Positions 1 to 64,000 of a stretch of DNA of 64,000 nucleotides are shown piece after piece. The notes under the pieces were generated by a model, which was not told the origin of the DNA, did not search any database, and was given only the letters and a program-made list of their open reading frames with translations. Origin of the DNA: Nannochloris sp. 'desiccata' (lineage: Eukaryota; Chlorophyta; Trebouxiophyceae; Chlorellales; Chlorellaceae); assembly GCA_019044685.2 (NCBI GenBank), contig JAGTXX020000010.1:248001-312000 (forward strand). The letters are read 5' to 3'. The translations under genes were made by a program, and so were the position numbers. Position 1 is the stretch's first letter; each line of letters begins with the position of its first letter.

Positions 1-29
1 GTGGTGGTGGTGGTGGTGGTGGTGGTGGA
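1..29. repeat. (GTG)n microsatellite
   Basis: About nine perfect GTG units open the window. Read in the frame of the downstream open frame (codons starting at base 3) they encode a glycine run, so this is probably a coding trinucleotide repeat. Confidence 0.9.
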
Positions 30-266
30 GAACGGATGGTCTTTAATGACGAGGCAGAAAGGAAGAAAGAATTACTAGCAGAAAGACAACGTGAACATGC
101 AGAGAGACTACGTGCTGCGTATGAAGAGCTACAAACTACAGATAAAGCGCAGGCTATGAGAGAACAAGAGCTCATGAGGGCAAAAATGGCGTTGGCGTAT
201 AGGACAGGAGACCAGAAGGAAGCTGCTCGACTTGCTGAAAGGTTAAAACCTGACGAACCAAAGTAA
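3..266 (+). CDS. C-terminal end of a Gly-rich coiled-coil protein (partial)
   Basis: The 5' part lies outside the window. The visible frame runs from a polyglycine stretch through GERMVFNDEAERKKELL and ends in RLAERLKPDEPK followed by TAA at 264-266. The last 75 residues are highly charged with heptad-like spacing and almost no hydrophobic core, so they probably form a helix or coiled coil. An ATG at 36 is in frame but lies inside the open frame, so I treat the gene as partial. I do not recognise the family. The tail motif MREQELMRAKMALAYRTGD is distinctive enough for a search. It converges on the CutA gene, with 233 bp between the stops and no other gene visible there. Confidence 0.6.
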   Translation, partial: GGGGGGGGGERMVFNDEAERKKELLAERQREHAERLRAAYEELQTTDKAQAMREQELMRAKMALAYRTGDQKEAARLAERLKPDEPK

Positions 267-499
267 AAAAACAGTGTGTATAAATATAGTATACTGTCGT
301 TTCTTGCTTTATTTTATATATGTAATTTATGTGCTCGTTCACATTAAAATAAAATTGAAAGCAAATTTGACTTGAGGAGGGCAACTTATTAAACGACAAA
401 CACAAGGGTTTTTTTTTGTTTTTTTTCCTTTTTCTCTTCTCCAGACCACCCCCCCTAACCCTACTAGAAATTTTTGGATTCAATTATTGTATTCTTTTA

Positions 500-1120
500 T
501 CACCTGCCTCCCCCTTGTTCTTCTTTTGTACTATCTCTGACCCACTTTAAATAACTCCCACTACCCCCAAACACCGGGACAGCCACCACTTCACATTCAT
601 CATACGGATGCATCTCTTTGACTCTACGAGTTACTTCTGGTAGCAGACTAGCTTTGGTTTTAATTAAAAGTAATAACTCTTCATCTGTAATTACTTTTCC
701 ATCCCAAAAATAAATTGATTCTATGCCGGGAAGTATATTTGTACAAGCACAGAGTTTTTCACTGACAAGAGCATGTGCGATGGTTCTACCTACGTCTTTA
801 TCTGGGACAGTGACATAGATCATCACTATATCGGTTGTTTCGAGGCTATTGCTAGGAAGTTTTTGGAGTGAAAAAGCTGGTTCTGTTGGTGCTTTGGAAG
901 GTGGTGTCGGGGAAGTTGAAGCCATTGTTTTTCTAGAAATGCTTCTGTGAGGGGATGTTTTACTCCAGGAATCGACCGGTAAAGATTCACGAGTGTTATT
1001 TCTAGCGCCGTAATTAGGGCAGCAAGAGGTGGTTGTAAGAGCTCTGGCTGTAGATGCAACGGTGGTGATTGCGCAAGGAAGGTTAAGAAGGGTGTGCAAT
1101 CGCAAACCCACACGAAGCAT
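500..1120 (-). CDS. CUTA: CutA1-like divalent-cation tolerance protein, organelle-targeted
   Basis: This is a single exon of 206 aa starting at ATG 1118-1120. The last ~105 residues are a complete CutA1 domain: a DIVMIYVTVPDKD start, the CACTNILPGIESIYFWDG core, the E-x-LLLIKTK strand, and the HPYDECEVVAVPV and YLKWV end motifs. CutA proteins form trimers of ferredoxin-like fold and have been linked to copper tolerance and, in plants, to the chloroplast; the biochemical role is unsettled. The ~95-residue N-terminal extension is rich in Ser, Thr, Arg and Leu and poor in acidic residues, as expected for an organelle transit peptide (inference). The usual acidic HPYE-PE region reads HPYDECE here. 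The gene is on the same strand as the downstream-numbered glucan dikinase gene, 576 bp away. Confidence 0.9.
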   Translation of the reverse strand: MLRVGLRLHTLLNLPCAITTVASTARALTTTSCCPNYGARNNTRESLPVDSWSKTSPHRSISRKTMASTSPTPPSKAPTEPAFSLQKLPSNSLETTDIVMIYVTVPDKDVGRTIAHALVSEKLCACTNILPGIESIYFWDGKVITDEELLLLIKTKASLLPEVTRRVKEMHPYDECEVVAVPVFGGSGSYLKWVRDSTKEEQGGGR

Positions 1121-1696
1121 ACATTTGATTCCCTTGTTGAAATTTATGCTACCTTAAAAGTAGTTTGGAGCAAAGAATGGCCTTTATCAAGTCAACTCAA
1201 TTTATTAATCTAGATTACTCTGAGATCAGTTGGCGAGAAATCAACTTTGCAAATATGTGACACCAACCAAGAATTCCTAAACCTAGGATGAACTAATAAA
1301 ACAGCAATATCATTTGAATATTTAGAGATGACGGTCTTTAGGTCTGAGTGGTAACTAGCCTAAGCAAACTGATGCCGGCCACCACGGTGGGGAGACAAAG
1401 TACATCTTCAAACTTGCAGAGGTACTTATTGAAAAGTAGAGAAAGAACAAAACTGGTAGTTTTACGAGTACAAGTGTTCTCGTACTTGCTTATTTATTCA
1501 AACAAGGAAAAAAGAAGAAAGAATCTGTTGCTTCATAGTATCTTGAAAAAAATAAAAATAAAATCCGACAACGACAGCAAGACCTCCTCTTCCATACCTC
1601 CGAGGGAGTCCCCTGCACATTTGAACACACCATATATCTATATATCTCCTCTTTTTTACTCCAATCAAAAAATAAAATTCTATTACTACCAAGGTA
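1121..1696. other. intergenic region between the CutA and glucan dikinase genes
   Basis: This 576-bp AT-rich interval must hold the CutA promoter (minus strand) and the 3' UTR of the dikinase gene. Short open frames occur on both strands, but none shows family resemblance or codon structure. I see no RNA gene. Confidence 0.5.
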
Positions 1697-4600
1697 CTAC
1701 GGTTGAGGTCTCGTTTGCACAATAAAGAGTCTTCCATCTACAACACACCCTTCAACATCTTGTGGCCCATCAAATTCACTTTCCAGCAACCTACCCACTG
1801 CAGCTAATCTCTTGCCTAGAGCACTTCTCACATCTTCACTCCAACTGAGTTCTTGTTGACTATAGTCTACAACACAGGGGATCACAGTATCGATTGCAGC
1901 AGCCATCGCAGCGGCAGCTGTTGTCAAACTAATGCTATTTTCTTCCTTTCCTCCATATTCATTTTCATCGTCTTCGACGTCACTTAATGAACCTAACGCG
2001 CCAGACCCGCTCCCAGGTAAAGGTAAAGAAGAACCAGTAGTGGCAAGGCCAGCATCGTTGGTAGAGTCGATTGTGGGGGAAAACACTGATGAAAAGCCCT
2101 TTGAAGACATCGGTAACAAGGCTGAAGAAAAATTGGCAAAAGCTAATGTTTTCACGTTTCCAGTGTCTCTTTCCACTTCTAATCTCCATGCAGATCCTCT
2201 GGTACCAGAAGCCAAGGTTTCACCTAGTCCAGGGGCAACTTCTGCTACAAGGGAAGCTGTGTCTCTCGTAATTGGGTGTGCAGTATGAAGTACAAAGGAC
2301 AGTTCAGGAGCGAATTGTTGTTGACACAAAACAGCCATATCAGCTGAGGAAGCTTCGACACCAGCAGCAGCACGTGCAAGCAACGCTCTTCTGGTGTGTA
2401 AAGACGCCCAAACCGAGTGTACTGCGGATTGTACTGCCTCTGGATCACGTGGGTTGATATTTGGTACGGATTCGTACAATCCTGCACCAGACATACCCAC
2501 AAGATCTTCTACATTCGCAGAAGATCGGACGATAATTGTGGAACCAGGGTCAAACGCACCACCGAGAGTCAGCAAAATTGTTTGAGGGATTCTGAGTGAC
2601 GTGATTATCGAGGCAAGCTCAGCGGTCAACGCAGCCAACTCAGCAGTCATAGAAGTACTGGTGTTGTTATTATTAGAAGCAGAAGCGCTGGTTACTACTT
2701 TCTTAGCTACAGATTCAGCTTTAGAGAGTAATTCCGCGAATTCTTTATCTTTTTTATTTGCCTCGAGAGCACTTTCGAGGCACCCAAAAGGCAGCACCAC
2801 TCCATTTGCTGCCTCGAACAATGGAGAACCATCTCCTCTGCCACTGGTTTGTAACGCAGCAGCGCATTCACTGGCCAAGTGAAGTAACTCTCCACAGACA
2901 GCAGCTTTGGATCCACACGTTTCGACGGTAGCTGCCTCCAAAGGGATGAAAGAAAGTTTATCCACTTTCTTAACAGCGGCAATTTTGTTGTTACTGGAAC
3001 CAGCAGCAGTACCATTTCCATTGCTGTTGCTATCTGCAGAACCATTCTCGGCACTACTATTATTACTATCAACAAGTTTATTGTGTTCTCCAGCAAGCTC
3101 AAATACAACTCCATCTACAACAGCCTTCATCATGATTTTTTTGCCAACCAACTGTCGTAAACAATTTTCAATTTCAGCGTCGTCGTCACAAGTAACAAAA
3201 GGCACCTTTTCTTGCCTCGCACGCACACCTAAATGACTCAAATGAGGCAATGTGTGACGGAGAATAACACCTTTGAGAAACCCCAAAGACCCCAGCTCTT
3301 CATCGCCAGTGGCAGACCCTACAAGGACAATGGCATCTTGACCTTGTGCCTTTTCGAGGCATCCAGGGTCTAATGTTGCTGCCTCAAGAAGTACTCCCGA
3401 GGCATTTCCAGCCATAACAACATCCCAGGGGGTCGTTTGTGCCACTTGAGTGGTTGCTCGTTGTAATAACAACGTCAATTTGGATAATTGAAAAACTACG
3501 TTGGCTCGAATTTCAGATTCAGCAAAGACAGAAGAGCACTCTTCATCAACTCCCAACGCAGCACCCAAAACCGCAGCAGGGCCACTTAAGGTATCCAATA
3601 ATAACTGACAATATGCCTCAGCTAACCTTTGGGTACGATGTAAAGTAGCACGTAATCGTAACGCCTCTTCACGGTGCTGGAAACCACCAAGGCGCTGCCA
3701 GGTGGCAAGCTCTCGTTCCAGGGCCATACACTCTGCTGGCTGGAAACCACACAGCCCAACATGACGTAATGCAATAACAAGGGCACCAAGCGGGAGTCCC
3801 CACGTCCCATCACTCCCTGCAGCCAACGTATTTGCTCCACCTCGCTCTTCTAAATTATTAATGAATCGAGATAATAAAACAAATGCGTAATCTTCAGCTC
3901 GTATTTCAGCTAATCTCCATTTCTGTCGCATAGACAGCGCCCTATCTGGAGCATCATTACGTAATCCACTAGATAAACCTGCAGCGAGTAATGCACGGAC
4001 AGAAGCGGTGCCGTGAAGGGCGTCCATAATGGCGTTATCGTCCGCGTGATATCCAGCATTGTCAAGAGTTTCTTTATTTGCTAGAAAGCGTTCGACAATT
4101 CTGGTCCCTGCATCGTCTAGAACTGGAATAATACCACGTAATGCATCAGATAATCCCCCAGCATTGAAAAATTCGCGCAATTCCACTAAAAAAATACGCA
4201 TTTCATTAATGAAATCGCTAGAGAATTCACCTTCGTTGGCGGTGACTTTTGCTAGAAGAGCCTCGGTGGCTACGAGATCTTCAGGACCTGCGTTTCTATG
4301 AAGCTTATTTTGAATGGTGTGCTTTATTTCTGATTTAATATGCTGGGGAATGTCTCCACGATGCGCTATATCTCTGATACGAGTTAAAGGCACGCTTTGG
4401 GTGAACTCAGCAGCAAAAGAAGGGAGTCTTGTTTGCAACCTACGCGCCACTAGAGAATCAGGCTGACCCGCACGCTCTCCTACAACCCATTCTAATGTCC
4501 GAAACGTGATTTTACTTATATCTGCATGGTGATTCGGTCTACGGTGCCCACCAGCATCGACACAAGCCAACGCACCCGTGGCAACCCAACTTAAATACAC

Positions 4601-5685
4601 AAACGCATGTGCAAGAGTGTCTTGATCAGGTCTCCACATGGGTGCATCATCTACCAACATTGTTTTAGCTAATGAGAGTTTATTTAGCCAGCTAGGGGCG
4701 TCACGGTCGCCTTCTACCAACTTTAAAGCGATACCGTCCAATCCAGATGTGTTCCAAATGCCACTGCGTTCACCAGAATGATCATTCTTCTGCATAAATA
4801 CAGTTTCACGGCCAGACCATTGTGAAGTAGGCAACCTATCTTCTGTCATAAAGGAATTATCCATAGAGAGCACCCCAGCAGCACTAGAAGAAGAAGAAGT
4901 ACTCCCACTAGAGGAAGGGTCTATGGCCGCTTCCGTGGCAGCACGAACTGCTAAATCTGGTTCACTGATAAGATCTCCAGACCTTTCTGCAGGCGGCGAT
5001 AAAGTAGAGGTACTGCTAGTAAAGCCACTACTAGACCCTTTATCTTCAGGAGAAGTGCTGAGTTTCACTCCGGAGCCCCATCGAATGGTGACGGTGACCA
5101 ATTTTGCCCCACTATCAGGGACAGCAATTGCATGATTGTAATTTGGTTCCCATACTAAAGAATTATCATCATCATTATTGCCTTCTTTTTCAATTACTTT
5201 GAATTCTAGCGTGCTTCCAGCCGGGACGGAGATTTCTGCCGACCACTTGTCGCCATCTCCCCAGGTCATGTTGGGCCCTTTAGCAGGATTCCAAGAACCT
5301 AGGGCAGAGATATCTCCTACAAGGCAATGTGATTTACCGAAATCAACACGGCGGGCGAGAACAAAGCGGACTGTGACCTGAGGCTGAGAGGCGGCATAGA
5401 CGTTCAAGCGGGAGCAAGAAGAAGCTACATGAGGTAAGCATGAGCGGCCGCCAGGAAGGTGGGTTGCGATCTTTAAAGAACCTAAGTTGGAATGTCGAGC
5501 ATGGCCTGCAGAGGGGAATCGTGATTAAGTTGTTGTTTGGAGAAACAAATCGCAATGCATACAAGAATAGGGTATATGCGCGACTTGCCTGCAGGGGGGG
5601 TAAACCTTCTTGAAAATATACTCCTAGGATATATTGAATATGTCGCCTTGGTTAAAGGTGTATTGATGGCTGAAAAGATCATCAT
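1697..5685 (-). CDS. PWD: phosphoglucan water dikinase (PWD/GWD3-like), two exons
   Basis: The enzyme transfers the beta-phosphate of ATP to pre-phosphorylated starch glucan, aiding starch breakdown. The main exon (5505-1697) encodes an N-terminal CBM20 starch-binding domain (SHCLVGDISALGSWNPAKG region), the dikinase signature RDIAHRGDIPQHIKSEIKHT and NKLHRNAGPEDLVATEA, the phosphohistidine segment LPHLSHLGVRARQ near residue 790, the PPDK-like ATP-binding domain (STIIVRSSANVEDL) and the terminal FIVQTRPQP. This exon has no in-frame ATG upstream of the CBM20. A first exon 5685-5589 (ATG ATG start) joins in frame through an 83-nt intron 5588-5506 with an AG|GCAAGT donor and CTGCAG acceptor, giving 1301 aa. 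The predicted N-terminus (MMIFSAINTPLTKATYSIYP, then basic and Ser-rich) resembles a transit peptide. The family call is firm; the GC-AG first intron is inferred. Mobile element E1 begins about 170 bp upstream. Confidence 0.93.
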
Positions 5686-6442
5686 TTTCTAAATTTTGGG
5701 ATTTTATTACAGCTCCTTAGGTCTCTAAAGCTCTAAACCCTTTCTATAATGTCAATCGCAGGAGTAAAGTAATCAATGAATCAATAGAACGCCTCCAATG
5801 GAATGTTGCTAACATGACTACACCACCGATTTTTCTTTAATTTAGTGAAAAGAAGTTTTGAGCCTGAGAAACAAATTTTCAGACCCTGAGAAACAGGAGA
5901 AACATGGAGAGACTTTTGTTAATTACTCCAGAGAGACGTCCGCAGAACTTTTTTAATTACGCCTGCCAACCCCTGGTGCCATGGAGCACGAAAAGTTTTA
6001 CATGAAGAATGATCTTTGGTATCAGCAATCTTTGATTGGTGATCCTCTCGCTCGCTTCGTCAGCTTGCCACCCTTATCAGCATACAGGCAGGCAGCGCAC
6101 CTCACGCTTCAGCTAGGACACAGCTGTTCCCGACTGCTGGCTGCCTCCCTGCCCCTCGTCTGATAAACCGTCGCCGCCACCCAGCCGACGACGACGACCC
6201 TGCGACGGAAACCCACAGCCTCACCGACCCAGGATCAAAGCAATTCATATGGTTTATTTACACGAACCGTTAACGTAATGCTCATTATTTATTCATTATT
6301 AAAAGATGCACTAACAAAATTAAAGAAGAGCAGGGGCAAAGGAGGGCAACCAAGCAGGGTTGACAACATATTCAAAAACCATCCCCGCCTTTGCCATATA
6401 AAAACTCTACAAAATCATCTATTTATCAATCAAAACATTCAT

Positions 6443-8260
6443 TTAAAGCTGAGGGTCTAAATTTTTACCTTCTTTAGCCTTCATTGATTTGAGCAAGGCT
6501 TTTGCAGCCCAAACGTGAGCTGGCAATGGCAAGGTCACCACCGTTTCAATTACCCCGTCATTTTCATAAACGTCCTGGGGCAGATCACGTGCAAGGGTAG
6601 ATGGAGGGCGCAATGCCAGCAAATTGTACTTTACCATGGACAAAAAAATTTCGGAGCCCTTCTTTTCACTTCCCTTTCCCAACTCTTCCTTTAGCTCACT
6701 TGCCAGCACAGCATGCTGCGGCGCTGTGGTAATGCGCTCCAGCACCATCCTCCATTGAACGTCAGTCCAGAGAGGAGCCTCGCCACCTTTCGCAATGTAA
6801 ACTTCGGGTTCAAAACCTTGTATAACTGCACCAAGAGGGCCTGCTACCACTGCTTGCAATGCAGAACCCCAACTCCCCTTCAAATTCCTAGCTGCAGCCA
6901 CACACTGCTTCAACAGACCAATATTGCCGCCGCACCGCTGATACATTTCAGACCACTGATCTTTTGCATTAGCTAGATCCTCCTTCGTTTTGAAAGAGTC
7001 ATTGACGGTACCACGCCACCCTCCCGCAACACCATCACCATACATGAACTTCTCAGCTTCCTCTTCAGTTAGATCTCCAAGGACCTCTACTTCAAACTTG
7101 TCCTCGGTCATTCCAACTGCAAAGGGAAAGGAAAAGACGTCTAGTGATTTTCGACCAGAAAACCAAACAATGAGCATAAATGCAACCTACCTTGGGTTAG
7201 CCAATTAGCAAGGAAATAGTCAGAAGTGGCCAAGATCACGTGCATTAGACGTTTTTGCTTCGAGATGCCAATAAGAAATGCAAGCAATTGTTTCAGCTCT
7301 GGTTGCAAAGGATTTGGCTCCTTCCAGTCCATGAGGTCGTTTGCTTCATCTGCAAGTGGCATCGTCTGTAAGAAAGAGTTAGTTGGAGTGGAGCATAAAA
7401 AAATAAAAAACATATCAACAGCGTCGCCGAAAACTCAGTTGCTTTTTGCATACGTTTGCATCGTACCTATAACGATCACAGGCTTCCTGGGCAGCGGTTG
7501 CAAAGCCTCTAAAATTTTGTCGAACTTGTTGATTGTAGGCTCCAATTTTCCCTCATCTTCTTTCAATTCCTTTGCCAGTTCTGCCTCAAGATCACTCTTA
7601 AAGAATGGAAGAGACGACGACAACTTGACTTTAATCTTCAGGGAAGTCAACAGCGATATGAAACGATTCCGGCCTATGGACTTTTCAATTCTTTTAATTT
7701 TCCGAGAATCTAGTTTACTGACAAGCGCCTTGGAGACCTCGTCTGGACTACACACCGGTGTTTTGCGGCTGTTGATGTACAGGAACAATGGCCCAATATT
7801 CTGCTGCTCATACTGTCGAAGAAGCTCCTCCAACAATCTCTGCAGGAAAGAATGAATAGAAAGCTATTGTAAGAACTATGTTTGAACTAGTCTAGAAGAA
7901 GAAAAAGAGAGAGAGAACACGTCGTCGTTGCCCGGGCAAGGCAGACCAGCAAAGGAAGGCAGAACTCACCGACTTCCCACAATTACGAGGCCCAACCAGC
8001 ACAGTAACGAAACCAACTTCTCCACTGAACTTCTCTGTGAAATAATCCAGCTCAGTAACTCTGTTGTAGAAAGGATCTTGTGGGGGTGGCGGGGCGACTT
8101 TGGGAGCAAACAGCCCCGCCTGCACAATCATTGGTCCATTCCCTGCTCTCAAAGTTGGTTTTGCTTTTAGCAGAGGTGGACGCAAAGTAGATCGTCCACA
8201 TATGCTGTAGGATGGCACACTAGCTTGGATTCTCGCATTGGGTGGGGCAGCCAGCAACAT
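6443..8260 (-). CDS. archaeal-type (STAND-like) P-loop ATPase, E1 copy, four exons
   Basis: The exons are 8260-7970, 7839-7467, 7349-7191 and 7116-6443, all GT-AG, giving 498 aa. Exon 1 ends exactly after the Walker A motif GPRNCGKS (residues 90-97). The Walker B motif PVIVIDEANDLMDW (about 217-230) exists only after joining exons 2 and 3, which strongly supports the splicing model. The HVILATSDYFLANWL strand then resembles the sensor region of ATPase_2 (PF01637-type) proteins, and exon 4 holds a helical C-terminal domain (DLTEEEAEKFM, VTLPLPAHVWAAKALL). The first ~60 residues from this ATG lack Asp and Glu and are rich in Arg, Lys, Ser and Pro, like a mitochondrial or plastid presequence. 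A TATA-like run lies ~200 bp upstream. It is divergent from the SSB-like gene. Substrate and role are unknown; replication, DNA-handling or a STAND switch are possible. Confidence 0.8.
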
Positions 8261-8463
8261 CCAGTCTAATGCCTGCTGTTGAACAAGAGAGCAAGCTTGC
8301 AAGGGGCAGTATTCTACGCAGAATATCCGAGAGCTACGTAATAACGGCGCTTTTGCGTTTGTGGCAGTGAGATTCTTGACGGATTGAATTTTTGGATCTT
8401 CTCAAAGAACTTTTTCGTAGAAGCGAGTGCGCGGAGACTGTAGATATTCGTGATTTCAGCACA

Positions 8464-8475
8464 TTTATATATTTT
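8464..8475 (-). promoter_or_regulatory. TATA-like box of the E1 ATPase gene
   Basis: On the minus strand the sequence reads AAAATATATAAA, about 205 bp upstream of the proposed ATPase start at 8260. It is conserved in the other E copies. This is the best core-promoter candidate, because no earlier in-frame ATG exists. Confidence 0.4.
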
Positions 8476-8560
8476 ATCCCAACGCTTTTTGCTGAGGGAC
8501 TCCAAACTATCTACCTATTATCTGTACCTCAGGCCCTGAGGCGGTACAGGTCAAAGTCAT

Positions 8561-8636
8561 ATTTAGCCTCTCAGAGACATGAGAGACTTTATTATTTAGT
8601 CCCAGATAGACCTCCGCAGGACTATATCAATCCTTC
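8561..8636 (+). repeat. internal copy of the E left-terminal sequence
   Basis: The stretch with CTCTCAGAGACATGAGAGAC and a downstream CAGATAGACCTCCGCAGGACTA repeats, with divergence, the left end of E (for example 11648-11718). It lies between the ATPase and SSB-like genes in every E copy, as if E were built from two units sharing an end sequence. Confidence 0.55.
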
Positions 8637-8963
8637 TGCGGCCCTCTGTGACCTCAAAGCACCTTCTTTTTCAAATGATCTTTTCTGAAAACGGCGATCC
8701 TGGTAATCGGCGATCCTCTTCAGCTTTGCCGGTCCCCACCTCTTCTTAGCGGACCGGTAGCAGCCCACATATGGCAGCTTGAGCATCAGCCCCCTGCTGC
8801 AGTCTTGCTCGCTCACAGTCTGATCAGCTGGCGTCACCGCCGCCAGCGGCGGGCGATTAAGAACGGCAGATCCCGTTTTATTCAAAATATCTATATGTTT
8901 TTTTGAATCTCGAGTTCCAGCAAAGGACTTGTAAATTCCCTTTCATGTACTATGTTTGCCGTT

Positions 8964-8998
8964 GGGGGCCCCGGGGGAGCTTCAAATGAACGATGCAT
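8964..8998 (+). promoter_or_regulatory. conserved upstream block of the SSB-like gene (GC palindrome + GAACGATGCAT)
   Basis: GGGGGCCCCGGGGG (8964-8977) is followed by GAACGATGCAT (8988-8998), 83 bp before the start codon. The diverged E4 gene keeps the same order: a GGGCCC-rich palindrome at 28954-28967 and GAACGATGCAT at 28985-28995, 76 bp before its ATG. Conservation between otherwise diverged flanks suggests a control element. Confidence 0.45.
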
Positions 8999-9070
8999 CA
9001 ACAAGTTGACGTTCATGGGCGGGAAAGACACTTAAAGAGCTGTGGTGTATGTATAGTATCAAAAGTAATC

Positions 9071-9736
9071 ATGCCAAACCCGAAAGCAAGCATCAAATAT
9101 TCCGAATTCGACCCTTCTCTCGTCAAGTTTGGCCCCGTCGGCCGCTACTCCAAAGGCGGGAAATTCGTTCCTCTCTACGGGCCAAGCAAGCAGCGTATCG
9201 TCATTCAGACTGCCATCCTCTCCTGGCCTTTTGGTGTCAGCATCTATGAGAATCCCAGGACAGGAGAGAAAACCTACTCCATCGACGTGGCCTTCCGTGA
9301 CCTCCAGACCGACCCTAAAATCAAAACATTCTACGACAAGATGCTCGAGCTCAACGAGGTGGTCCTCTCCGAGGCAGCGGATCCCTCCTGCTCCTGGTTT
9401 GGCAAGCCTATGTCCAAGGAAGTGCTCAATGAAATATACCGCCCCCTGGTTAAGCAGCCGAAGGATCCAAGGTATAGCCCCACCATGAAGATCAAGATTC
9501 CCGTCGCCAAGGGGGTACCCACCCCAGAATTCTACAACGAGGCCAAGGAGCTGGTGAGCCTCGATTCCATCACCAAAGGATGCACCATCGTATGCATCCT
9601 CGAGTTGCGCCCAGTCTGGTTCGTGAACAAGACCTTTGGGGTCACCTGGCAGTTGGTACAGGCCTGCATCACCGGCAGGGCCAGCGCTGGCGGACCCCAG
9701 AAATTTAATGGGTATGCGTTTTTGGACGAGAACTAG
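9071..9736 (+). CDS. SSB-like protein (NCLDV DUF5871-type), E1 copy
   Basis: This is an intronless gene of 221 aa. I chose the ATG at 9071 because the E4 homologue starts at the equivalent codon with the same context (AATC-ATG-CCnAACCCG) and a TATA box at the right distance. Recognisable segments are a PFGVSIYE strand, TYSIDVAFRDL, a FYDKML helix, SWFGKPMSKE, IYRPLVKQPKDPRYSPTMKI, and near the C-terminus PVWFVNKTFGVTWQLVQA. From memory of the family these match viral DUF5871/gp2.5-like single-stranded-DNA-binding proteins of large algal DNA viruses. Codon choice (C/G third positions) is unlike the A/T-leaning host genes nearby, which supports transfer. It shares its upstream region with the divergent ATPase gene. 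DNA binding is inferred, not seen. Confidence 0.7.
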   Translation: MPNPKASIKYSEFDPSLVKFGPVGRYSKGGKFVPLYGPSKQRIVIQTAILSWPFGVSIYENPRTGEKTYSIDVAFRDLQTDPKIKTFYDKMLELNEVVLSEAADPSCSWFGKPMSKEVLNEIYRPLVKQPKDPRYSPTMKIKIPVAKGVPTPEFYNEAKELVSLDSITKGCTIVCILELRPVWFVNKTFGVTWQLVQACITGRASAGGPQKFNGYAFLDEN

Positions 9737-10402
9737 ACCACGTGCTGATACGCCTCCACGCCTGATTGATCATGTACCTCACCCCTGGTTTCTTATCTTC
9801 AGCATCAGGGTTTCTAATGTTGGAAAAACTAAAAATTAAATTTCCTCTTCTATGTCCATCCTTTGTTTTTGTTTTCTACTCGACAATGCTTCACCTGAGT
9901 ATCACATGCGATGTAACAATACAAGGTATACAGAACTGAAACTGCCTCCCGAAGGCAAAGAGCATCGACTGTTCTCTCTTCGAACCGCTCACCAGAACCT
10001 TCGTTCAAATCATTCCAGAGTCCCCGACCACCAAGAACTTCACTGAGGCTGCCTCTTCGAGCCTGTCTTTATCTTCTGAGACTTTAATGGTCCCCATTGA
10101 TGCTGTGTCATCCTCAGATAGGGTCTGCGCGTGTTCTAGTTGCAAGCATCGCCCCGTGGTAGTCTCCTTGAAACTCTCCGGCAAAAGCACCGCCTGCCCC
10201 GGGCGGCAAAGGGGCATAGGAAAACATCAGGGACAGCGCGCGCGCCTGCTCTCGCCATTGGAGCTCCACGACCATATACGCATCGGCTGAGCTCTTCAGT
10301 TGCCTTAAAAATGTACACTGCTTCATAGAAGCTCGAGCAAAAAGCCGGGGCAGATGGTCGGGCAAGCAGTCGGGGAAATACTCGGGGCAGGCTAGAAAGC
10401 CA

Positions 10403-10408
10403 TATAAA
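10403..10408 (+). promoter_or_regulatory. TATA box facing outward near the E1 right end
   Basis: CATATAAAGAGTTGCC is conserved in position in E2, E3 and, in variant form (CATATAAAGGGGTGCC), E4. Read rightward it points out of the element toward DUF971 (start 10895). The first downstream ATG opens only a 14-codon frame, so it may drive a non-coding leader or the next gene. The function is inferred. Confidence 0.4.
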
Positions 10409-10564
10409 GAGTTGCCCTGTCTAAAAAGAACAGTAAATACTCATCTCTGGTTCTGATGGCAAGCGCCTCTCTTGTTTTTTTAAAGAGGAGGTCTTCCTGA
10501 TCGCTGATCAATCCTCAGAATCAGCTTCAGATAGAGCGCCACAAAATTGTCTCTCTGGGCAGGT

Positions 10565-10595
10565 GTTTAGCCCCAATTGTACAGAGGGGCTAAAC
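10565..10595 (+). other. subterminal hairpin of element E
   Basis: GTTTAGCCCC and GGGGCTAAAC form a perfect 10-bp stem around an 11-nt loop (AATTGTACAGA). The same hairpin occurs at 16328-16358 (E2), 21970-22000 (E3), 46133-46161 (E5, 9-bp stem) and 63509-63537 (E6). It lies between two TCTCTC motifs close to the right terminus, a position suited to recombinase or replication recognition. No U-run follows, so it is not a terminator of bacterial type. Confidence 0.7.
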
Positions 10596-10642
10596 GAGGC
10601 CTTTTGACAGTCTCTCTCACCAATTTATTTTTGTCTCTCAAG

Positions 10643-10894
10643 CTAGCAATAGTATTGCTAGTGAAATTTGCAGGTCGTTTCTCGTTTCAGATAGAGGGGA
10701 AAATACACAAGTGCAAGTAAAAACTGAGAACGAGAAAAAACAGCAGACCAAGAAATAAAACTTACCCTAGAAATCGTTGCTGATCAACGCTGGCTATCCC
10801 CAGAGATCTGAGAGGCAGGTCGTTGACAAAGCATCCTAGAAGCTCTGCAAAATAGACGTTAAAATCTAAAAATATTTTCCTGACTCATCGGAAC
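10643..10894 (+). other. linker between E1 and DUF971 copy 1, with a copy-specific 110-bp block
   Basis: Just outside E1 is the near-palindrome CTAGCAATA-G-TATTGCTAG. The segment of about 110 bp at roughly 10694-10803 is present only here. The equivalent positions upstream of DUF971 copies 2 and 3 and of the inverse copy run straight from ...CGTTTC into AGAGATCTGAGAGG. Both edges share AGA, as expected for a microhomology deletion in the other copies. Confidence 0.6.
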
Positions 10895-11581
10895 ATGCAA
10901 AGAGCGCTGGTTAGAGCCAAAGACTTGAAAGTCATTACCCACCTTGTGACACAATTCAGATCAAATCTAAGCTCTCAAACCAACGTATGGGCGACTGCAG
11001 TTACCTTGGATAATAAAGCGAAGGTAAGCTTGGATATATTGCACACTTCAGTTTAACATCGTGGACCATCCAATTTTTAACATCTCATTTTGGGATGTTG
11101 CCGCTGCCGTTGGCCGCCCCGCCACTTTACAAGCAACGTAATCTAGACAGTGATATGAATCCACACTGATCCTTTACATATACACAATATCTAACTCTAA
11201 ATAGTGTATTATTTCCAGGCTTTAGAAATCGAATTCAACACAGGAGAGCTTTATCGGTTCCCGGCGGAGCTTCTTCGAGCTGAAAGCCCCGCAGCCAACG
11301 CCACCCATAGCTTCTCCAAAAAGCCTTCAGCACTGCCTCCAGTCGTTTCTGGGCGTCGTTATATTAATATTTTAGATGTAGAACCAGTGGGCAGGTACGC
11401 TTTAAGAATACAATTTGACGATTTACATACTACAGGAATATTTAGTTATTCGTTCCTGCATTCTCTAGGCCTGGAAAAATATAAAAGAATGAGGCAATAT
11501 ATAAAAGCGTTGAAGCAACAGGGGTTGAGTAGAGATCCTAGATCTCTTAGTCGTGTATCCAAACCAAGTAAAGATAGATAG
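10895..11581 (+). CDS. DUF971 (GBBH-like N-terminal domain) protein, intact copy 1
   Basis: There are two exons, 10895-11023 and 11219-11581, joined in phase 0 by a GTAAGC...TTTCCAG intron, giving 163 aa. Exon 2 gives a DUF971/PF06155 fold: ALEIEFNTGELYRFPAELLR, then RYINILDVEPVGRYALRIQF, then DDLHTTGIFSYSFLHSLGL, matching the family pattern of a strand pair, a Pro-Ser-rich link and the vGxYAlriqFdDgHxtGiy core. The domain occurs alone or at the N-terminus of gamma-butyrobetaine hydroxylases; the stand-alone function is not established. The N-terminus (MQRALVRAKDLKVITHLVTQ) is basic and could be a mitochondrial presequence. This is the only copy in the window with an uninterrupted frame. It lies between E1 and E2. 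Confidence 0.85.
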
Positions 11582-12203
11582 AACATTGTGTAAAAGTAGA
11601 TAAAGCAAAGTTCATTTTTGAGAGAGAAAGTCTTGTGCTTGAGAGACAATTATTTAGGCTCTCAGAGACATGGAGAGACTTTTGTTAATTGGTCCAGAGA
11701 GACGTCCGCATGACTATTTTTACTACGCCTGCGAGCCCCTGGTGCCATGGAGCACGAAAGTTTTAAATGAAGAATGATCTTTCGTATCAGCGATCTTTGA
11801 TTGGTGATCCTCTCGCTTCGTCAGCTTGCCACCCTTATCAGCATACAGGCAGATAGTACACATCATGCTTCAGCTAGGACACGGCTGTTCCCGACTGCTG
11901 GCCGCCTCCCTGCCCCTCGTCTGATAAACCGTCGCCGCCACCCAGCCGACGACGACGACCCTGCGACGGAAACCCACAGCCTCACCGACCCAGGATCAAA
12001 GCAATTCATATGGTTTATTTACACGAACCGTTAACGTAATGCTCATTATTTATTCATTATTAAAAGATGCACTAACAAAATTAAAGAAGAGCAGGGGCAA
12101 AGGAGGGCAACCAAGCAGGGTTGACAACACATTCAAAAACCATCCCCGCCTTTGCCATATAAAAACTCTACAAAATCATCTATTTATCAATCAAAACATT
12201 CAT

Positions 12204-14023
12204 TTAAAGCTGAGGGTCTAAATTTTTACCTTCTTTAGCCTTCATTGATTTGAGCAAGGCTTTTGCAGCCCAAACGTGAGCTGGCAATGGCAAGGTCACC
12301 ACCGTTTCAATTACCCCGTCATTTTCATAAACGTCCTGGGGCAGATCACGTGCAAGGGTAGATGGAGGGCGCAATGCCAGCAAATTGTACTTTACCATGG
12401 ACAAAAAAATTTCGGAGCCCTTCTTTTCACTTCCCTTTCCCAACTCTTCCTTTAGCTCACTTGCCAGCACAGCATGCTGCGGCGCTGTGGTAATGCGCTC
12501 CAGCACCATCCTCCATTGAACATCAGTCCAGAGAGGAGCCTCGCCACCTTTCGCAATGTAAACTTCGGGTTCAAAACCTCGTGTAACTGCACCAAGAGGG
12601 CCTGCTACCACTGCTTGCAACGCAGAACCCCAACTCCCCTTCAAGCCCCTTGCTTCTGCCACACACTGCTTCAACAGACCAATATTGCCGCCGCACCGCT
12701 GATAAATTTCAGACCACTGATCTTTTGCATTAGCTAGATCCTCCTTCGTTTTGAGAGAGTCATTGACGATACCACGCCACCCTCCCGCAACACCATCACC
12801 ATACATAAACTTCTCAGCTTCCTCTTCAGTTAGATCTCCAAGGACCTCTACTCGAAACTTGTCCTCGGTCATTCCAACTGCAAAGGGAAAGGAAAAGACG
12901 TCTAGTGATTTTCGACCAGAAAACCAAACAATGAGCATAAATGCAACCTACCTTGGGTTAGCCAATTAGCAAGGAAATAGTCAGAAGTGGCCAAGATCAC
13001 GTGCATTAGACGTTTTTGCTTCGAGATGCCAATAAGAAATGCAAGCAATTGTTTCAGCTCTGGTTGCAAAGGATTTGGCTCCTTCCAGTCCATGAGGTCG
13101 TTTGCTTCATCTGCAAGTGGCATCGTTTGTAAGAAAGAGTTAGTTGGAGTGGAGCATAAAAAAATAAAAAACATATCAACAGCGTCGCCGAAAACTCAGT
13201 TGCTTTTTGCATACGTTTGCATCGTACCTATAACGATCACAGGCTTCCTGGGCAGCGGTTGCAAAGCCTCTAAAATTTTGTCGAACTTGTTGATTGTAGG
13301 CTCCAATTTTCCCTCATCTTCTTTCAATTCCTTTGCCAGTTCTGCCTCAAGATCACTCTTAAAGAATGGAAGAGACGACGACAACTTGACTTTAATCTTC
13401 AGGGAAGTCAACAGCGATATGAAACGATTCCGGCCTATGGACTTTTCAATTCTTTCAATTTTCCGAGAATCTAGTTTACTGACAAGCGCCTTGGAGACCT
13501 CGTCTGGACTACGCACTGGCGTGAAGCGAGCGTCGACTTTCAGGAACAATGGCCCAATATTCTGCTGCTCATACTGTCGAAGAAGCTCCTCCAACAATCT
13601 CTGCAAGAAATAATGAACAGAACGCGGTTTTAAAAACGGTAGTTGAACTAGTCTAGAAGAAGAAAAAGAGAGAGAGAGAACACGTCGTCGTTGCCCGGGT
13701 AAGGCAGACCAGCAAAGGAAGGCAGAACTCACCGACTTCCCACAATTACGAGGCCCAACCAGCACAGTAACGAAACCAACTTCTCCACTGAACTTCTCTG
13801 TGAAATAATCCAGCTCAGTAACTCTGTTGTAGAAAGGATCTTGTGGGGGTGGCGGGGCGACTTTGGGAGCAAACAGCCCCGCCTGCACAATCATTGGTCC
13901 ATTCCCTGCTCTCAAAGTTGGTTTTGCTTTTAGCAGAGGTGGACGCAAAGTAGATCGTCCACATATGCTGTAGGATGGCACACTAGCTTGGATTCTCGCA
14001 TTGGGTGGGGCAGCCAGCAACAT
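12204..14023 (-). CDS. archaeal-type P-loop ATPase, E2 copy, four exons
   Basis: The exons are 14023-13733, 13600-13228, 13110-12952 and 12877-12204 (498 aa), with the same splice sites as the E1 copy. The Walker A motif GPRNCGKS ends exon 1, and Walker B forms across introns 2 and 3. It differs from E1 mainly in one patch of exon 2 plus intron 1, where FLKVDARFTPVRS replaces FLYINSRKTPVCS and the intron sequence changes with it. Exons 3 and 4 are almost the same as E1. The patchy difference suggests gene conversion among copies. It reads as intact. Confidence 0.78.
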
Positions 14024-14833
14024 CCAGTCTAATGCCTGCTGTTGAACAAGAGAGCAAGCTTGCAAGGGGCAGTATTCTACGCAGAATATTCGAGAGCTAT
14101 GTAATAACGGCGCTTTTGCGTTTGTGGCAGCGAGATTCTCGGCGGATTGAATTTTTGGATCTTCTCAAAGAACTTTTTCTTAGAAGCGAGTGCGCGGAGA
14201 CTGTAGATATTCGTGATTTCAGCACATTTATATATTTTATCCCAACGCTTTTTGCTGAGGGACTCCAAACTATCTACCTATTATCTGTACCTCAGGCCCT
14301 GAGGCGGTACAGGTCAAAGTCATATTTAGCCTCTCAGAGACATGAGAGACTTTATTATTTAGTCCCAGATAGACCTCCGCAGGACTATATCAATCCTTCT
14401 GCGGCCCTCTGTGACCTCAAAGCACCTTCTTTTTCAAATGATCTTTTCTGAAAACGGCGATCCTGGTAATCGGCGATCCTCTTCAGCTTTGCCGGTCCCC
14501 ACCTCTTCTTAGCGGACCGGTAGCAGCCCACATATGGCAGCTTGAGCATCAGCCCCCTGCTGCAGTCTTGCTCGCTCACAGTCTGATCAGCTGGCGTCAC
14601 CGCCGCCAGCGGCGGGCGATTAAGAACGGCAGATCCCGTTTTATTCAAAATATCTATATGTTTTTTTGAATCTCGAGTTCCAGCAAAGGACTTGTAAATT
14701 CCCTTTCATGTACTATGTTTGCCGTTGGGGGCCCCGGGGGAGCTTCAAATGAACGATGCATCAACAAGTTGACGTTCATGGGCGGGAAAGACACTTAAAG
14801 AGCTGTGGTGTATGTATAGTATCAAAAGTAATC

Positions 14834-15499
14834 ATGCCAAACCCGAAAGCAAGCATCAAATATTCCGAATTCGACCCTTCTCTCGTCAAGTTTGGCCCCG
14901 TCGGCCGCTACTCCAAAGGCGGGAAATTCGTTCCTCTCTACGGGCCAAGCAAGCAGCGTATCGTCATTCAGACTGCCATCCTCTCCTGGCCTTTTGGTGT
15001 CAGCATCTATGAGAATCCCAGGACAGGAGAGAAAACCTACTCCATCGACGTGGCCTTCCGTGACCTCCAGACCGACCCTAAAATCAAAACATTCTACGAC
15101 AAGATGCTCGAGCTCAACGAGGTGGTCCTCTCCGAGGCAGCGGATCCCTCCTGCTCCTGGTTTGGCAAGCCTATGTCCAAGGAAGTGCTCAATGAAATAT
15201 ACCGCCCCCTGGTTAAGCAGCCGAAGGATCCAAGGTATAGCCCCACCATGAAGATCAAGATTCCCGTCGCCAAGGGGGTACCCACCCCAGAATTCTACAA
15301 CGAGGCCAAGGAGCTGGTGAGCCTCGATTCCATCACCAAAGGATGCACCATCGTATGCATCCTCGAGTTGCGCCCAGTCTGGTTCGTGAACAAGACCTTT
15401 GGGGTCACCTGGCAGTTGGTACAGGCCTGCATCACCGGCAGGGCCAGCGCTGGCGGACCCCAGAAATTTAATGGGTATGCGTTTTTGGACGAGAACTAG
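14834..15499 (+). CDS. SSB-like protein (DUF5871-type), E2 copy
   Basis: The 221-aa product appears identical to the E1 copy, and the surrounding ~2 kb is also nearly unchanged, in contrast to the variable ATPase gene on the other side. Start codon and upstream GC palindrome/GAACGATGCAT block are as in E1. Identity over this length points to very recent duplication or ongoing homogenisation. Confidence 0.7.
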   Translation: MPNPKASIKYSEFDPSLVKFGPVGRYSKGGKFVPLYGPSKQRIVIQTAILSWPFGVSIYENPRTGEKTYSIDVAFRDLQTDPKIKTFYDKMLELNEVVLSEAADPSCSWFGKPMSKEVLNEIYRPLVKQPKDPRYSPTMKIKIPVAKGVPTPEFYNEAKELVSLDSITKGCTIVCILELRPVWFVNKTFGVTWQLVQACITGRASAGGPQKFNGYAFLDEN

Positions 15500-16544
15500 A
15501 CCACGTGCTGATACGCCTCCACGCCTGATTGATCATGTACCTCACCCCTGGTTTCTTATCTTCAGCATCAGGGTTTCTAATGTTGGAAAAACTAAAAATT
15601 AAATTTCCTCTTCTATGTCCATCCTTTGTTTTTGTTTTCTACTCGACAATGCTTCACCTGAGTATCACATGCGATGTAACAATACAAGGTATACAGAACT
15701 GAAACTGCCTCCCGAAGGCAAAGAGCATCGACTGTTCTCTCTTCAAACCGCTCACCAGAACCTTCGTTCAAATCATTCCAGAGTCCCCGACCACCAAGAA
15801 CTTCACTGAGGCTGCCTCTTCGAGCCTGTCTTTATCTTCTGAGACTTTAATGGTCCCCATTGATGCTGTGTCATCCTCAGATAGGGTCTGCGCGTGTTCT
15901 AGTTGCAAGCATCGCCCCGTGGTAGTCTCCTTGAAACTCTCCGGCAAAAGCACCGCCTGCCCCGGGCGGCAAAGGGGCATAGGAAAACATCAGGGACAGC
16001 GCGCGCGCCTGCTCTCGCCATTGGAGCTCCACGACCATATACGCATCGGCTGAGCTCTTCAGTTGCCTTAAAAATGTACACTGCTTCATAGAAGCTCGAG
16101 CAAAAAGCCGGGGCAGATGGTCGGGCAAGCAGTCGGGGAAATACTCGGGGCAGGCTAGAAAGCCATATAAAGAGTTGCCCTGTCTAAAAAGAACAGTAAA
16201 TACTCATCTCTGGTTCTGATGGCAAGCGCCTCTCTTGTTTTTTTAAAGAGGAGGTCTTCCTGATCGCTGATCAATCCTCAGAATCAGCTTCAGATAGAGC
16301 GCCACAAAATTGTCTCTCTGGGCAGGTGTTTAGCCCCAATTGTACAGAGGGGCTAAACGAGGCCTTTTGACAGTCTCTCTCACCAATTTATTTTTGTCTC
16401 TCAAGCTAGCAATAGTATTGCTAGTGAAATTTGCAGGTCGTTTCTCGTTTCAGAGATCTGAGAGGCAGGTCGTTGACAAAGCATCCTAGAAGCTCTGCAA
16501 AATAGACGTTAAAATCTAAAAATATTTTCCTGACTCATCGGAAC

Positions 16545-17233
16545 ATGCAAAGAGCGCTGGTTAGCGCCAAAGACTTGAAAGTCATTACCCACCTTGTGAC
16601 ACAATTCAGATCAAATCTAAGCTCTCAAACCAACGTATGGGCGACTGCAGTTACCTTGGATAATAAAGCGAAGGTAAGCTTGGATATATTGCACACTTCA
16701 GTTTAACATCGTGGACCATCCAATTTTTAACATCTCATTTTGGGATGTTGCCGCTGCCGTTGGCCGCCCCGCCACTTTACAAGCAACGTAATCTAGACAG
16801 TGATATGAATCCACACTGATCCTTTACATATACACAATATCTAACTCTAAATAGTGTATTATTTCCAGGCTTTAGAAATCGAATTCAACACAGGAGAGCT
16901 TTATCGGTTCCCGGCGGAGCTTCTTCGAGCTGAAAGGCCCAGAAACGACTGGAGGCAGTGCTGAAGGCTTTTTGGAGAAGCTATGGGTGGCGTTGGCTGC
17001 GGGGCCGTCGTTATATTAATATTTTAGATGTAGAACCAGTGGGCAGGTACGCTTTAAGAATACAATTTGACGATTTACATACTACAGGAATATTTAGTTA
17101 TTCGTTCCTGCATTCTCTAGGCCTGGAAAAATATAAAAGAATGAGGCAATATATAAAAGCGTTGAAGCAACAGGGGTTGAGTAGAGATCCTAGATCTCTT
17201 AGTCGTGTATCCAAACCAAGTAAAGATAGATAG
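16545..17233 (+). pseudogene. DUF971 copy 2, disrupted by a micro-inversion
   Basis: Exon 1 (16545-16673) and the splice sites match copy 1. In exon 2 (from 16869) the segment at about 16937-17007 is the reverse complement of the copy 1 segment 11286-11354. After ELLRAER the frame meets a stop, so the conserved second half (RYINILDVEPVGRYALRI) is out of reach. Flanking bases are otherwise unchanged. The ~69-bp flip has GCCC/GGGC at its ends. Confidence 0.85.
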
Positions 17234-17851
17234 AACATTGTGTAAAAGTAGATAAAGCAAAGTTCATTTTTGAGAGAGAAAGTCTTGTGCTTGAGAGACA
17301 ATTATTTAGGCTCTCAGAGACATGGAGAGACTTTTGTTAATTGGTCCAGAGAGACGTCCGCATGACTATTTTTACTACGCCTGCGAGCCCCTGGTGCCAT
17401 GGAGCACGAAAGTTTTAAATGAAGAATGATCTTTCGTATCAGCGATCTTTGATTGGTGATCCTCTCGCTTCGTCAGCTTGCCACCCTTATCAGCATACAG
17501 GCAGATAGTACACATCATGCTTCAGCTAGGACACGGCTGTTCCCGACTGCTGGCCGCCTCCCTGCCCCTCGTCTGATAAACCGTCGCCGCCACCCAGCCG
17601 ACGACGACGACCCTGCGACGGAAACCCACAGCCTCACCGACCCAGGATCAAAGCAATTCATATGGTTTATTTACACGAACCGTTAACGTAATGCTCATTA
17701 TTTATTCATTATTAAAAGATGCACTAACAAAATTAAAGAAGAGCAGGGGCAAAGGAGGGCAACCAAGCAGGGTTGACAACACATTCAAAAACCATCCCCG
17801 CCTTTGCCATATAAAAACTCTACAAAATCATCTATTTATCAATCAAAACAT

Positions 17852-19665
17852 TCATTTAAAGCTGAGGGTCTGGGTATTTTTACCTTCTTTAGCCTTCATT
17901 GATTTGAGCAAGGCTTTTGCAGCCCAAACGTGAGCTGGCAATGGCAAGGTCACCACCGTTTCAATTACCCCGCCATTTTCATACACGTCCTGGGGCAGAT
18001 CACGTGCAAGGGTAGATGGAGGGCGCAATGCCAGCAAATTGTACTTTACCATGGACAAAAGAATGTCCTCGCCGCTTTCTCCCAATTCTTCCTCTATCTC
18101 ACTTGCCAGCACAGCATGCTGCGGCGCTGTGGTAATGCGCTCCAGCACCATCCTCCATTGACCTTTAGTCCAGAGAGGGTCCTCGCCGCCTTTCTGAATG
18201 TACACACTTGGTTTGAAACCTCGTGTAACTGCACCAAGAGGGCCTGCTACCACTGCTTGCAATGCAGAATCCCAATTCCCCTTCAAATTCCTAGCTGCAG
18301 CCACACACTGCTTCAACAGACCAATATTGCCGCCGCACCGCTGATACATTTCAGACCACTGATCTTTTGCATTAGCTAGATCCTCCTTCGTTTTGAAAGA
18401 GTCATTGACGATACCACGCCACCCTCCCGCAACACCATCACCATACATAAACTTCTCAGCTTCCTCTTCAGTTAGATCTCCAAGGACCTCTACTTCAAAC
18501 TTGTCCTCGGTCATTCCAACTGCAAAGGGAAAGGAAAAGACGTCTAGTGATTTTCGACCAGAAAACCAAACAATGAGCATAAATGCAACCTACCTTGGGT
18601 TAGCCAATTAGCAAGGAAATAGTCAGAAGTGGCCAAGATCACGTGCATTAGACGTTTTTGCTTCGAGATGCCAATAAGAAATGCAAGCAATTGTTTCAGC
18701 TCTGGTTGCAAAGGATTTGGCTCCTTCCAGTCCATGAGGTCGTTTGCTTCATCTGCAAGTGGCATCGTTTGTAAGAAAGAGTTAGTTGGAGTGGAGCATA
18801 AAAAAATAAAAAACATATCAACAGCGTCGCCGAAAACTCAGTTGCTTTTTGCATACGTTTGCATCGTACCTATAACGATCACAGGCTTCCTGGGCAGCGG
18901 TTGCAAAGCCTCTAAAATTTTGTCGAACTTGTTGATTGTAGGCTCCAATTTTCCCTCATCTTCTTTCAATTCCTTTGCCAGTTCTGCCTCAAGATCACTC
19001 TTAAAGAATGGAAGAGACGACGACAACTTGACTTTAATCTTCAGGGAAGTCAACAGCGATATGAAACGATTCCGGCCTATGGACTTTTCAATTCTTTCAA
19101 TTTTCCCAGAATCTAGTTTACTGACAAGCGCCTTGGAGACCTCGTCTGGACTACGCACTGGCGTGAAGCGAGCGTCGACTTTCAGGAACAATGGCCCAAT
19201 ATTCTGCTGCTCATACTGTCGAAGAAGCTCCTCCAACAATCTCTGCAAGAAATAATGAACAGAACGCGGTTTTAAAAACGGTAGTTGAACTAGTCTAGAA
19301 GAAGAAAAAGAGAGAGAGAGAACACGTCGTCGTTGCCCGGGTAAGGCAGACCAGCAAAGGAAGGCAGAACTCACCGACTTCCCACAATTACGAGGCCCAA
19401 CCAGCACAGTAACGAAACCAACTTCTCCACTGAACTTCTCTGTGAAATAATCCAGCTCAGTAACTCTGTTGTAGAAAGGATCTTGTGGGGGTGGCGGGGC
19501 GACTTTGGGAGCAAACAGCCCCGCCTGCACAATCATTGGTCCATTCCCTGCTCTCAAAGTTGGTTTTGCTTTTAGCAGAGGTGGACGCAAAGTAGATCGT
19601 CCACATATGCTGTAGGATGGCACACTAGCTTGGATTCTCGCATTGGGTGGGGCAGCCAGCAACAT
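17852..19665 (-). CDS. archaeal-type P-loop ATPase, E3 copy, four exons
   Basis: The exons are 19665-19375, 19242-18870, 18752-18594 and 18519-17852 (496 aa). Exons 1-3 match E2, including the FLKVDARFTPVRS patch. Exon 4 carries the second variant set: GFKPSVYIQKGGEDPLWTKG in place of GFEPEVYIAKGGEAPLWTDV, a shortened EIEEELGESGEDIL in place of ELKEELGKGSEKKGSEIF, and a different tail (GKNTQTLSFK). Walker A and the spliced Walker B are intact. Confidence 0.78.
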
Positions 19666-20475
19666 CCAGTCTAATGCCTGCTGTTGAACAAGAGAGCAAG
19701 CTTGCAAGGGGCAGTATTCTACGCAGAATATTCGAGAGCTATGTAATAACGGCGCTTTTGCGTTTGTGGCAGCGAGATTCTCGGCGGATTGAATTTTTGG
19801 ATCTTCTCAAAGAACTTTTTCTTAGAAGCGAGTGCGCGGAGACTGTAGATATTCGCGATTTCAGCACATTTATATATTTTATCCCAACGCTTTTTGCTGA
19901 GGGACTCCAAACTATCTACCTATTATCTGTACCTCAGGCCCTGAGGCGGTACAGGTCAAAGTCATATTTAGCCTCTCAGAGACATGAGAGACTTTATTAT
20001 TTAGTCCCAGATAGACCTCCGCAGGACTATATCAATCCTTCTGCGGCCCTCTGTGACCTCAAAGCACCTTCTTTTTCAAATGATCTTTTCTGAAAACGGC
20101 GATCCTGGTAATCGGCGATCCTCTTCAGCTTTGCCGGTCCCCACCTCTTCTTAGCGGACCGGTAGCAGCCCACATATGGCAGCTTGAGCATCAGCCCCCT
20201 GCTGCAGTCTTGCTCGCTCACAGTCTGATCAGCTGGCGTCACCGCCGCCAGCGGCGGGCGATTAAGAACGGCAGATCCCGTTTTATTCAAAATATCTATA
20301 TGTTTTTTTGAATCTCGAGTTCCAGCAAAGGACTTGTAAATTCCCTTTCATGTACTATGTTTGCCGTTGGGGGCCCCGGGGGAGCTTCAAATGAACGATG
20401 CATCAACAAGTTGACGTTCATGGGCGGGAAAGACACTTAAAGAGCTGTGGTGTATGTATAGTATCAAAAGTAATC

Positions 20476-21141
20476 ATGCCAAACCCGAAAGCAAGCATCA
20501 AATATTCCGAATTCGACCCTTCTCTCGTCAAGTTTGGCCCCGTCGGCCGCTACTCCAAAGGCGGGAAATTCGTTCCTCTCTACGGGCCAAGCAAGCAGCG
20601 TATCGTCATTCAGACTGCCATCCTCTCCTGGCCTTTTGGTGTCAGCATCTATGAGAATCCCAGGACAGGAGAGAAAACCTACTCCATCGACGTGGCCTTC
20701 CGTGACCTCCAGACCGACCCTAAAATCAAAACATTCTACGACAAGATGCTCGAGCTCAACGAGGTGGTCCTCTCCGAGGCAGCGGATCCCTCCTGCTCCT
20801 GGTTTGGCAAGCCTATGTCCAAGGAAGTGCTCAATGAAATATACCGCCCCCTGGTTAAGCAGCCGAAGGATCCAAGGTATAGCCCCACCATGAAGATCAA
20901 GATTCCCGTCGCCAAGGGGGTACCCACCCCAGAATTCTACAACGAGGCCAAGGAGCTGGTGAGCCTCGATTCCATCACCAAAGGATGCACCATCGTATGC
21001 ATCCTCGAGTTGCGCCCAGTCTGGTTCGTGAACAAGACCTTTGGGGTCACCTGGCAGTTGGTACAGGCCTGCATCACCGGCAGGGCCAGCGCTGGCGGAC
21101 CCCAGAAATTTAATGGGTATGCGTTTTTGGACGAGAACTAG
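20476..21141 (+). CDS. SSB-like protein (DUF5871-type), E3 copy
   Basis: The product (221 aa) has the same sequence as the E1 and E2 copies, with the same start and upstream block. It is divergent from the E3 ATPase gene. The lack of change beside a strongly variable ATPase is notable. Confidence 0.7.
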   Translation: MPNPKASIKYSEFDPSLVKFGPVGRYSKGGKFVPLYGPSKQRIVIQTAILSWPFGVSIYENPRTGEKTYSIDVAFRDLQTDPKIKTFYDKMLELNEVVLSEAADPSCSWFGKPMSKEVLNEIYRPLVKQPKDPRYSPTMKIKIPVAKGVPTPEFYNEAKELVSLDSITKGCTIVCILELRPVWFVNKTFGVTWQLVQACITGRASAGGPQKFNGYAFLDEN

Positions 21142-22186
21142 ACCACGTGCTGATACGCCTCCACGCCTGATTGATCATGTACCTCACCCCTGGTTTCTTA
21201 TCTTCAGCATCAGGGTTTCTAATGTTGGAAAAACTAAAAATTAAATTTCCTCTTCTATGTCCATCCTTTGTTTTTGTTTTCTACTCGACAATGCTTCACC
21301 TGAGTATCACATGCGATGTAACAATACAAGGTATACAGAACTGAAACTGCCTCCCGAAGGCAAAGAGCATCGACTGTTCTCTCTTCAAACCGCTCACCAG
21401 AACCTTCGTTCAAATCATTCCAGAGTCCCCGACCACCAAGAACTTCACTGAGGCTGCCTCTTCGAGCCTGTCTTTATCTTCTGAGACTTTAATGGTCCCC
21501 ATTGATGCTGTGTCATCCTCAGATAGGGTCTGCGCGTGTTCTAGTTGCAAGCATCGCCCCGTGGTAGTCTCCTTGAAACTCTCCGGCAAAAGCACCGCCT
21601 GCCCCGGGCGGCAAAGGGGCATAGGAAAACATCAGGGACAGCGCGCGCGCCTGCTCTCGCCATTGGAGCTCCACGACCATATACGCATCGGCTGAGCTCT
21701 TCAGTTGCCTTAAAAATGTACACTGCTTCATAGAAGCTCGAGCAAAAAGCCGGGGCAGATGGTCGGGCAAGCAGTCGGGGAAATACTCGGGGCAGGCTAG
21801 AAAGCCATATAAAGAGTTGCCCTGTCTAAAAAGAACAGTAAATACTCATCTCTGGTTCTGATGGCAAGCGCCTCTCTTGTTTTTTTAAAGAGGAGGTCTT
21901 CCTGATCGCTGATCAATCCTCAGAATCAGCTTCAGATAGAGCGCCACAAAATTGTCTCTCTGGGCAGGTGTTTAGCCCCAATTGTACAGAGGGGCTAAAC
22001 GAGGCCTTTTGACAGTCTCTCTCACCAATTTATTTTTGTCTCTCAAGCTAGCAATAGTATTGCTAGTGAAATTTGCAGGTCGTTTCTCGTTTCAGAGATC
22101 TGAGAGGCAGGTCGTTGACAAAGCATCCTAGAAGCTCTGCAAAATAGACGTTAAAATCTAAAAATATTTTCCTGACTCATCGGAAC

Positions 22187-22875
22187 ATGCAAAGAGCGCT
22201 GGTTAGCGCCAAAGACTTGAAAGTCATTACCCACCTTGTGACACAATTCAGATCAAATCTAAGCTCTCAAACCAACGTATGGGCGACTGCAGTTACCTTG
22301 GATAATAAAGCGAAGGTAAGCTTGGATATATTGCACACTTCAGTTTAATATCGTGGACCATCCAATTTTTAACATCTCATTTTGGGATGTTGCCGCTGCC
22401 GTTGGCCGCCCCGCCACTTTACAAGCAACGTAATCTAGACAGTGATATGAATCCACACTGATCCTTTACATATACACAATATCTAACTCTAAATAGTGTA
22501 TTATTTCCAGGCTTTAGAAATCGAATTCAACACAGGAGAGCTTTATCGGTTCCCGGCGGAGCTTCTTCGAGCTGAAAGGCCCAGAAACGACTGGAGGCAG
22601 TGCTGAAGGCTTTTTGGAGAAGCTATGGGTGGCGTTGGCTGCGGGGCCGTCGTTATATTAATATTTTAGATGTAGAACCAGTGGGCAGGTACGCTTTAAG
22701 AATACAATTTGACGATTTACATACTACAGGAATATTTAGTTATTCGTTCCTGCATTCTCTAGGCCTGGAAAAATATAAAAGAATGAGGCAATATATAAAA
22801 GCGTTGAAGCAACAGGGGTTGAGTAGAGATCCTAGATCTCTTAGTCGTGTATCCAAACCAAGTAAAGATAGATAG
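22187..22875 (+). pseudogene. DUF971 copy 3, disrupted by the same micro-inversion
   Basis: Exon 1 is 22187-22315 and exon 2 begins at 22511. The same ~69-bp inverted segment as in copy 2 truncates the frame after ELLRAER. Copies 2 and 3 are almost the same sequence, so the inversion predates the last tandem duplication. Confidence 0.85.
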
Positions 22876-23493
22876 AACATTGTGTAAAAGTAGATAAAGC
22901 AAAGTTCATTTTTGAGAGAGAAAGTCTTGTGCTTGAGAGACAATTATTTAGGCTCTCAGAGACATGGAGAGACTTTTGTTAATTGGTCCAGAGAGACGTC
23001 CGCATGACTATTTTTACTACGCCTGCGAGCCCCTGGTGCCATGGAGCACGAAAGTTTTAAATGAAGAATGATCTTTCGTATCAGCGATCTTTGATTGGTG
23101 ATCCTCTCGCTTCGTCAGCTTGCCACCCTTATCAGCATACAGGCAGATAGTACACATCATGCTTCAGCTAGGACACGGCTGTTCCCGACTGCTGGCCGCC
23201 TCCCTGCCCCTCGTCTGATAAACCGTCGCCGCCACCCAGCCGACGACGACGACCCTGCGACGGAAACCCACAGCCTCACCGACCCAGGATCAAAGCAATT
23301 CATATGGTTTATTTACACGAACCGTTAACGTAATGCTCATTATTTATTCATTATTAAAAGATGCACTAACAAAATTAAAGAAGAGCAGGGGCAAAGGAGG
23401 GCAACCAAGCAGGGTTGACAACACATTCAAAAACCATCCCCGCCTTTGCCATATAAAAACTCTACAAAATCATCTATTTATCAATCAAAACAT

Positions 23494-25305
23494 TCATTTA
23501 AAGCTGAGGGTCTGGGTATTTTTACCTTCTTTAGCCTTCATTGATTTGAGCAAGGCTTTTGCAGCCCAAACGTGAGCTGGCAATGGCAAGGTCACCACCG
23601 TTTCAATTACCCCGCCATTTTCATACACGTCCTGGGGCAGATCACGTGCAAGGGTAGATGGAGGGCGCAATGCCAGCAAATTGTACTTTACCATGGACAA
23701 AAGAATGTCCTCGCCGCTTTCTCCCAATTCTTCCTCTATCTCACTTGCCAGCACAGCATGCTGCGGCGCTGTGGTAATGCGCTCCAGCACCATCCTCCAT
23801 TGACCTTTAGTCCAGAGAGGGTCCTCGCCGCCTTTCTGAATGTACACACTTGGTTTGAAACCTCGTGTAACTGCACCAACAGGGCCTGCTACCACTGCTT
23901 GCAATGCAGAATCCCAATTCCCCTTCAAATTCCTAGCTGCAGCCACACACTGCTTCAACAGACCAATATTGCCGCCGCACCGCTGATACATTTCAGACCA
24001 CTGATCTTTTGCATTAGCTAGATCCTCCTTCGTTTTGAAAGAGTCATTGACGATACCACGCCACCCTCCCGCAACACCATCACCATACATAAACTTCTCA
24101 GCTTCCTCTTCAGTTAGATCTCCAAGGACCTCTACTTCAAACTTGTCCTCGGTCATTCCAACTGCAAAGGGAAAGGAAAAGACGTCTAGTGATTTTCGAC
24201 CAGAAAACCAAACAATGAGCATAAATGCAACCTACCTTGGGTTAGCCAATTAGCAAGGAAATAGTCAGAAGTGGCCAAGATCACGTGGGCTAGGCGATCC
24301 TCTTTCGAAATGGAAACTAAAAAGCTGAGCAATTGTTTCAGCTCTGGCTGCAAAGGATCTGGCTCCTTCCAGTCCATGAGGTCATTTGCCTCATCTGCAA
24401 GTGAAATATTTATTAGAAAGAGTTAGTTGGAGCGGAACGTAAAAATTAAAAAATATCAACAGCATCGCCGAAAACCCAGTGTTGCTTTTTGCATACGTTT
24501 GCATCGTACCTATAACGATCACAGGCTTCCTGGGCAGCGGTTGCAAAGCCTCTAAAATTTTGTCGAACTTGTTGATCGTAGGCTCCAATTTTCCCTCATC
24601 CTCTCTCAATTCCTTTGCCAGTTCTGCCTCAAGATCACTCTTAAAGAATGGAAGAGACGACGACAACTTGACTTTAATCTTCAGGGAAGTCAACAGCGAT
24701 ATGAAACGATTCCGGCCTATGGACTTTCTAATTTTTTCAATTTTCCCAGAATCTAGTTTACTGACAAGCGCCTTGGAGACCTCGTCTGGACTACACACCG
24801 GTGTTTTGCGGCTGTTGATGTACAGGAACAATGGCCCAATATTCTGCTGCTCATACTGTCGAAGAAGCTCCTTCAACAATCTCTGCAGGAAAGAATGAAT
24901 AGAAAGCTATTGTAAGAACTATGTTTGAACTAGTCTAGAAGAAGAAAAAGAGAGAGAGAGAACACGTCGTCGTTGCCCGGGCAAGGCAGACCAGCAAAGG
25001 AAGGCAGAACTCACCGACTTCCCACAATTACGAGGCCCAACCAGCACAGTAACGAAACCAACTTCTCCACTGAACTTCTCTGTGAAATAATCCAGCTCAG
25101 TAACTCTGTTGTAGAAAGGATCTTGTGGGGGTGGCGGGGCGACTTTGGGAGCAAACAGCCCCGCCTGCACAATCATTGGTCCATTCCCTGCTCTCAAAGT
25201 TGGTTTTGCTTTTAGCAGAGGTGGACGCAAAGTAGATCGTCCACATATGCTGTAGGATGGCACACTAGCTTGGATTCTCGCATTGGGTGGGGCAGCCAGC
25301 AACAT
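23494..25305 (-). CDS. archaeal-type P-loop ATPase, E4 copy, four exons
   Basis: The exons are 25305-25015, 24882-24510, 24394-24236 and 24161-23494 (496 aa). Exon 1 matches the others. Exon 2 has the FLYINSRKTPVCS patch (as in E1 and E5) with LLKELL and KELREDEG variants. Exon 3 has LLSFLVSISKEDRLAHVIL in place of LLAFLIGISKQKRLMHVIL. Exon 4 is the E3 type. Walker A and the spliced Walker B (PVIVIDEANDLMDW) are intact. This copy is thus a mosaic of the variants seen elsewhere. Confidence 0.78.
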
Positions 25306-25740
25306 CCAGTCTAATGCCTGCTGTTGAACAAGAGAGCAAGCTTGCAAGGGGCAGTATTCTACGCAGAATATTCGAGAGCTACGTAATAACGGCGCTTTTG
25401 CGTTTGTGGCAGCGAGATTCTTGACGGATTGAATTTTTGGATCTTCTCAAAGAACTTTTTCTTAGAAGCGAGTGCGCGGAGACTGTAGATATTCGTGATT
25501 TCAGCACATTTATATATTTTATCCCAACGCTTTTTGCTGAGGGACTCCAAACTATCTACCTATTATCTGTACCTCAGGCCCTGAGGCGGTACAGGTCAAA
25601 GTCATATTTAGCCTCTCAGAGACATGAGAGACTTTATTATTTAGTCCCAGATAGACCTCCGCAGGACTATATTAATCCTCCTGCGGCCCTCTGTGGGCTC
25701 AAAGCACCTTCTTTTTCAAATGATCTTTTCTGAAAACGGC

Positions 25741-26061
25741 GATCCTTGAAATCGGTGATCCTCTCAGCGTCCACTTGACACTCCTTCCCAGCGGGTATAC
25801 AGCACCCCATGTGTTCCAGCGTGGGCATCAGCACACCGCTGGTGATTGCTGGCCGCCCTCCTCCCTCCCAGCCTGAGTAGGCTGGCCGTCGCCACCGCCG
25901 CCAGCGGCGGACTCCTCCTTGGCGGGCAGCGGGGGAGCCCGCTTGGCGGGCCCGCGAGCGGGCAGCGCAGAGACATTCGTGTTGCCTCTATCTTTTCATA
26001 TGCGGATGCATTATCCTGCCAGCCATTGTTCTTCTGTTGTTCTGCTCCAGATCAAGCATTT
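25741..26061. other. diverged E sequence and GC-rich block left of the recombinase gene
   Basis: Weak similarity to the E1-E3 interval before the SSB-like gene continues to ~25915 (CACCGCCGCCAGCGGCGG is shared). At 25915-25975 there are GCGGGC/GCCCGC repeats (GGGGGAGCCCGC, GGCGGGCCCGC) that reappear at 30920-31060. No coding sequence was identified. Confidence 0.4.
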
Positions 26062-27874
26062 CTAGCAAGTTTTACATGCCAATGCTTTATATGCCTTTAT
26101 CGCACCATCAGCGAGCTGGTACTGCCTCCACAGCTGTTCACTTTCAGCCTTGTCTTTGGCTTCTTGGATGGCAGCCTGCAGCCCCACCTTTTCTTCTTCT
26201 AACGAATACATGAGGGCAGCGGCAGGAAACAGCTTGCTGTGCAAGGTTGGTGCCACTGCCTCCACTACCACAGAGGCTCTGGGGATACTGTATCTGACAC
26301 CAGCTCCTGCTGGAAACCCAGCTGCGGTGATGAAGGCTGGGAGAACAGACGCAGGATCACGCGTTGCATAGGTCGCCTGCATGGTATGTCCGATGTTCCA
26401 CTTCATTAGAGTGCTGATTTGGAACTCGCCGACGCCTTCTTTGAGCAGCCTGCCCACCAGAGAATTCCTGCCAAGCCGGGTGACCACCTCCTTATCAAAT
26501 CGGCTGATGAAAGAGCGCAGAGCCCGGCCTACAGCGCCTTGAACAACGATAGCAGGGCTGGCAACCTCTGCTAGCAGCTTGATATCCAGCCAGCGAGCAT
26601 CTTCCAGCGCAATCAAATCTGGAATGGCGAGCCCAGCAGCCTTGCCGACGCCGTGCACGCTGGAACCACGTGGTTCCAGTAGCGGATCTTTAGCTTGAAT
26701 GAGGCCAATTTCATCCTTCCTGCCGCCTTGGTGGGTCTTGTGGCGGCCAGCGTTGACCAGTTTGAACATCTTGATACTGTTGCCCATGGCATTGCTGGTG
26801 CTGACGACGGCGGTGGTGAAGCCATTGAAGCCCATGTAGTTCAGCACTTGCGACCTGCCACCGCAGGCCAAGAGCAGGGAGAGGCCGGTTGCAGCTCGCA
26901 GAGGGGGGAGGAGGTCCCTGTGCGTGCTGGTGAGCATCTTTTCCAGCAGCAGCAGGTGCTCTGCTTCGCTCAGCGTCTGCCTCTCGGCTCGCTGACGCAC
27001 TGGAGTGGAGGCAGGCGACGTCAGCTTCTGGCGCTCTTGCTGGCTCAGGGACAGCTGCAGGTTGGTACACACCGTGCTGCCCTTGTAGTCTGAGAGGCTC
27101 TTGACCCTGCAGTCCTCTGGCACCCGCACCTGCGCCATGGTGAGGATTCCAAGCGAGATGCGAAAGTGGTTGAGCAGCTGCCACGGCCTCACCAAGTCCT
27201 TGCTCGCGATGATGGCGGCCACAGAGCTGCAGACCTCTTCCAGAGGGTAGACGAGGTAGCTGCGGCCCTGTGCATCGTAGGAGCCCGCAAACACCTCATA
27301 GCACCGCGCATATTGGTCGCGGGAGCCAGGTGCATAGCCGAAATTTCGTGCATAGCCGAATTTTTTTTAAAAGGTGGGTGTGGCACTGGTAGATGGTGTA
27401 TCTCTGCCAAGGCTGGTCGCAGTTCTTGAAGAGATCGTAAATCTTTGAATCTGCCAGTGACTCTGCACGTGGATCGTCTAGGTTGACCTTGAACACCCTG
27501 TGCACTCGTTGAAAGTGATAGAGGACCTCGACTGCAGTCAAAGCTTTGATTTGGGTGACGCTGAGGGCGTTGGCCATGTAGTCGGCGCAGTCGGCGTGCT
27601 GCTGGCCCAGCGGCAAGGAGCGGGCAAAGGCGGAGAGCGTGGCTACATCAGCCCTTGGAGCTCGTTGGGCAGTGCTCCGAGGGCGGGAGAGGCCTTCTGA
27701 GGCGGTGAAGAGCATATCAATGTCGTTTCCATAGAAAGCCACTGCTTGCGTGGCAGCGGATCTTATGAGTTTTTTGGGGCGAGGCCCGCGCTGCTGCGCC
27801 CCTTTCGGAGGCTGGGGCACGGTATCTGCCAGCCATACAGGCTCAGGCAGGGAGTCGCGTTTCCTGGGGTTCAT
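26062..27874 (-). CDS. Crypton-like tyrosine recombinase (one probable frameshift)
   Basis: Two open frames abut: 27874 (ATG) to 27296, and a second from about 27390 to 26062. They join if one base changes in the A8 run at ~27361-27368, beside a tandem repeat of about 20 bp, so either an indel or a small intron is present. The joined protein would be ~600 aa. The C-terminal part shows a tyrosine-recombinase layout: LSLLLACGGRSQVLNYM (box I Arg), a GRHKTHQGG strand with Lys, GRNSLVGRLLKEGV (box II-like, Arg but no clear His), and IGHTMQATYATRDP with the candidate Tyr. The tail AAGFPAGAGVRYSIPRASVV followed by LFPAA resembles the C-terminal segment of Crypton recombinases. These enzymes integrate circular DNA without target duplication. 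The family call is from pattern memory, so moderate. Confidence 0.5.
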
Positions 27875-28134
27875 CTTGATGCCTGCATGAAGGATATTGG
27901 AGGATTTTCTTTTTTCCTAATCTTTTCTATTATGATTATAGAAGCCAGCGTCACTGCGCTGGCTGGTCTCGCGCCCGCTGCCGTTCCGAGTGCGTGAACA
28001 CCTAGGGGACGTAAAGCATGTAATTTCTATTCTATTCTTCTATTCAAGTCCCACATCTATCACTTGTAAAGAAAGTTTTGGCCGCATCGACCCTTCAAAG
28101 CCCAACACCGCCAGAGTGCTTCCTAGGGCCAGAG

Positions 28135-28466
28135 ATGGGACGCTATATTAAAGGAAACCAAATGGACGACTTAATTAAGAAACTGATAGCCAAAAATGAG
28201 CTCTCAAACATCGACCGCAATGTCATCAAAATCGCCCAAATAGTAAGGTACAACAACCGCGGGGAAGGGACAACTTTTGCCTTTTTTGTCATTTTCGAGT
28301 AATAAAAATATATTTTTTATACTTGATTTTTTCTTTAACTATGCAGATCGTCATCAATTTACAAAGGTCATCTATTTGGGTCCCATTTATGTTCAAATCA
28401 TATGTCTTTCTGGTCAAAAGAAAAACTCGAAGAACGAATTTTATCGGCGCATTTTCAAGATCTTGA
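28135..28466 (+). CDS. possible small two-exon gene, unknown
   Basis: Exon 1 (28135-28242, MGRYIKGNQMDDLIKKLIAK...) and exon 2 (28347-28466) join in phase 0 through a GTAAGG...TATGCAG intron with a pyrimidine-rich end, giving 75 aa. The first part is amphipathic and the second is basic. I recognise no family, and there is no second copy in the window to test it. Lone support comes from the splice sites. Confidence 0.25.
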
Positions 28467-28727
28467 TAAAAAGATGTCTTCAACATAGCGACTAACCGAT
28501 TAAACAATGATTAAGAATGTTGATATATTCTCAAGCATTGTTAGCTGTGAAAATCAGAAAGGTTCAACAGCTGCTCTACGTGCTGCGCCGTGCTTTGGCC
28601 TTTGACTTTGACCACAAGACCACAAGCTCACCCTCGCCGCGTCGGTTCTTCTACCCGCAGCAGTGACAGGCTGGTTATGCAAACTATACTGCATAAAAGG
28701 ATATAGCAGCTTGCTATTGCATCAAAG

Positions 28728-28861
28728 ATGTCTACACCACCACCCAGTAGACCTGAAGCGATCACTGAGCAAGCGACGTCAGCGGCGGTGGAGACACCGG
28801 AGGAGGTGATGGAGCGCTTAATAAGCAAAGCAACATCCTGCGTACTATTCGTGTCCTCCCC
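28728..28861 (+). other. possible orphan first exon
   Basis: An ATG-started open stretch (MSTPPPSRPEAITEQATSAA then EEVMERLISKATSCVLFV) runs into a GTAAGC donor at 28862. A TATA-like GCATAAAAGGATATA lies upstream. No continuing exon is recognisable before the SSB-like gene, so this may be the remnant of a gene cut by rearrangement. Weak evidence. Confidence 0.2.
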
Positions 28862-29021
28862 GTAAGCACTTTTCCAACTCTGTACGGAAGAACATCCAGA
28901 AGACCAATCACGACCCCAAGGAAAAACAAAAAATATTACAAAAAAGAAAAAAAGGGCCCGGCCCGGCACTGAATCTTTAATAGTGAACGATGCATTAGCA
29001 GTGCGACCTGCTGAAAAGACA

Positions 29022-29029
29022 TATAAATA
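29022..29029 (+). promoter_or_regulatory. TATA box of the E4 SSB-like gene
   Basis: TATAAATA lies 32 bp before the ATG at 29061. The aligned place upstream of the E1 gene reads ACTTAAAG, a weaker form. It is preceded by the conserved GAACGATGCAT (28985-28995) and GGGCCCGGCCCGG (28954-28966). Confidence 0.55.
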
Positions 29030-29060
29030 AGAACCGAGTATACATAATATCAAATCAATC

Positions 29061-29665
29061 ATGCCCAACCCGAAAACAATCGTCAGAGCCTCCGAATTCG
29101 ACCCTGCCCTCCTCAACTTTGACCCCGTCGACCAGCGTGTCTACATTCAGACCATCAACCTCTCCTGCCGCTTTGGTGTTAGCGTCTATGAAGACCCCAA
29201 GACCGGACAGAAATCCTACTCCATCGATGTGGCCTTCAAAGACCTCGACGACCACCACACCAAAGCATTCTACGACACCATGTTCGATATCGACTTTGTC
29301 ACCCGCGACAAGGCTGTGGATCTTTCCAAGGACTGGTTCGGCAAGGAGATGCCCATGGAGATGATCCGCGAGTTCTACCGCCCTCTCATCAAGCACCCCA
29401 AGGACCCCAGATACAGCCCCACCATGAAGATCAAGATTCCCGTCGACAAATCGGGTGTGCCTACTGCAGAGATCTACAACGAGGCCAAGGAGTTGGTCAG
29501 CCTCGACTCAAGGGAAGCAGCATCACCTGTCTTCTCGAGTTGGCTCCTGTCTGGTTTGTCAACAAGACCTTTGGCCTCACCTGGAAGCTGGTGCAGGCCG
29601 CCGTCACCCCCGGACCCCAGAATATTACTGGCTACTCCATCCTTGAGGAAGAAGAAGACTGGTGA
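29061..29665 (+). pseudogene. diverged SSB-like gene of E4, frameshifted
   Basis: A paralogue of the E1-E3 SSB-like gene: it starts MPNPKTIVRASEFDPALLNF and keeps FGVSVYEDPKTGQKSYSIDV, DWFGKEMP, YRPLIKHPKDPRYSPTMKI and EAKELVSLDS. At about 29508-29512 it lacks roughly 4 nt relative to E1 (GATTCCATCACC against GACTCA), which shifts the frame. The correct C-terminus (PVWFVNKTFGLTWKLVQA ... stop 29663-29665) follows in another frame. It lacks the YSKGGKFVPLYG insert of the E1 type. It is probably inactive, or an assembly indel is present. Confidence 0.65.
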
Positions 29666-31111
29666 AGACACCTAGAGCATCTTTCCAGATTTCATACTGT
29701 CAGAAATATTACGCCCGCCATTTTTTTCTCGGACGGTGAAAAACAGCCGAGAAAAGCAAAATTTCACGTAGATTCCTGCGCGGCCCTGTAAAATAACATC
29801 GCAAATCTTTTTTTGACACTCTAGATCGGAGAGCACGGCCAAAAGACTGCAGAAGACGCGCACGCACTCCATCTGATCTTGCTCGAAATTGAGTTGACCT
29901 GGCCCCAAGTATCCGGAGGCAGGGATTTTCCTGATATCTCTATGTTATTGTCTGCCTGCACTGTGTAAGAATACTGTACAGGGTAAGGGGCGGTCCAAAG
30001 CGCTGTAGGAAAAAGAGAGTAGCGAAATATCAATCAACTGAATATTGATCTTGTATTCAACTGCAGGTTGAACCGCCTTGTGGAGCAAAGACCATGCCGC
30101 GGATAACACGAAGAGATAAAACAAACTGCTACAGCTAGGTTGAAACGCTGGGAAGAAGTTGCTGTCACCGAAGAATCACCAAATTTGCAGCGCCGGCCTG
30201 ATGTAATCGATTTCATTAATCTACGCGTCTTCGTGGAGCAATGCAGAGCTACTTCTGTCGTCCTGGAATACAATATGCGATGCGGCGTTTGGGGATATGA
30301 CGCGCTGTGCGTTCTGTGAAATTTGTAACCTCGGCGGGAAAAACAGGAACTGGAAGACCGTTGCTCCTCCTACGGAAGATGGTGAGGCTATGCCGCCGAA
30401 GTCTCTCCCTTTTAGCACTCTTTCAACCTAACTTTAACAGTAACCCATTACTTGAAATGTATTAAATGTGCGATGCAACGGTTGGGGACAAGACGTCATA
30501 AGGCTGCATGCTGATGGAAAAGAAGCGGCACTGTGACGCTTGCCAACATATCCGCTGCTGAAAAAGCAATGGCGCCGGCGCCCCCGTTTCTACGGCATTC
30601 TTGTATCTATTTAAAATAACTTCATCGTGAATTTCTCATGTAACCTTACATTGAACTTCTATAAACACTTGAGCCAAGTATCTGCGAAAGAAATCTGCAT
30701 TCTATTTTCCCCTTGTTCCTTTCGAAAAAGTAAAAAAGCCTTTTCCAAGAGCGTCGGCGCCTTGCATTGCTTTGGCTCCGGCCCGCACATCACAGTGAAT
30801 GCTGCCCATCCTCCCCATGTAACAAGACCGTCAGCACATCCTACAGATAGTAAATACATAATTAAACCTTTCAGCCCGCACCTCGCTGCAGTGGTGCGAG
30901 CATGCTGCTCGCCTCTTGCCCTCACTAGGCCCGCTGGGGAGCCCGCAAGTGGCGCGCGCCCGCCCGCAAGGCCCGTGCGAGCCCCTCTATGTGATGTCTA
31001 GAGCACCTGTGGCCGCTGCGCACCCATCAGCGGGCTCGCAGCGGGCCCGCAACTCCGCACATTGAGCAGGGCCCGCCGGCGGGGAGGTGGGCGGACAGGC
31101 TTGCAAAGGCA
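29666..31111. other. E4 right interior without a clear gene
   Basis: Several short open frames on the minus strand (29672-30418) have no recognisable family and no convincing splice logic. Bases 30920-31080 are GC-rich with repeated GGGGAGCCCGC and GCGGGCCCGC words that also occur near 25930. I see no RNA gene. Confidence 0.4.
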
Positions 31112-31314
31112 TATAAAGGGGTGCCGCGTCTATACATTCATATGGACTTCGTCATTGTGGCTTCTCCTACGTATATAACTGCCCGCGCACCCAGCCTCTG
31201 ATGAATTAAGTATTGAAAAAAATGATCCAAATTGGCGATTCTGATCAGCTTCAATAAGGTCCCCGAAAAGTTGTCTCTCTGAGCAGCCTTTTTGCCCCAA
31301 TTGTGTAGAGGGGC
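31112..31314 (+). promoter_or_regulatory. E4 right-end control region: outward TATA and hairpin
   Basis: TATAAA at 31112-31117 sits in the same place as in E1-E3. The hairpin GCCCC/GGGGC with an AATTGTGTAGA loop is at 31294-31314. Only 20-40% of the surrounding bases match E1, yet these two signals remain, which argues that they are functional. Confidence 0.45.
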
Positions 31315-31909
31315 TAAATAATGCCTTTTCACAGCCCCTCTCACGAAATTATTTTTGTCTTTAAAACTACAAATAAAAAAATTTGGGAAGCAAAGACAAA
31401 GCCGACCGAAAGGCACAGGACTACTCGCAGGCTCCCGAAAGGGAAGAAATTTCGCAAAATATTGCCCTCGCAGAACACATGTTCTCTTCTCAAGCTCACT
31501 CTTTCCCTTGGTATTATTATTCTTTGTTATTTTATGCATATAGAAAAGGGGCTGGCGTATAGAACGTCGCAAGGCGAGGTCGCAGCTTATTTCCTCCGAG
31601 TGCACTCAAAGCACTCCCTGAATATTTTTGCTAATTTTCTTCACAGAGCGCCTTGATTTTGCGCTTATATATTCCTTCTAAATATTTTAAATAATTACTG
31701 ACGAGGTTAGTTCTTGCATGCGTCGCTGGAAGCCAGACTTCCCCGCGAGCAGCTTAAAAACCTGAGCTCTTGTTTTCTTGACGCTCGCTTGGACAACAAC
31801 GTTTGGTCCTGCGACCTCGTGCGATTTATTTATCCCTCTCACCGTATTCAATTATCTCCTATCTTTATTTACAGCAAATTTTCTGCCACCTTGGAATTCC
31901 CTGCAAGCA

Positions 31910-33517
31910 ATGCAAGGTCGAGGTTCTGCTCAGAGAGGTGCTCGGCCCGTAAGCTTACTTAAGTCCTCGTCCTTCTTCTTCCTTGCCTTCTCCTACATGT
32001 TCTACTTCCTCTCGCACTTGCTAACCTTTCACCTAAACTTTCTTTACTCTCTTCAGGAACGCAGCAGCGCTCGAAAACAAGAACCTCTTCAAGAAGACCA
32101 AGAAAACAAGCTCAACCCTCGCTCTGCGCGCCCTCGCAAAAACCTCGACCAAGGAGAAGCATCATCACCTGCTCTTGCCAACACTACTACCACGTTTTCT
32201 GCTGGTGGTGATATCGCACCTAAAGACGATATCAACGACGGCCATATCCACGAATTCAATCAACATCAAGAACAAGGAATTAAAAATGAGAAACCTACTG
32301 ATAACACAACTCGACCCCTTTTGAACAAACCTCAGCAGAAACAAAAGCGGCGCCAGCAACGGCAAGACCCCCAGCTTTTTCAAGACCTTCCTTCCCACGC
32401 TGATGTGCGTATCCGTAAGAAAAGAGCCCGTCAAGAAGCTGAGGCCGACTCGGATCCAGATGCAGATTTTGATGATGAGGATTTTGCTCTTGCTGCTGCT
32501 GAAGAAGAAGAAGAAGAAGAGAATGGTGGAGACAGGGACTACCACCCTGTGGTGGAAAAACAGAGACTTCTCTTGAAGAAACAAAAGCCTAAGCAATCAC
32601 AAAATCAACAACAGCAGCGCGGGATCCATTCTCCTGGTGTCGGTGTCGCTGCAAGGCGAGCTCGGTTAGCTCGTAAGGCTTCAACTGCTTCTGCTTCTGC
32701 TACTGCTGCTGCTGCTGGTGCAAAGAAGAAGAAGAAAAATGGAGCTAAGAAAGTAGGAAACAAAGCTGCTGATGCTACTAGTGGCGGTGAAGATGCCAAA
32801 GAGACCCCGCCTTCTTTACTTTTTCCTCCTGCCTCCACGCTGCCTCTTCCTTCTCCAGTGCTTCCTGCAACTGCTGCTGCAGTTGTCGCTGCTGCGGCCT
32901 CTCGAGGTCAGCCCCTTCCTCTTGATGCTCAAGTCAAAGCTTTACTCGTCCACACAGCCTCTATGGAAGAACGTATTTCCTACAAGGATAGCGAGATTGC
33001 TTCTCTCAACGCTGTTGTAGCGGCTTTACACCAGACTGTCATGATGCAACAAAACAATAACAATCGCAACGATGGCGCTGCTGCTGGTGCTGCTGGTGTC
33101 GCTGGTAGCCAAAGCCCTTCGCTTTGTCTTCCTCCCCCAACTCGCCGTGAAGAGCTTGTACATTCCCTTCAAAGAATGGATGCCAACATCAGCTCCTGTG
33201 CTTCGAACCTCAACCACCACTCGAAACAAATCCAGGCCATTATCACTGAGCTCAACGCCTCTAATCAAAACACTAATCAAGTTTTCACCGTATTACGACA
33301 GCTTAAAGAAGGTTTTGGTAATTTAGAACATCATACTATGACTCACGCAGCAGGGGTAGCGGGATGTCAAGCTGAGATTGCTCGCATAGATGAATTTTTA
33401 AAAGAGTATAAGAAAGAAATAAAAAAGAAAGTCGAGGTGGCCGTGAAGGTGGCTCAAGGGGTGAGGCCTTCGTGGGATGTGTCACCTCGAGCTGCACCTG
33501 CAGGACATCTCTTTTGA
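31910..33517 (+). CDS. low-complexity, probably nuclear protein with C-terminal coiled coil
   Basis: There are two exons, 31910-31948 and 32057-33517, joined by a 108-nt GTAAGC...CTTCAG intron, giving 499 aa. Splicing removes a hydrophobic stretch that would otherwise be translated. The N-terminal two thirds are disordered: Gln/Lys/Arg-rich, an acidic run (EEEEEEENGG), a poly-Ala/Lys segment (AAGAKKKKKNGAKK) and RIRKKRAR, all typical of nuclear proteins. The last ~200 residues are helical with heptads (ISYKDSEIASLNAVVAAL, LHQTVM, IARIDEFLKEYKKEIKKK). I recognise no domain; a kinetochore, chromatin or transcription role is possible but unsupported. It lies ~550 bp right of E4. Upstream (31365-31909) I see no gene; an earlier 5' exon cannot be excluded. 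Confidence 0.65.
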   Translation: MQGRGSAQRGARPVSLLKSSSFFFLAFSYMFYFLSHLLTFHLNFLYSLQERSSARKQEPLQEDQENKLNPRSARPRKNLDQGEASSPALANTTTTFSAGGDIAPKDDINDGHIHEFNQHQEQGIKNEKPTDNTTRPLLNKPQQKQKRRQQRQDPQLFQDLPSHADVRIRKKRARQEAEADSDPDADFDDEDFALAAAEEEEEEENGGDRDYHPVVEKQRLLLKKQKPKQSQNQQQQRGIHSPGVGVAARRARLARKASTASASATAAAAGAKKKKKNGAKKVGNKAADATSGGEDAKETPPSLLFPPASTLPLPSPVLPATAAAVVAAAASRGQPLPLDAQVKALLVHTASMEERISYKDSEIASLNAVVAALHQTVMMQQNNNNRNDGAAAGAAGVAGSQSPSLCLPPPTRREELVHSLQRMDANISSCASNLNHHSKQIQAIITELNASNQNTNQVFTVLRQLKEGFGNLEHHTMTHAAGVAGCQAEIARIDEFLKEYKKEIKKKVEVAVKVAQGVRPSWDVSPRAAPAGHLF

Positions 33518-33797
33518 GTGTCTGACTCAGAAACTTAAATTATCGTATTATTAAACCTTGAGATTAAACAACCAGAGTAGAGCAAATAGTAGATTAACTT
33601 CCTCCTTTTTTTATGCTTCCTCCTGTTCCCGTCGTGGTCCTTGCTTTCTCCTCCTATGTCCCTTTCCACGCTTTTTTTAAAGAGAAGACTGTATTAAATT
33701 TCGATAAACTAGTTCTAAGAATATCATTACGTCTATATGTGCACATATCAATATATTTTAGAAAATCGTAATAGGAAATATCGATATTATCGATTTT

Positions 33798-34680
33798 TTA
33801 CTTTTTTACCGTTCTTCCAACTACTTTATATTTTTGATGAAATTTCGCTTCCCAGCTTCTCACATCATCCATCTCCGACAAGCTACACCCTGTTAAATGA
33901 TCATTGCAGTCTTTCAGTTCAGTAGAGTATTTTGCCAAGGCGCGGGCGCATTCTTTGCCACCGAATGGATAGGAACCGGCTTTACCATAAAAATCTGAAC
34001 CAGATGAGACGTCGAAAATAACACCACGGACAGCTAAATAGATGGGCTTAGATGGATCAGTGCCGTCGAATTCGGCAAGTTGGTCGAGCGTGAGCTGCTT
34101 AGGAGGCATGACCTGTAGAAAGGCATCGAAGAGAAAGTTAAAAAAGTTAAAAAAGACGGTGGCACGTGTTGTCGGTGGCTGTAAAATCAAAAATCATTGG
34201 TTTTTCCTTCTGAAAAGTAGAGTGATTGAAGCAATTCAATCAAATTCTTCTTCTTACCTGCCCAACTACTTTGTATTTACTAGCAAATTTAGTTTCCCAC
34301 TGTTCCAAAGTCGTCTTTTCCTTTTCACTCAAATCATCAATCTCACCCGTGCACTCGCTCTCCTCCAATGACATCTTTCCTAAAGCTCTCGCTGCTTCAC
34401 GACCAGCATAGACATGGTATGCACCCCCAGGACCGTAGAAGTTACGCGCTTCGGTCATGTCATATATCTTGCCATTTACTGCTACTAAAATAGGTCTAAA
34501 AGGGTCTTCGCCTGTGCACTTGGACATCTCTTCTAAAGTGATCTCTCCCACTAGTGCTGGCTGGTAGCCTGCGGGGACTTTAGATGGGAAGAAGATCTCG
34601 AATATAGCACGCATTATTGTCAGGACGAAATAACTAACGACGCCTGCTGCGATAATTAACACGAATGAGTTTGCATCCAT
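33798..34680 (-). CDS. membrane-anchored protein with two tandem cytochrome-b5/MAPR domains
   Basis: Exons 34680-34258 and 34112-33798 (intron of 145 nt, GTAAGA...TCTACAG, phase 0) give 245 aa. The N-terminus MDANSFVLIIAAGVVSYFVL is a signal-anchor helix. Domain 1 (EITLEEMSKCTGEDPFRPIL ... FYGPGGAYHVYAGREAARAL ... KYKVVGQ) and domain 2 (QLTLDQLAEFDGTDPSKPIY ... FYGKAGSYPFGGKECARALA ... KYKVVGRTVKK) are each a full MAPR (membrane-associated progesterone receptor) type haem-binding fold, with the Tyr residues typical of that family (FYG..G.Y). MAPR proteins act with cytochromes P450 and in sterol metabolism at the ER. Each domain could also be a separate gene, since exon 2 has its own ATG (34109), but the in-phase splice favours one product. 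Confidence 0.8.
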
Positions 34681-34969
34681 ATTTGCAATGTTTCTCTCTG
34701 AAGCGTCAATTCCTGAGCATCTATTGGAGCTGTTGTAAGTGGAATATTTTATGATCAATGTGAATATTGTGAAATGCGCTTTATTTAGCTTATACAGAAG
34801 CACAACAGTCAACTTTTCACTCTTTCTACAGATCTGGTGACGGCGGCGACGAGCTCAGCAGTCAACTCAACTTTTGTCATCTCTCCTTTATTCTTAGCGA
34901 ATTGGCTCATATGACTCTCTTGAATGAAAAGAGCAAAAGCTTACATGAGTCTCTATGCAAAAAAAAACA

Positions 34970-35878
34970 TCAGCTTTTCTCAGCTTGTTCTTTTATTTTT
35001 TCCACCGCTGCTTCTTTCAGCGCCTGCCTTCCAGCTCCATCCAATTGCGCACACCCACCTAAACACAACTCCAGCGCTTCTTTCAACTCTTCATCCGTCC
35101 ACCTCCCTCGTGTCACTAACTGCGCTATTTCACCTCCAGTTCCCATAGACGCCAGCAACACACCACCATTCTCTCTACTTAGTTCTTGGCCAGTAGGGTC
35201 TAGCAGTAAAGCTCCCTTGATTTTAGATACACTACACGCGGAGACTAAATCTTTCATCTCTATACCTGCATCTGCAATAGCTAAAGCAGCTGCTGTGATA
35301 GCTACAGCAACTTCAGATCCGCCTCGTTCTAGGACGGTGCAGAAAACATCTAAAACTAATTTGGGGAAAGTTTCTACTTGCACTACAGCTTCTAGGGCAG
35401 TTTGTACTGTGGCGCTAAGTTCTCTTTGTAGGACCTTTTGAGCGAAAATTTCTTGCTGCGTTTTGGGGATTTTCGATAATTCAAATTCACAATTTACACG
35501 ACCACTGTCGCTGAAAGTTTCTTTGCGGTCGCTTTGTCGTGGGCCGTAGACTCCTACCATGAGCTTTGTACCGCCAAATTCTGCATATACAGATCCGGCT
35601 GCTTGGCTGATAACTCCAGTCTTCAAAACTGCAACAGCAACAAAAGGACAAGCGGCGATGAACTAATGAGATGGCGCTTGGAAAACTACCCAGGTGGAGG
35701 AATCGAAACTATGCAAATTCGTATGATCAATAGCTCAATTTTCAATATATTTTATTCAATACTTACAAACTCTTCTAAATTCCTCAAGACCACGTCCATC
35801 GAGTCGCATGCCATTCTTTGAAATTAATTCAGCAGGCTGCTTTTCCTCTGAAAGTTGTGCTGTATCCATCGCCTCCAT
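34970..35878 (-). CDS. MTR3: exosome core subunit MTR3 (RNase PH-like)
   Basis: Exon 1 (35878-35767) and exon 2 (35628-34970) join through a 138-nt intron (GTAAGT...TTGCAG) to give 256 aa. Hallmarks are the NGMRLDGRGLEEFRRVF start, LKTGVISQAAGSVYAEFGG, TKLMVGVYGPRQSDRKETFS, GRVNCEFELSK, VETFPKLVLDVFCTVLERGG and the C-terminal ITAAALAIADAGIEMKDLVS. The closest family I recall is MTR3/EXOSC6, one of six RNase PH-like subunits of the nine-subunit ring that feeds RNA to the exosome nucleases; in eukaryotes this ring is generally inactive itself. It acts in the nucleus and cytosol. An upstream ATG at 35878 and a second at 35869 are both possible starts. The 34681-34969 interval holds no gene. Confidence 0.9.
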
Positions 35879-36120
35879 TATGAAAAAAGCAGGAGATTCA
35901 ACAAATATTTAATTTTGAATCAACTGCTGCAATTCCAATGAACCAAATTGAAAATATTATAATTTCGGTCTCCCGTCCGACTCAAACTAAATAATCTAAT
36001 TACTCTCTTGCACCATTTTACACACAAAAAATTATAGATTGGATTGACTCATCCATCAACTAAAAGAGAAGTAAATAGTACTGTTATCGTAACGAATAAT
36101 CCATCCCTTCTGAAATCTAT

Positions 36121-39100
36121 CTAACCCTGCGTCAGTGGAAATAATCTCACTGTACCGTCAGCACCACAACTTACAACTCCTTCTTCACACACAGCCAGAC
36201 CGGTCACCCCTTGAGGGTGACTCGAGCCACCACCACCTCCACTGAAAGATCCTAAAAAACCTTTCCCACCACCTAAACCACCGCTACTAGTACTCATGGA
36301 GCCATCCATTGATTGGAGTAACTTTCCAGAAGATGCTTGCCACACACGGACAATTCCATCTTGTCCACCAGTCACCAATACGCCACTCCCTCCACTCGCA
36401 GCACCCATAGCCAACGCTCTGGGTCTATCTGTCTCTGCTAACGGCAACATAACTAAAGACTGCACCGCCCCTTTTGAGGCACGAACGCTCCACAGAGTAC
36501 GAGCACCTCCCGTGCTGCCACCAAGCATGCGTATATCAGTCAGTGACAGTGCCCCACCTGCGTCCGCTGCTGCTACAAGCCAACCTCCTGGCATGGTGCA
36601 TAAGGCATTGACGGTAGCGGAGTGGTGCTTTAGACGGCCAACACAAGCTTCTCCAGGAGGGGAAGCTGCATCCCAAAGAGCTATATTTCCAGACGAGCAT
36701 TTCCCACCAACAGCAACAACGCTGCCACCACCACCGATATACACCACAGCTCTGCCTTCTTTACTCAAACAATGATGCCACCATTCTGCGCAGAGGGCAC
36801 CATCAACGTCGGTTGGGCGATGGGCGCCACCGCCTAATCGCCAGGTAGCTACGACGCCACCATCACCGACGGCAGCAAAACGCTCTCCATTGGGAGAAAA
36901 GGCTAAGCCTCGAGCGCCTCCCCAATGACCTAGTCTACCTACTAAAGACGTCGATCTGGAGATAGCCTTGGTTGAGAAGGAGAAGGAGAGTAGGCCAGTG
37001 TCAGTCTGTGTTGCAATCAAGTCGTTTGGAGACACTGGAGTAAAGGACGCAACTGGTCTTGGTCCACCAAACTGCCACAGGTGAACTCTGCCAGAGGATT
37101 CACACCCTGACAAGAAAAGTTGTCGGGAGGAGTGGGCAGCCAGGGTCAAAGCGCGGGTATTCTGAGGGTTTATAGAGGTTGAGAAAGAATATCGACCAGA
37201 ACTAGAAGAAGGAGAAGTGCTACTGTTATTTAGAGAGCCTGCCGCTGCGCGGGGGGAAGAAATATGTCCTGAGCTCGCACTTGCCATAGCCGAACCAACA
37301 ACTAAACCAATATCTCCATCGATTGCAGAATGCGTTCTTTCCATTGGATCTAAAGTCCAGGAAGACTGATCGAATATTTGAGAAAGAAAACGCGAAAACA
37401 TATTTGCAGATTGCTCGTTTCCTCCTCCTGCTGTCGCGTCAGGAGAGCGAGGGGAAACTAGCAGTGAGCCTTCAGAAAGATCAAGATCTTGGTTGGTATT
37501 GGCATATTCAGTATGCAAAAGAAGAGGGGAAGAGCCAGAGTGATGCTGGTGCTGGTGGTAATTGTGTCCGGATTGGTGGTCAGGTACTGAATCCAGCGCT
37601 GCAGAGGGATGACGCTGTAAAGGTGGCGCTTGCGCTGCAAACTCAAGCAAACCATGGCGATGTGTTGCAGTGATGATAGGTCTCCCCAAAACTTGAGGAG
37701 AAATAAGAGGACAGCAGGCAACACCGTGTAGAGAATCAGAATCAACTTGGAAAATTATTGAGCCTTCAGAAAGAGGGGCTGATTTTTGTTGATGCCCTCC
37801 GACGTGTTCAGCAGCTCTACTGCTGTGCTTGTTACCATGCCGCACATGACCGTCAATTGAAAGACGAGCCCCCCCTCCTGAACCGCTACTATGCATGCTC
37901 TGCGTGCTGCGGGTCGTGTCAAAGGAACCTTGGCGGTATAAAAGAGAGGAAGAGCCTCCACTTCCAAAGGCAGCACGAGGAGAAAACAGCGAGCCAAGAC
38001 CGCCACTAGATGCTGCTCCTGTCGCTGAAGCAGTGGTAGTAGGGTTTATTGCTCTCTGGAGAGTGTGAATTCTTTTTAGTGCCTCGAATATATTAATATC
38101 TAGGCCCATAGCACGCAAAGCAGCAAGCTGTTTTTTAATAGCAGATGCTTGCGCTGTGCCAGAAGGGTGAGAAAGCAACGCAGCAGCACATGCCCAGGCT
38201 GCTCGCAAATCTTCTCCAGCACTACCAAAAGAAGGTGAAGTACTCGTGTCTCGAGGGCGTTGTTGACACGCGGCAGCCACAGCTTCAAATTGCAGGGCAA
38301 GCGCAGGCAAACCTGCACTTTGCAACGCTTCAGAAGCTGATGCACAGCATTCCAGCAGCGCGGATTTCAAAATCTCTATCGAAGGAAGTTCAGAAGAAGA
38401 ACGAGTAGGAGTGATTTGTGCCGCTAGCTGCAAAGCAGGAAGGAGCTGCACCAACCCTTCTGGCCCATCTCGAAGACTTATTGAATCCCTTGAAGAAGGC
38501 CAAGTAGGGAGGCCTAGAATGGATTTTAAGAACGCAGAGCTATCTCCAAGCAACCATGATGTAGCAGCACTCGCCCAGCCACCTATTGAAGAAGAAGCAG
38601 TAGTAGAAACAGAAGTTCCATTTTCCTGGGCTCCTTCTTGCCCAGCGCCGGTAGCAGCAAGAACAGCAGGCAAGATATGGCTTTCAATCAGAGCACGTTC
38701 AGCTTCACTTCCAGGCCCGTGTAATAAACGAGCGATAAATAAAGCGAGTTGTACGTCTCCAAGTTCTCTCACACAGACGCTCACAGCATCACCTGGGCTT
38801 GCACCTGAGAAAACGCAGAAAATAAGCCAGCGTTTAGTCAATGATAAAAAGAGGTGATAGTAGGGGAAATAAAACATAGCAGAAGAGCAAAGTAAAGAAG
38901 TAAGAAGAAAGGTCTCTCTTCTTACCTAGAATGAAAAATGCTGCTGCCAGTTCAGGTCGATGATTTCCCATCAACACAAACGCATTTTTGCACGCAGCTT
39001 GCTGATGTTTTACTTGAGAGAAATCTCTTCCCAAGAAATCAGCTTGACGAGTTTGATTTGTCGTCCGGTACAATCCTTGCAGAACAGTTTTCTTCCCCAA

Positions 39101-42100
39101 GGCAACATAGAATAGAGCAGCATCGTCTGGACTTCTTCTGACTGCAAACCTGGATTTGGCGAGAGCTTCTGCTGTCGAAGCAAGTAGGGCGCGACTGTGG
39201 ACCCAGAATCCAGCACCGACAGCACGCAAAGCAGGCCACGTGGGTCCGCTATTACTAGTAGAATTACTACTGCTGCCAAAACTACCACCAGCTTCGAGGA
39301 AATCCGCAGCAGAAGCATCTTGAGCAATAGCTTCAGCTTGCAAAAACGCAGCAATTTCAGCATCTCGTGCTGCGATTCTAGTCAAAGCATGGTCGAGAAG
39401 AGCTTGTGGAGAGCTTGTCAACTGTGCCCAAAGAAGTGCACTTGGTTGTAGGCCAGGAGCCAAACCCCAACGACGCGCTAAAACATCAGAAGAAGTATTT
39501 AAAGAACCTCCATTTCTTCCAACAAATGTTGTTTCATCATCTTCATTTTCTTCATCTCCAAGAGCGCTGCTAAATGAAGCCATACTTGTCATTGAAGGAG
39601 CCAGAGTATACTCAACCCCGGCTGCATTACGCACGCTTTTACTGCGTTTCATCAAGGCAGCAGTGGAAGCTGAGCTTGGGGTCTTGTGTAAACTTTTTGA
39701 AGACGCTTGCGAAGCAAGCGCTGCAGCAGCAGAAGAGCCTGCACCACCACCACTATGGTCTAGGTTTATGTTGTGATTATAGTCGTGAGTAAAAGGCATA
39801 TTTGAAGTGTTGTCAAAAGGTCTAGAACATGCTAAATTCAAAGCAGTCAGGAAATGAGCTCCAGCTTCATCAACTGCACTATTATTAACGACGGATTGAT
39901 TCGTTACCACCACGCCTTCAGAGCTGAAATAGGTGGCAATGGCAACGACATCCTGTGTTTCGTCTAAAGTCAGACCAGGTAAAGGTTGCAGAGGACGAGA
40001 ACGAAGCAAATCCAGCGCAGCTGTGGTGGTAGTAGTATTTGAAGAAACATATTGCCTGGAAGACGTGCCTCGTAAAAATGACAGATCTCCATGATTTGAA
40101 TATTGACTGCTTTCTTCTTGATCTAAACCACCGGGTTCATCTACTTTTGAAGCTACCAAACCTACAATTTGATGCAAGCGAGTAAGGAGTTCAGAAGAAA
40201 AAGGCCTCAAGTCTGAAATTGGGACAGCTGCTTGCTTGGGAGCAGTGAGAAGAGCAAAAGTGTTCGTGGCAGCAGCAGAAGGGACACTGTGTGTTGGTAT
40301 TGGTGGTTGCATTTTCACTGCTTCAGGATCTGCTGCTGTAGTAGAAGTAGCAACAGTAGAAGTAGAAGTACCAGCAACAGCAGGAATATCAAACGCCATT
40401 CCAAATGAAGAAAGATCCAACGAACCAGTCTCGATTGATGAAGCAGCAGAAGGGACCTCAGGTTCTCGTGGTGGAGGCATCATATCCATTCCAAAAGCAG
40501 CCATATCGAGCATCCCTGTATCCATAGCACTCACTGCTGGTGGAGGTCCTGGTGGTCCTGGTGGTGGTGGTGGTGCAACTACGGCTGCCGTTGCCGTGGT
40601 ACTTGTGGTTGGTGTCAGCGTTAGTGTCATTCCTTCACCAAAGCCATCTCCAAAGTCGTCTCCCATTCCCAAAAAGGAAGACATATCAAGCTGCCCTGAA
40701 GCCACCATATTAACAGCCGAAGAGGAAGACACAGGATGGGGAACAGAAGTCCTGGCAGTTGTGAATCCTACTTCACTTAATTTCCTGGCTACGCCCTCAA
40801 CAACAGCAGCGCTCCCCCTTCCCGTTGCTACTTCTTTTGTCTTCTCTGCTATGTGTACGAGCTTAGCAGGTATACCCACCACATCAGCTTTCACAAACTG
40901 GTCTAAAGAAATAGCGGGAAAAGGGGGAGGTCCAGCTGCTTCCAACTCCGCAGCTGCTCGTGGGGTCGGTGCTTCTAGTAATGCGGTACCGCCACTATCT
41001 GCTCCTCCTCCTACTCCCGTAAGACCAGAATTACCTCCAGTGATAAGATCGCTTGTAGTACGATAGAGTTTACAGTACCGTTGCTGTTCTTGGTAATTGA
41101 GGTATTGTGGTGCCCACGTTGTCAACGCACGGAGCACAGCACACGCAGCATCACGATGACCACCAAGGAGGAGAGCTTGAAGCATGCGAGGGTGGTATTG
41201 GGGTAAGGGGCCAGCAACTTCAACTAAATGTCTGTAAAGGAAGAAGAAAAAAGGGTTGTACAATTACGAAATTTGTGAGGTACGTTTTCAAAGGGGGGGA
41301 AACAGGAACAGAAAAAAAAAAGTTCTTGACGGTAAAAAAGAAGAAAAAATCTCAAAGAACGAAAGAAAAATCTGAATAAATCATTTCACATACCTTGAAA
41401 GTGGCTTCAATTCATGGTCAACAACAACTTCATTAGATGCGCACACAACTCGAGAACCTACTGCAGCGACTACAGGACCACTAGCACCACCACCGCCATG
41501 AAGACAACGAACTGCTCCAGCCATCGCTGCTGCCTTTTCCTCTCCTTCACCACCCCTAATTCCATCAGCTACTGCAGCTTCCACTTTAGCCACTGCTTTC
41601 CACCCTTCTGTTGCATCCCTCACCGGAGCATAGAACGTCATATTACCGTAAATATCCCCCACTAAAACACACGGCACCATAAGACCAGTCAACCAAGAGA
41701 CACACGCACCGGGACTTTCTAAAGGAATGCGAATTGGTGTTGCTCCTGCTGTTGAAGCTGCTGCTGTTGCTGTTGTTGTTGGAGTAGGAGAACTAGTAGT
41801 ACTTGTATTACTTGAAGAAGGCTGCTGCAATTTCCATAAAGCAAGGTACGATTTCGTACTCGTCATGCCAGTACTATACCTGTTGACTAATACTGCTGCA
41901 GCGGTACCGCTATCGCCATCCACTGCGAGTGCTACCACCGCAAACGACGATGAACCAGAAGAAGAAGTAGAGGAGGAGGAGGAAGCAAGAATCACAGGTT
42001 TTGACACTTCAAATTTTTTATCTAGAGTGCCGGTATCAGTAAAAGGCAATACAGCAGTATGTACGTGACCTGTAGCGGTACCAACAAGTAGACACAAACT

Positions 42101-45100
42101 ATTATTTTCAATGCTCGTACCGGGTGGTGATGGTACTGGTGTCACAGCAGTAATAGCACTGGAGAAACTACTTGGCTGACCAAAAGACGCCGAGCCGAGA
42201 TGCTTCAACATAATTTTTTGATGTTGTTGCTGATGTTGTTGTTGTTCGGTGGTACTGGTGGTGGTACTGGTGGCAGTACTAGTAAGAGTAGTACTTTTTG
42301 ATTGTATCTCAAAGAGCGTTACGTAAGCAGGATGTCCATAAATCGCATTCTCAGGTGAAGAGCAGCCGTCAAGTGTCTGAAGAACGAGCAAAACCTCGTG
42401 ACCTCCGCGGCCATTGAACACATGCAATGACATGATATTATATTCCACCTCTTGTAGCACATCTAATTCGCTAGTAGCAGCGGAAACACTAGTGGAATTA
42501 ATAGAAGAATTCGACGGATACATGGCTAACAGGTCACGACCTGCTCCTACAATCAGTGCATGCAAGGGTGACGTCACCATCACCGTCACATTCACTGCTG
42601 TTGACGGTGGAGCCACAGAGGAAGGAATTGAAGTAGGTGATGAAGGAGGCGTACAACTGCTAGGTAGAGAAACCCACTGTAAACACGTGGGTAGTTGTCT
42701 ACGAATACCACTTCCACTATAACCTTGTAGATACTCTACAATTCCATGTTGAACATGCCATAGAGCAATCCTACCAGTTTCGTCGACAGTCGCCACCAAG
42801 CCAGCTGTCTCTCTACCCCTGAGGGAATCATCCCCACTACAATTAGCTTTATTCAGAGCACCACCACTAGAACTATCATGCATAGTACCATTATAACGAT
42901 TACTTGTACTTGGACAGACGGACATAGAAGTGATAGTACCGCTACATGCAGCAGTACAGGCTTTCCACCTTGTTAAAGCATCTAGTCTCTGGTGGAGTGA
43001 TGAAGGCAAGGCCGGGTTCTCAGCTAGTACAGTTGCATAGGTAACCCCTGCTGCTGTGATATCTACTACCCGACAAGCAGGTTGGCATTGTTTTTGTAGG
43101 GTTTGTGGCGGTTGTAGTGGGAGTGGTCGTGCTGTGCATGCTGTGATGTCAAAACACGTGACCATAGGGAAATCATCTTCTGCACTCATCCATGCAGAAA
43201 ATGAAGAAAGTGTGTTTTGAGTACTGCTCATATTGAAATCCTGTTGTGTTACTGCACCAGACCAGAGGTGTTGTCCCCATAAAACAGCTTGTGGTTTCTT
43301 TCCGCCGCCAGCACCGCCACTAAGAGAACTGACACCTGCCACGCTGCCGGGGACATTGGCGACAACCACAGCAGACAAACCACGCACAGCATACAGCTTC
43401 ACCAACCAATGGCTAGTATTAAAATTAATACTATTGGTGCTACTCTTAACAGATTCAACACCAGCCTCGGTTATTCTAACATTGTTCTTGTAGTCTCGTT
43501 CTCTCTCTTTTACTATTTGTTTTGTAGCAAGCACAAGCCACAACACCTCACTAGATGTGGTCCCTCTTTGTTGTCGTCCCATCATAGAACCACTTCCTCG
43601 GACCCATCGAGCAATCATTGAGCCGTTACTACTACTACAACTACTCAATGCACCAGCACCACCACTTTTCTCATCACCTGGGGTGCTGATGACACCGCTA
43701 CAGCCTCTGCTGCCGCTTTTCTCAGGAGTAGAGCTACAAAGGGTGCTACCAGCATCAGGTGCATCCACAACCAGTGCCATTGCGAAATAACTATCCAACG
43801 TCGGCGCAGGAGCTTGCTGCTGCTGCTCCTTATCTTCGGTATTATGTGACTGTACAACAATAGGTGCATGATGTACCACCAACATTTCCACCCATAATCG
43901 TACTGCTGTGTCCGCACCAAGAGTCATTAACGCAGGGTGATCTTCTATTGGAGGTATCGTACTGTTACTCGTCGTACTAGTATTCATCTTGTTAGGTGAG
44001 GTAGTAGAGCTGTTTATATTTGCCCCAGCGACAGCACCAGCACCGCTGATGTCGGCAGCAAATACATCTTTTCTTAAAACACCAGGACACCATTCTAGAG
44101 AGACTATATTGCACGTATGTTTTAATTTCTCTCGGCGGACAGATACACTAGAACCAGCATTTGAAGAACTGTTTTCAGGCCACCAGACGTTGGCATTCTT
44201 CTCTCCAAAGGAAGCCGCAGAGGCACTAGGAGCATCGATCGAAACCCCTGCACTGAGTAAATCTTGTGGTTCAGGTGCAGTAGTCTTCCATGCACAGCGC
44301 AGACTAGCACACGTCGCGCTGGATGGGGTTATCACAGCTAAATCCTTCACGTTATTGCCAAAGCTGTTAACACCTCCTCCGATTGGTTTGAGTTGCCACA
44401 TAGATAAATCTCTTGCTGTATCACTAACAAGAACACCATCTAATTGATGTGTCCAAGAAATAGAGAGAATTTGAACCGGACCACTGCTGTTACTATTAAA
44501 ACCATTGATGCAGTCGATGCTGCCGACGAGGTAGTGCTCGTTGTGCACAGCAGGGGAGAGCTCCCAAGGCCTGGATTCATGTTCATATGCAACACCTGCC
44601 ACTGTATCTGCTTGGAAAACATGATCCATTAAGGGTTCTAAGGAAAATATAGCGAGTTTGGTGCGGGTGGCTGCAGCAAGAAGGACATGGGGGCCGCCCC
44701 CAAAAGCAAGATGAGTTACCGCCTCCTCTGTGCCATTGGTTGTTGCTATATTTAGAGAAATTAAGTGGCGCCAGGAGCTGGGGAGTGATACTGAGGAAGA
44801 AGAGGCATCATCCGAAGCAGCATGTGGGAGCTGTTGAATATATGGCAAGAAAGAATTAATATCATTTTTGTATATTGATCATTAGAATTGGTTTTTTAAA
44901 ATTTGAAAGTGATGAGTATACTTAAAGGAGCATATCAAGTCTGAATAAAGGTATTACCTGGAAGAATCCAACGTCAATCATGCCTCTATCTACGCCCCAA
45001 GCGACAAAATGATGCCCTTCAAGTCCCGGAACGAGGAAATCGATCGGAGAACTTGTGGGGCATCCAGCGCTTTGGCTGCGCACGTTGCACACTGCAGGAA

Positions 45101-45107
45101 CCTGCAT
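36121..45107 (-). CDS. RAVE/DMXL (rabconnectin-3)-like V-ATPase regulator, four exons
   Basis: The exons are 45107-44958, 44830-41394, 41231-38926 and 38804-36121; all junctions keep frame (introns of 127, 162 and 121 nt) and yield about 2858 aa. The N-terminal half is a series of WD40-like blades (HLAFGGGPHVLLAAATRTKL and others) with long Ser/Thr-rich loops. The middle holds the Rav1p_C-type alpha-solenoid (SRHLVEVAGPLPQYHPRMLQ, LGKKTVLQGLYRTTNQTRQA, AAAFFILGGASPGDAVSVCV). The C-terminus has further WD40 repeats (GLAFSPNGERFAAVGDGGVV, HHSATVNALC, VLVTGGQDGIVRVW). Rav1 and DMXL proteins assemble the V1 and Vo sectors of the vacuolar/endosomal proton pump. The first ATG (45107) is the weakest point, since a further upstream exon could exist. 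Large disordered inserts explain the length. Confidence 0.85.
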
Positions 45108-46084
45108 GTGTTAATCCATTATACATGAGTATAAATATGCAATTTTACTGTTTGATTTTCTCTGAAATAGCACCACCGGAATGCAAAGAATTTCATTTTC
45201 TCGGCGCCTGACCCAATTCTCTTTTCCTAAATTAAATTTTCTTCTTTCAAATCGTTTTACAAAACAGCTATTATACAACAGAATAGATTAACAAATACAT
45301 GAATACGTCAAATGTCTACATTTTCTAGCTTTCTAATCCCTGCTTCAGCTAGTATTTGTTGCTGTTTATTAAGTTTCATTACTGCCAGCACTGCTGTGTC
45401 CTTGGCTTGTGCTAGCTCTATGCATTTCTTAGCCGTCCCTGTTAGATGTACCATCTGTATTCTAACTACCCTATTATTAATCTCAGTTATTAATGTTAAC
45501 GCACACCAAATCTGGATACAGGAAAAGAAGACAAGTTAAAAGAAGAAGGCGGCGGACGTAAAAATTGAATTTTACTATCATCTCTGTCTTGAATTTTAAA
45601 ATACCTTTCTATATTCATCTCTGCTACATCGAATCATGCATACATTGCTAATTGGATTGTAGTATTTCACTTGAAAGGAAGCTAATGCTGAGCCGAGTCC
45701 GTAATCTCCAAACGTCTGTTGAAGACAGCCGCGGAAAACCGAAAGCAACGCCGCCTCATCTGAAATTATATAACAAAATGAATGATTAGAACAATTGAAA
45801 CAAAAAGCGGCATTTTTGATGGAATTTTCATTTAATAAAGAACTTCTAGAACCAAATTTCAGTCCAATTAAACATGTTTTCCCAATAATATAAAATTTGG
45901 TGCCATTAAAATATAATCTTACTTAGAGTTTCATCTAATCTTCCGTCTTTCCAGGTTAGATTAAAGACAAAGTATCGATTCTTAAACCTCACCATGATGT
46001 TTTCATTAGAGTTTTTTTTAAAATAAAGCCCGCATGGGCTGTCGAAGTGGGTTTGTGCCAACACTTGAACTTCACTATTGCTAG
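45108..46084. other. intergenic region between the RAVE-like gene and E5
   Basis: Nearly 1 kb of AT-rich DNA that should contain the promoter of the minus-strand RAVE-like gene. A 75-codon frame at 45312-45539 is hydrophobic but lacks support. The last bases (TTCACTATTGCTAG, 46071-46084) are shared with the E6 flank and so may belong to the element end. Confidence 0.5.
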
Positions 46085-46509
46085 CTTGAGAGACAAAAAT
46101 AAATTGGTGAGAGAGACTGCCAAAAGGCCTCGTTTAGCCCCTCTGTACAATTGGGGCTAAAAACCTGCCCAGAGAGACAATTTTGTGGCGCTCTATCTGA
46201 AGCTGATTCTGAGGATTGATCAGCGATCAGGAAGACCTCTTCTTTAAAAAAACAAGAGAGGCGCTTGCCATCAGAGCCAGAGATGAGTGTTTACTATTCT
46301 TTTTAGACAGGGCAGCTCTTTATATGGCTTTCTAGCCTGCCCCGAGTATTTCCCCGACTGCTTGCCCGACCATCTGCCCCGGCTTTTTGCTCGAGCTTCT
46401 ATGAAGCAGTGTACATTTTTAAGGCAACTGAAGAGCTCAGCCGATGCGTATATGCTCGTGGAGCTCCAATGGCGAGAGCAGGCGCGCGCGCTGTCCCTGA
46501 TGTTTTCCT

Positions 46510-46878
46510 ATGCCCCTTTGCCGCCCCGGGCAGGCGGTGCTTTTGCCGGAGAGTTTCAAGGAGACTACCACGGGGCGATGCTTGCAACTAGAAGACGCGC
46601 AGACCCTATCTGAGGATGACACAGCATCAATGGGGACCATTAAAGTCTCAGAAGATAAAGACAGGCTCGAAGAGGCAGCCTCAGTGAAGTTCTTGGTGGT
46701 CGGGGACTCTGGCGGTGATTTGAACGAAGGTTCTGGTGAGCGGTTTGAAGAGAGAACAGTCGATGCTCTTTGCCTTCGGGAGGCAGTTTCAGTTCTGTAT
46801 ACCTTGTATTGTTACATCGCATGTGATACTCAGGTGAAGCATTGTCGAGTAGAAAACAAAAACAAAGGATGGACATAG
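46510..46878 (+). CDS. possible third gene of element E (122 aa), low confidence
   Basis: An open frame convergent with the SSB-like gene encodes an acidic segment (LEDAQTLSEDDTASMGTIKV, then SEDKDRLEEAASVKFLVV). In E1-E3 the same frame stops earlier, about 50 residues sooner, because of small changes near the equivalent of 46713. A second overlapping frame (from the ATG near 46401) encodes LRQLKSSADAYMLVELQWRE. One spliced or frameshifted gene could include both. No family recognised. Confidence 0.22.
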   Translation: MPLCRPGQAVLLPESFKETTTGRCLQLEDAQTLSEDDTASMGTIKVSEDKDRLEEAASVKFLVVGDSGGDLNEGSGERFEERTVDALCLREAVSVLYTLYCYIACDTQVKHCRVENKNKGWT

Positions 46879-46991
46879 AAGAGGAAATTTAATTTTTAGT
46901 TTTTTCAACATTAGAAACCCTGATGCTGAAGATAAGAAACCAGGGGTGAGGTACATGATCAATCAGGCGTGGAGGCGTATCAGCACGTGGT

Positions 46992-47657
46992 CTAGTTCTC
47001 GTCCAAAAACGCATACCCATTAAATTTCTGGGGTCCGCCAGCGCTGGCCCTGCCGGTGATGCAGGCCTGTACCAACTGCCAGGTGACCCCAAAGGTCTTG
47101 TTCACGAACCAGACTGGGCGCAACTCGAGGATGCATACGATGGTGCATCCTTTGGTGATGGAATCAAGGCTCACCAGCTCCTTGGCCTCGTTGTAGAATT
47201 CTGGGGTGGATACCCCCTTGGCGACGGGAATCTTGATCTTCATGGTGGGGCTATACCTTGGATCCTTCGGCTGCTTAACCAGGGGGCGGTATATTTCATT
47301 GAGCACTTCCTTGGACATAGGCTTGCCAAACCAGGAGCAGGAGGGATCCGCTGCCTCGGAGAGGACCACCTCGTTGAGCTTGAGCATCTTGTCGTAGAAT
47401 GTTTTGATTTTAGGGTCGGTCTGGAGGTCACGGAAGGCCACGTCGATGGAGTAGGTTTTCGCTCCTGTCCTGGGATCTTCATAGATGCTGACACCAAAAG
47501 GACAGGAGAGGATGGCAGTCTGAATGACGATACGCTGCTTGTTTGGCCCGTAGAGAGGAACGAATTTCCCGCCTTTGGAGTAGCGGCCGACGGGGCCAAA
47601 CTTGACGAGAGAAGGGTCGAATTCGGAATATTTGATGCTTGCTTTCGGGTTTGGCAT
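46992..47657 (-). CDS. SSB-like protein (DUF5871-type), E5 copy
   Basis: An intact 221-aa copy on the minus strand with a handful of substitutions relative to E1-E3 (for example YGPNKQRIV for YGPSKQRIV, ILSCPFGVSIYEDPRTGAKT for the W, N and E versions). Two of these changes move it toward the E4 paralogue (LSCRFGVSVYEDPKTGQK), consistent with conversion or with E5 being an older branch. The start codon and upstream block are as in the other copies. Confidence 0.7.
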   Translation of the reverse strand: MPNPKASIKYSEFDPSLVKFGPVGRYSKGGKFVPLYGPNKQRIVIQTAILSCPFGVSIYEDPRTGAKTYSIDVAFRDLQTDPKIKTFYDKMLKLNEVVLSEAADPSCSWFGKPMSKEVLNEIYRPLVKQPKDPRYSPTMKIKIPVAKGVSTPEFYNEAKELVSLDSITKGCTIVCILELRPVWFVNKTFGVTWQLVQACITGRASAGGPQKFNGYAFLDEN

Positions 47658-48467
47658 GATTACTTTTGATACTATACATACACCACAGCTCTTTAAGTGT
47701 CTTTCCCGCCCATGAACGTCAACTTGTTGATGCATCGTTCATTTGAAGCTCCCCCGGGGCCCCCAACGGCAAACATAGTACATGAAAGGGAATTTACAAG
47801 TCCTTTGCTGGAACTCGAGATTCAAAAAAACATATAGATATTTTGAATAAAACGGGATCTGCCGTTCTTAATCGCCCGCCGCTGGCGGCGGTGACGCCAG
47901 CTGATCAGACTGTGAGCGAGCAAGACTGCAGCAGGGGGCTGATGCTCAAGCTGCCATATGTGGGCTGCTACCGGTCCGCTAAGAAGAGGTGGGGACCGGC
48001 AAAGCTGAAGAGGATCGCCGATTACAAGGATCGCCGTTTTCAGAAAAGATCATTTGAAAAAGAAGGTGCTTTGAGGTCACAGAGGGCCGCAGAAGGATTG
48101 ATATAGTCCTGCGGAGGTCTATCTGGGACTAAATAATAAAGTCTCTCATGTCTCTGAGAGGCTAAATATGACTTTGACCTGTACCGCCTCAGGGCCTGAG
48201 GTACAGATAATAGGTAGATAGTTTGGAGTCCCTCAGCAAAAAGCGTTGGGATAAAATATATAAATGTGCTGAAATCACGAATATCTACAGTCTCCGCGCA
48301 CTCGCTTCTAAGAAAAAGTTCTTTGAGAAGATCCAAAAATTCAATCCGTCAAGAATCTCGCTGCCACAAACGCAAAAGCGCCGTTATTACGTAGCTCTCG
48401 AATATTCTGCGTAGAATACTGCCCCTTGCAAGCTTGCTCTCTTGTTCAACAGCAGGCATTAGACTGG

Positions 48468-50285
48468 ATGTTGCTGGCTGCCCCACCCAATGCGAGAATC
48501 CAAGCTAGTGTGCCATCCTACAGCATATGTGGACGATCTACTTTGCGTCCACCTCTGCTAAAAGCAAAACCAACTTTGAGAGCAGGGAATGGACCAATGA
48601 TTGTGCAGGCGGGGCTGTTTGCTCCCAAAGTCGCCCCGCCACCCCCACAAGATCCTTTCTACAACAGAGTTACTGAGCTGGATTATTTCACAGGGAAGTT
48701 CAGTGGAGAAGTTGGTTTCGTTACTGTGCTGGTTGGGCCTCGTAATTGTGGGAAGTCGGTGAGGTCTGCTTTCCTTTGCTGATCTGCCTTGCCCGGGCAA
48801 CGACGACGTGTTCTCTCTCTCTCTTTTTCTTCTTCTAGACTAGTTCAAACATAGTTCTTACAATAGCTTTCTATTCATTCTTTCCTGCAGAGATTGTTGA
48901 AGGAGCTTCTTCGACAGTATGAGCAGCAGAATATTGGGCCATTGTTCCTGTACATCAACAGCCGCAAAACACCGGTGTGTAGTCCAGACGAGGTCTCCAA
49001 GGCGCTTGTCAGTAAATTAGATTCTGGGAAAATTGAAAGAATTAGAAAGTCCATAGGCCGGAATCGTTTCATATCGCTGTTGACTTCCCTGAAGATTAAA
49101 GTCAAGTTGTCGTCGTCTCTTCCATTCTTTAAGAGTGATCTTGAGGCAGAACTGGCAAAGGAATTGAGAGAGGATGAGGGAAAATTGGAGCCTACGATCA
49201 ACAAGTTCGACAAAATTTTAGAGGCTTTGCAACCGCTGCCCAGGAAGCCTGTGATCGTTATAGGTACGATGCAAACGTATGCAAAAAGCAACACTGGGTT
49301 TTCGGCGATGCTGTTGATATTTTTTAATTTTTACGTTCCGCTCCAACTAACTCTTTACAATAAATATGTCACTTGCAGATGAGGCAAACGACCTCATGGA
49401 CTGGAAGGAGCCAGATCCTTTGCAGCCAGAGCTGAAACAATTGCTCAGCTTTTTAGTTTCCATTTCGAAAGAGGATCGCCTAGCCCACGTGATCTTGGCC
49501 ACTTCTGACTATTTGCTTGCTAATTGGCTAACCCAAGGTAGGTTGCATTTATGTTCATTGTTTGGTTTTCTGGTCGAAAATCACTAAACGTCTTTTCCTT
49601 TCCCTTTGCAGTTGGAATGACCGAGGACAAGTTTCGAGTAGAGGTCCTTGGAGATCTAACTGAAGAGGAAGCTGAGAAGTTTATGTATGGTGATGGTGTT
49701 GCGGGAGGGTGGCGTGGTATCGTCAATGACTCTCTCAAAACGAAGGAGGATCTAGCTAATGCAAAAGATCAGTGGTCTGAAATTTATCAGCGGTGCGGCG
49801 GCAATATTGGTCTGTTGAAGCAGTGTGTGGCAGAAGCAAGGGATTTGAAGGGGAGTTGGGGTTCTGCGTTGCAAGCAGTGGTAGCAGGCCCTCTTGGTGC
49901 AGTTACACGAGGTTTCAAACCAAGTGTGTACATTCAGAAAGGCGGTGAGGACCCTCTCTGGACTAAAGGTCAATGGAGGATGGTGCTGGAGCGCATTACC
50001 ACAGCGCCGCAGCATGCTGTGCTGGCAAGTGAGCTAAAGGAAGAGTTGGGAAAGGGAAGTGAAAAGAAGGGCTCCGAAATTTTTTTGTCCATGGTAAAGT
50101 ACAATTTGCTGGCATTGCGCCCTCCATCTACCCTTGCACGTGATCTGCCCCAGGACGTGTATGAAAATGGCGGGGTAATTGAAACGGTGGTGACCTTGCC
50201 ATTGCCAGCTCACGTTTGGGCTGCAAAAGCCTTGCTCAAATCAATGAAGGCTAAAGAAGGTAAAAATTTAGACCCTCAGCTTTAA
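48468..50285 (+). CDS. archaeal-type P-loop ATPase, E5 copy, four exons
   Basis: The exons are 48468-48758, 48891-49263, 49379-49537 and 49612-50285 (498 aa). Walker A GPRNCGKS ends exon 1; the donor is GTGAGG here. Walker B forms across the exon 2/3 junction. Variant patches: exon 2 is of the FLYINSRKTPVCS type, exon 3 of the E4 type (SKEDRLAHVIL), and exon 4 combines the GFKPSVYIQKGGEDP patch (E3/E4) with the ELKEELGKGSEKKGSEIF patch and LDPQL tail (E1/E2). This is a clear recombinant of the two exon 4 variants. Confidence 0.78.
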
Positions 50286-50907
50286 ATGAATGTTTTGATT
50301 GATGAATAGATGATTTTGTAGAGTTTTTATATGGCAAAGGCGGGGATGGTTTTTGAATGTGTTGTCAACCCTGCTTGGTTGCCCTCCTTTGCCCCTGCTC
50401 TTTTTTAATTTTGTTAGTGCATCTTTTAATAATGAATAAATAATGAGCATTACGTTAACGGTTCATGTAAATAAACCATATGAATTGCTTTGATCCTGGG
50501 TCGGTGAGGCTGTGGGTTTCCGTCGCAGGGTCGTCGTCGTCGGCTGGGTGGCGGCGACGGTTTATCAGACGAGGGGCAGGGAGGCGGCCAGCAGTCGGGA
50601 ACAGCCGTGTCCTAGCTGAAGCATGATGTGTACTATCTGCCTGTATGCTGATAAGGGTGGCAAGCTGACGAAGCGAGAGGATCACCAATCAAAGATCGCT
50701 GATACGAAAGATCATTCTTCATTTAAAACTTTCGTGCTCCATGGCACCAGGGGCTCGCAGGCTTAGTAAAAATGGTCATGCGGACGTCTCTCTGGACCAA
50801 TTAACAAAAGTCTCTCCTTGTCTCTGAGAGCCTAAATAATTGTCTCTCAAGCACAAGACTTTCTCTCTCAAAAATGAACTTTGCTTTATCTACTTTTACA
50901 CAATGTT

Positions 50908-51212
50908 CTATCTATCTTTAATTGGTTTGGATACACGACTAAGAGATCTAGGATCTCTACTCAACCCCTGTTGCTTCAACGCTTTTATATATTGCCTCAT
51001 TCTTTTATATTTTTCCAGGCCTAGAGAATGCAGGAACGAATAACTAAATATTCCTGTAGTATGTAAATCGTCAAATTGTATTCTTAAAGCGTACCTGCCC
51101 ACTGGTTCTACATCTAAAATATTAATATAACGACGCCCAGAAACGACTGGAGGCAGTGCTGAAGGCTTTTTGGAGAAGCTATGGGTGGCGTTGGCTGAGG
51201 GGCTTTCAGCTC
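50908..51212 (-). pseudogene. DUF971 inverse copy, 3' part (split by the KDZ element)
   Basis: This is the second part of exon 2 in the non-inverted form, continuing to the stop at 50908. At 51206-51212 the sequence TCAGCTC, which occurs once in DUF971 copy 1, is followed by the transposon terminus. The same 7 bp recur at 62942-62948, where the gene resumes. Without the insertion the frame would be like that of copy 1. Confidence 0.85.
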
Positions 51213-51306
51213 CAGGTAAGTCACCCGATTAGAATAGCCGCTTCCAGGCTATCGAGGATCAGGTAAGTCACCCGATTAGAATAGCCGCTTCCCGGCTATC
51301 GAGAAT
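51213..51306 (+). repeat. tandem duplication of the left KDZ terminus
   Basis: The first 47 bp (51213-51259) are repeated at 51260-51306 with a few mismatches. The right end has only one copy. The inner copy matches the right terminus exactly, so the outer one is the extra. Confidence 0.8.
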
Positions 51307-51403
51307 AGCCATTTTAGAAACTCGGAAAAGCCTTTAAGCCAGGAACAGCCATTTTACGCACAGTTTTTTGCATATAACCTTTTAAAATACATTTCTAAAC
51401 ATA

Positions 51404-54400
51404 ATGGATAGCCTTGCAGCGCTGGAGATGGCGGAATTAACAGAAGAGCAAATTAGGAGGATTGAACAAGAAGTTGAGGATGAAGAAGAGCCTGATGCCG
51501 AAGAGGAAGCAAAATCGACAGGGGTTCCTCTTTCTCAGATCATATACAAGAAGGCCATCAGGTTGCGCAACCGAGCAAGGGACTTTGCTAAGAATTATAG
51601 AAACTGCAACATGGTTTTCATGGTTGGGAGTGCTTTTCGAGCTGCTCATTGGCATGTAGCCGATCTCCGTCAGATCAGCAACGATCCTGTGTGGGAAATT
51701 GCTTTGAGGGATTTTATTCAGGAATCCTTCCGTGAAAAAGATCGCAATCCAAGTGCACAGTTCATCGTTCCTGATGGCTCGAATTGCGATCCAGAGGACC
51801 ACAGCAAGGCCCTCAGCTTGGCTGTGGAAGAAGGGATATTCTCCCGCAAACAGTATGAGCTATTTTCCGGCATACTGCAGAAATTGAGGAAAAAGAGAGG
51901 TGCACCACTATTCAAACACTTCCTGCATTGATCTTGATCTCCGCTGCTCCCAGTTGTTAACTCGTCCCAGTGCCCCAATGTGCAGAGAAAAAAGCAAAGT
52001 TAAAGAACAGAAGGAAGCTTCCTGTTTCTTCTAATCAAGCCGGTCGTCCAGTCGCATCAAGAATGCAAGGAGAAGAAGACTTGTTATTTTCAGCTGATGG
52101 CGGCGAGAAAACTGGTATTGATGGAGGTATGTACCTAATTTATCATAGCTCGTGCACTACTATCACACAGTAACGTATTCGTTTATTTGTTTTGTTGTGA
52201 TTTCTTGGAAACTTAATGCATAATTTTACTATTCTATGTTGCAGAGGAAGAAGGAGATTGTGCAACTTCTCCGGTAAGAGGTCCTCGCCCCCGCAGGGGC
52301 CAGGCACCACAGCTGGACCTCCAATCTGGTGAAGAAGCTGATGCTCTAGGTGAACAACAACCGGATTCAGCTGGAAACATTCCCTCGGAGCTTTTGAATG
52401 GGGGGCAAACTGGACACGAAATTGTTGCTGCAGCAGCAGTTGGAGATGTTGCCGAGAAAGACGCCAATGCCGTGGCAGCTCAGCCTACAGCAACTGGGCC
52501 AGTTGCTGAGGCCGGAGAGCATCCAGGTACAGAGAGTATGCTCCTAGCAAATCCATCTTCTGCCACTGTGATTACTACTGTGGGTATTGCTAGCGTTGCT
52601 GCGCCAGAAATGGCTGAAGCAGCTGGGTTACAAGAGCCAGCAGTCGCCGCTGCCCCTGCTGTGCCTGGTCCAAGTGCCCCTGTTGCAACAACCAGGGCTG
52701 GACGAGAACAAAAGTAAGTTGTTCACATTAAATTTTTAATGTATTGCAGAGATTTGTTTTATTATGCCTTTCAACTTTCATTACTAATGCACTTTTCTAT
52801 TTAAATTAATTTCTGCAGGCCAAACAGTAGGTACAATGATTTCGCCGCTGAAGTTGAAGAGCAACCCATTGCTAAGAAGCAAAAGTAGGAAAAGTATTGT
52901 ATGCCTTTGATTTTATTGTATGTTGGCTATTGCACTAGCTGTACATGGCTGTAGCATCTCTAATTTAGTCTTCTCTAATTAATTTCTTTTTTTTGTGTAG
53001 GGTTCCTGCGCCAACCACGAGGAAAGAAAAATTGACCGATGAAGAGGTATGAATTCTTAGTATTTCCTTTTTGTTGTTGTTGTTGTGTTTCGTTACATAG
53101 GCTGTACTACCTATTTCCTGGCCTGGTGCACGTTTCCAGCTATTTTTATTGATTTTTATTTTCCACCTAATCTCTCCCATCCCCCGCTCCACCCCCCTTT
53201 GAGAGGCTCGGAAGGGTGGTGGTGTTAAAATTGAAGATCATAATTTCCCCTGAAACTTGGTGCCTAGGGGTTTTCGAGGGTGCTGAGTTTGCCTGTCTTG
53301 TTGTTTTTTCCTTTCTAGGCTGTTTTAGTCAAATAGTGGTGGTGGCGGCGGGATGCTCTTTTCTCGCTCTACCTCGGTATTTGCTTTTTGCCCGTTTTCA
53401 GCTTCGTTTTTTGTTACTACTACCTTTTACTATCTATTTCCTGGCTTGGTGCACGTTTCCAGCTATTTTTATTGATTTTTATTTTCCACCTAATCTCTCC
53501 CATCCCCCGCTCCACCCCCCTTTGAGAGGCTCGGAAGGGTGGTGGTGTTAAAATTGAAGATCATAATTTCCCCTGAAACTTGGTGCCTAGGGGTTTTCGA
53601 GGGTGCTGAGTTTGCCTGTCTTGTTGTTTTTTCCTTTCTAGGCTGTTTTAGTCAAATAGTGGTGGTGGCGGCGGGATGCTCTTTTCTCGCTCTACCTCGG
53701 TATTTGCTTTTTGCCCGTTTTCAGCTTCGTTTTTTGTTACTACTACCTTTTACTATCTATCGCCTGGCCTGGTGCACGTTTCCAGCTATTTTTATTGATT
53801 TTTATTTTCCACCTAATCTCTCCCATCCCGCACTCATGCTCATGATAAGTTGGTTGTTGCTTTGAAACATTTCTTTCTTTTCAACAGAGTTACTCATTCA
53901 TGGTATTCCCTTCTTTTTGCCTGCAGAATGAACAATTGAAGAAATTTATTCTAGAGGCGCACGAGGAGAAGTCTAAAGCAACAAAAAACGCCTCAGGGTA
54001 CCGGCTCCTCGCCCGAACCAAGATGTTCAATGCCTACGCTACCGATCCTGAGCATCTTGCCCGTATCAAACGCGTGCTGCATACCGATCAAACAATCACC
54101 ACTAAGGTGGAAAGCTTCTTTGGTAATGAAGGCACTGCTAGTGAGTACTCCAGGCAACACTTGCTGTTTCTTTTCTCTTCCCATCGCTCCTTCTTTTGCT
54201 AACTATTATTTGTACCTTCATTGTACCTTCACTTGTCTCTTGCAGGTTTCCCACACGTCAAGGAAGCTGCAGAGGCTAATAAAAAAGAAGAAGAAGAGGA
54301 AGCAGCTAAAGCTCAAGAGAAGAATGCGATTGGTTGCTTTGGCGCCCCTGGGCATGGCCAGACGGGAGTTGAATTGTTGAGTTGGATATCTAAATTCAAA

Positions 54401-54592
54401 AATGCTTTCATGGAGAATACCAGCGAAAATGAATTCAAATTTAGACCTGGGGTGGAAGAGGCTCAAGTGCACGCTTTGGCGGATAGGGTAGACATGTGGA
54501 TCGCGAACCACAAGAGTCCAAGCTATCTTCCCAGCTTTAAAAATTTCAAAGCAGACCTCCATTTAGCTTTCCAGGAAACTTTTGCCTCTTAA
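51404..54592 (+). CDS. KDZ passenger gene, left-arm copy, seven exons, unknown function
   Basis: The exons are 51404-51899, 51986-52126, 52245-52713, 52819-52884, 53001-53046, 53927-54140 and 54246-54592; every GT-AG junction keeps frame to give 592 aa. The N-terminal 165 residues are acidic then helical (DEEEPDAEEEAKSTG; RNRARDFAKNYRNCNMVFMV). A basic cluster KKREKKAKLKNRRK spans the first junction and may be a nuclear signal. A disordered Ala/Pro/Glu-rich middle follows, then a conserved-looking C-terminus (SGYRLLARTKMFNAYATDPE ... SYLPSFKNFKADLHLAFQET). I recognise no domain. It starts ~145 bp inside the element end and is transcribed toward the centre. Intron 5 is long and repetitive. Confidence 0.7.
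53108..53835 (+). repeat. 323-bp tandem repeat in passenger-gene intron 5 (2.2 copies)
   Basis: The word GGTGCACGTTTCC recurs at 53125, 53448 and 53771, exactly 323 bp apart, and the sequence between is nearly unchanged. The mirror copy in the right arm is at about 60366-61093. Confidence 0.9.
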
Positions 54593-54893
54593 CATATTGA
54601 AATTCTATTTATAACCATTAAATTAAGGTTTTCAATTTATCAAGAGGGATTTTAGCACCGTTAAAGTAGCTTTATAGCACTGTAAAGTCAAAGAATAGTG
54701 AAATATGTTTGAGAAACTCAGAAATGACTCACGTCCGCTGGTGAGTAGCTACATTTGCTTTTGTTTCGCCTTGCAAATCTGCATTTGTCACGTAAAGTAT
54801 TTAATTTCAAGTATCCAAGTGATTTATTCAAGTATTACAAGTCTAAAGACAAGTTAATAGTCATTAAAAGGAAAATCAAGCAAGAAAAAATAG

Positions 54894-56394
54894 TTACACA
54901 GGAGACAGTTTGCATTTTAACCGCTCTGTCGTCTCATTATGAATACACATTAAGCGGCTTTGCTCAATCGAATGCACAGCCAATTTCCCTTTCATAATAC
55001 GGATCATTCTGTTATTTTCATATTTATCCTTGACTGGGACAGTATCCGACCTGTTGGCTTCGTTCTTTGCATCTATTTTAGATGTAAACCACTCCAGTTT
55101 AGAGGCGACCAACTCTCGCCTCTCCTCGCACCAATTAAAAAGACGCACAACTTCCTTCTTTAACATCTCTACCTCTTCCACTGTACGCTGCAATTGATTT
55201 TGGCGGCGTGGTAGCGCAGGGCAAAGTGTCTTTGGGCAGACTCGCTGCCATTGGCCCCTGCCGGCAAGGTGCCACCATCTCCCTCCGGCCGGTTCCATGG
55301 GAAATTGCGGTTAAAAGCATCCTCTAACCGCTGAGCCGTCAAAGTGGTTCTCGGTGTGTCAGTTCCATAGGCTTCCCAAGTAAAATAAAACTTCAACAAT
55401 TCTCCAATGTTCTTTCCCATACTAGTTAAACGGACATTAGCTTTTTTGGCATTGTGACCGCTCTCAACACGAGGCATATTTTTTATCAATACCGCTCTTT
55501 TGAATACCTGATTTTCAACGAGGAGAGCATATTCTTGCATAAAATGCTTGCTTAGCTCTTGTAAGGCAACCCTGTACTCTTGGCTATCCACTGCCCAATC
55601 TGTCCCAAGCGGCAAGCCTAGCTGTGCCTGATATGTTGCCTTGAGACGCTTCAATCTCTGCTTTTTAGTATCGTCAGTGACAGCACCATGCGCATGTATA
55701 TCTGTGTTCCTGGGCATCAACAGTGGATACAAACCTTTATCTTCATCCATATTATCCAATGAACGCAGCTTCAGCAGCACTTCAACATATTTTGCACCGA
55801 CACTCAAAGCAGCAGCAGGGGCCGTAGTGGAGGAGTCCAAGAATGGCAAAGCAGCCTCAAGGTCTTTAACCCCATGGGTTGCTGCTCAGCTTTCAAGTTA
55901 AAGATATCATTTTTAAATTCGTCTGCATGAGACAGCAAGTGTGGAGGAAGAAAGTCAGAAAAGCAAAATCAACAAAAAAATAAAATAAAAAACCTGACGG
56001 CAGCAGAAAATCTAAAAGCACATCAGAAACGGCAAAGATGCGAAATACTCACCAACTTTTGTGTCTATTCTTGCTATTCGATCTGCCAGCATGGCAGGGA
56101 AACGCTCCTGCTTGCGCAGAGAGAGCAACCAAAGAAGACAGTTGTAATTATCCCACCAATGAGCACGCGTCATGTACCTGGCAATCTTGAAAAAAGGCTT
56201 AATTTCTGACCACAGAACTTCAGTTTGTTCCCCAACCCTTCTACCAACTCCTGCTGCATAAAGTGCACTATACACTAGCTGACATGCATGATTATGGTCA
56301 AAAGCATGCATCATAGGTAACAACATGTTAATGTCGTCAGCAGAAATTGGGAAGATGTCTTCCTTACTTAATTTATCAATCAATGCCTTGAAAT
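54894..56394 (-). pseudogene. 5'-truncated transposase copy in the left KDZ arm
   Basis: Mirror of the 3' half of the KDZ transposase gene (exons at 56394-56053 and 55881-55169). It begins inside the RFKALIDKLSKEDI region because the palindrome's inner edge cuts the gene, so it lacks the zinc-binding CxC part and the first catalytic Asp. It is transcribed away from the centre. Confidence 0.85.
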
Positions 56395-59032
56395 CCAATG
56401 ATAGACGTGACGCAAATATAGATGAATACTTGATACAGTTCGCGGAGGCAGCACAGCACACGGTTACCATAAATAAATCGCACGCAGAAGATCATCAATC
56501 GAGAGTTGAGCAAGCCTTCGAAAATGCTTGCAGGGACCACCCTTGTTGCCTTCTCACCAATTGTGGTGAAGGAGAAAATTGTTTATTATCGGGCGGGCAT
56601 AATGTAGTTATTGTCGTGGATTTTGACCATCACTGCGCTTTAAAGATTCCAGTTTACCAATGCCGCCAATGCAAAATGAGAGTCACTGTTCACCCCTACG
56701 CAGTGGACTGTGTTCCTACTACTGCAACTGAGCACTGTCAAACATGGATAAGGAGATCTGTAGTGCATTTTTTCCGGGATCTGCATAAGAACAATGGCCT
56801 ATCTGCTAATGGTAAGCTTCTTACCCTAAATAACCCTTCCGTAATCCAACGCCCCCACCTTGTTGGAGATTAACTTTTTATTTGCTGATTATTTTAAAAT
56901 GACTGAGCTTTACTTTACATTACCCTATCCTAAGCATTTTTCATTCAATCCATGCAGCGTTTGTTCATGCTCTGAGTAACAGCGATAGGAGATTTGACCC
57001 TCAAGGTAGTACATTCACGGCCGACGACGGATCCCTCATTTCTTGCACCCTCAAGCCAGCACAGCTCATAACTGCCGATTTGGAGGCTTGGAAAGTAGAA
57101 CACAAGGCCCATGAAATGAAATTAGTTGGTCAAGACCCGTTTGCGTACTGCCCAACTTGTTCCAAGAGCAATAGAGAAGCATTAACTGATGGTGAGTGTT
57201 TCTGCAAACATTTAACTAGTCTACATTGAACTGCAATTCAGCTGTCCACGTGTTCTTCCAACCCTATAAACATAATAACATGCAGTTAATATATATTGGT
57301 CGTTTACTTCTCTTCCTTGATCGCCCTTTTTCTTTTTGTAGGCACCCCTGTTCCACCTGTCCGCCTGAGCGTCATGACAGATGCTATGAATGCTGCTGAT
57401 AGGTTCGCCGCTGCTGGGAGAAGGCAAAATGGCATTAAGCCTACGACGTCCTTGTTTTTGGGGGAGGCTGCTCAGCAGATTATGGATGAAACCGAGTCTG
57501 GTGCTCTGGCTAAAAATGCTGAAAGAGGTGCTAAAGCCGCTGCCGCTGCTGCTGCTGGAGAGGAGGGGCCATGTACTACAGCGCTCCACTGCAACAGAGA
57601 ATCCATAAAACAGAAGCGCGGTGAAATGGACATCGTGGGAACTGTAGCTATCGTATGCCCTCACATATTTCCTGGCTTGGGGTGTTGTATTCCAATGACA
57701 ACGCCCGAGAACCACCACTACTATGATGTACTTCTGGAATACTTATTACGTACCAGACCCGATACCAAGGATGTGTACCTGGACTTGATGTGCCGCTATC
57801 GTGGACGTTTCAAGGCATTGATTGATAAATTAAGTAAGGAAGACATCTTCCCAATTTCTGCTGACGACATTAACATGTTGTTACCTATGATGCATGCTTT
57901 TGACCATAATCATGCATGTCAGCTAGTGTATAGTGCACTTTATGCAGCAGGAGTTGGTAGAAGGGTTGGGGAACAAACTGAAGTTCTGTGGTCAGAAATT
58001 AAGCCTTTTTTCAAGATTGCCAGGTACATGACGCGTGCTCATTGGTGGGATAATTACAACTGTCTTCTTTGGTTGCTCTCTCTGCGCAAGCAGGAGCGTT
58101 TCCCTGCCATGCTGGCAGATCGAATAGCAAGAATAGACACAAAAGTTGGTGAGTATTTCGCATCTTTGCCGTTTCTGATGTGCTTTTAGATTTTCTGCTG
58201 CCGTCAGGTTTTTTATTTTATTTTTTTGTTGATTTTGCTTTTCTGACTTTCTTCCTCCACACTTGCTGTCTCATGCAGACGAATTTAAAAATGATATCTT
58301 TAACTTGAAAGCTGAGCAGCAACCCATGGGGTTAAAGACCTTGAGGCTGCTTTGCCATTCTTGGACTCCTCCACTACGGCCCCTGCTGCTGCTTTGAGTG
58401 TCGGTGCAAAATATGTTGAAGTGCTGCTGAAGCTGCGTTCATTGGATAATATGGATGAAGATAAAGGTATGTATCCACTGTTGATGCCCAGGAACACAGA
58501 TATACATGCGCATGGTGCTGTCACTGACGATACTAAAAAGCAGAGATTGAAGCGTCTCAAGGCAACATATCAGGCACAGCTAGGCTTGCCGCTTGGGACA
58601 GATTGGGCAGTGGATAGCCAAGAGTACAGGGTTGCCTTACAAGAGCTAAGCAAGCATTTTATGCAAGAATATGCTCTCCTCGTTGAAAATCAGGTATTCA
58701 AAAGAGCGGTATTGATAAAAAATATGCCTCGTGTTGAGAGCGGTCACAATGCCAAAAAAGCTAATGTCCGTTTAACTAGTATGGGAAAGAACATTGGAGA
58801 ATTGTTGAAGTTTTATTTTACTTGGGAAGCCTATGGAACTGACACACCGAGAACCACTTTGACGGCTCAGCGGTTAGAGGATGCTTTTAACCGCAATTTC
58901 CCATGGAACCGGCCGGAGGGAGATGGTGGCACCTTGCCGGCAGGGGCCAATGGCAGCGAGTCTGCCCAAAGACACTTTGCCCTGCGCTACCACGCCGCCA
59001 AAATCAATTGCAGCGTACAGTGGAAGAGGTAG
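56325..59032 (+). CDS. KDZ (Kyakuja-Dileera-Zisupton) family transposase
   Basis: Proposed exons 56325-56811, 56958-57191, 57342-58148 and 58320-59032 (746 aa). A Cys-rich N-terminal region (YQCRQCKMRVTVHPYAVDCV) corresponds to the CxC zinc domain of KDZ proteins. The catalytic core has MDIVGTVAIVCPHIFPG, then VYLDLMCRY, then LPMMHAFDHNHACQLVYSAL and GVGRRVGEQTEVLWSEIKPF followed by ARYMTRAHWWDN, the usual DDE-type KDZ signature with candidate acids D, D and E. The last intron can use an acceptor at 58317-58319; a nearer one at 58276-58278 breaks the frame. After the stop at 59030-59032 an open coiled-coil-like frame (VEEVEMLKKEVVRLFNWCEE) continues in another phase to 59307, suggesting a C-terminal frameshift. 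The first ~23 codons come from left-arm antisense sequence. Confidence 0.75.
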
Positions 59033-62000
59033 AGATGTTAAAGAAGGAAGTTGTGCGTCTTTTTAATTGGTGCGAGGAGAGGCGAGAGTTGGTCGCCTCT
59101 AAACTGGAGTGGTTTACATCTAAAATAGATGCAAAGAACGAAGCCAACAGGTCGGATACTGTCCCAGTCAAGGATAAATATGAAAATAACAGAATGATCC
59201 GTATTATGAAAGGGAAATTGGCTGTGCATTCGATTGAGCAAAGCCGCTTAATGTGTATTCATAATGAGACGACAGAGCGGTTAAAATGCAAACTGTCTCC
59301 TGTGTAACTATTTTTTCTTGCTTGATTTTCCTTTTAATGACTATTAACTTGTCTTTAGACTTGTAATACTTGAATAAATCACTTGGATACTTGAAATTAA
59401 ATACTTTACGTGACAAATGCAGATTTGCAAGGCGAAACAAAAGCAAATGTAGCTACTCACCAGCGGACGTGAGTCATTTCTGAGTTTCTCAAACATATTT
59501 CACTATTCTTTGACTTTACAGTGCTATAAAGCTACTTTAACGGTGCTAAAATCCCTCTTGATAAATTGAAAACCTTAATTTAATGGTTATAAATAGAATT
59601 TCAATATGTTAAGAGGCAAAAGTTTCCTGGAAAGCTAAATGGAGGTCTGCTTTGAAATTTTTAAAGCTGGGAAGATAGCTTGGACTCTTGTGGTTCGCGA
59701 TCCACATGTCTACCCTATCCGCCAAAGCGTGCACTTGAGCCTCTTCCACCCCAGGTCTAAATTTGAATTCATTTTCGCTGGTATTCTCCATGAAAGCATT
59801 TTTGAATTTAGATATCCAACTCAACAATTCAACTCCCGTCTGGCCATGCCCAGGGGCGCCAAAGCAACCAATCGCATTCTTCTCTTGAGCTTTAGCTGCT
59901 TCCTCTTCTTCTTCTTTTTTATTAGCCTCTGCAGCTTCCTTGACGTGTGGGAAACCTGCAAGAGACAAGTGAAGGTACAATGAAGGTACAAATAATAGTT
60001 AGCAAAAGAAGGAGCGATGGGAAGAGAAAAGAAACAGCAAGTGTTGCCTGGAGTACTCACTAGCAGTGCCTTCATTACCAAAGAAGCTTTCCACCTTAGT
60101 GGTGATTGTTTGATCGGTATGCAGCACGCGTTTGATACGGGCAAGATGCTCAGGATCGGTAGCGTAGGCATTGAACATCTTGGTTCGGGCGAGGAGCCGG
60201 TACCCTGAGGCGTTTTTTGTTGCTTTAGACTTCTCCTCGTGCGCCTCTAGAATAAATTTCTTCAATTGTTCATTCTGCAGGCAAAAAGAAGGGAATACCA
60301 TGAATGAGTAACTCTGTTGAAAAGAAAGAAATGTTTCAAAGCAACAACCAACTTATCATGAGCATGAGTGCGGGATGGGAGAGATTAGGTGGAAAATAAA
60401 AATCAATAAAAATAGCTGGAAACGTGCACCAGGCCAGGCGATAGATAGTAAAAGGTAGTAGTAACAAAAAACGAAGCTGAAAACGGGCAAAAAGCAAATA
60501 CCGAGGTAGAGCGAGAAAAGAGCATCCCGCCGCCACCACCACTATTTGACTAAAACAGCCTAGAAAGGAAAAAACAACAAGACAGGCAAACTCAGCACCC
60601 TCGAAAACCCCTAGGCACCAAGTTTCAGGGGAAATTATGATCTTCAATTTTAACACCACCACCCTTCCGAGCCTCTCAAAGGGGGGTGGAGCGGGGGATG
60701 GGAGAGATTAGGTGGAAAATAAAAATCAATAAAAATAGCTGGAAACGTGCACCAAGCCAGGAAATAGATAGTAAAAGGTAGTAGTAACAAAAAACGAAGC
60801 TGAAAACGGGCAAAAAGCAAATACCGAGGTAGAGCGAGAAAAGAGCATCCCGCCGCCACCACCACTATTTGACTAAAACAGCCTAGAAAGGAAAAAACAA
60901 CAAGACAGGCAAACTCAGCACCCTCGAAAACCCCTAGGCACCAAGTTTCAGGGGAAATTATGATCTTCAATTTTAACACCACCACCCTTCCGAGCCTCTC
61001 AAAGGGGGGTGGAGCGGGGGATGGGAGAGATTAGGTGGAAAATAAAAATCAATAAAAATAGCTGGAAACGTGCACCAGGCCAGGAAATAGGTAGTACAGC
61101 CTATGTAACGAAACACAACAACAACAACAAAAAGGAAATACTAAGAATTCATACCTCTTCATCGGTCAATTTTTCTTTCCTCGTGGTTGGCGCAGGAACC
61201 CTACACAAAAAAAAGAAATTAATTAGAGAAGACTAAATTAGAGATGCTACAGCCATGTACAGCTAGTGCAATAGCCAACATACAATAAAATCAAAGGCAT
61301 ACAATACTTTTCCTACTTTTGCTTCTTAGCAATGGGTTGCTCTTCAACTTCAGCGGCGAAATCATTGTACCTACTGTTTGGCCTGCAGAAATTAATTTAA
61401 ATAGAAAAGTGCATTAGTAATGAAAGTTGAAAGGCATAATAAAACAAATCTCTGCAATACATTAAAAATTTAATGTGAACAACTTACTTTTGTTCTCGTC
61501 CAGCCCTGGTTGTTGCAACAGGGGCACTTGGACCAGGCACAGCAGGGGCAGCGGCGACTGCTGGCTCTTGTAACCCAGCTGCTTCAGCCATTTCTGGCGC
61601 AGCAACGCTAGCAATACCCACAGTAGTAATCACAGTGGCAGAAGATGGATTTGCTAGGAGCATACTCTCTGTACCTGGATGCTCTCCGGCCTCAGCAACT
61701 GGCCCAGTTGCTGTAGGCTGAGCTGCCACGGCATTGGCGTCTTTCTCGGCAACATCTCCAACTGCTGCTGCAGCAACAATTTCGTGTCCAGTTTGCCCCC
61801 CATTCAAAAGCTCCGAGGGAATGTTTCCAGCTGAATCCGGTTGTTGTTCACCTAGAGCATCAGCTTCTTCACCAGATTGGAGGTCCAGCTGTGGTGCCTG
61901 GCCCCTGCGGGGGCGAGGACCTCTTACCGGAGAAGTTGCACAATCTCCTTCTTCCTCTGCAACATAGAATAGTAAAATTATGCATTAAGTTTCCAAGAAA

Positions 62001-62941
62001 TCACAACAAAACAAATAAACGAATACGTTACTGTGTGATAGTAGTGCACGAGCTATGATAAATTAGGTACATACCTCCATCAATACCAGTTTTCTCGCCG
62101 CCATCAGCTGAAAATAACAAGTCTTCTTCTCCTTGCATTCTTGATGCGACTGGACGACCGGCTTGATTAGAAGAAACAGGAAGCTTCCTTCTGTTCTTTA
62201 ACTTTGCTTTTTTCTCTGCACATTGGGGCACTGGGACGAGTTAACAACTGGGAGCAGCGGAGATCAAGATCAATGCAGGAAGTGTTTGAATAGTGGTGCA
62301 CCTCTCTTTTTCCTCAATTTCTGCAGTATGCCGGAAAATAGCTCATACTGTTTGCGGGAGAATATCCCTTCTTCCACAGCCAAGCTGAGGGCCTTGCTGT
62401 GGTCCTCTGGATCGCAATTCGAGCCATCAGGAACGATGAACTGTGCACTTGGATTGCGATCTTTTTCACGGAAGGATTCCTGAATAAAATCCCTCAAAGC
62501 AATTTCCCACACAGGATCGTTGCTGATCTGACGGAGATCGGCTACATGCCAATGAGCAGCTCGAAAAGCACTCCCAACCATGAAAACCATGTTGCAGTTT
62601 CTATAATTCTTAGCAAAGTCCCTTGCTCGGTTGCGCAACCTGATGGCCTTCTTGTATATGATCTGAGAAAGAGGAACCCCTGTCGATTTTGCTTCCTCTT
62701 CGGCATCAGGCTCTTCTTCATCCTCAACTTCTTGTTCAATCCTCCTAATTTGCTCTTCTGTTAATTCCGCCATCTCCAGCGCTGCAAGGCTATCCATTAT
62801 GTTTAGAAATGTATTTTAAAAGGTTATATGCAAAAAACTGTGCGTAAAATGGCTGTTCCTGGCTTAAAGGCTTTTCCGAGTTTCTAAAATGGCTATTCTC
62901 GATAGCCGGGAAGCGGCTATTCTAATCGGGTGACTTACCTG
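57807..62941. repeat. right arm of the KDZ palindrome (5,135 bp)
   Basis: Inverted copy of 51260-56394. It includes the 3' half of the transposase gene and the right-arm passenger gene, and ends in the CTTACCTG terminus followed by the target duplication TCAGCTC. Confidence 0.9.
59609..62797 (-). CDS. KDZ passenger gene, right-arm copy, seven exons
   Basis: Mirror copy of the left-arm gene: exons 62797-62302, 62215-62075, 61956-61488, 61382-61317, 61200-61155, 60274-60061 and 59955-59609. The predicted 592-aa product is the same where I compared it. It converges on the transposase gene, with about 300 bp between 59307 and 59609. Two identical complete copies in head-to-head arms mean the element expresses a doubled dose if both are active. 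Confidence 0.7.
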
Positions 62942-63330
62942 TCAGCTCGAAGAAGCTCTGCCGGGAACCGATAAAGCTCTCCTGTGTTGAATTCGATTTC
63001 TAAAGCCTGGAAATAATACACTATTTAGAGTTAGATATTGTGTATATGTAAAGGATCAGTGTGGATTCATATCACTGTCTAGATTACGTTGCTTGTAAAG
63101 TGGCGGGGCGGCCAACGGCAGCGGCAACATCCCGAAATGAGGTGTTAAAAATTGGATAGTCCACGATGTTAAACTGAAGTGTGCAATATATCCAAGCGTA
63201 CCTTCGCTTTATTATCCAAGGTAACTGCAGTCGCCCATACGTTGGTTTGAGAGCTTAGATTTGATCTGAATTGTGTCACAAGGTGGGTAATGACTTTCAA
63301 GTCTTTGGCTCTAACCAGCGCTCTTTGCAT
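62942..63330 (-). pseudogene. DUF971 inverse copy, 5' part
   Basis: Exon 1 is 63330-63202 (MQRALVRAKDLKVITHLVTQ...) and the start of exon 2 is 63006-62942, interrupted by the KDZ insertion after the ELLRAE region. The intron donor here is GTACGC where the other copies have GTAAGC. The linker to E6 (63331-63460) matches the short form found upstream of copies 2 and 3. Confidence 0.85.
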
Positions 63331-63460
63331 GTTCCGATGAGTCAGGAAAATATTTTCAGATTTTAACGTCTATTTTGCAGAGCTTCTAGGATGCTTTGTC
63401 AACGACCTGCCTCTCAGATCTCTGAAACGAGAAACGACCTGCAAATTTCACTATTGCTAG

Positions 63461-64000
63461 CTTGAGAGACAAAAATAAATTGGTGAGAGAGACTGCCAAA
63501 AGGCCTCGTTTAGCCCCTCTGTACAATTGGGGCTAAAAACCTGCCCAGAGAGACAATTTTGTGGCGCTCTATCTGAAGCTGATTCTGAGGATTGATCAGC
63601 GATCAGGAAGACCTCTTCTTTAAAAAAACAAGAGAGGCGCTTGCCATCAGAGCCAGAGATGAGTGTTTACTATTCTTTTTAGACAGGGCAGCTCTTTATA
63701 TGGCTTTCTAGCCTGCCCCGAGTATTTCCCCGACTGCTTGCCCGACCATCTGCCCCGGCTTTTTGCTCGAGCTTCTATGAAGCAGTGTACATTTTTAAGG
63801 CAACTGAAGAGCTCAGCCGATGCGTATATGCTCGTGGAGCTCCAATGGCGAGAGCAGGCGCGCGCGCTGTCCCTGATGTTTTCCTATGCCCCTTTGCCGC
63901 CCCGGGCAGGCGGTGCTTTTGCCGGAGAGTTTCAAGGAGACTACCACGGGGCGATGCTTGCAACTAGAAGACGCGCAGACCCTATCTGAGGATGACACAG
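63461..64000 (-). mobile_element. element E, inverse copy E6 (partial, runs off the window)
   Basis: Starts with CTTGAGAGACAAAAATAAAT and follows E5 (from 46085) with hardly a change over the 540 bp visible, including the hairpin (63509-63537) and the inverse TATA. It shows that the inverse array continues beyond the window with the same E-DUF971-E spacing. Confidence 0.8.

Follow-up and report, generated by a model that had tools for sequence, protein, structure and literature searches.

The window, a 64,000-nucleotide stretch of the genome of the green alga Nannochloris sp. 'desiccata', contains a repeated block, present as four complete units of 4.8 kb, a composite unit (the fifth) and a sixth unit cut by the edge. 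In a self-BLAST of the window, direct copies follow one another between 5.9 and 25.8 kb with a period of 5.64-5.77 kb; one copy at 46.1-50.8 kb is inverted, as is a further one beginning at 63.4 kb, and identity among the copies is 95-98%. A sequence-only reading of this DNA had counted five complete copies and a partial sixth; the repeat block and the partial sixth stand, while the complete copies number four and not five. Scanning the window for Rfam families and tRNAs gave no matches.

Unit 1 (5860..10651, plus strand) is complete, and runs from its left end through an ATPase_2 gene (minus strand), an internal left-end-like repeat and an SSB gene (plus strand) to its right end. The arm at the left, GCCTGAGAAACAA, is diverged and follows the octamer GAAGTTTT at 5852-5859, and a 110-bp insertion (10691-10801) lies immediately outside the right end. 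Unit 2 (11635..16414, plus), also complete, has its ATPase at 14023-12204 (minus) and its SSB at 14834-15499 (plus). It is followed by a spacer of about 0.87 kb (16415..17286, plus), co-duplicated with the element, and then by the complete unit 3 (17287..22056, plus), with an ATPase on the minus strand and an SSB at 20476-21141 (plus). The fourth direct copy is the composite unit (22929..31375, plus), which from its left end at about 22929 tracks the other copies only up to 25910. It retains an ATPase (25305-23494, minus) and the internal left-end repeat; beyond 25910 there follow a recombinase gene in reversed orientation (minus) and a diverged, frame-disrupted SSB (P0012, 29061..29675, plus), and the right end is at 31355-31375, followed by AAAAAATTT. 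The inverted complete unit (46076..50854, minus) carries an SSB at 46992-47657 (minus) and an ATPase at 48468-50285 (plus). The sixth unit, again inverted (63452..64000, minus), shows its right end and the adjoining part within the window, and extends past it to C10:312715, where it is truncated inside the SSB. ATPase and SSB are thus divergent within the units, as had been claimed. Because the repeat includes the spacer DNA, the copies in the window are attributed to duplication: they are mainly a largely tandem, partly inverted amplification of one insertion together with its 0.87 kb spacer. Among the 39 of 119 candidates that were scored, the spacer matched the array on contig C10 only.

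The ATPase_2 gene of unit 1 (6443..8260, minus) has four exons (8260-7970, 7839-7467, 7349-7191 and 7116-6443), their borders being GT..AG splice sites assigned by eye. The spliced product matches PF01637 with an E-value of 8.5e-17 (62.1 bits against a cut-off of 33.2); its motifs are GPRNCGKS and VIVIDEANDLMDW, and both Walker A (GPRNCGKS) and Walker B (VIVIDEAN) are present. The SSB gene of unit 1 (9071..9736, plus) is a single exon encoding 221 amino acids, and matches DUF5871 (PF19196) at E 5.7e-15, with a score of 55.8 bits where the cut-off is 26.9. Foldseek searches with its predicted structure show a resemblance to T7 gp2.5, ASFV CP312R and giant-virus proteins. The PDB matches (5odj, 7yeq and 1je5; E 3e-6 to 5e-5) have moderate TM-scores of 0.41-0.49 by query length, and those in BFVD reach a high 0.85, the best being M1I5V1 (E 3e-25, 35% identity). 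The modelled fold therefore marks the SSB as a predicted ssDNA-binding protein of the giant-virus/gp2.5 kind. PDB sequence searches with the ATPase and with the SSB gave no relevant match. For both genes the sequence-only reading was right, in that it had named a spliced, archaeal-type P-loop ATPase and an SSB of the DUF5871/gp2.5, giant-virus kind, and had pointed to the two profiles that now match.

Loci in the genome are numbered here with the prefix L. The ATPase exon-4 rows of L011, L013 and L019 each contain one stop. In the pair comparison of the SSB and ATPase genes, from which the out-of-frame L018 row was left out, the SSBs of the inverted and a direct unit gave 0.86, the SSB of the composite unit gave 1.22 and 1.72 against L017 and L024, and the ATPase of L019 gave 1.16 and 1.18 against unit 2 and the inverted unit. 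Several SSB and ATPase pairs are near or above 1.

The GAGAGAC-rich inverted ends described earlier were recovered as CTTGAGAGACAA arms, inverted at the two ends (diverged at the left of unit 1) and adjoined by octamers, AAAGTYTT at the left and AAAAATTT at the right. The ends are asymmetric, the arm lying 2 bp from the left octamer and 8-9 bp from the right one; the arms of textbook recombinase sites are closer together than those of the GAGAGAC ends. Several left ends begin with CAG (CAGCTTGAG). Genome-wide, 26 matches to the right end and 34 to the left end were found, together on 14 contigs; the window copies are part of each total, and the 34 also include the internal left-end-like repeats. 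With at most two mismatches allowed, a 26-base left-end pattern occurs at 15 places, four of them in the window, and its reversed control at none. Over 14 columns, the flanking octamers hold 8.75 and 7.13 bits, and control columns 0.91 and 0.42. This set comprised 17 left and 15 right flanks, with the C8 joint described next counted once per side, and left out the array duplicates, L013, L019/L020 and the ends with degraded arms (L053, L059-L064 and an internal one in L030). One joint of the form right end-core-left end was found, at C8:521323-521362, and none in the control.

An alternative is that the units are non-autonomous copies of a DDE-type DNA transposon that duplicates 8 bp of its target, with the transposase supplied in trans; the KDZ (Kyakuja-Dileera-Zisupton) transposase of the window would be one candidate. 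In L010 the octamer GAAGTTTT flanks the element at either end, and ATGAT recurs near both ends of the C9 element (L028/L031). However, L010 is the only one of the six dispersed elements read on both sides in which the left and right octamers agree fully. In four of the six they differ, being AAAGTYTT-like at the left and AAA(A/T)TT-like at the right, and one left octamer, AAAGTCTT, is common to different loci on C5, C6, C8 and C10. A simple 8-bp target duplication was rejected on the single full match and this common octamer; the asymmetry of the ends also speaks against it. KDZ domains are found in the window only in a separate element (51213-62941), which sits in the array spacer, outside the unit. 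This is likewise a DNA transposon with a short target duplication, of 7 bp, and its ends start with CAG like several left ends of the family, but they continue CAGGTAAGTCACC, unlike the GAGAGAC ends, and its enzyme is a different one. KDZ has seven matches genome-wide, none at the family loci examined, and no DDE-type domain was seen among the part of the element ORFs scanned with Pfam. KDZ was rejected as the mover of the units on its different ends and on their asymmetric termini, and a DDE-type origin in general seems unlikely.

Away from the array, the GAGAGAC ends enclose different internal genes and lie in different flanks, and homology between loci seldom extends past these ends. Among the loci compared, only L011/L013 share a flank (116 bp on the left), apart from a few short stretches. 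These observations bear on the suggestion that ordinary host gene families (ATPase_2 and DUF5871) have been amplified by tandem or segmental duplication with no transposition. The spacer included in the window repeat does point to duplication there, and several genome copies (L019/L020 and L018/L021) duplicate each other; but the same ends on 14 contigs, with differing flanks and contents, render this account of the family very improbable. The sequence-only reading had conceded that it would fail if the repeat ends coincided with a segmental duplication only. That is the case for the window copies, with their common spacer, and is not the case overall, since the further copies that it proposed to look for in the genome have other flanks.

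One dispersed element is complete and bears a tyrosine recombinase (YR). Located on C8, with its left end at 521340 and its right end at 527041, it is 5702 bp long and encodes a YR, an SSB and a coiled-coil ORF, the YR and SSB lying in one open frame of 590 codons and no other ORF exceeding 215 codons. Two types of YR were distinguished. Type A lies between GAGAGAC ends in the C8 element as well as in L019 and L020, which are duplicates of each other, and is damaged in all of these; it is also present in L030, which has left ends and no right end within the stretch examined. Pieces of it remain in L023 (C-terminal) and in L010 and L012 (N-terminal); every type-A copy examined is frameshifted, stop-containing or fragmentary. 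Type B is the recombinase of the composite unit, where it is broken into two frames (26065..27916, minus; frames 26065-27366 and 27299-27916). Outside the window it is intact and multi-copy, with copies on C3, C8 and C9 that are 71-97% identical in DNA, and its outer ends look unlike the GAGAGAC ends. Its dN/dS is 0.09-0.19 in nine of ten pairs (the tenth being incalculable), which indicates that type B is under purifying selection, several dS values being saturated at 1.8-3.2.

The family has the boxes R ... H/K/RxxR ... W ... Y, with H, K or R as the second basic residue and W at the GH position; in the window copy they read R (CGGRSQ), LGRN, MKW and QATY, and the stretch C10:274095-274640 is 36% identical to the YR of L029 (E 1.8e-29). 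When a joint profile of 12 YR rows was compared with 11 phage integrases using hhalign, the score was 45.6 (E 3e-5, probability 73%), with the R, HxxR, GH/W and Y boxes aligned, and 30 column-shuffled controls reached at most 14.4. An earlier joint comparison with fewer rows gave 43.5 (probability 58%), with reversed-sequence and SSB controls at 15.9-20.1. Profiles of a single type were not significant (type A E 0.031, type B E 0.014; SSB control 0.06). Single sequences gave weak matches to the phrog_1 integrase (0.0015 and 0.035) and to PF00589 (0.082 and 0.066). The Pfam matches of single sequences are not decisive, because families with no relation to recombinases were hit with comparable E-values: the N-terminal piece of type A matched Glyco_hydro_6 at 0.0055 and RHINO at 0.0073, and one type-B protein matched DDE_Tnp_1 at 0.3. 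NCBIfam and PDB sequence searches did not recognise the recombinases, and the AlphaFold model of the window copy was unusable (mean pLDDT 37.1). The conserved boxes and the joint profile identify these genes as tyrosine recombinases, and the YR is probably the moving enzyme of the family.

ATPase_2 lies within 6 kb at 11 of 18 YR loci, where 1.53 would be expected under random placement, and none of 20,000 random placements reached 11; the test assumed a length of 1.1 Mb for contig C4 and used rounded positions for the array units. The other seven YR loci have no ATPase within that distance. The figure is 8 of 15 when duplicate loci (L019/L020/L023 and L018/L021) count once, and treating C8:349 and C8:393, which are 90% identical, as one locus too brings it to 7 of 14. 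The SSB is within 6 kb of an ATPase or a recombinase at 5 of 11 loci, and has neither partner at the other six. Outside the window array, the loci examined have the ATPase and SSB together only where the SSB is partial (residues 8-140 in L014, 135-221 in L012). The proposal that this pair forms the self-sufficient core of the element was abandoned because a YR is found inside the same ends, because of the proximity counts, and because the dispersed pairs have partial SSBs. Of the two origins first put forward, a mobile element or a virus-derived unit, the evidence favours the former; the YR, including the broken copy in the window, had been overlooked.

A decayed integrated virus or polinton-like element, of which SSB, ATPase and recombinase would be remnants spread by duplication, would suit the giant-virus match of the SSB fold, and YR integrases are discussed alongside Polinton-like and giant viruses in several papers. 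Against this, genes for a capsid, a packaging ATPase or a polymerase would not fit into the complete C8 element, compact layouts of 4-8 kb recur with the same ends, and neither the SSB nor the YR had a relative in IMG/VR scans, an insensitive method that depends on exact peptide patterns. A Pfam scan that covered 20 of the 66 window ORFs listed gave no capsid, packaging ATPase or DNA polymerase. A viral origin was rejected on the size of the C8 element and the empty viral-contig scans, and appears quite improbable.

We therefore consider it likely that the blocks belong to a family of YR DNA transposons, Crypton-like in working principle, whose accessory genes encode ATPase_2 and, in some members, a gp2.5-like SSB. 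In this reading the units of the window are derivatives that have lost the YR. Cryptons are YR DNA elements for which a circular intermediate has been proposed, with two inverted arms around a short core, and some carry an extra gene, such as the Ulp1 protease in oomycetes (Kojima and Jurka 2011, PMC3212892). The algal family resembles them in having a YR with residues of the R-H-R-Y type (judged by the joint profile, the copies within GAGAGAC ends being damaged), and in that the C8 element lacks an ORF the size of a reverse transcriptase. No reverse transcriptase was found in that element by ORF length or by YADD, YVDD or FADD in ORFs of at least 110 codons, which also sets it apart from YR retrotransposons of the DIRS/Ngaro type, where the YR is accompanied by a reverse transcriptase and RNase H. 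It differs from Cryptons in its ATPase_2 and SSB genes and in a recombinase below the Pfam cut-off. Cryptons recombine at short terminal direct repeats of 4-6 bp; the algal family has conserved octamers at both ends, which are fully identical in one of the six dispersed elements. Cryptons are described, in the account cited, as having no terminal inverted repeats (PMC3212892). The algal elements have conserved inverted CTTGAGAGACAA arms at both ends, and we therefore say that the family works like a Crypton and do not file it as one. The SSB shares its fold, as modelled, with the gp2.5-like proteins of T7, Enc34, ASFV (CP312R) and giant viruses, but is borne on repeated genomic elements and, in the C8 copy, lies in an open frame with the recombinase. 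A literature search found no transposon carrying ATPase_2 with a gp2.5-like SSB, in agreement with the earlier statement that no named class with this pair was known.

In such a transposon, the recombinase would bind the inverted arms at both ends and excise the element as a circle, whose joint would consist of right end, AAARNTTT core and left end; the circle would then re-insert at AAARTTT-like sites. The ATPase may assist in target choice or synapse assembly, and the SSB may protect or anneal single strands during copying or repair of the circle. Lacking a type-A recombinase, the units of the window would move only in trans, and would owe their number mainly to the duplication, in tandem and inverted, of a single insertion with its spacer. 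We infer movement and circles, since neither an empty site nor a strain polymorphism was seen when the flanks of the loci examined were compared with each other. Bacterial transposons exist that choose their targets via an AAA+ partner, and Helitrons carry RPA-type SSBs; a transposon that pairs a recombinase with an ATPase and an SSB of its own would be a eukaryotic parallel to both.

Archaeal-type ATPase families are multi-copy in the algae Galdieria and Asterochloris, the latter a trebouxiophyte with 26 archaeal ATPases and a 100-member family of 'DNA binding-recombination proteins'; they have been ascribed to horizontal transfer with stress adaptation, to subtelomeric duplication or to an unknown duplication mechanism, and the relevant sections of these papers describe no mobile element carrying the ATPase (PMC6629376, PMC9812998, PMC6652019). 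In Galdieria, 211 archaeal ATPase copies were read as horizontally acquired genes, an origin that later authors held to be disputable, speaking of a non-random, targeted mechanism of duplication (PMC6629376). In Nannochloris, ATPase_2 adjoins YR genes and lies inside repeat ends found across the genome, and the element family therefore offers a concrete, testable mechanism for the disputed expansions of 'archaeal ATPases' in algae. It is possible, though we put this forward only tentatively, that a new class of eukaryotic DNA transposon, whose YR works together with an SSB of virus type and an AAA-like ATPase dedicated to it, lies behind these expansions in unrelated algae, namely Nannochloris, Asterochloris and perhaps Galdieria. 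If so, the algal 'archaeal ATPase' genes would be transposon cargo or machinery, and not genes for stress adaptation.

Self-BLAST of the window (C10:248001-312000) resolves the repeat array, set among ordinary host genes such as one glucan water dikinase-like (1697-5407) and one RAVE/Rav1-like (36-41 kb), into units of about 4.8 kb. Of the five complete copies and partial sixth proposed in the sequence-only reading, three direct copies (5860-10651, 11635-16414 and 17287-22056) and one inverted copy (46076-50854) are indeed complete, and the partial copy is a further inverted unit that starts at 63.45 kb and continues to C10:312715; the fourth direct copy, however, resembles units 1-3 only at its start. 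The SSB genes of units 1-3 do not differ at any base. The 0.87-kb stretch between units matched this array on contig C10 only (39 of 119 candidates scored), so that the most likely origin of the array is a single insertion that was duplicated with its flank, in tandem and in inverted orientation. Unit 1 alone carries a MITE-like 110-bp insertion (10691-10801), with copies 95-99% identical in at least 10 other places listed.

The spacer of the array also houses a KDZ transposon (51213-62941), with ends CAGGTAAGTCACC, a 7-bp duplication (TCAGCTC) and inverted arms of 5.13 kb (51260-56393 and 57808-62941) that are 99.98% identical. Its KDZ domain has matches of the same score on C6 and C15. This palindrome, almost perfect, could be genuine or could be produced by the assembly. 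Contigs C17 and C15 show mirror-image repeat coordinates (with a constant sum of 660438 on C17), which suggests very large palindromes or assembly folds.

An array of this kind raises the alternative that the repeat ends reflect a segmental duplication only. This explains most of the copies in the window, but not the genome as a whole (21.55 Mb in 18 contigs): right-end DNA has at least 26 matches and left-end DNA at least 34, with window copies and internal repeats counted in, and together they are spread over 14 contigs, with varied flanks and varied contents. The ends enclose an ATPase and a partial SSB at two loci (L014 and L012), an ATPase and a fragment of a tyrosine recombinase (YR) at L010, SSB and a coiled-coil ORF at L024, a diverged ATPase and a coiled-coil ORF at C9:834449-841007, and YR, SSB and coiled-coil at C8:521340-527041. 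The left end reads ...AAAGTYTT-NN-GCTTGAGAGACAA and the right end TTGTCTCTCAAGCNAGCAATA-N-AAAAATTT. The octamers of the two sides are unlike yet similar to each other, and carry 8.75 and 7.13 bits over 14 columns, compared to 0.91 and 0.42 for the neighbouring flank (17 left and 15 right flanks). A joint of right end, core and left end occurs once in the genome, at C8:521323-521362. Extra cargo ORFs with long coiled-coil-like repeats lie between or beside GAGAGAC-type ends at L017, L024, L028 and L030; judged by eye, they resemble a presequence at the N-terminus and may include a membrane segment.

The two window proteins are as the sequence-only reading had assigned them. The ATPase gene has four exons, and its product reaches 62.1 bits with PF01637 (cut-off 33.2); the DUF5871 profile gives the SSB 55.8 bits (cut-off 26.9). 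The giant-virus or gp2.5 character of the SSB is further borne out by a structure predicted with AlphaFold from 11 sequences (mean pLDDT 85.6, pTM 0.83). In the PDB the model matches the Enc34 SSB, ASFV CP312R and T7 gp2.5 at 3e-6 to 1.3e-5; normalised by query length, the TM-scores are moderate (0.43-0.49). In a viral library the top match is M1I5V1 (3e-25, 35% identity), and names among the top 50 of 152 matches below 0.001 include Tetraselmis virus 1, Heterosigma akashiwo virus 01, EsV-1 and mimivirus. DUF5871 proteins are also listed for the Chrysochromulina parva virus genome (PMC12085832). A search of a large protein set gave 16 sequence relatives of the SSB, including the window copies and named Nannochloris copies; those from other sources, without names, are 48-70% identical. 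The dN/dS ratio of the SSB is 0.22-0.54 among copies outside the array and between these and the array, a pattern from which the disrupted SSB of the composite fourth copy departs (0.25-1.72); for ATPase exon 4 it is 0.34-1.18. A small gene of two-exon appearance (GNQMDDLIKKLIAKNELSNID..., 28067-28500) is shared with L024 and L027, upstream of the SSB.

For the recombinases, single-sequence searches gave weak and not decisive matches to the phrog_1 integrase (0.0015 and 0.035) and PF00589 (0.082 and 0.066), with unrelated families scoring alike (0.0055, 0.0073; DDE_Tnp_1 0.3), and sequence searches of NCBIfam and the PDB gave no match. An hhalign comparison of 12 Nannochloris rows with 11 phage integrases gave a probability of 73% (E 3e-5, score 45.6) and lined up the R, HxxR, GH/W and Y boxes; the highest score among 30 column-shuffled controls was 14.4. 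In a smaller run the joint profile reached 43.5, where reversed and SSB controls scored 15.9-20.1, and profiles of type A (YR-A, found between GAGAGAC ends) or type B (YR-B) only were not significant. The boxes are found in ORFs of the C8 element, L020, L019 and L030, with damaged frames in all. Every YR-A copy seen is damaged. YR-B is longer, with an open frame of up to 1002 codons (L021), and adjoins ATPase_2 genes; its intact genes lie in elements whose outer ends are unlike the GAGAGAC ends, and a broken copy lies on the minus strand at 26065-27916, flanked by the fourth ATPase and the diverged SSB. Values of dN/dS are 0.09-0.19 in 9 of 10 YR-B pairs, with dS saturated in several, and 0.20 in one YR-A pair. 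Relatives in the large protein set came from Nannochloris only, one in one search and five in another (7,997 candidates sharing most words scored). On C8, the C-terminal part of a YR and the N-terminal part of an SSB share one unbroken 590-codon frame (L016:9124 to L017:893), possibly a recombinase-SSB fusion. A third YR type, with boxes HLMR, GEW and NSY, is found at L047 (C11:1257200-1258800), with no ATPase nearby.

Recombinases and ATPases are closely associated. Counting 60 ATPase places and 18 YR places, an ATPase lies within 6 kb at 11 of the 18; random placement on the same contigs gave a mean of 1.53, and reached 11 in 0 of 20,000 trials. With duplicate groups counted once the fraction is 8/15, or 7/14 if C8:349 and C8:393 (90% identical) are also merged. 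The linkage of the SSB is looser, an ATPase or YR being within 6 kb at 5 of 11 loci.

The simplest reading is that these elements move by recombinase-mediated excision and integration: the element would leave and re-enter DNA by means of the tyrosine recombinase. We propose this because inverted arms surround a short AAARNTTT core, because one head-to-tail joint exists, because the octamers of the two sides differ yet resemble each other, and because the left octamer AAAGTCTT is common to copies on C5, C6, C8 and C10. Comparison of flanks within this one genome revealed no empty site. The ATPase may act as a target or assembly factor, and the SSB in strand protection or annealing. In published YR sites, according to PMC3212892, the inverted arms measure 11-13 bp and enclose 6-8 bp; the Nannochloris ends are similar, but with arms farther apart. 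Since no type-A YR was detectable in the window units, these would rely on a recombinase supplied from elsewhere. Both YR-A and YR-B are only candidates for this role, because YR-A is damaged in all copies seen and intact YR-B is found in elements with unlike ends.

No transposon with this set of YR, ATPase_2 and SSB genes is described in the literature searched, as far as the texts were available, nor did these searches turn up a transposon with the ATPase and SSB pair, in keeping with the sequence-only reading. Archaeal-type ATPases are expanded in Galdieria and in Asterochloris, where PMC6652019 also gives an expanded 100-member family of 'DNA binding-recombination proteins'. For the Galdieria ATPases, one report disputes horizontal transfer and invokes a 'non-random duplication mechanism' (PMC6629376), and another describes subtelomeric duplication (PMC9812998). 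An ATPase element of the L029 type at C10:1055652-1059005, ending 1.2 kb from the C10 terminus, recalls the latter; other copies of this type, on contigs of known length, are farther from the ends.

In Nannochloris sp. 'desiccata', a green alga of the trebouxiophytes, the family would be one of tyrosine recombinase DNA transposons, probably Crypton-like as classed by their way of working and not by a recombinase tree, and differing from Cryptons in their inverted end arms.
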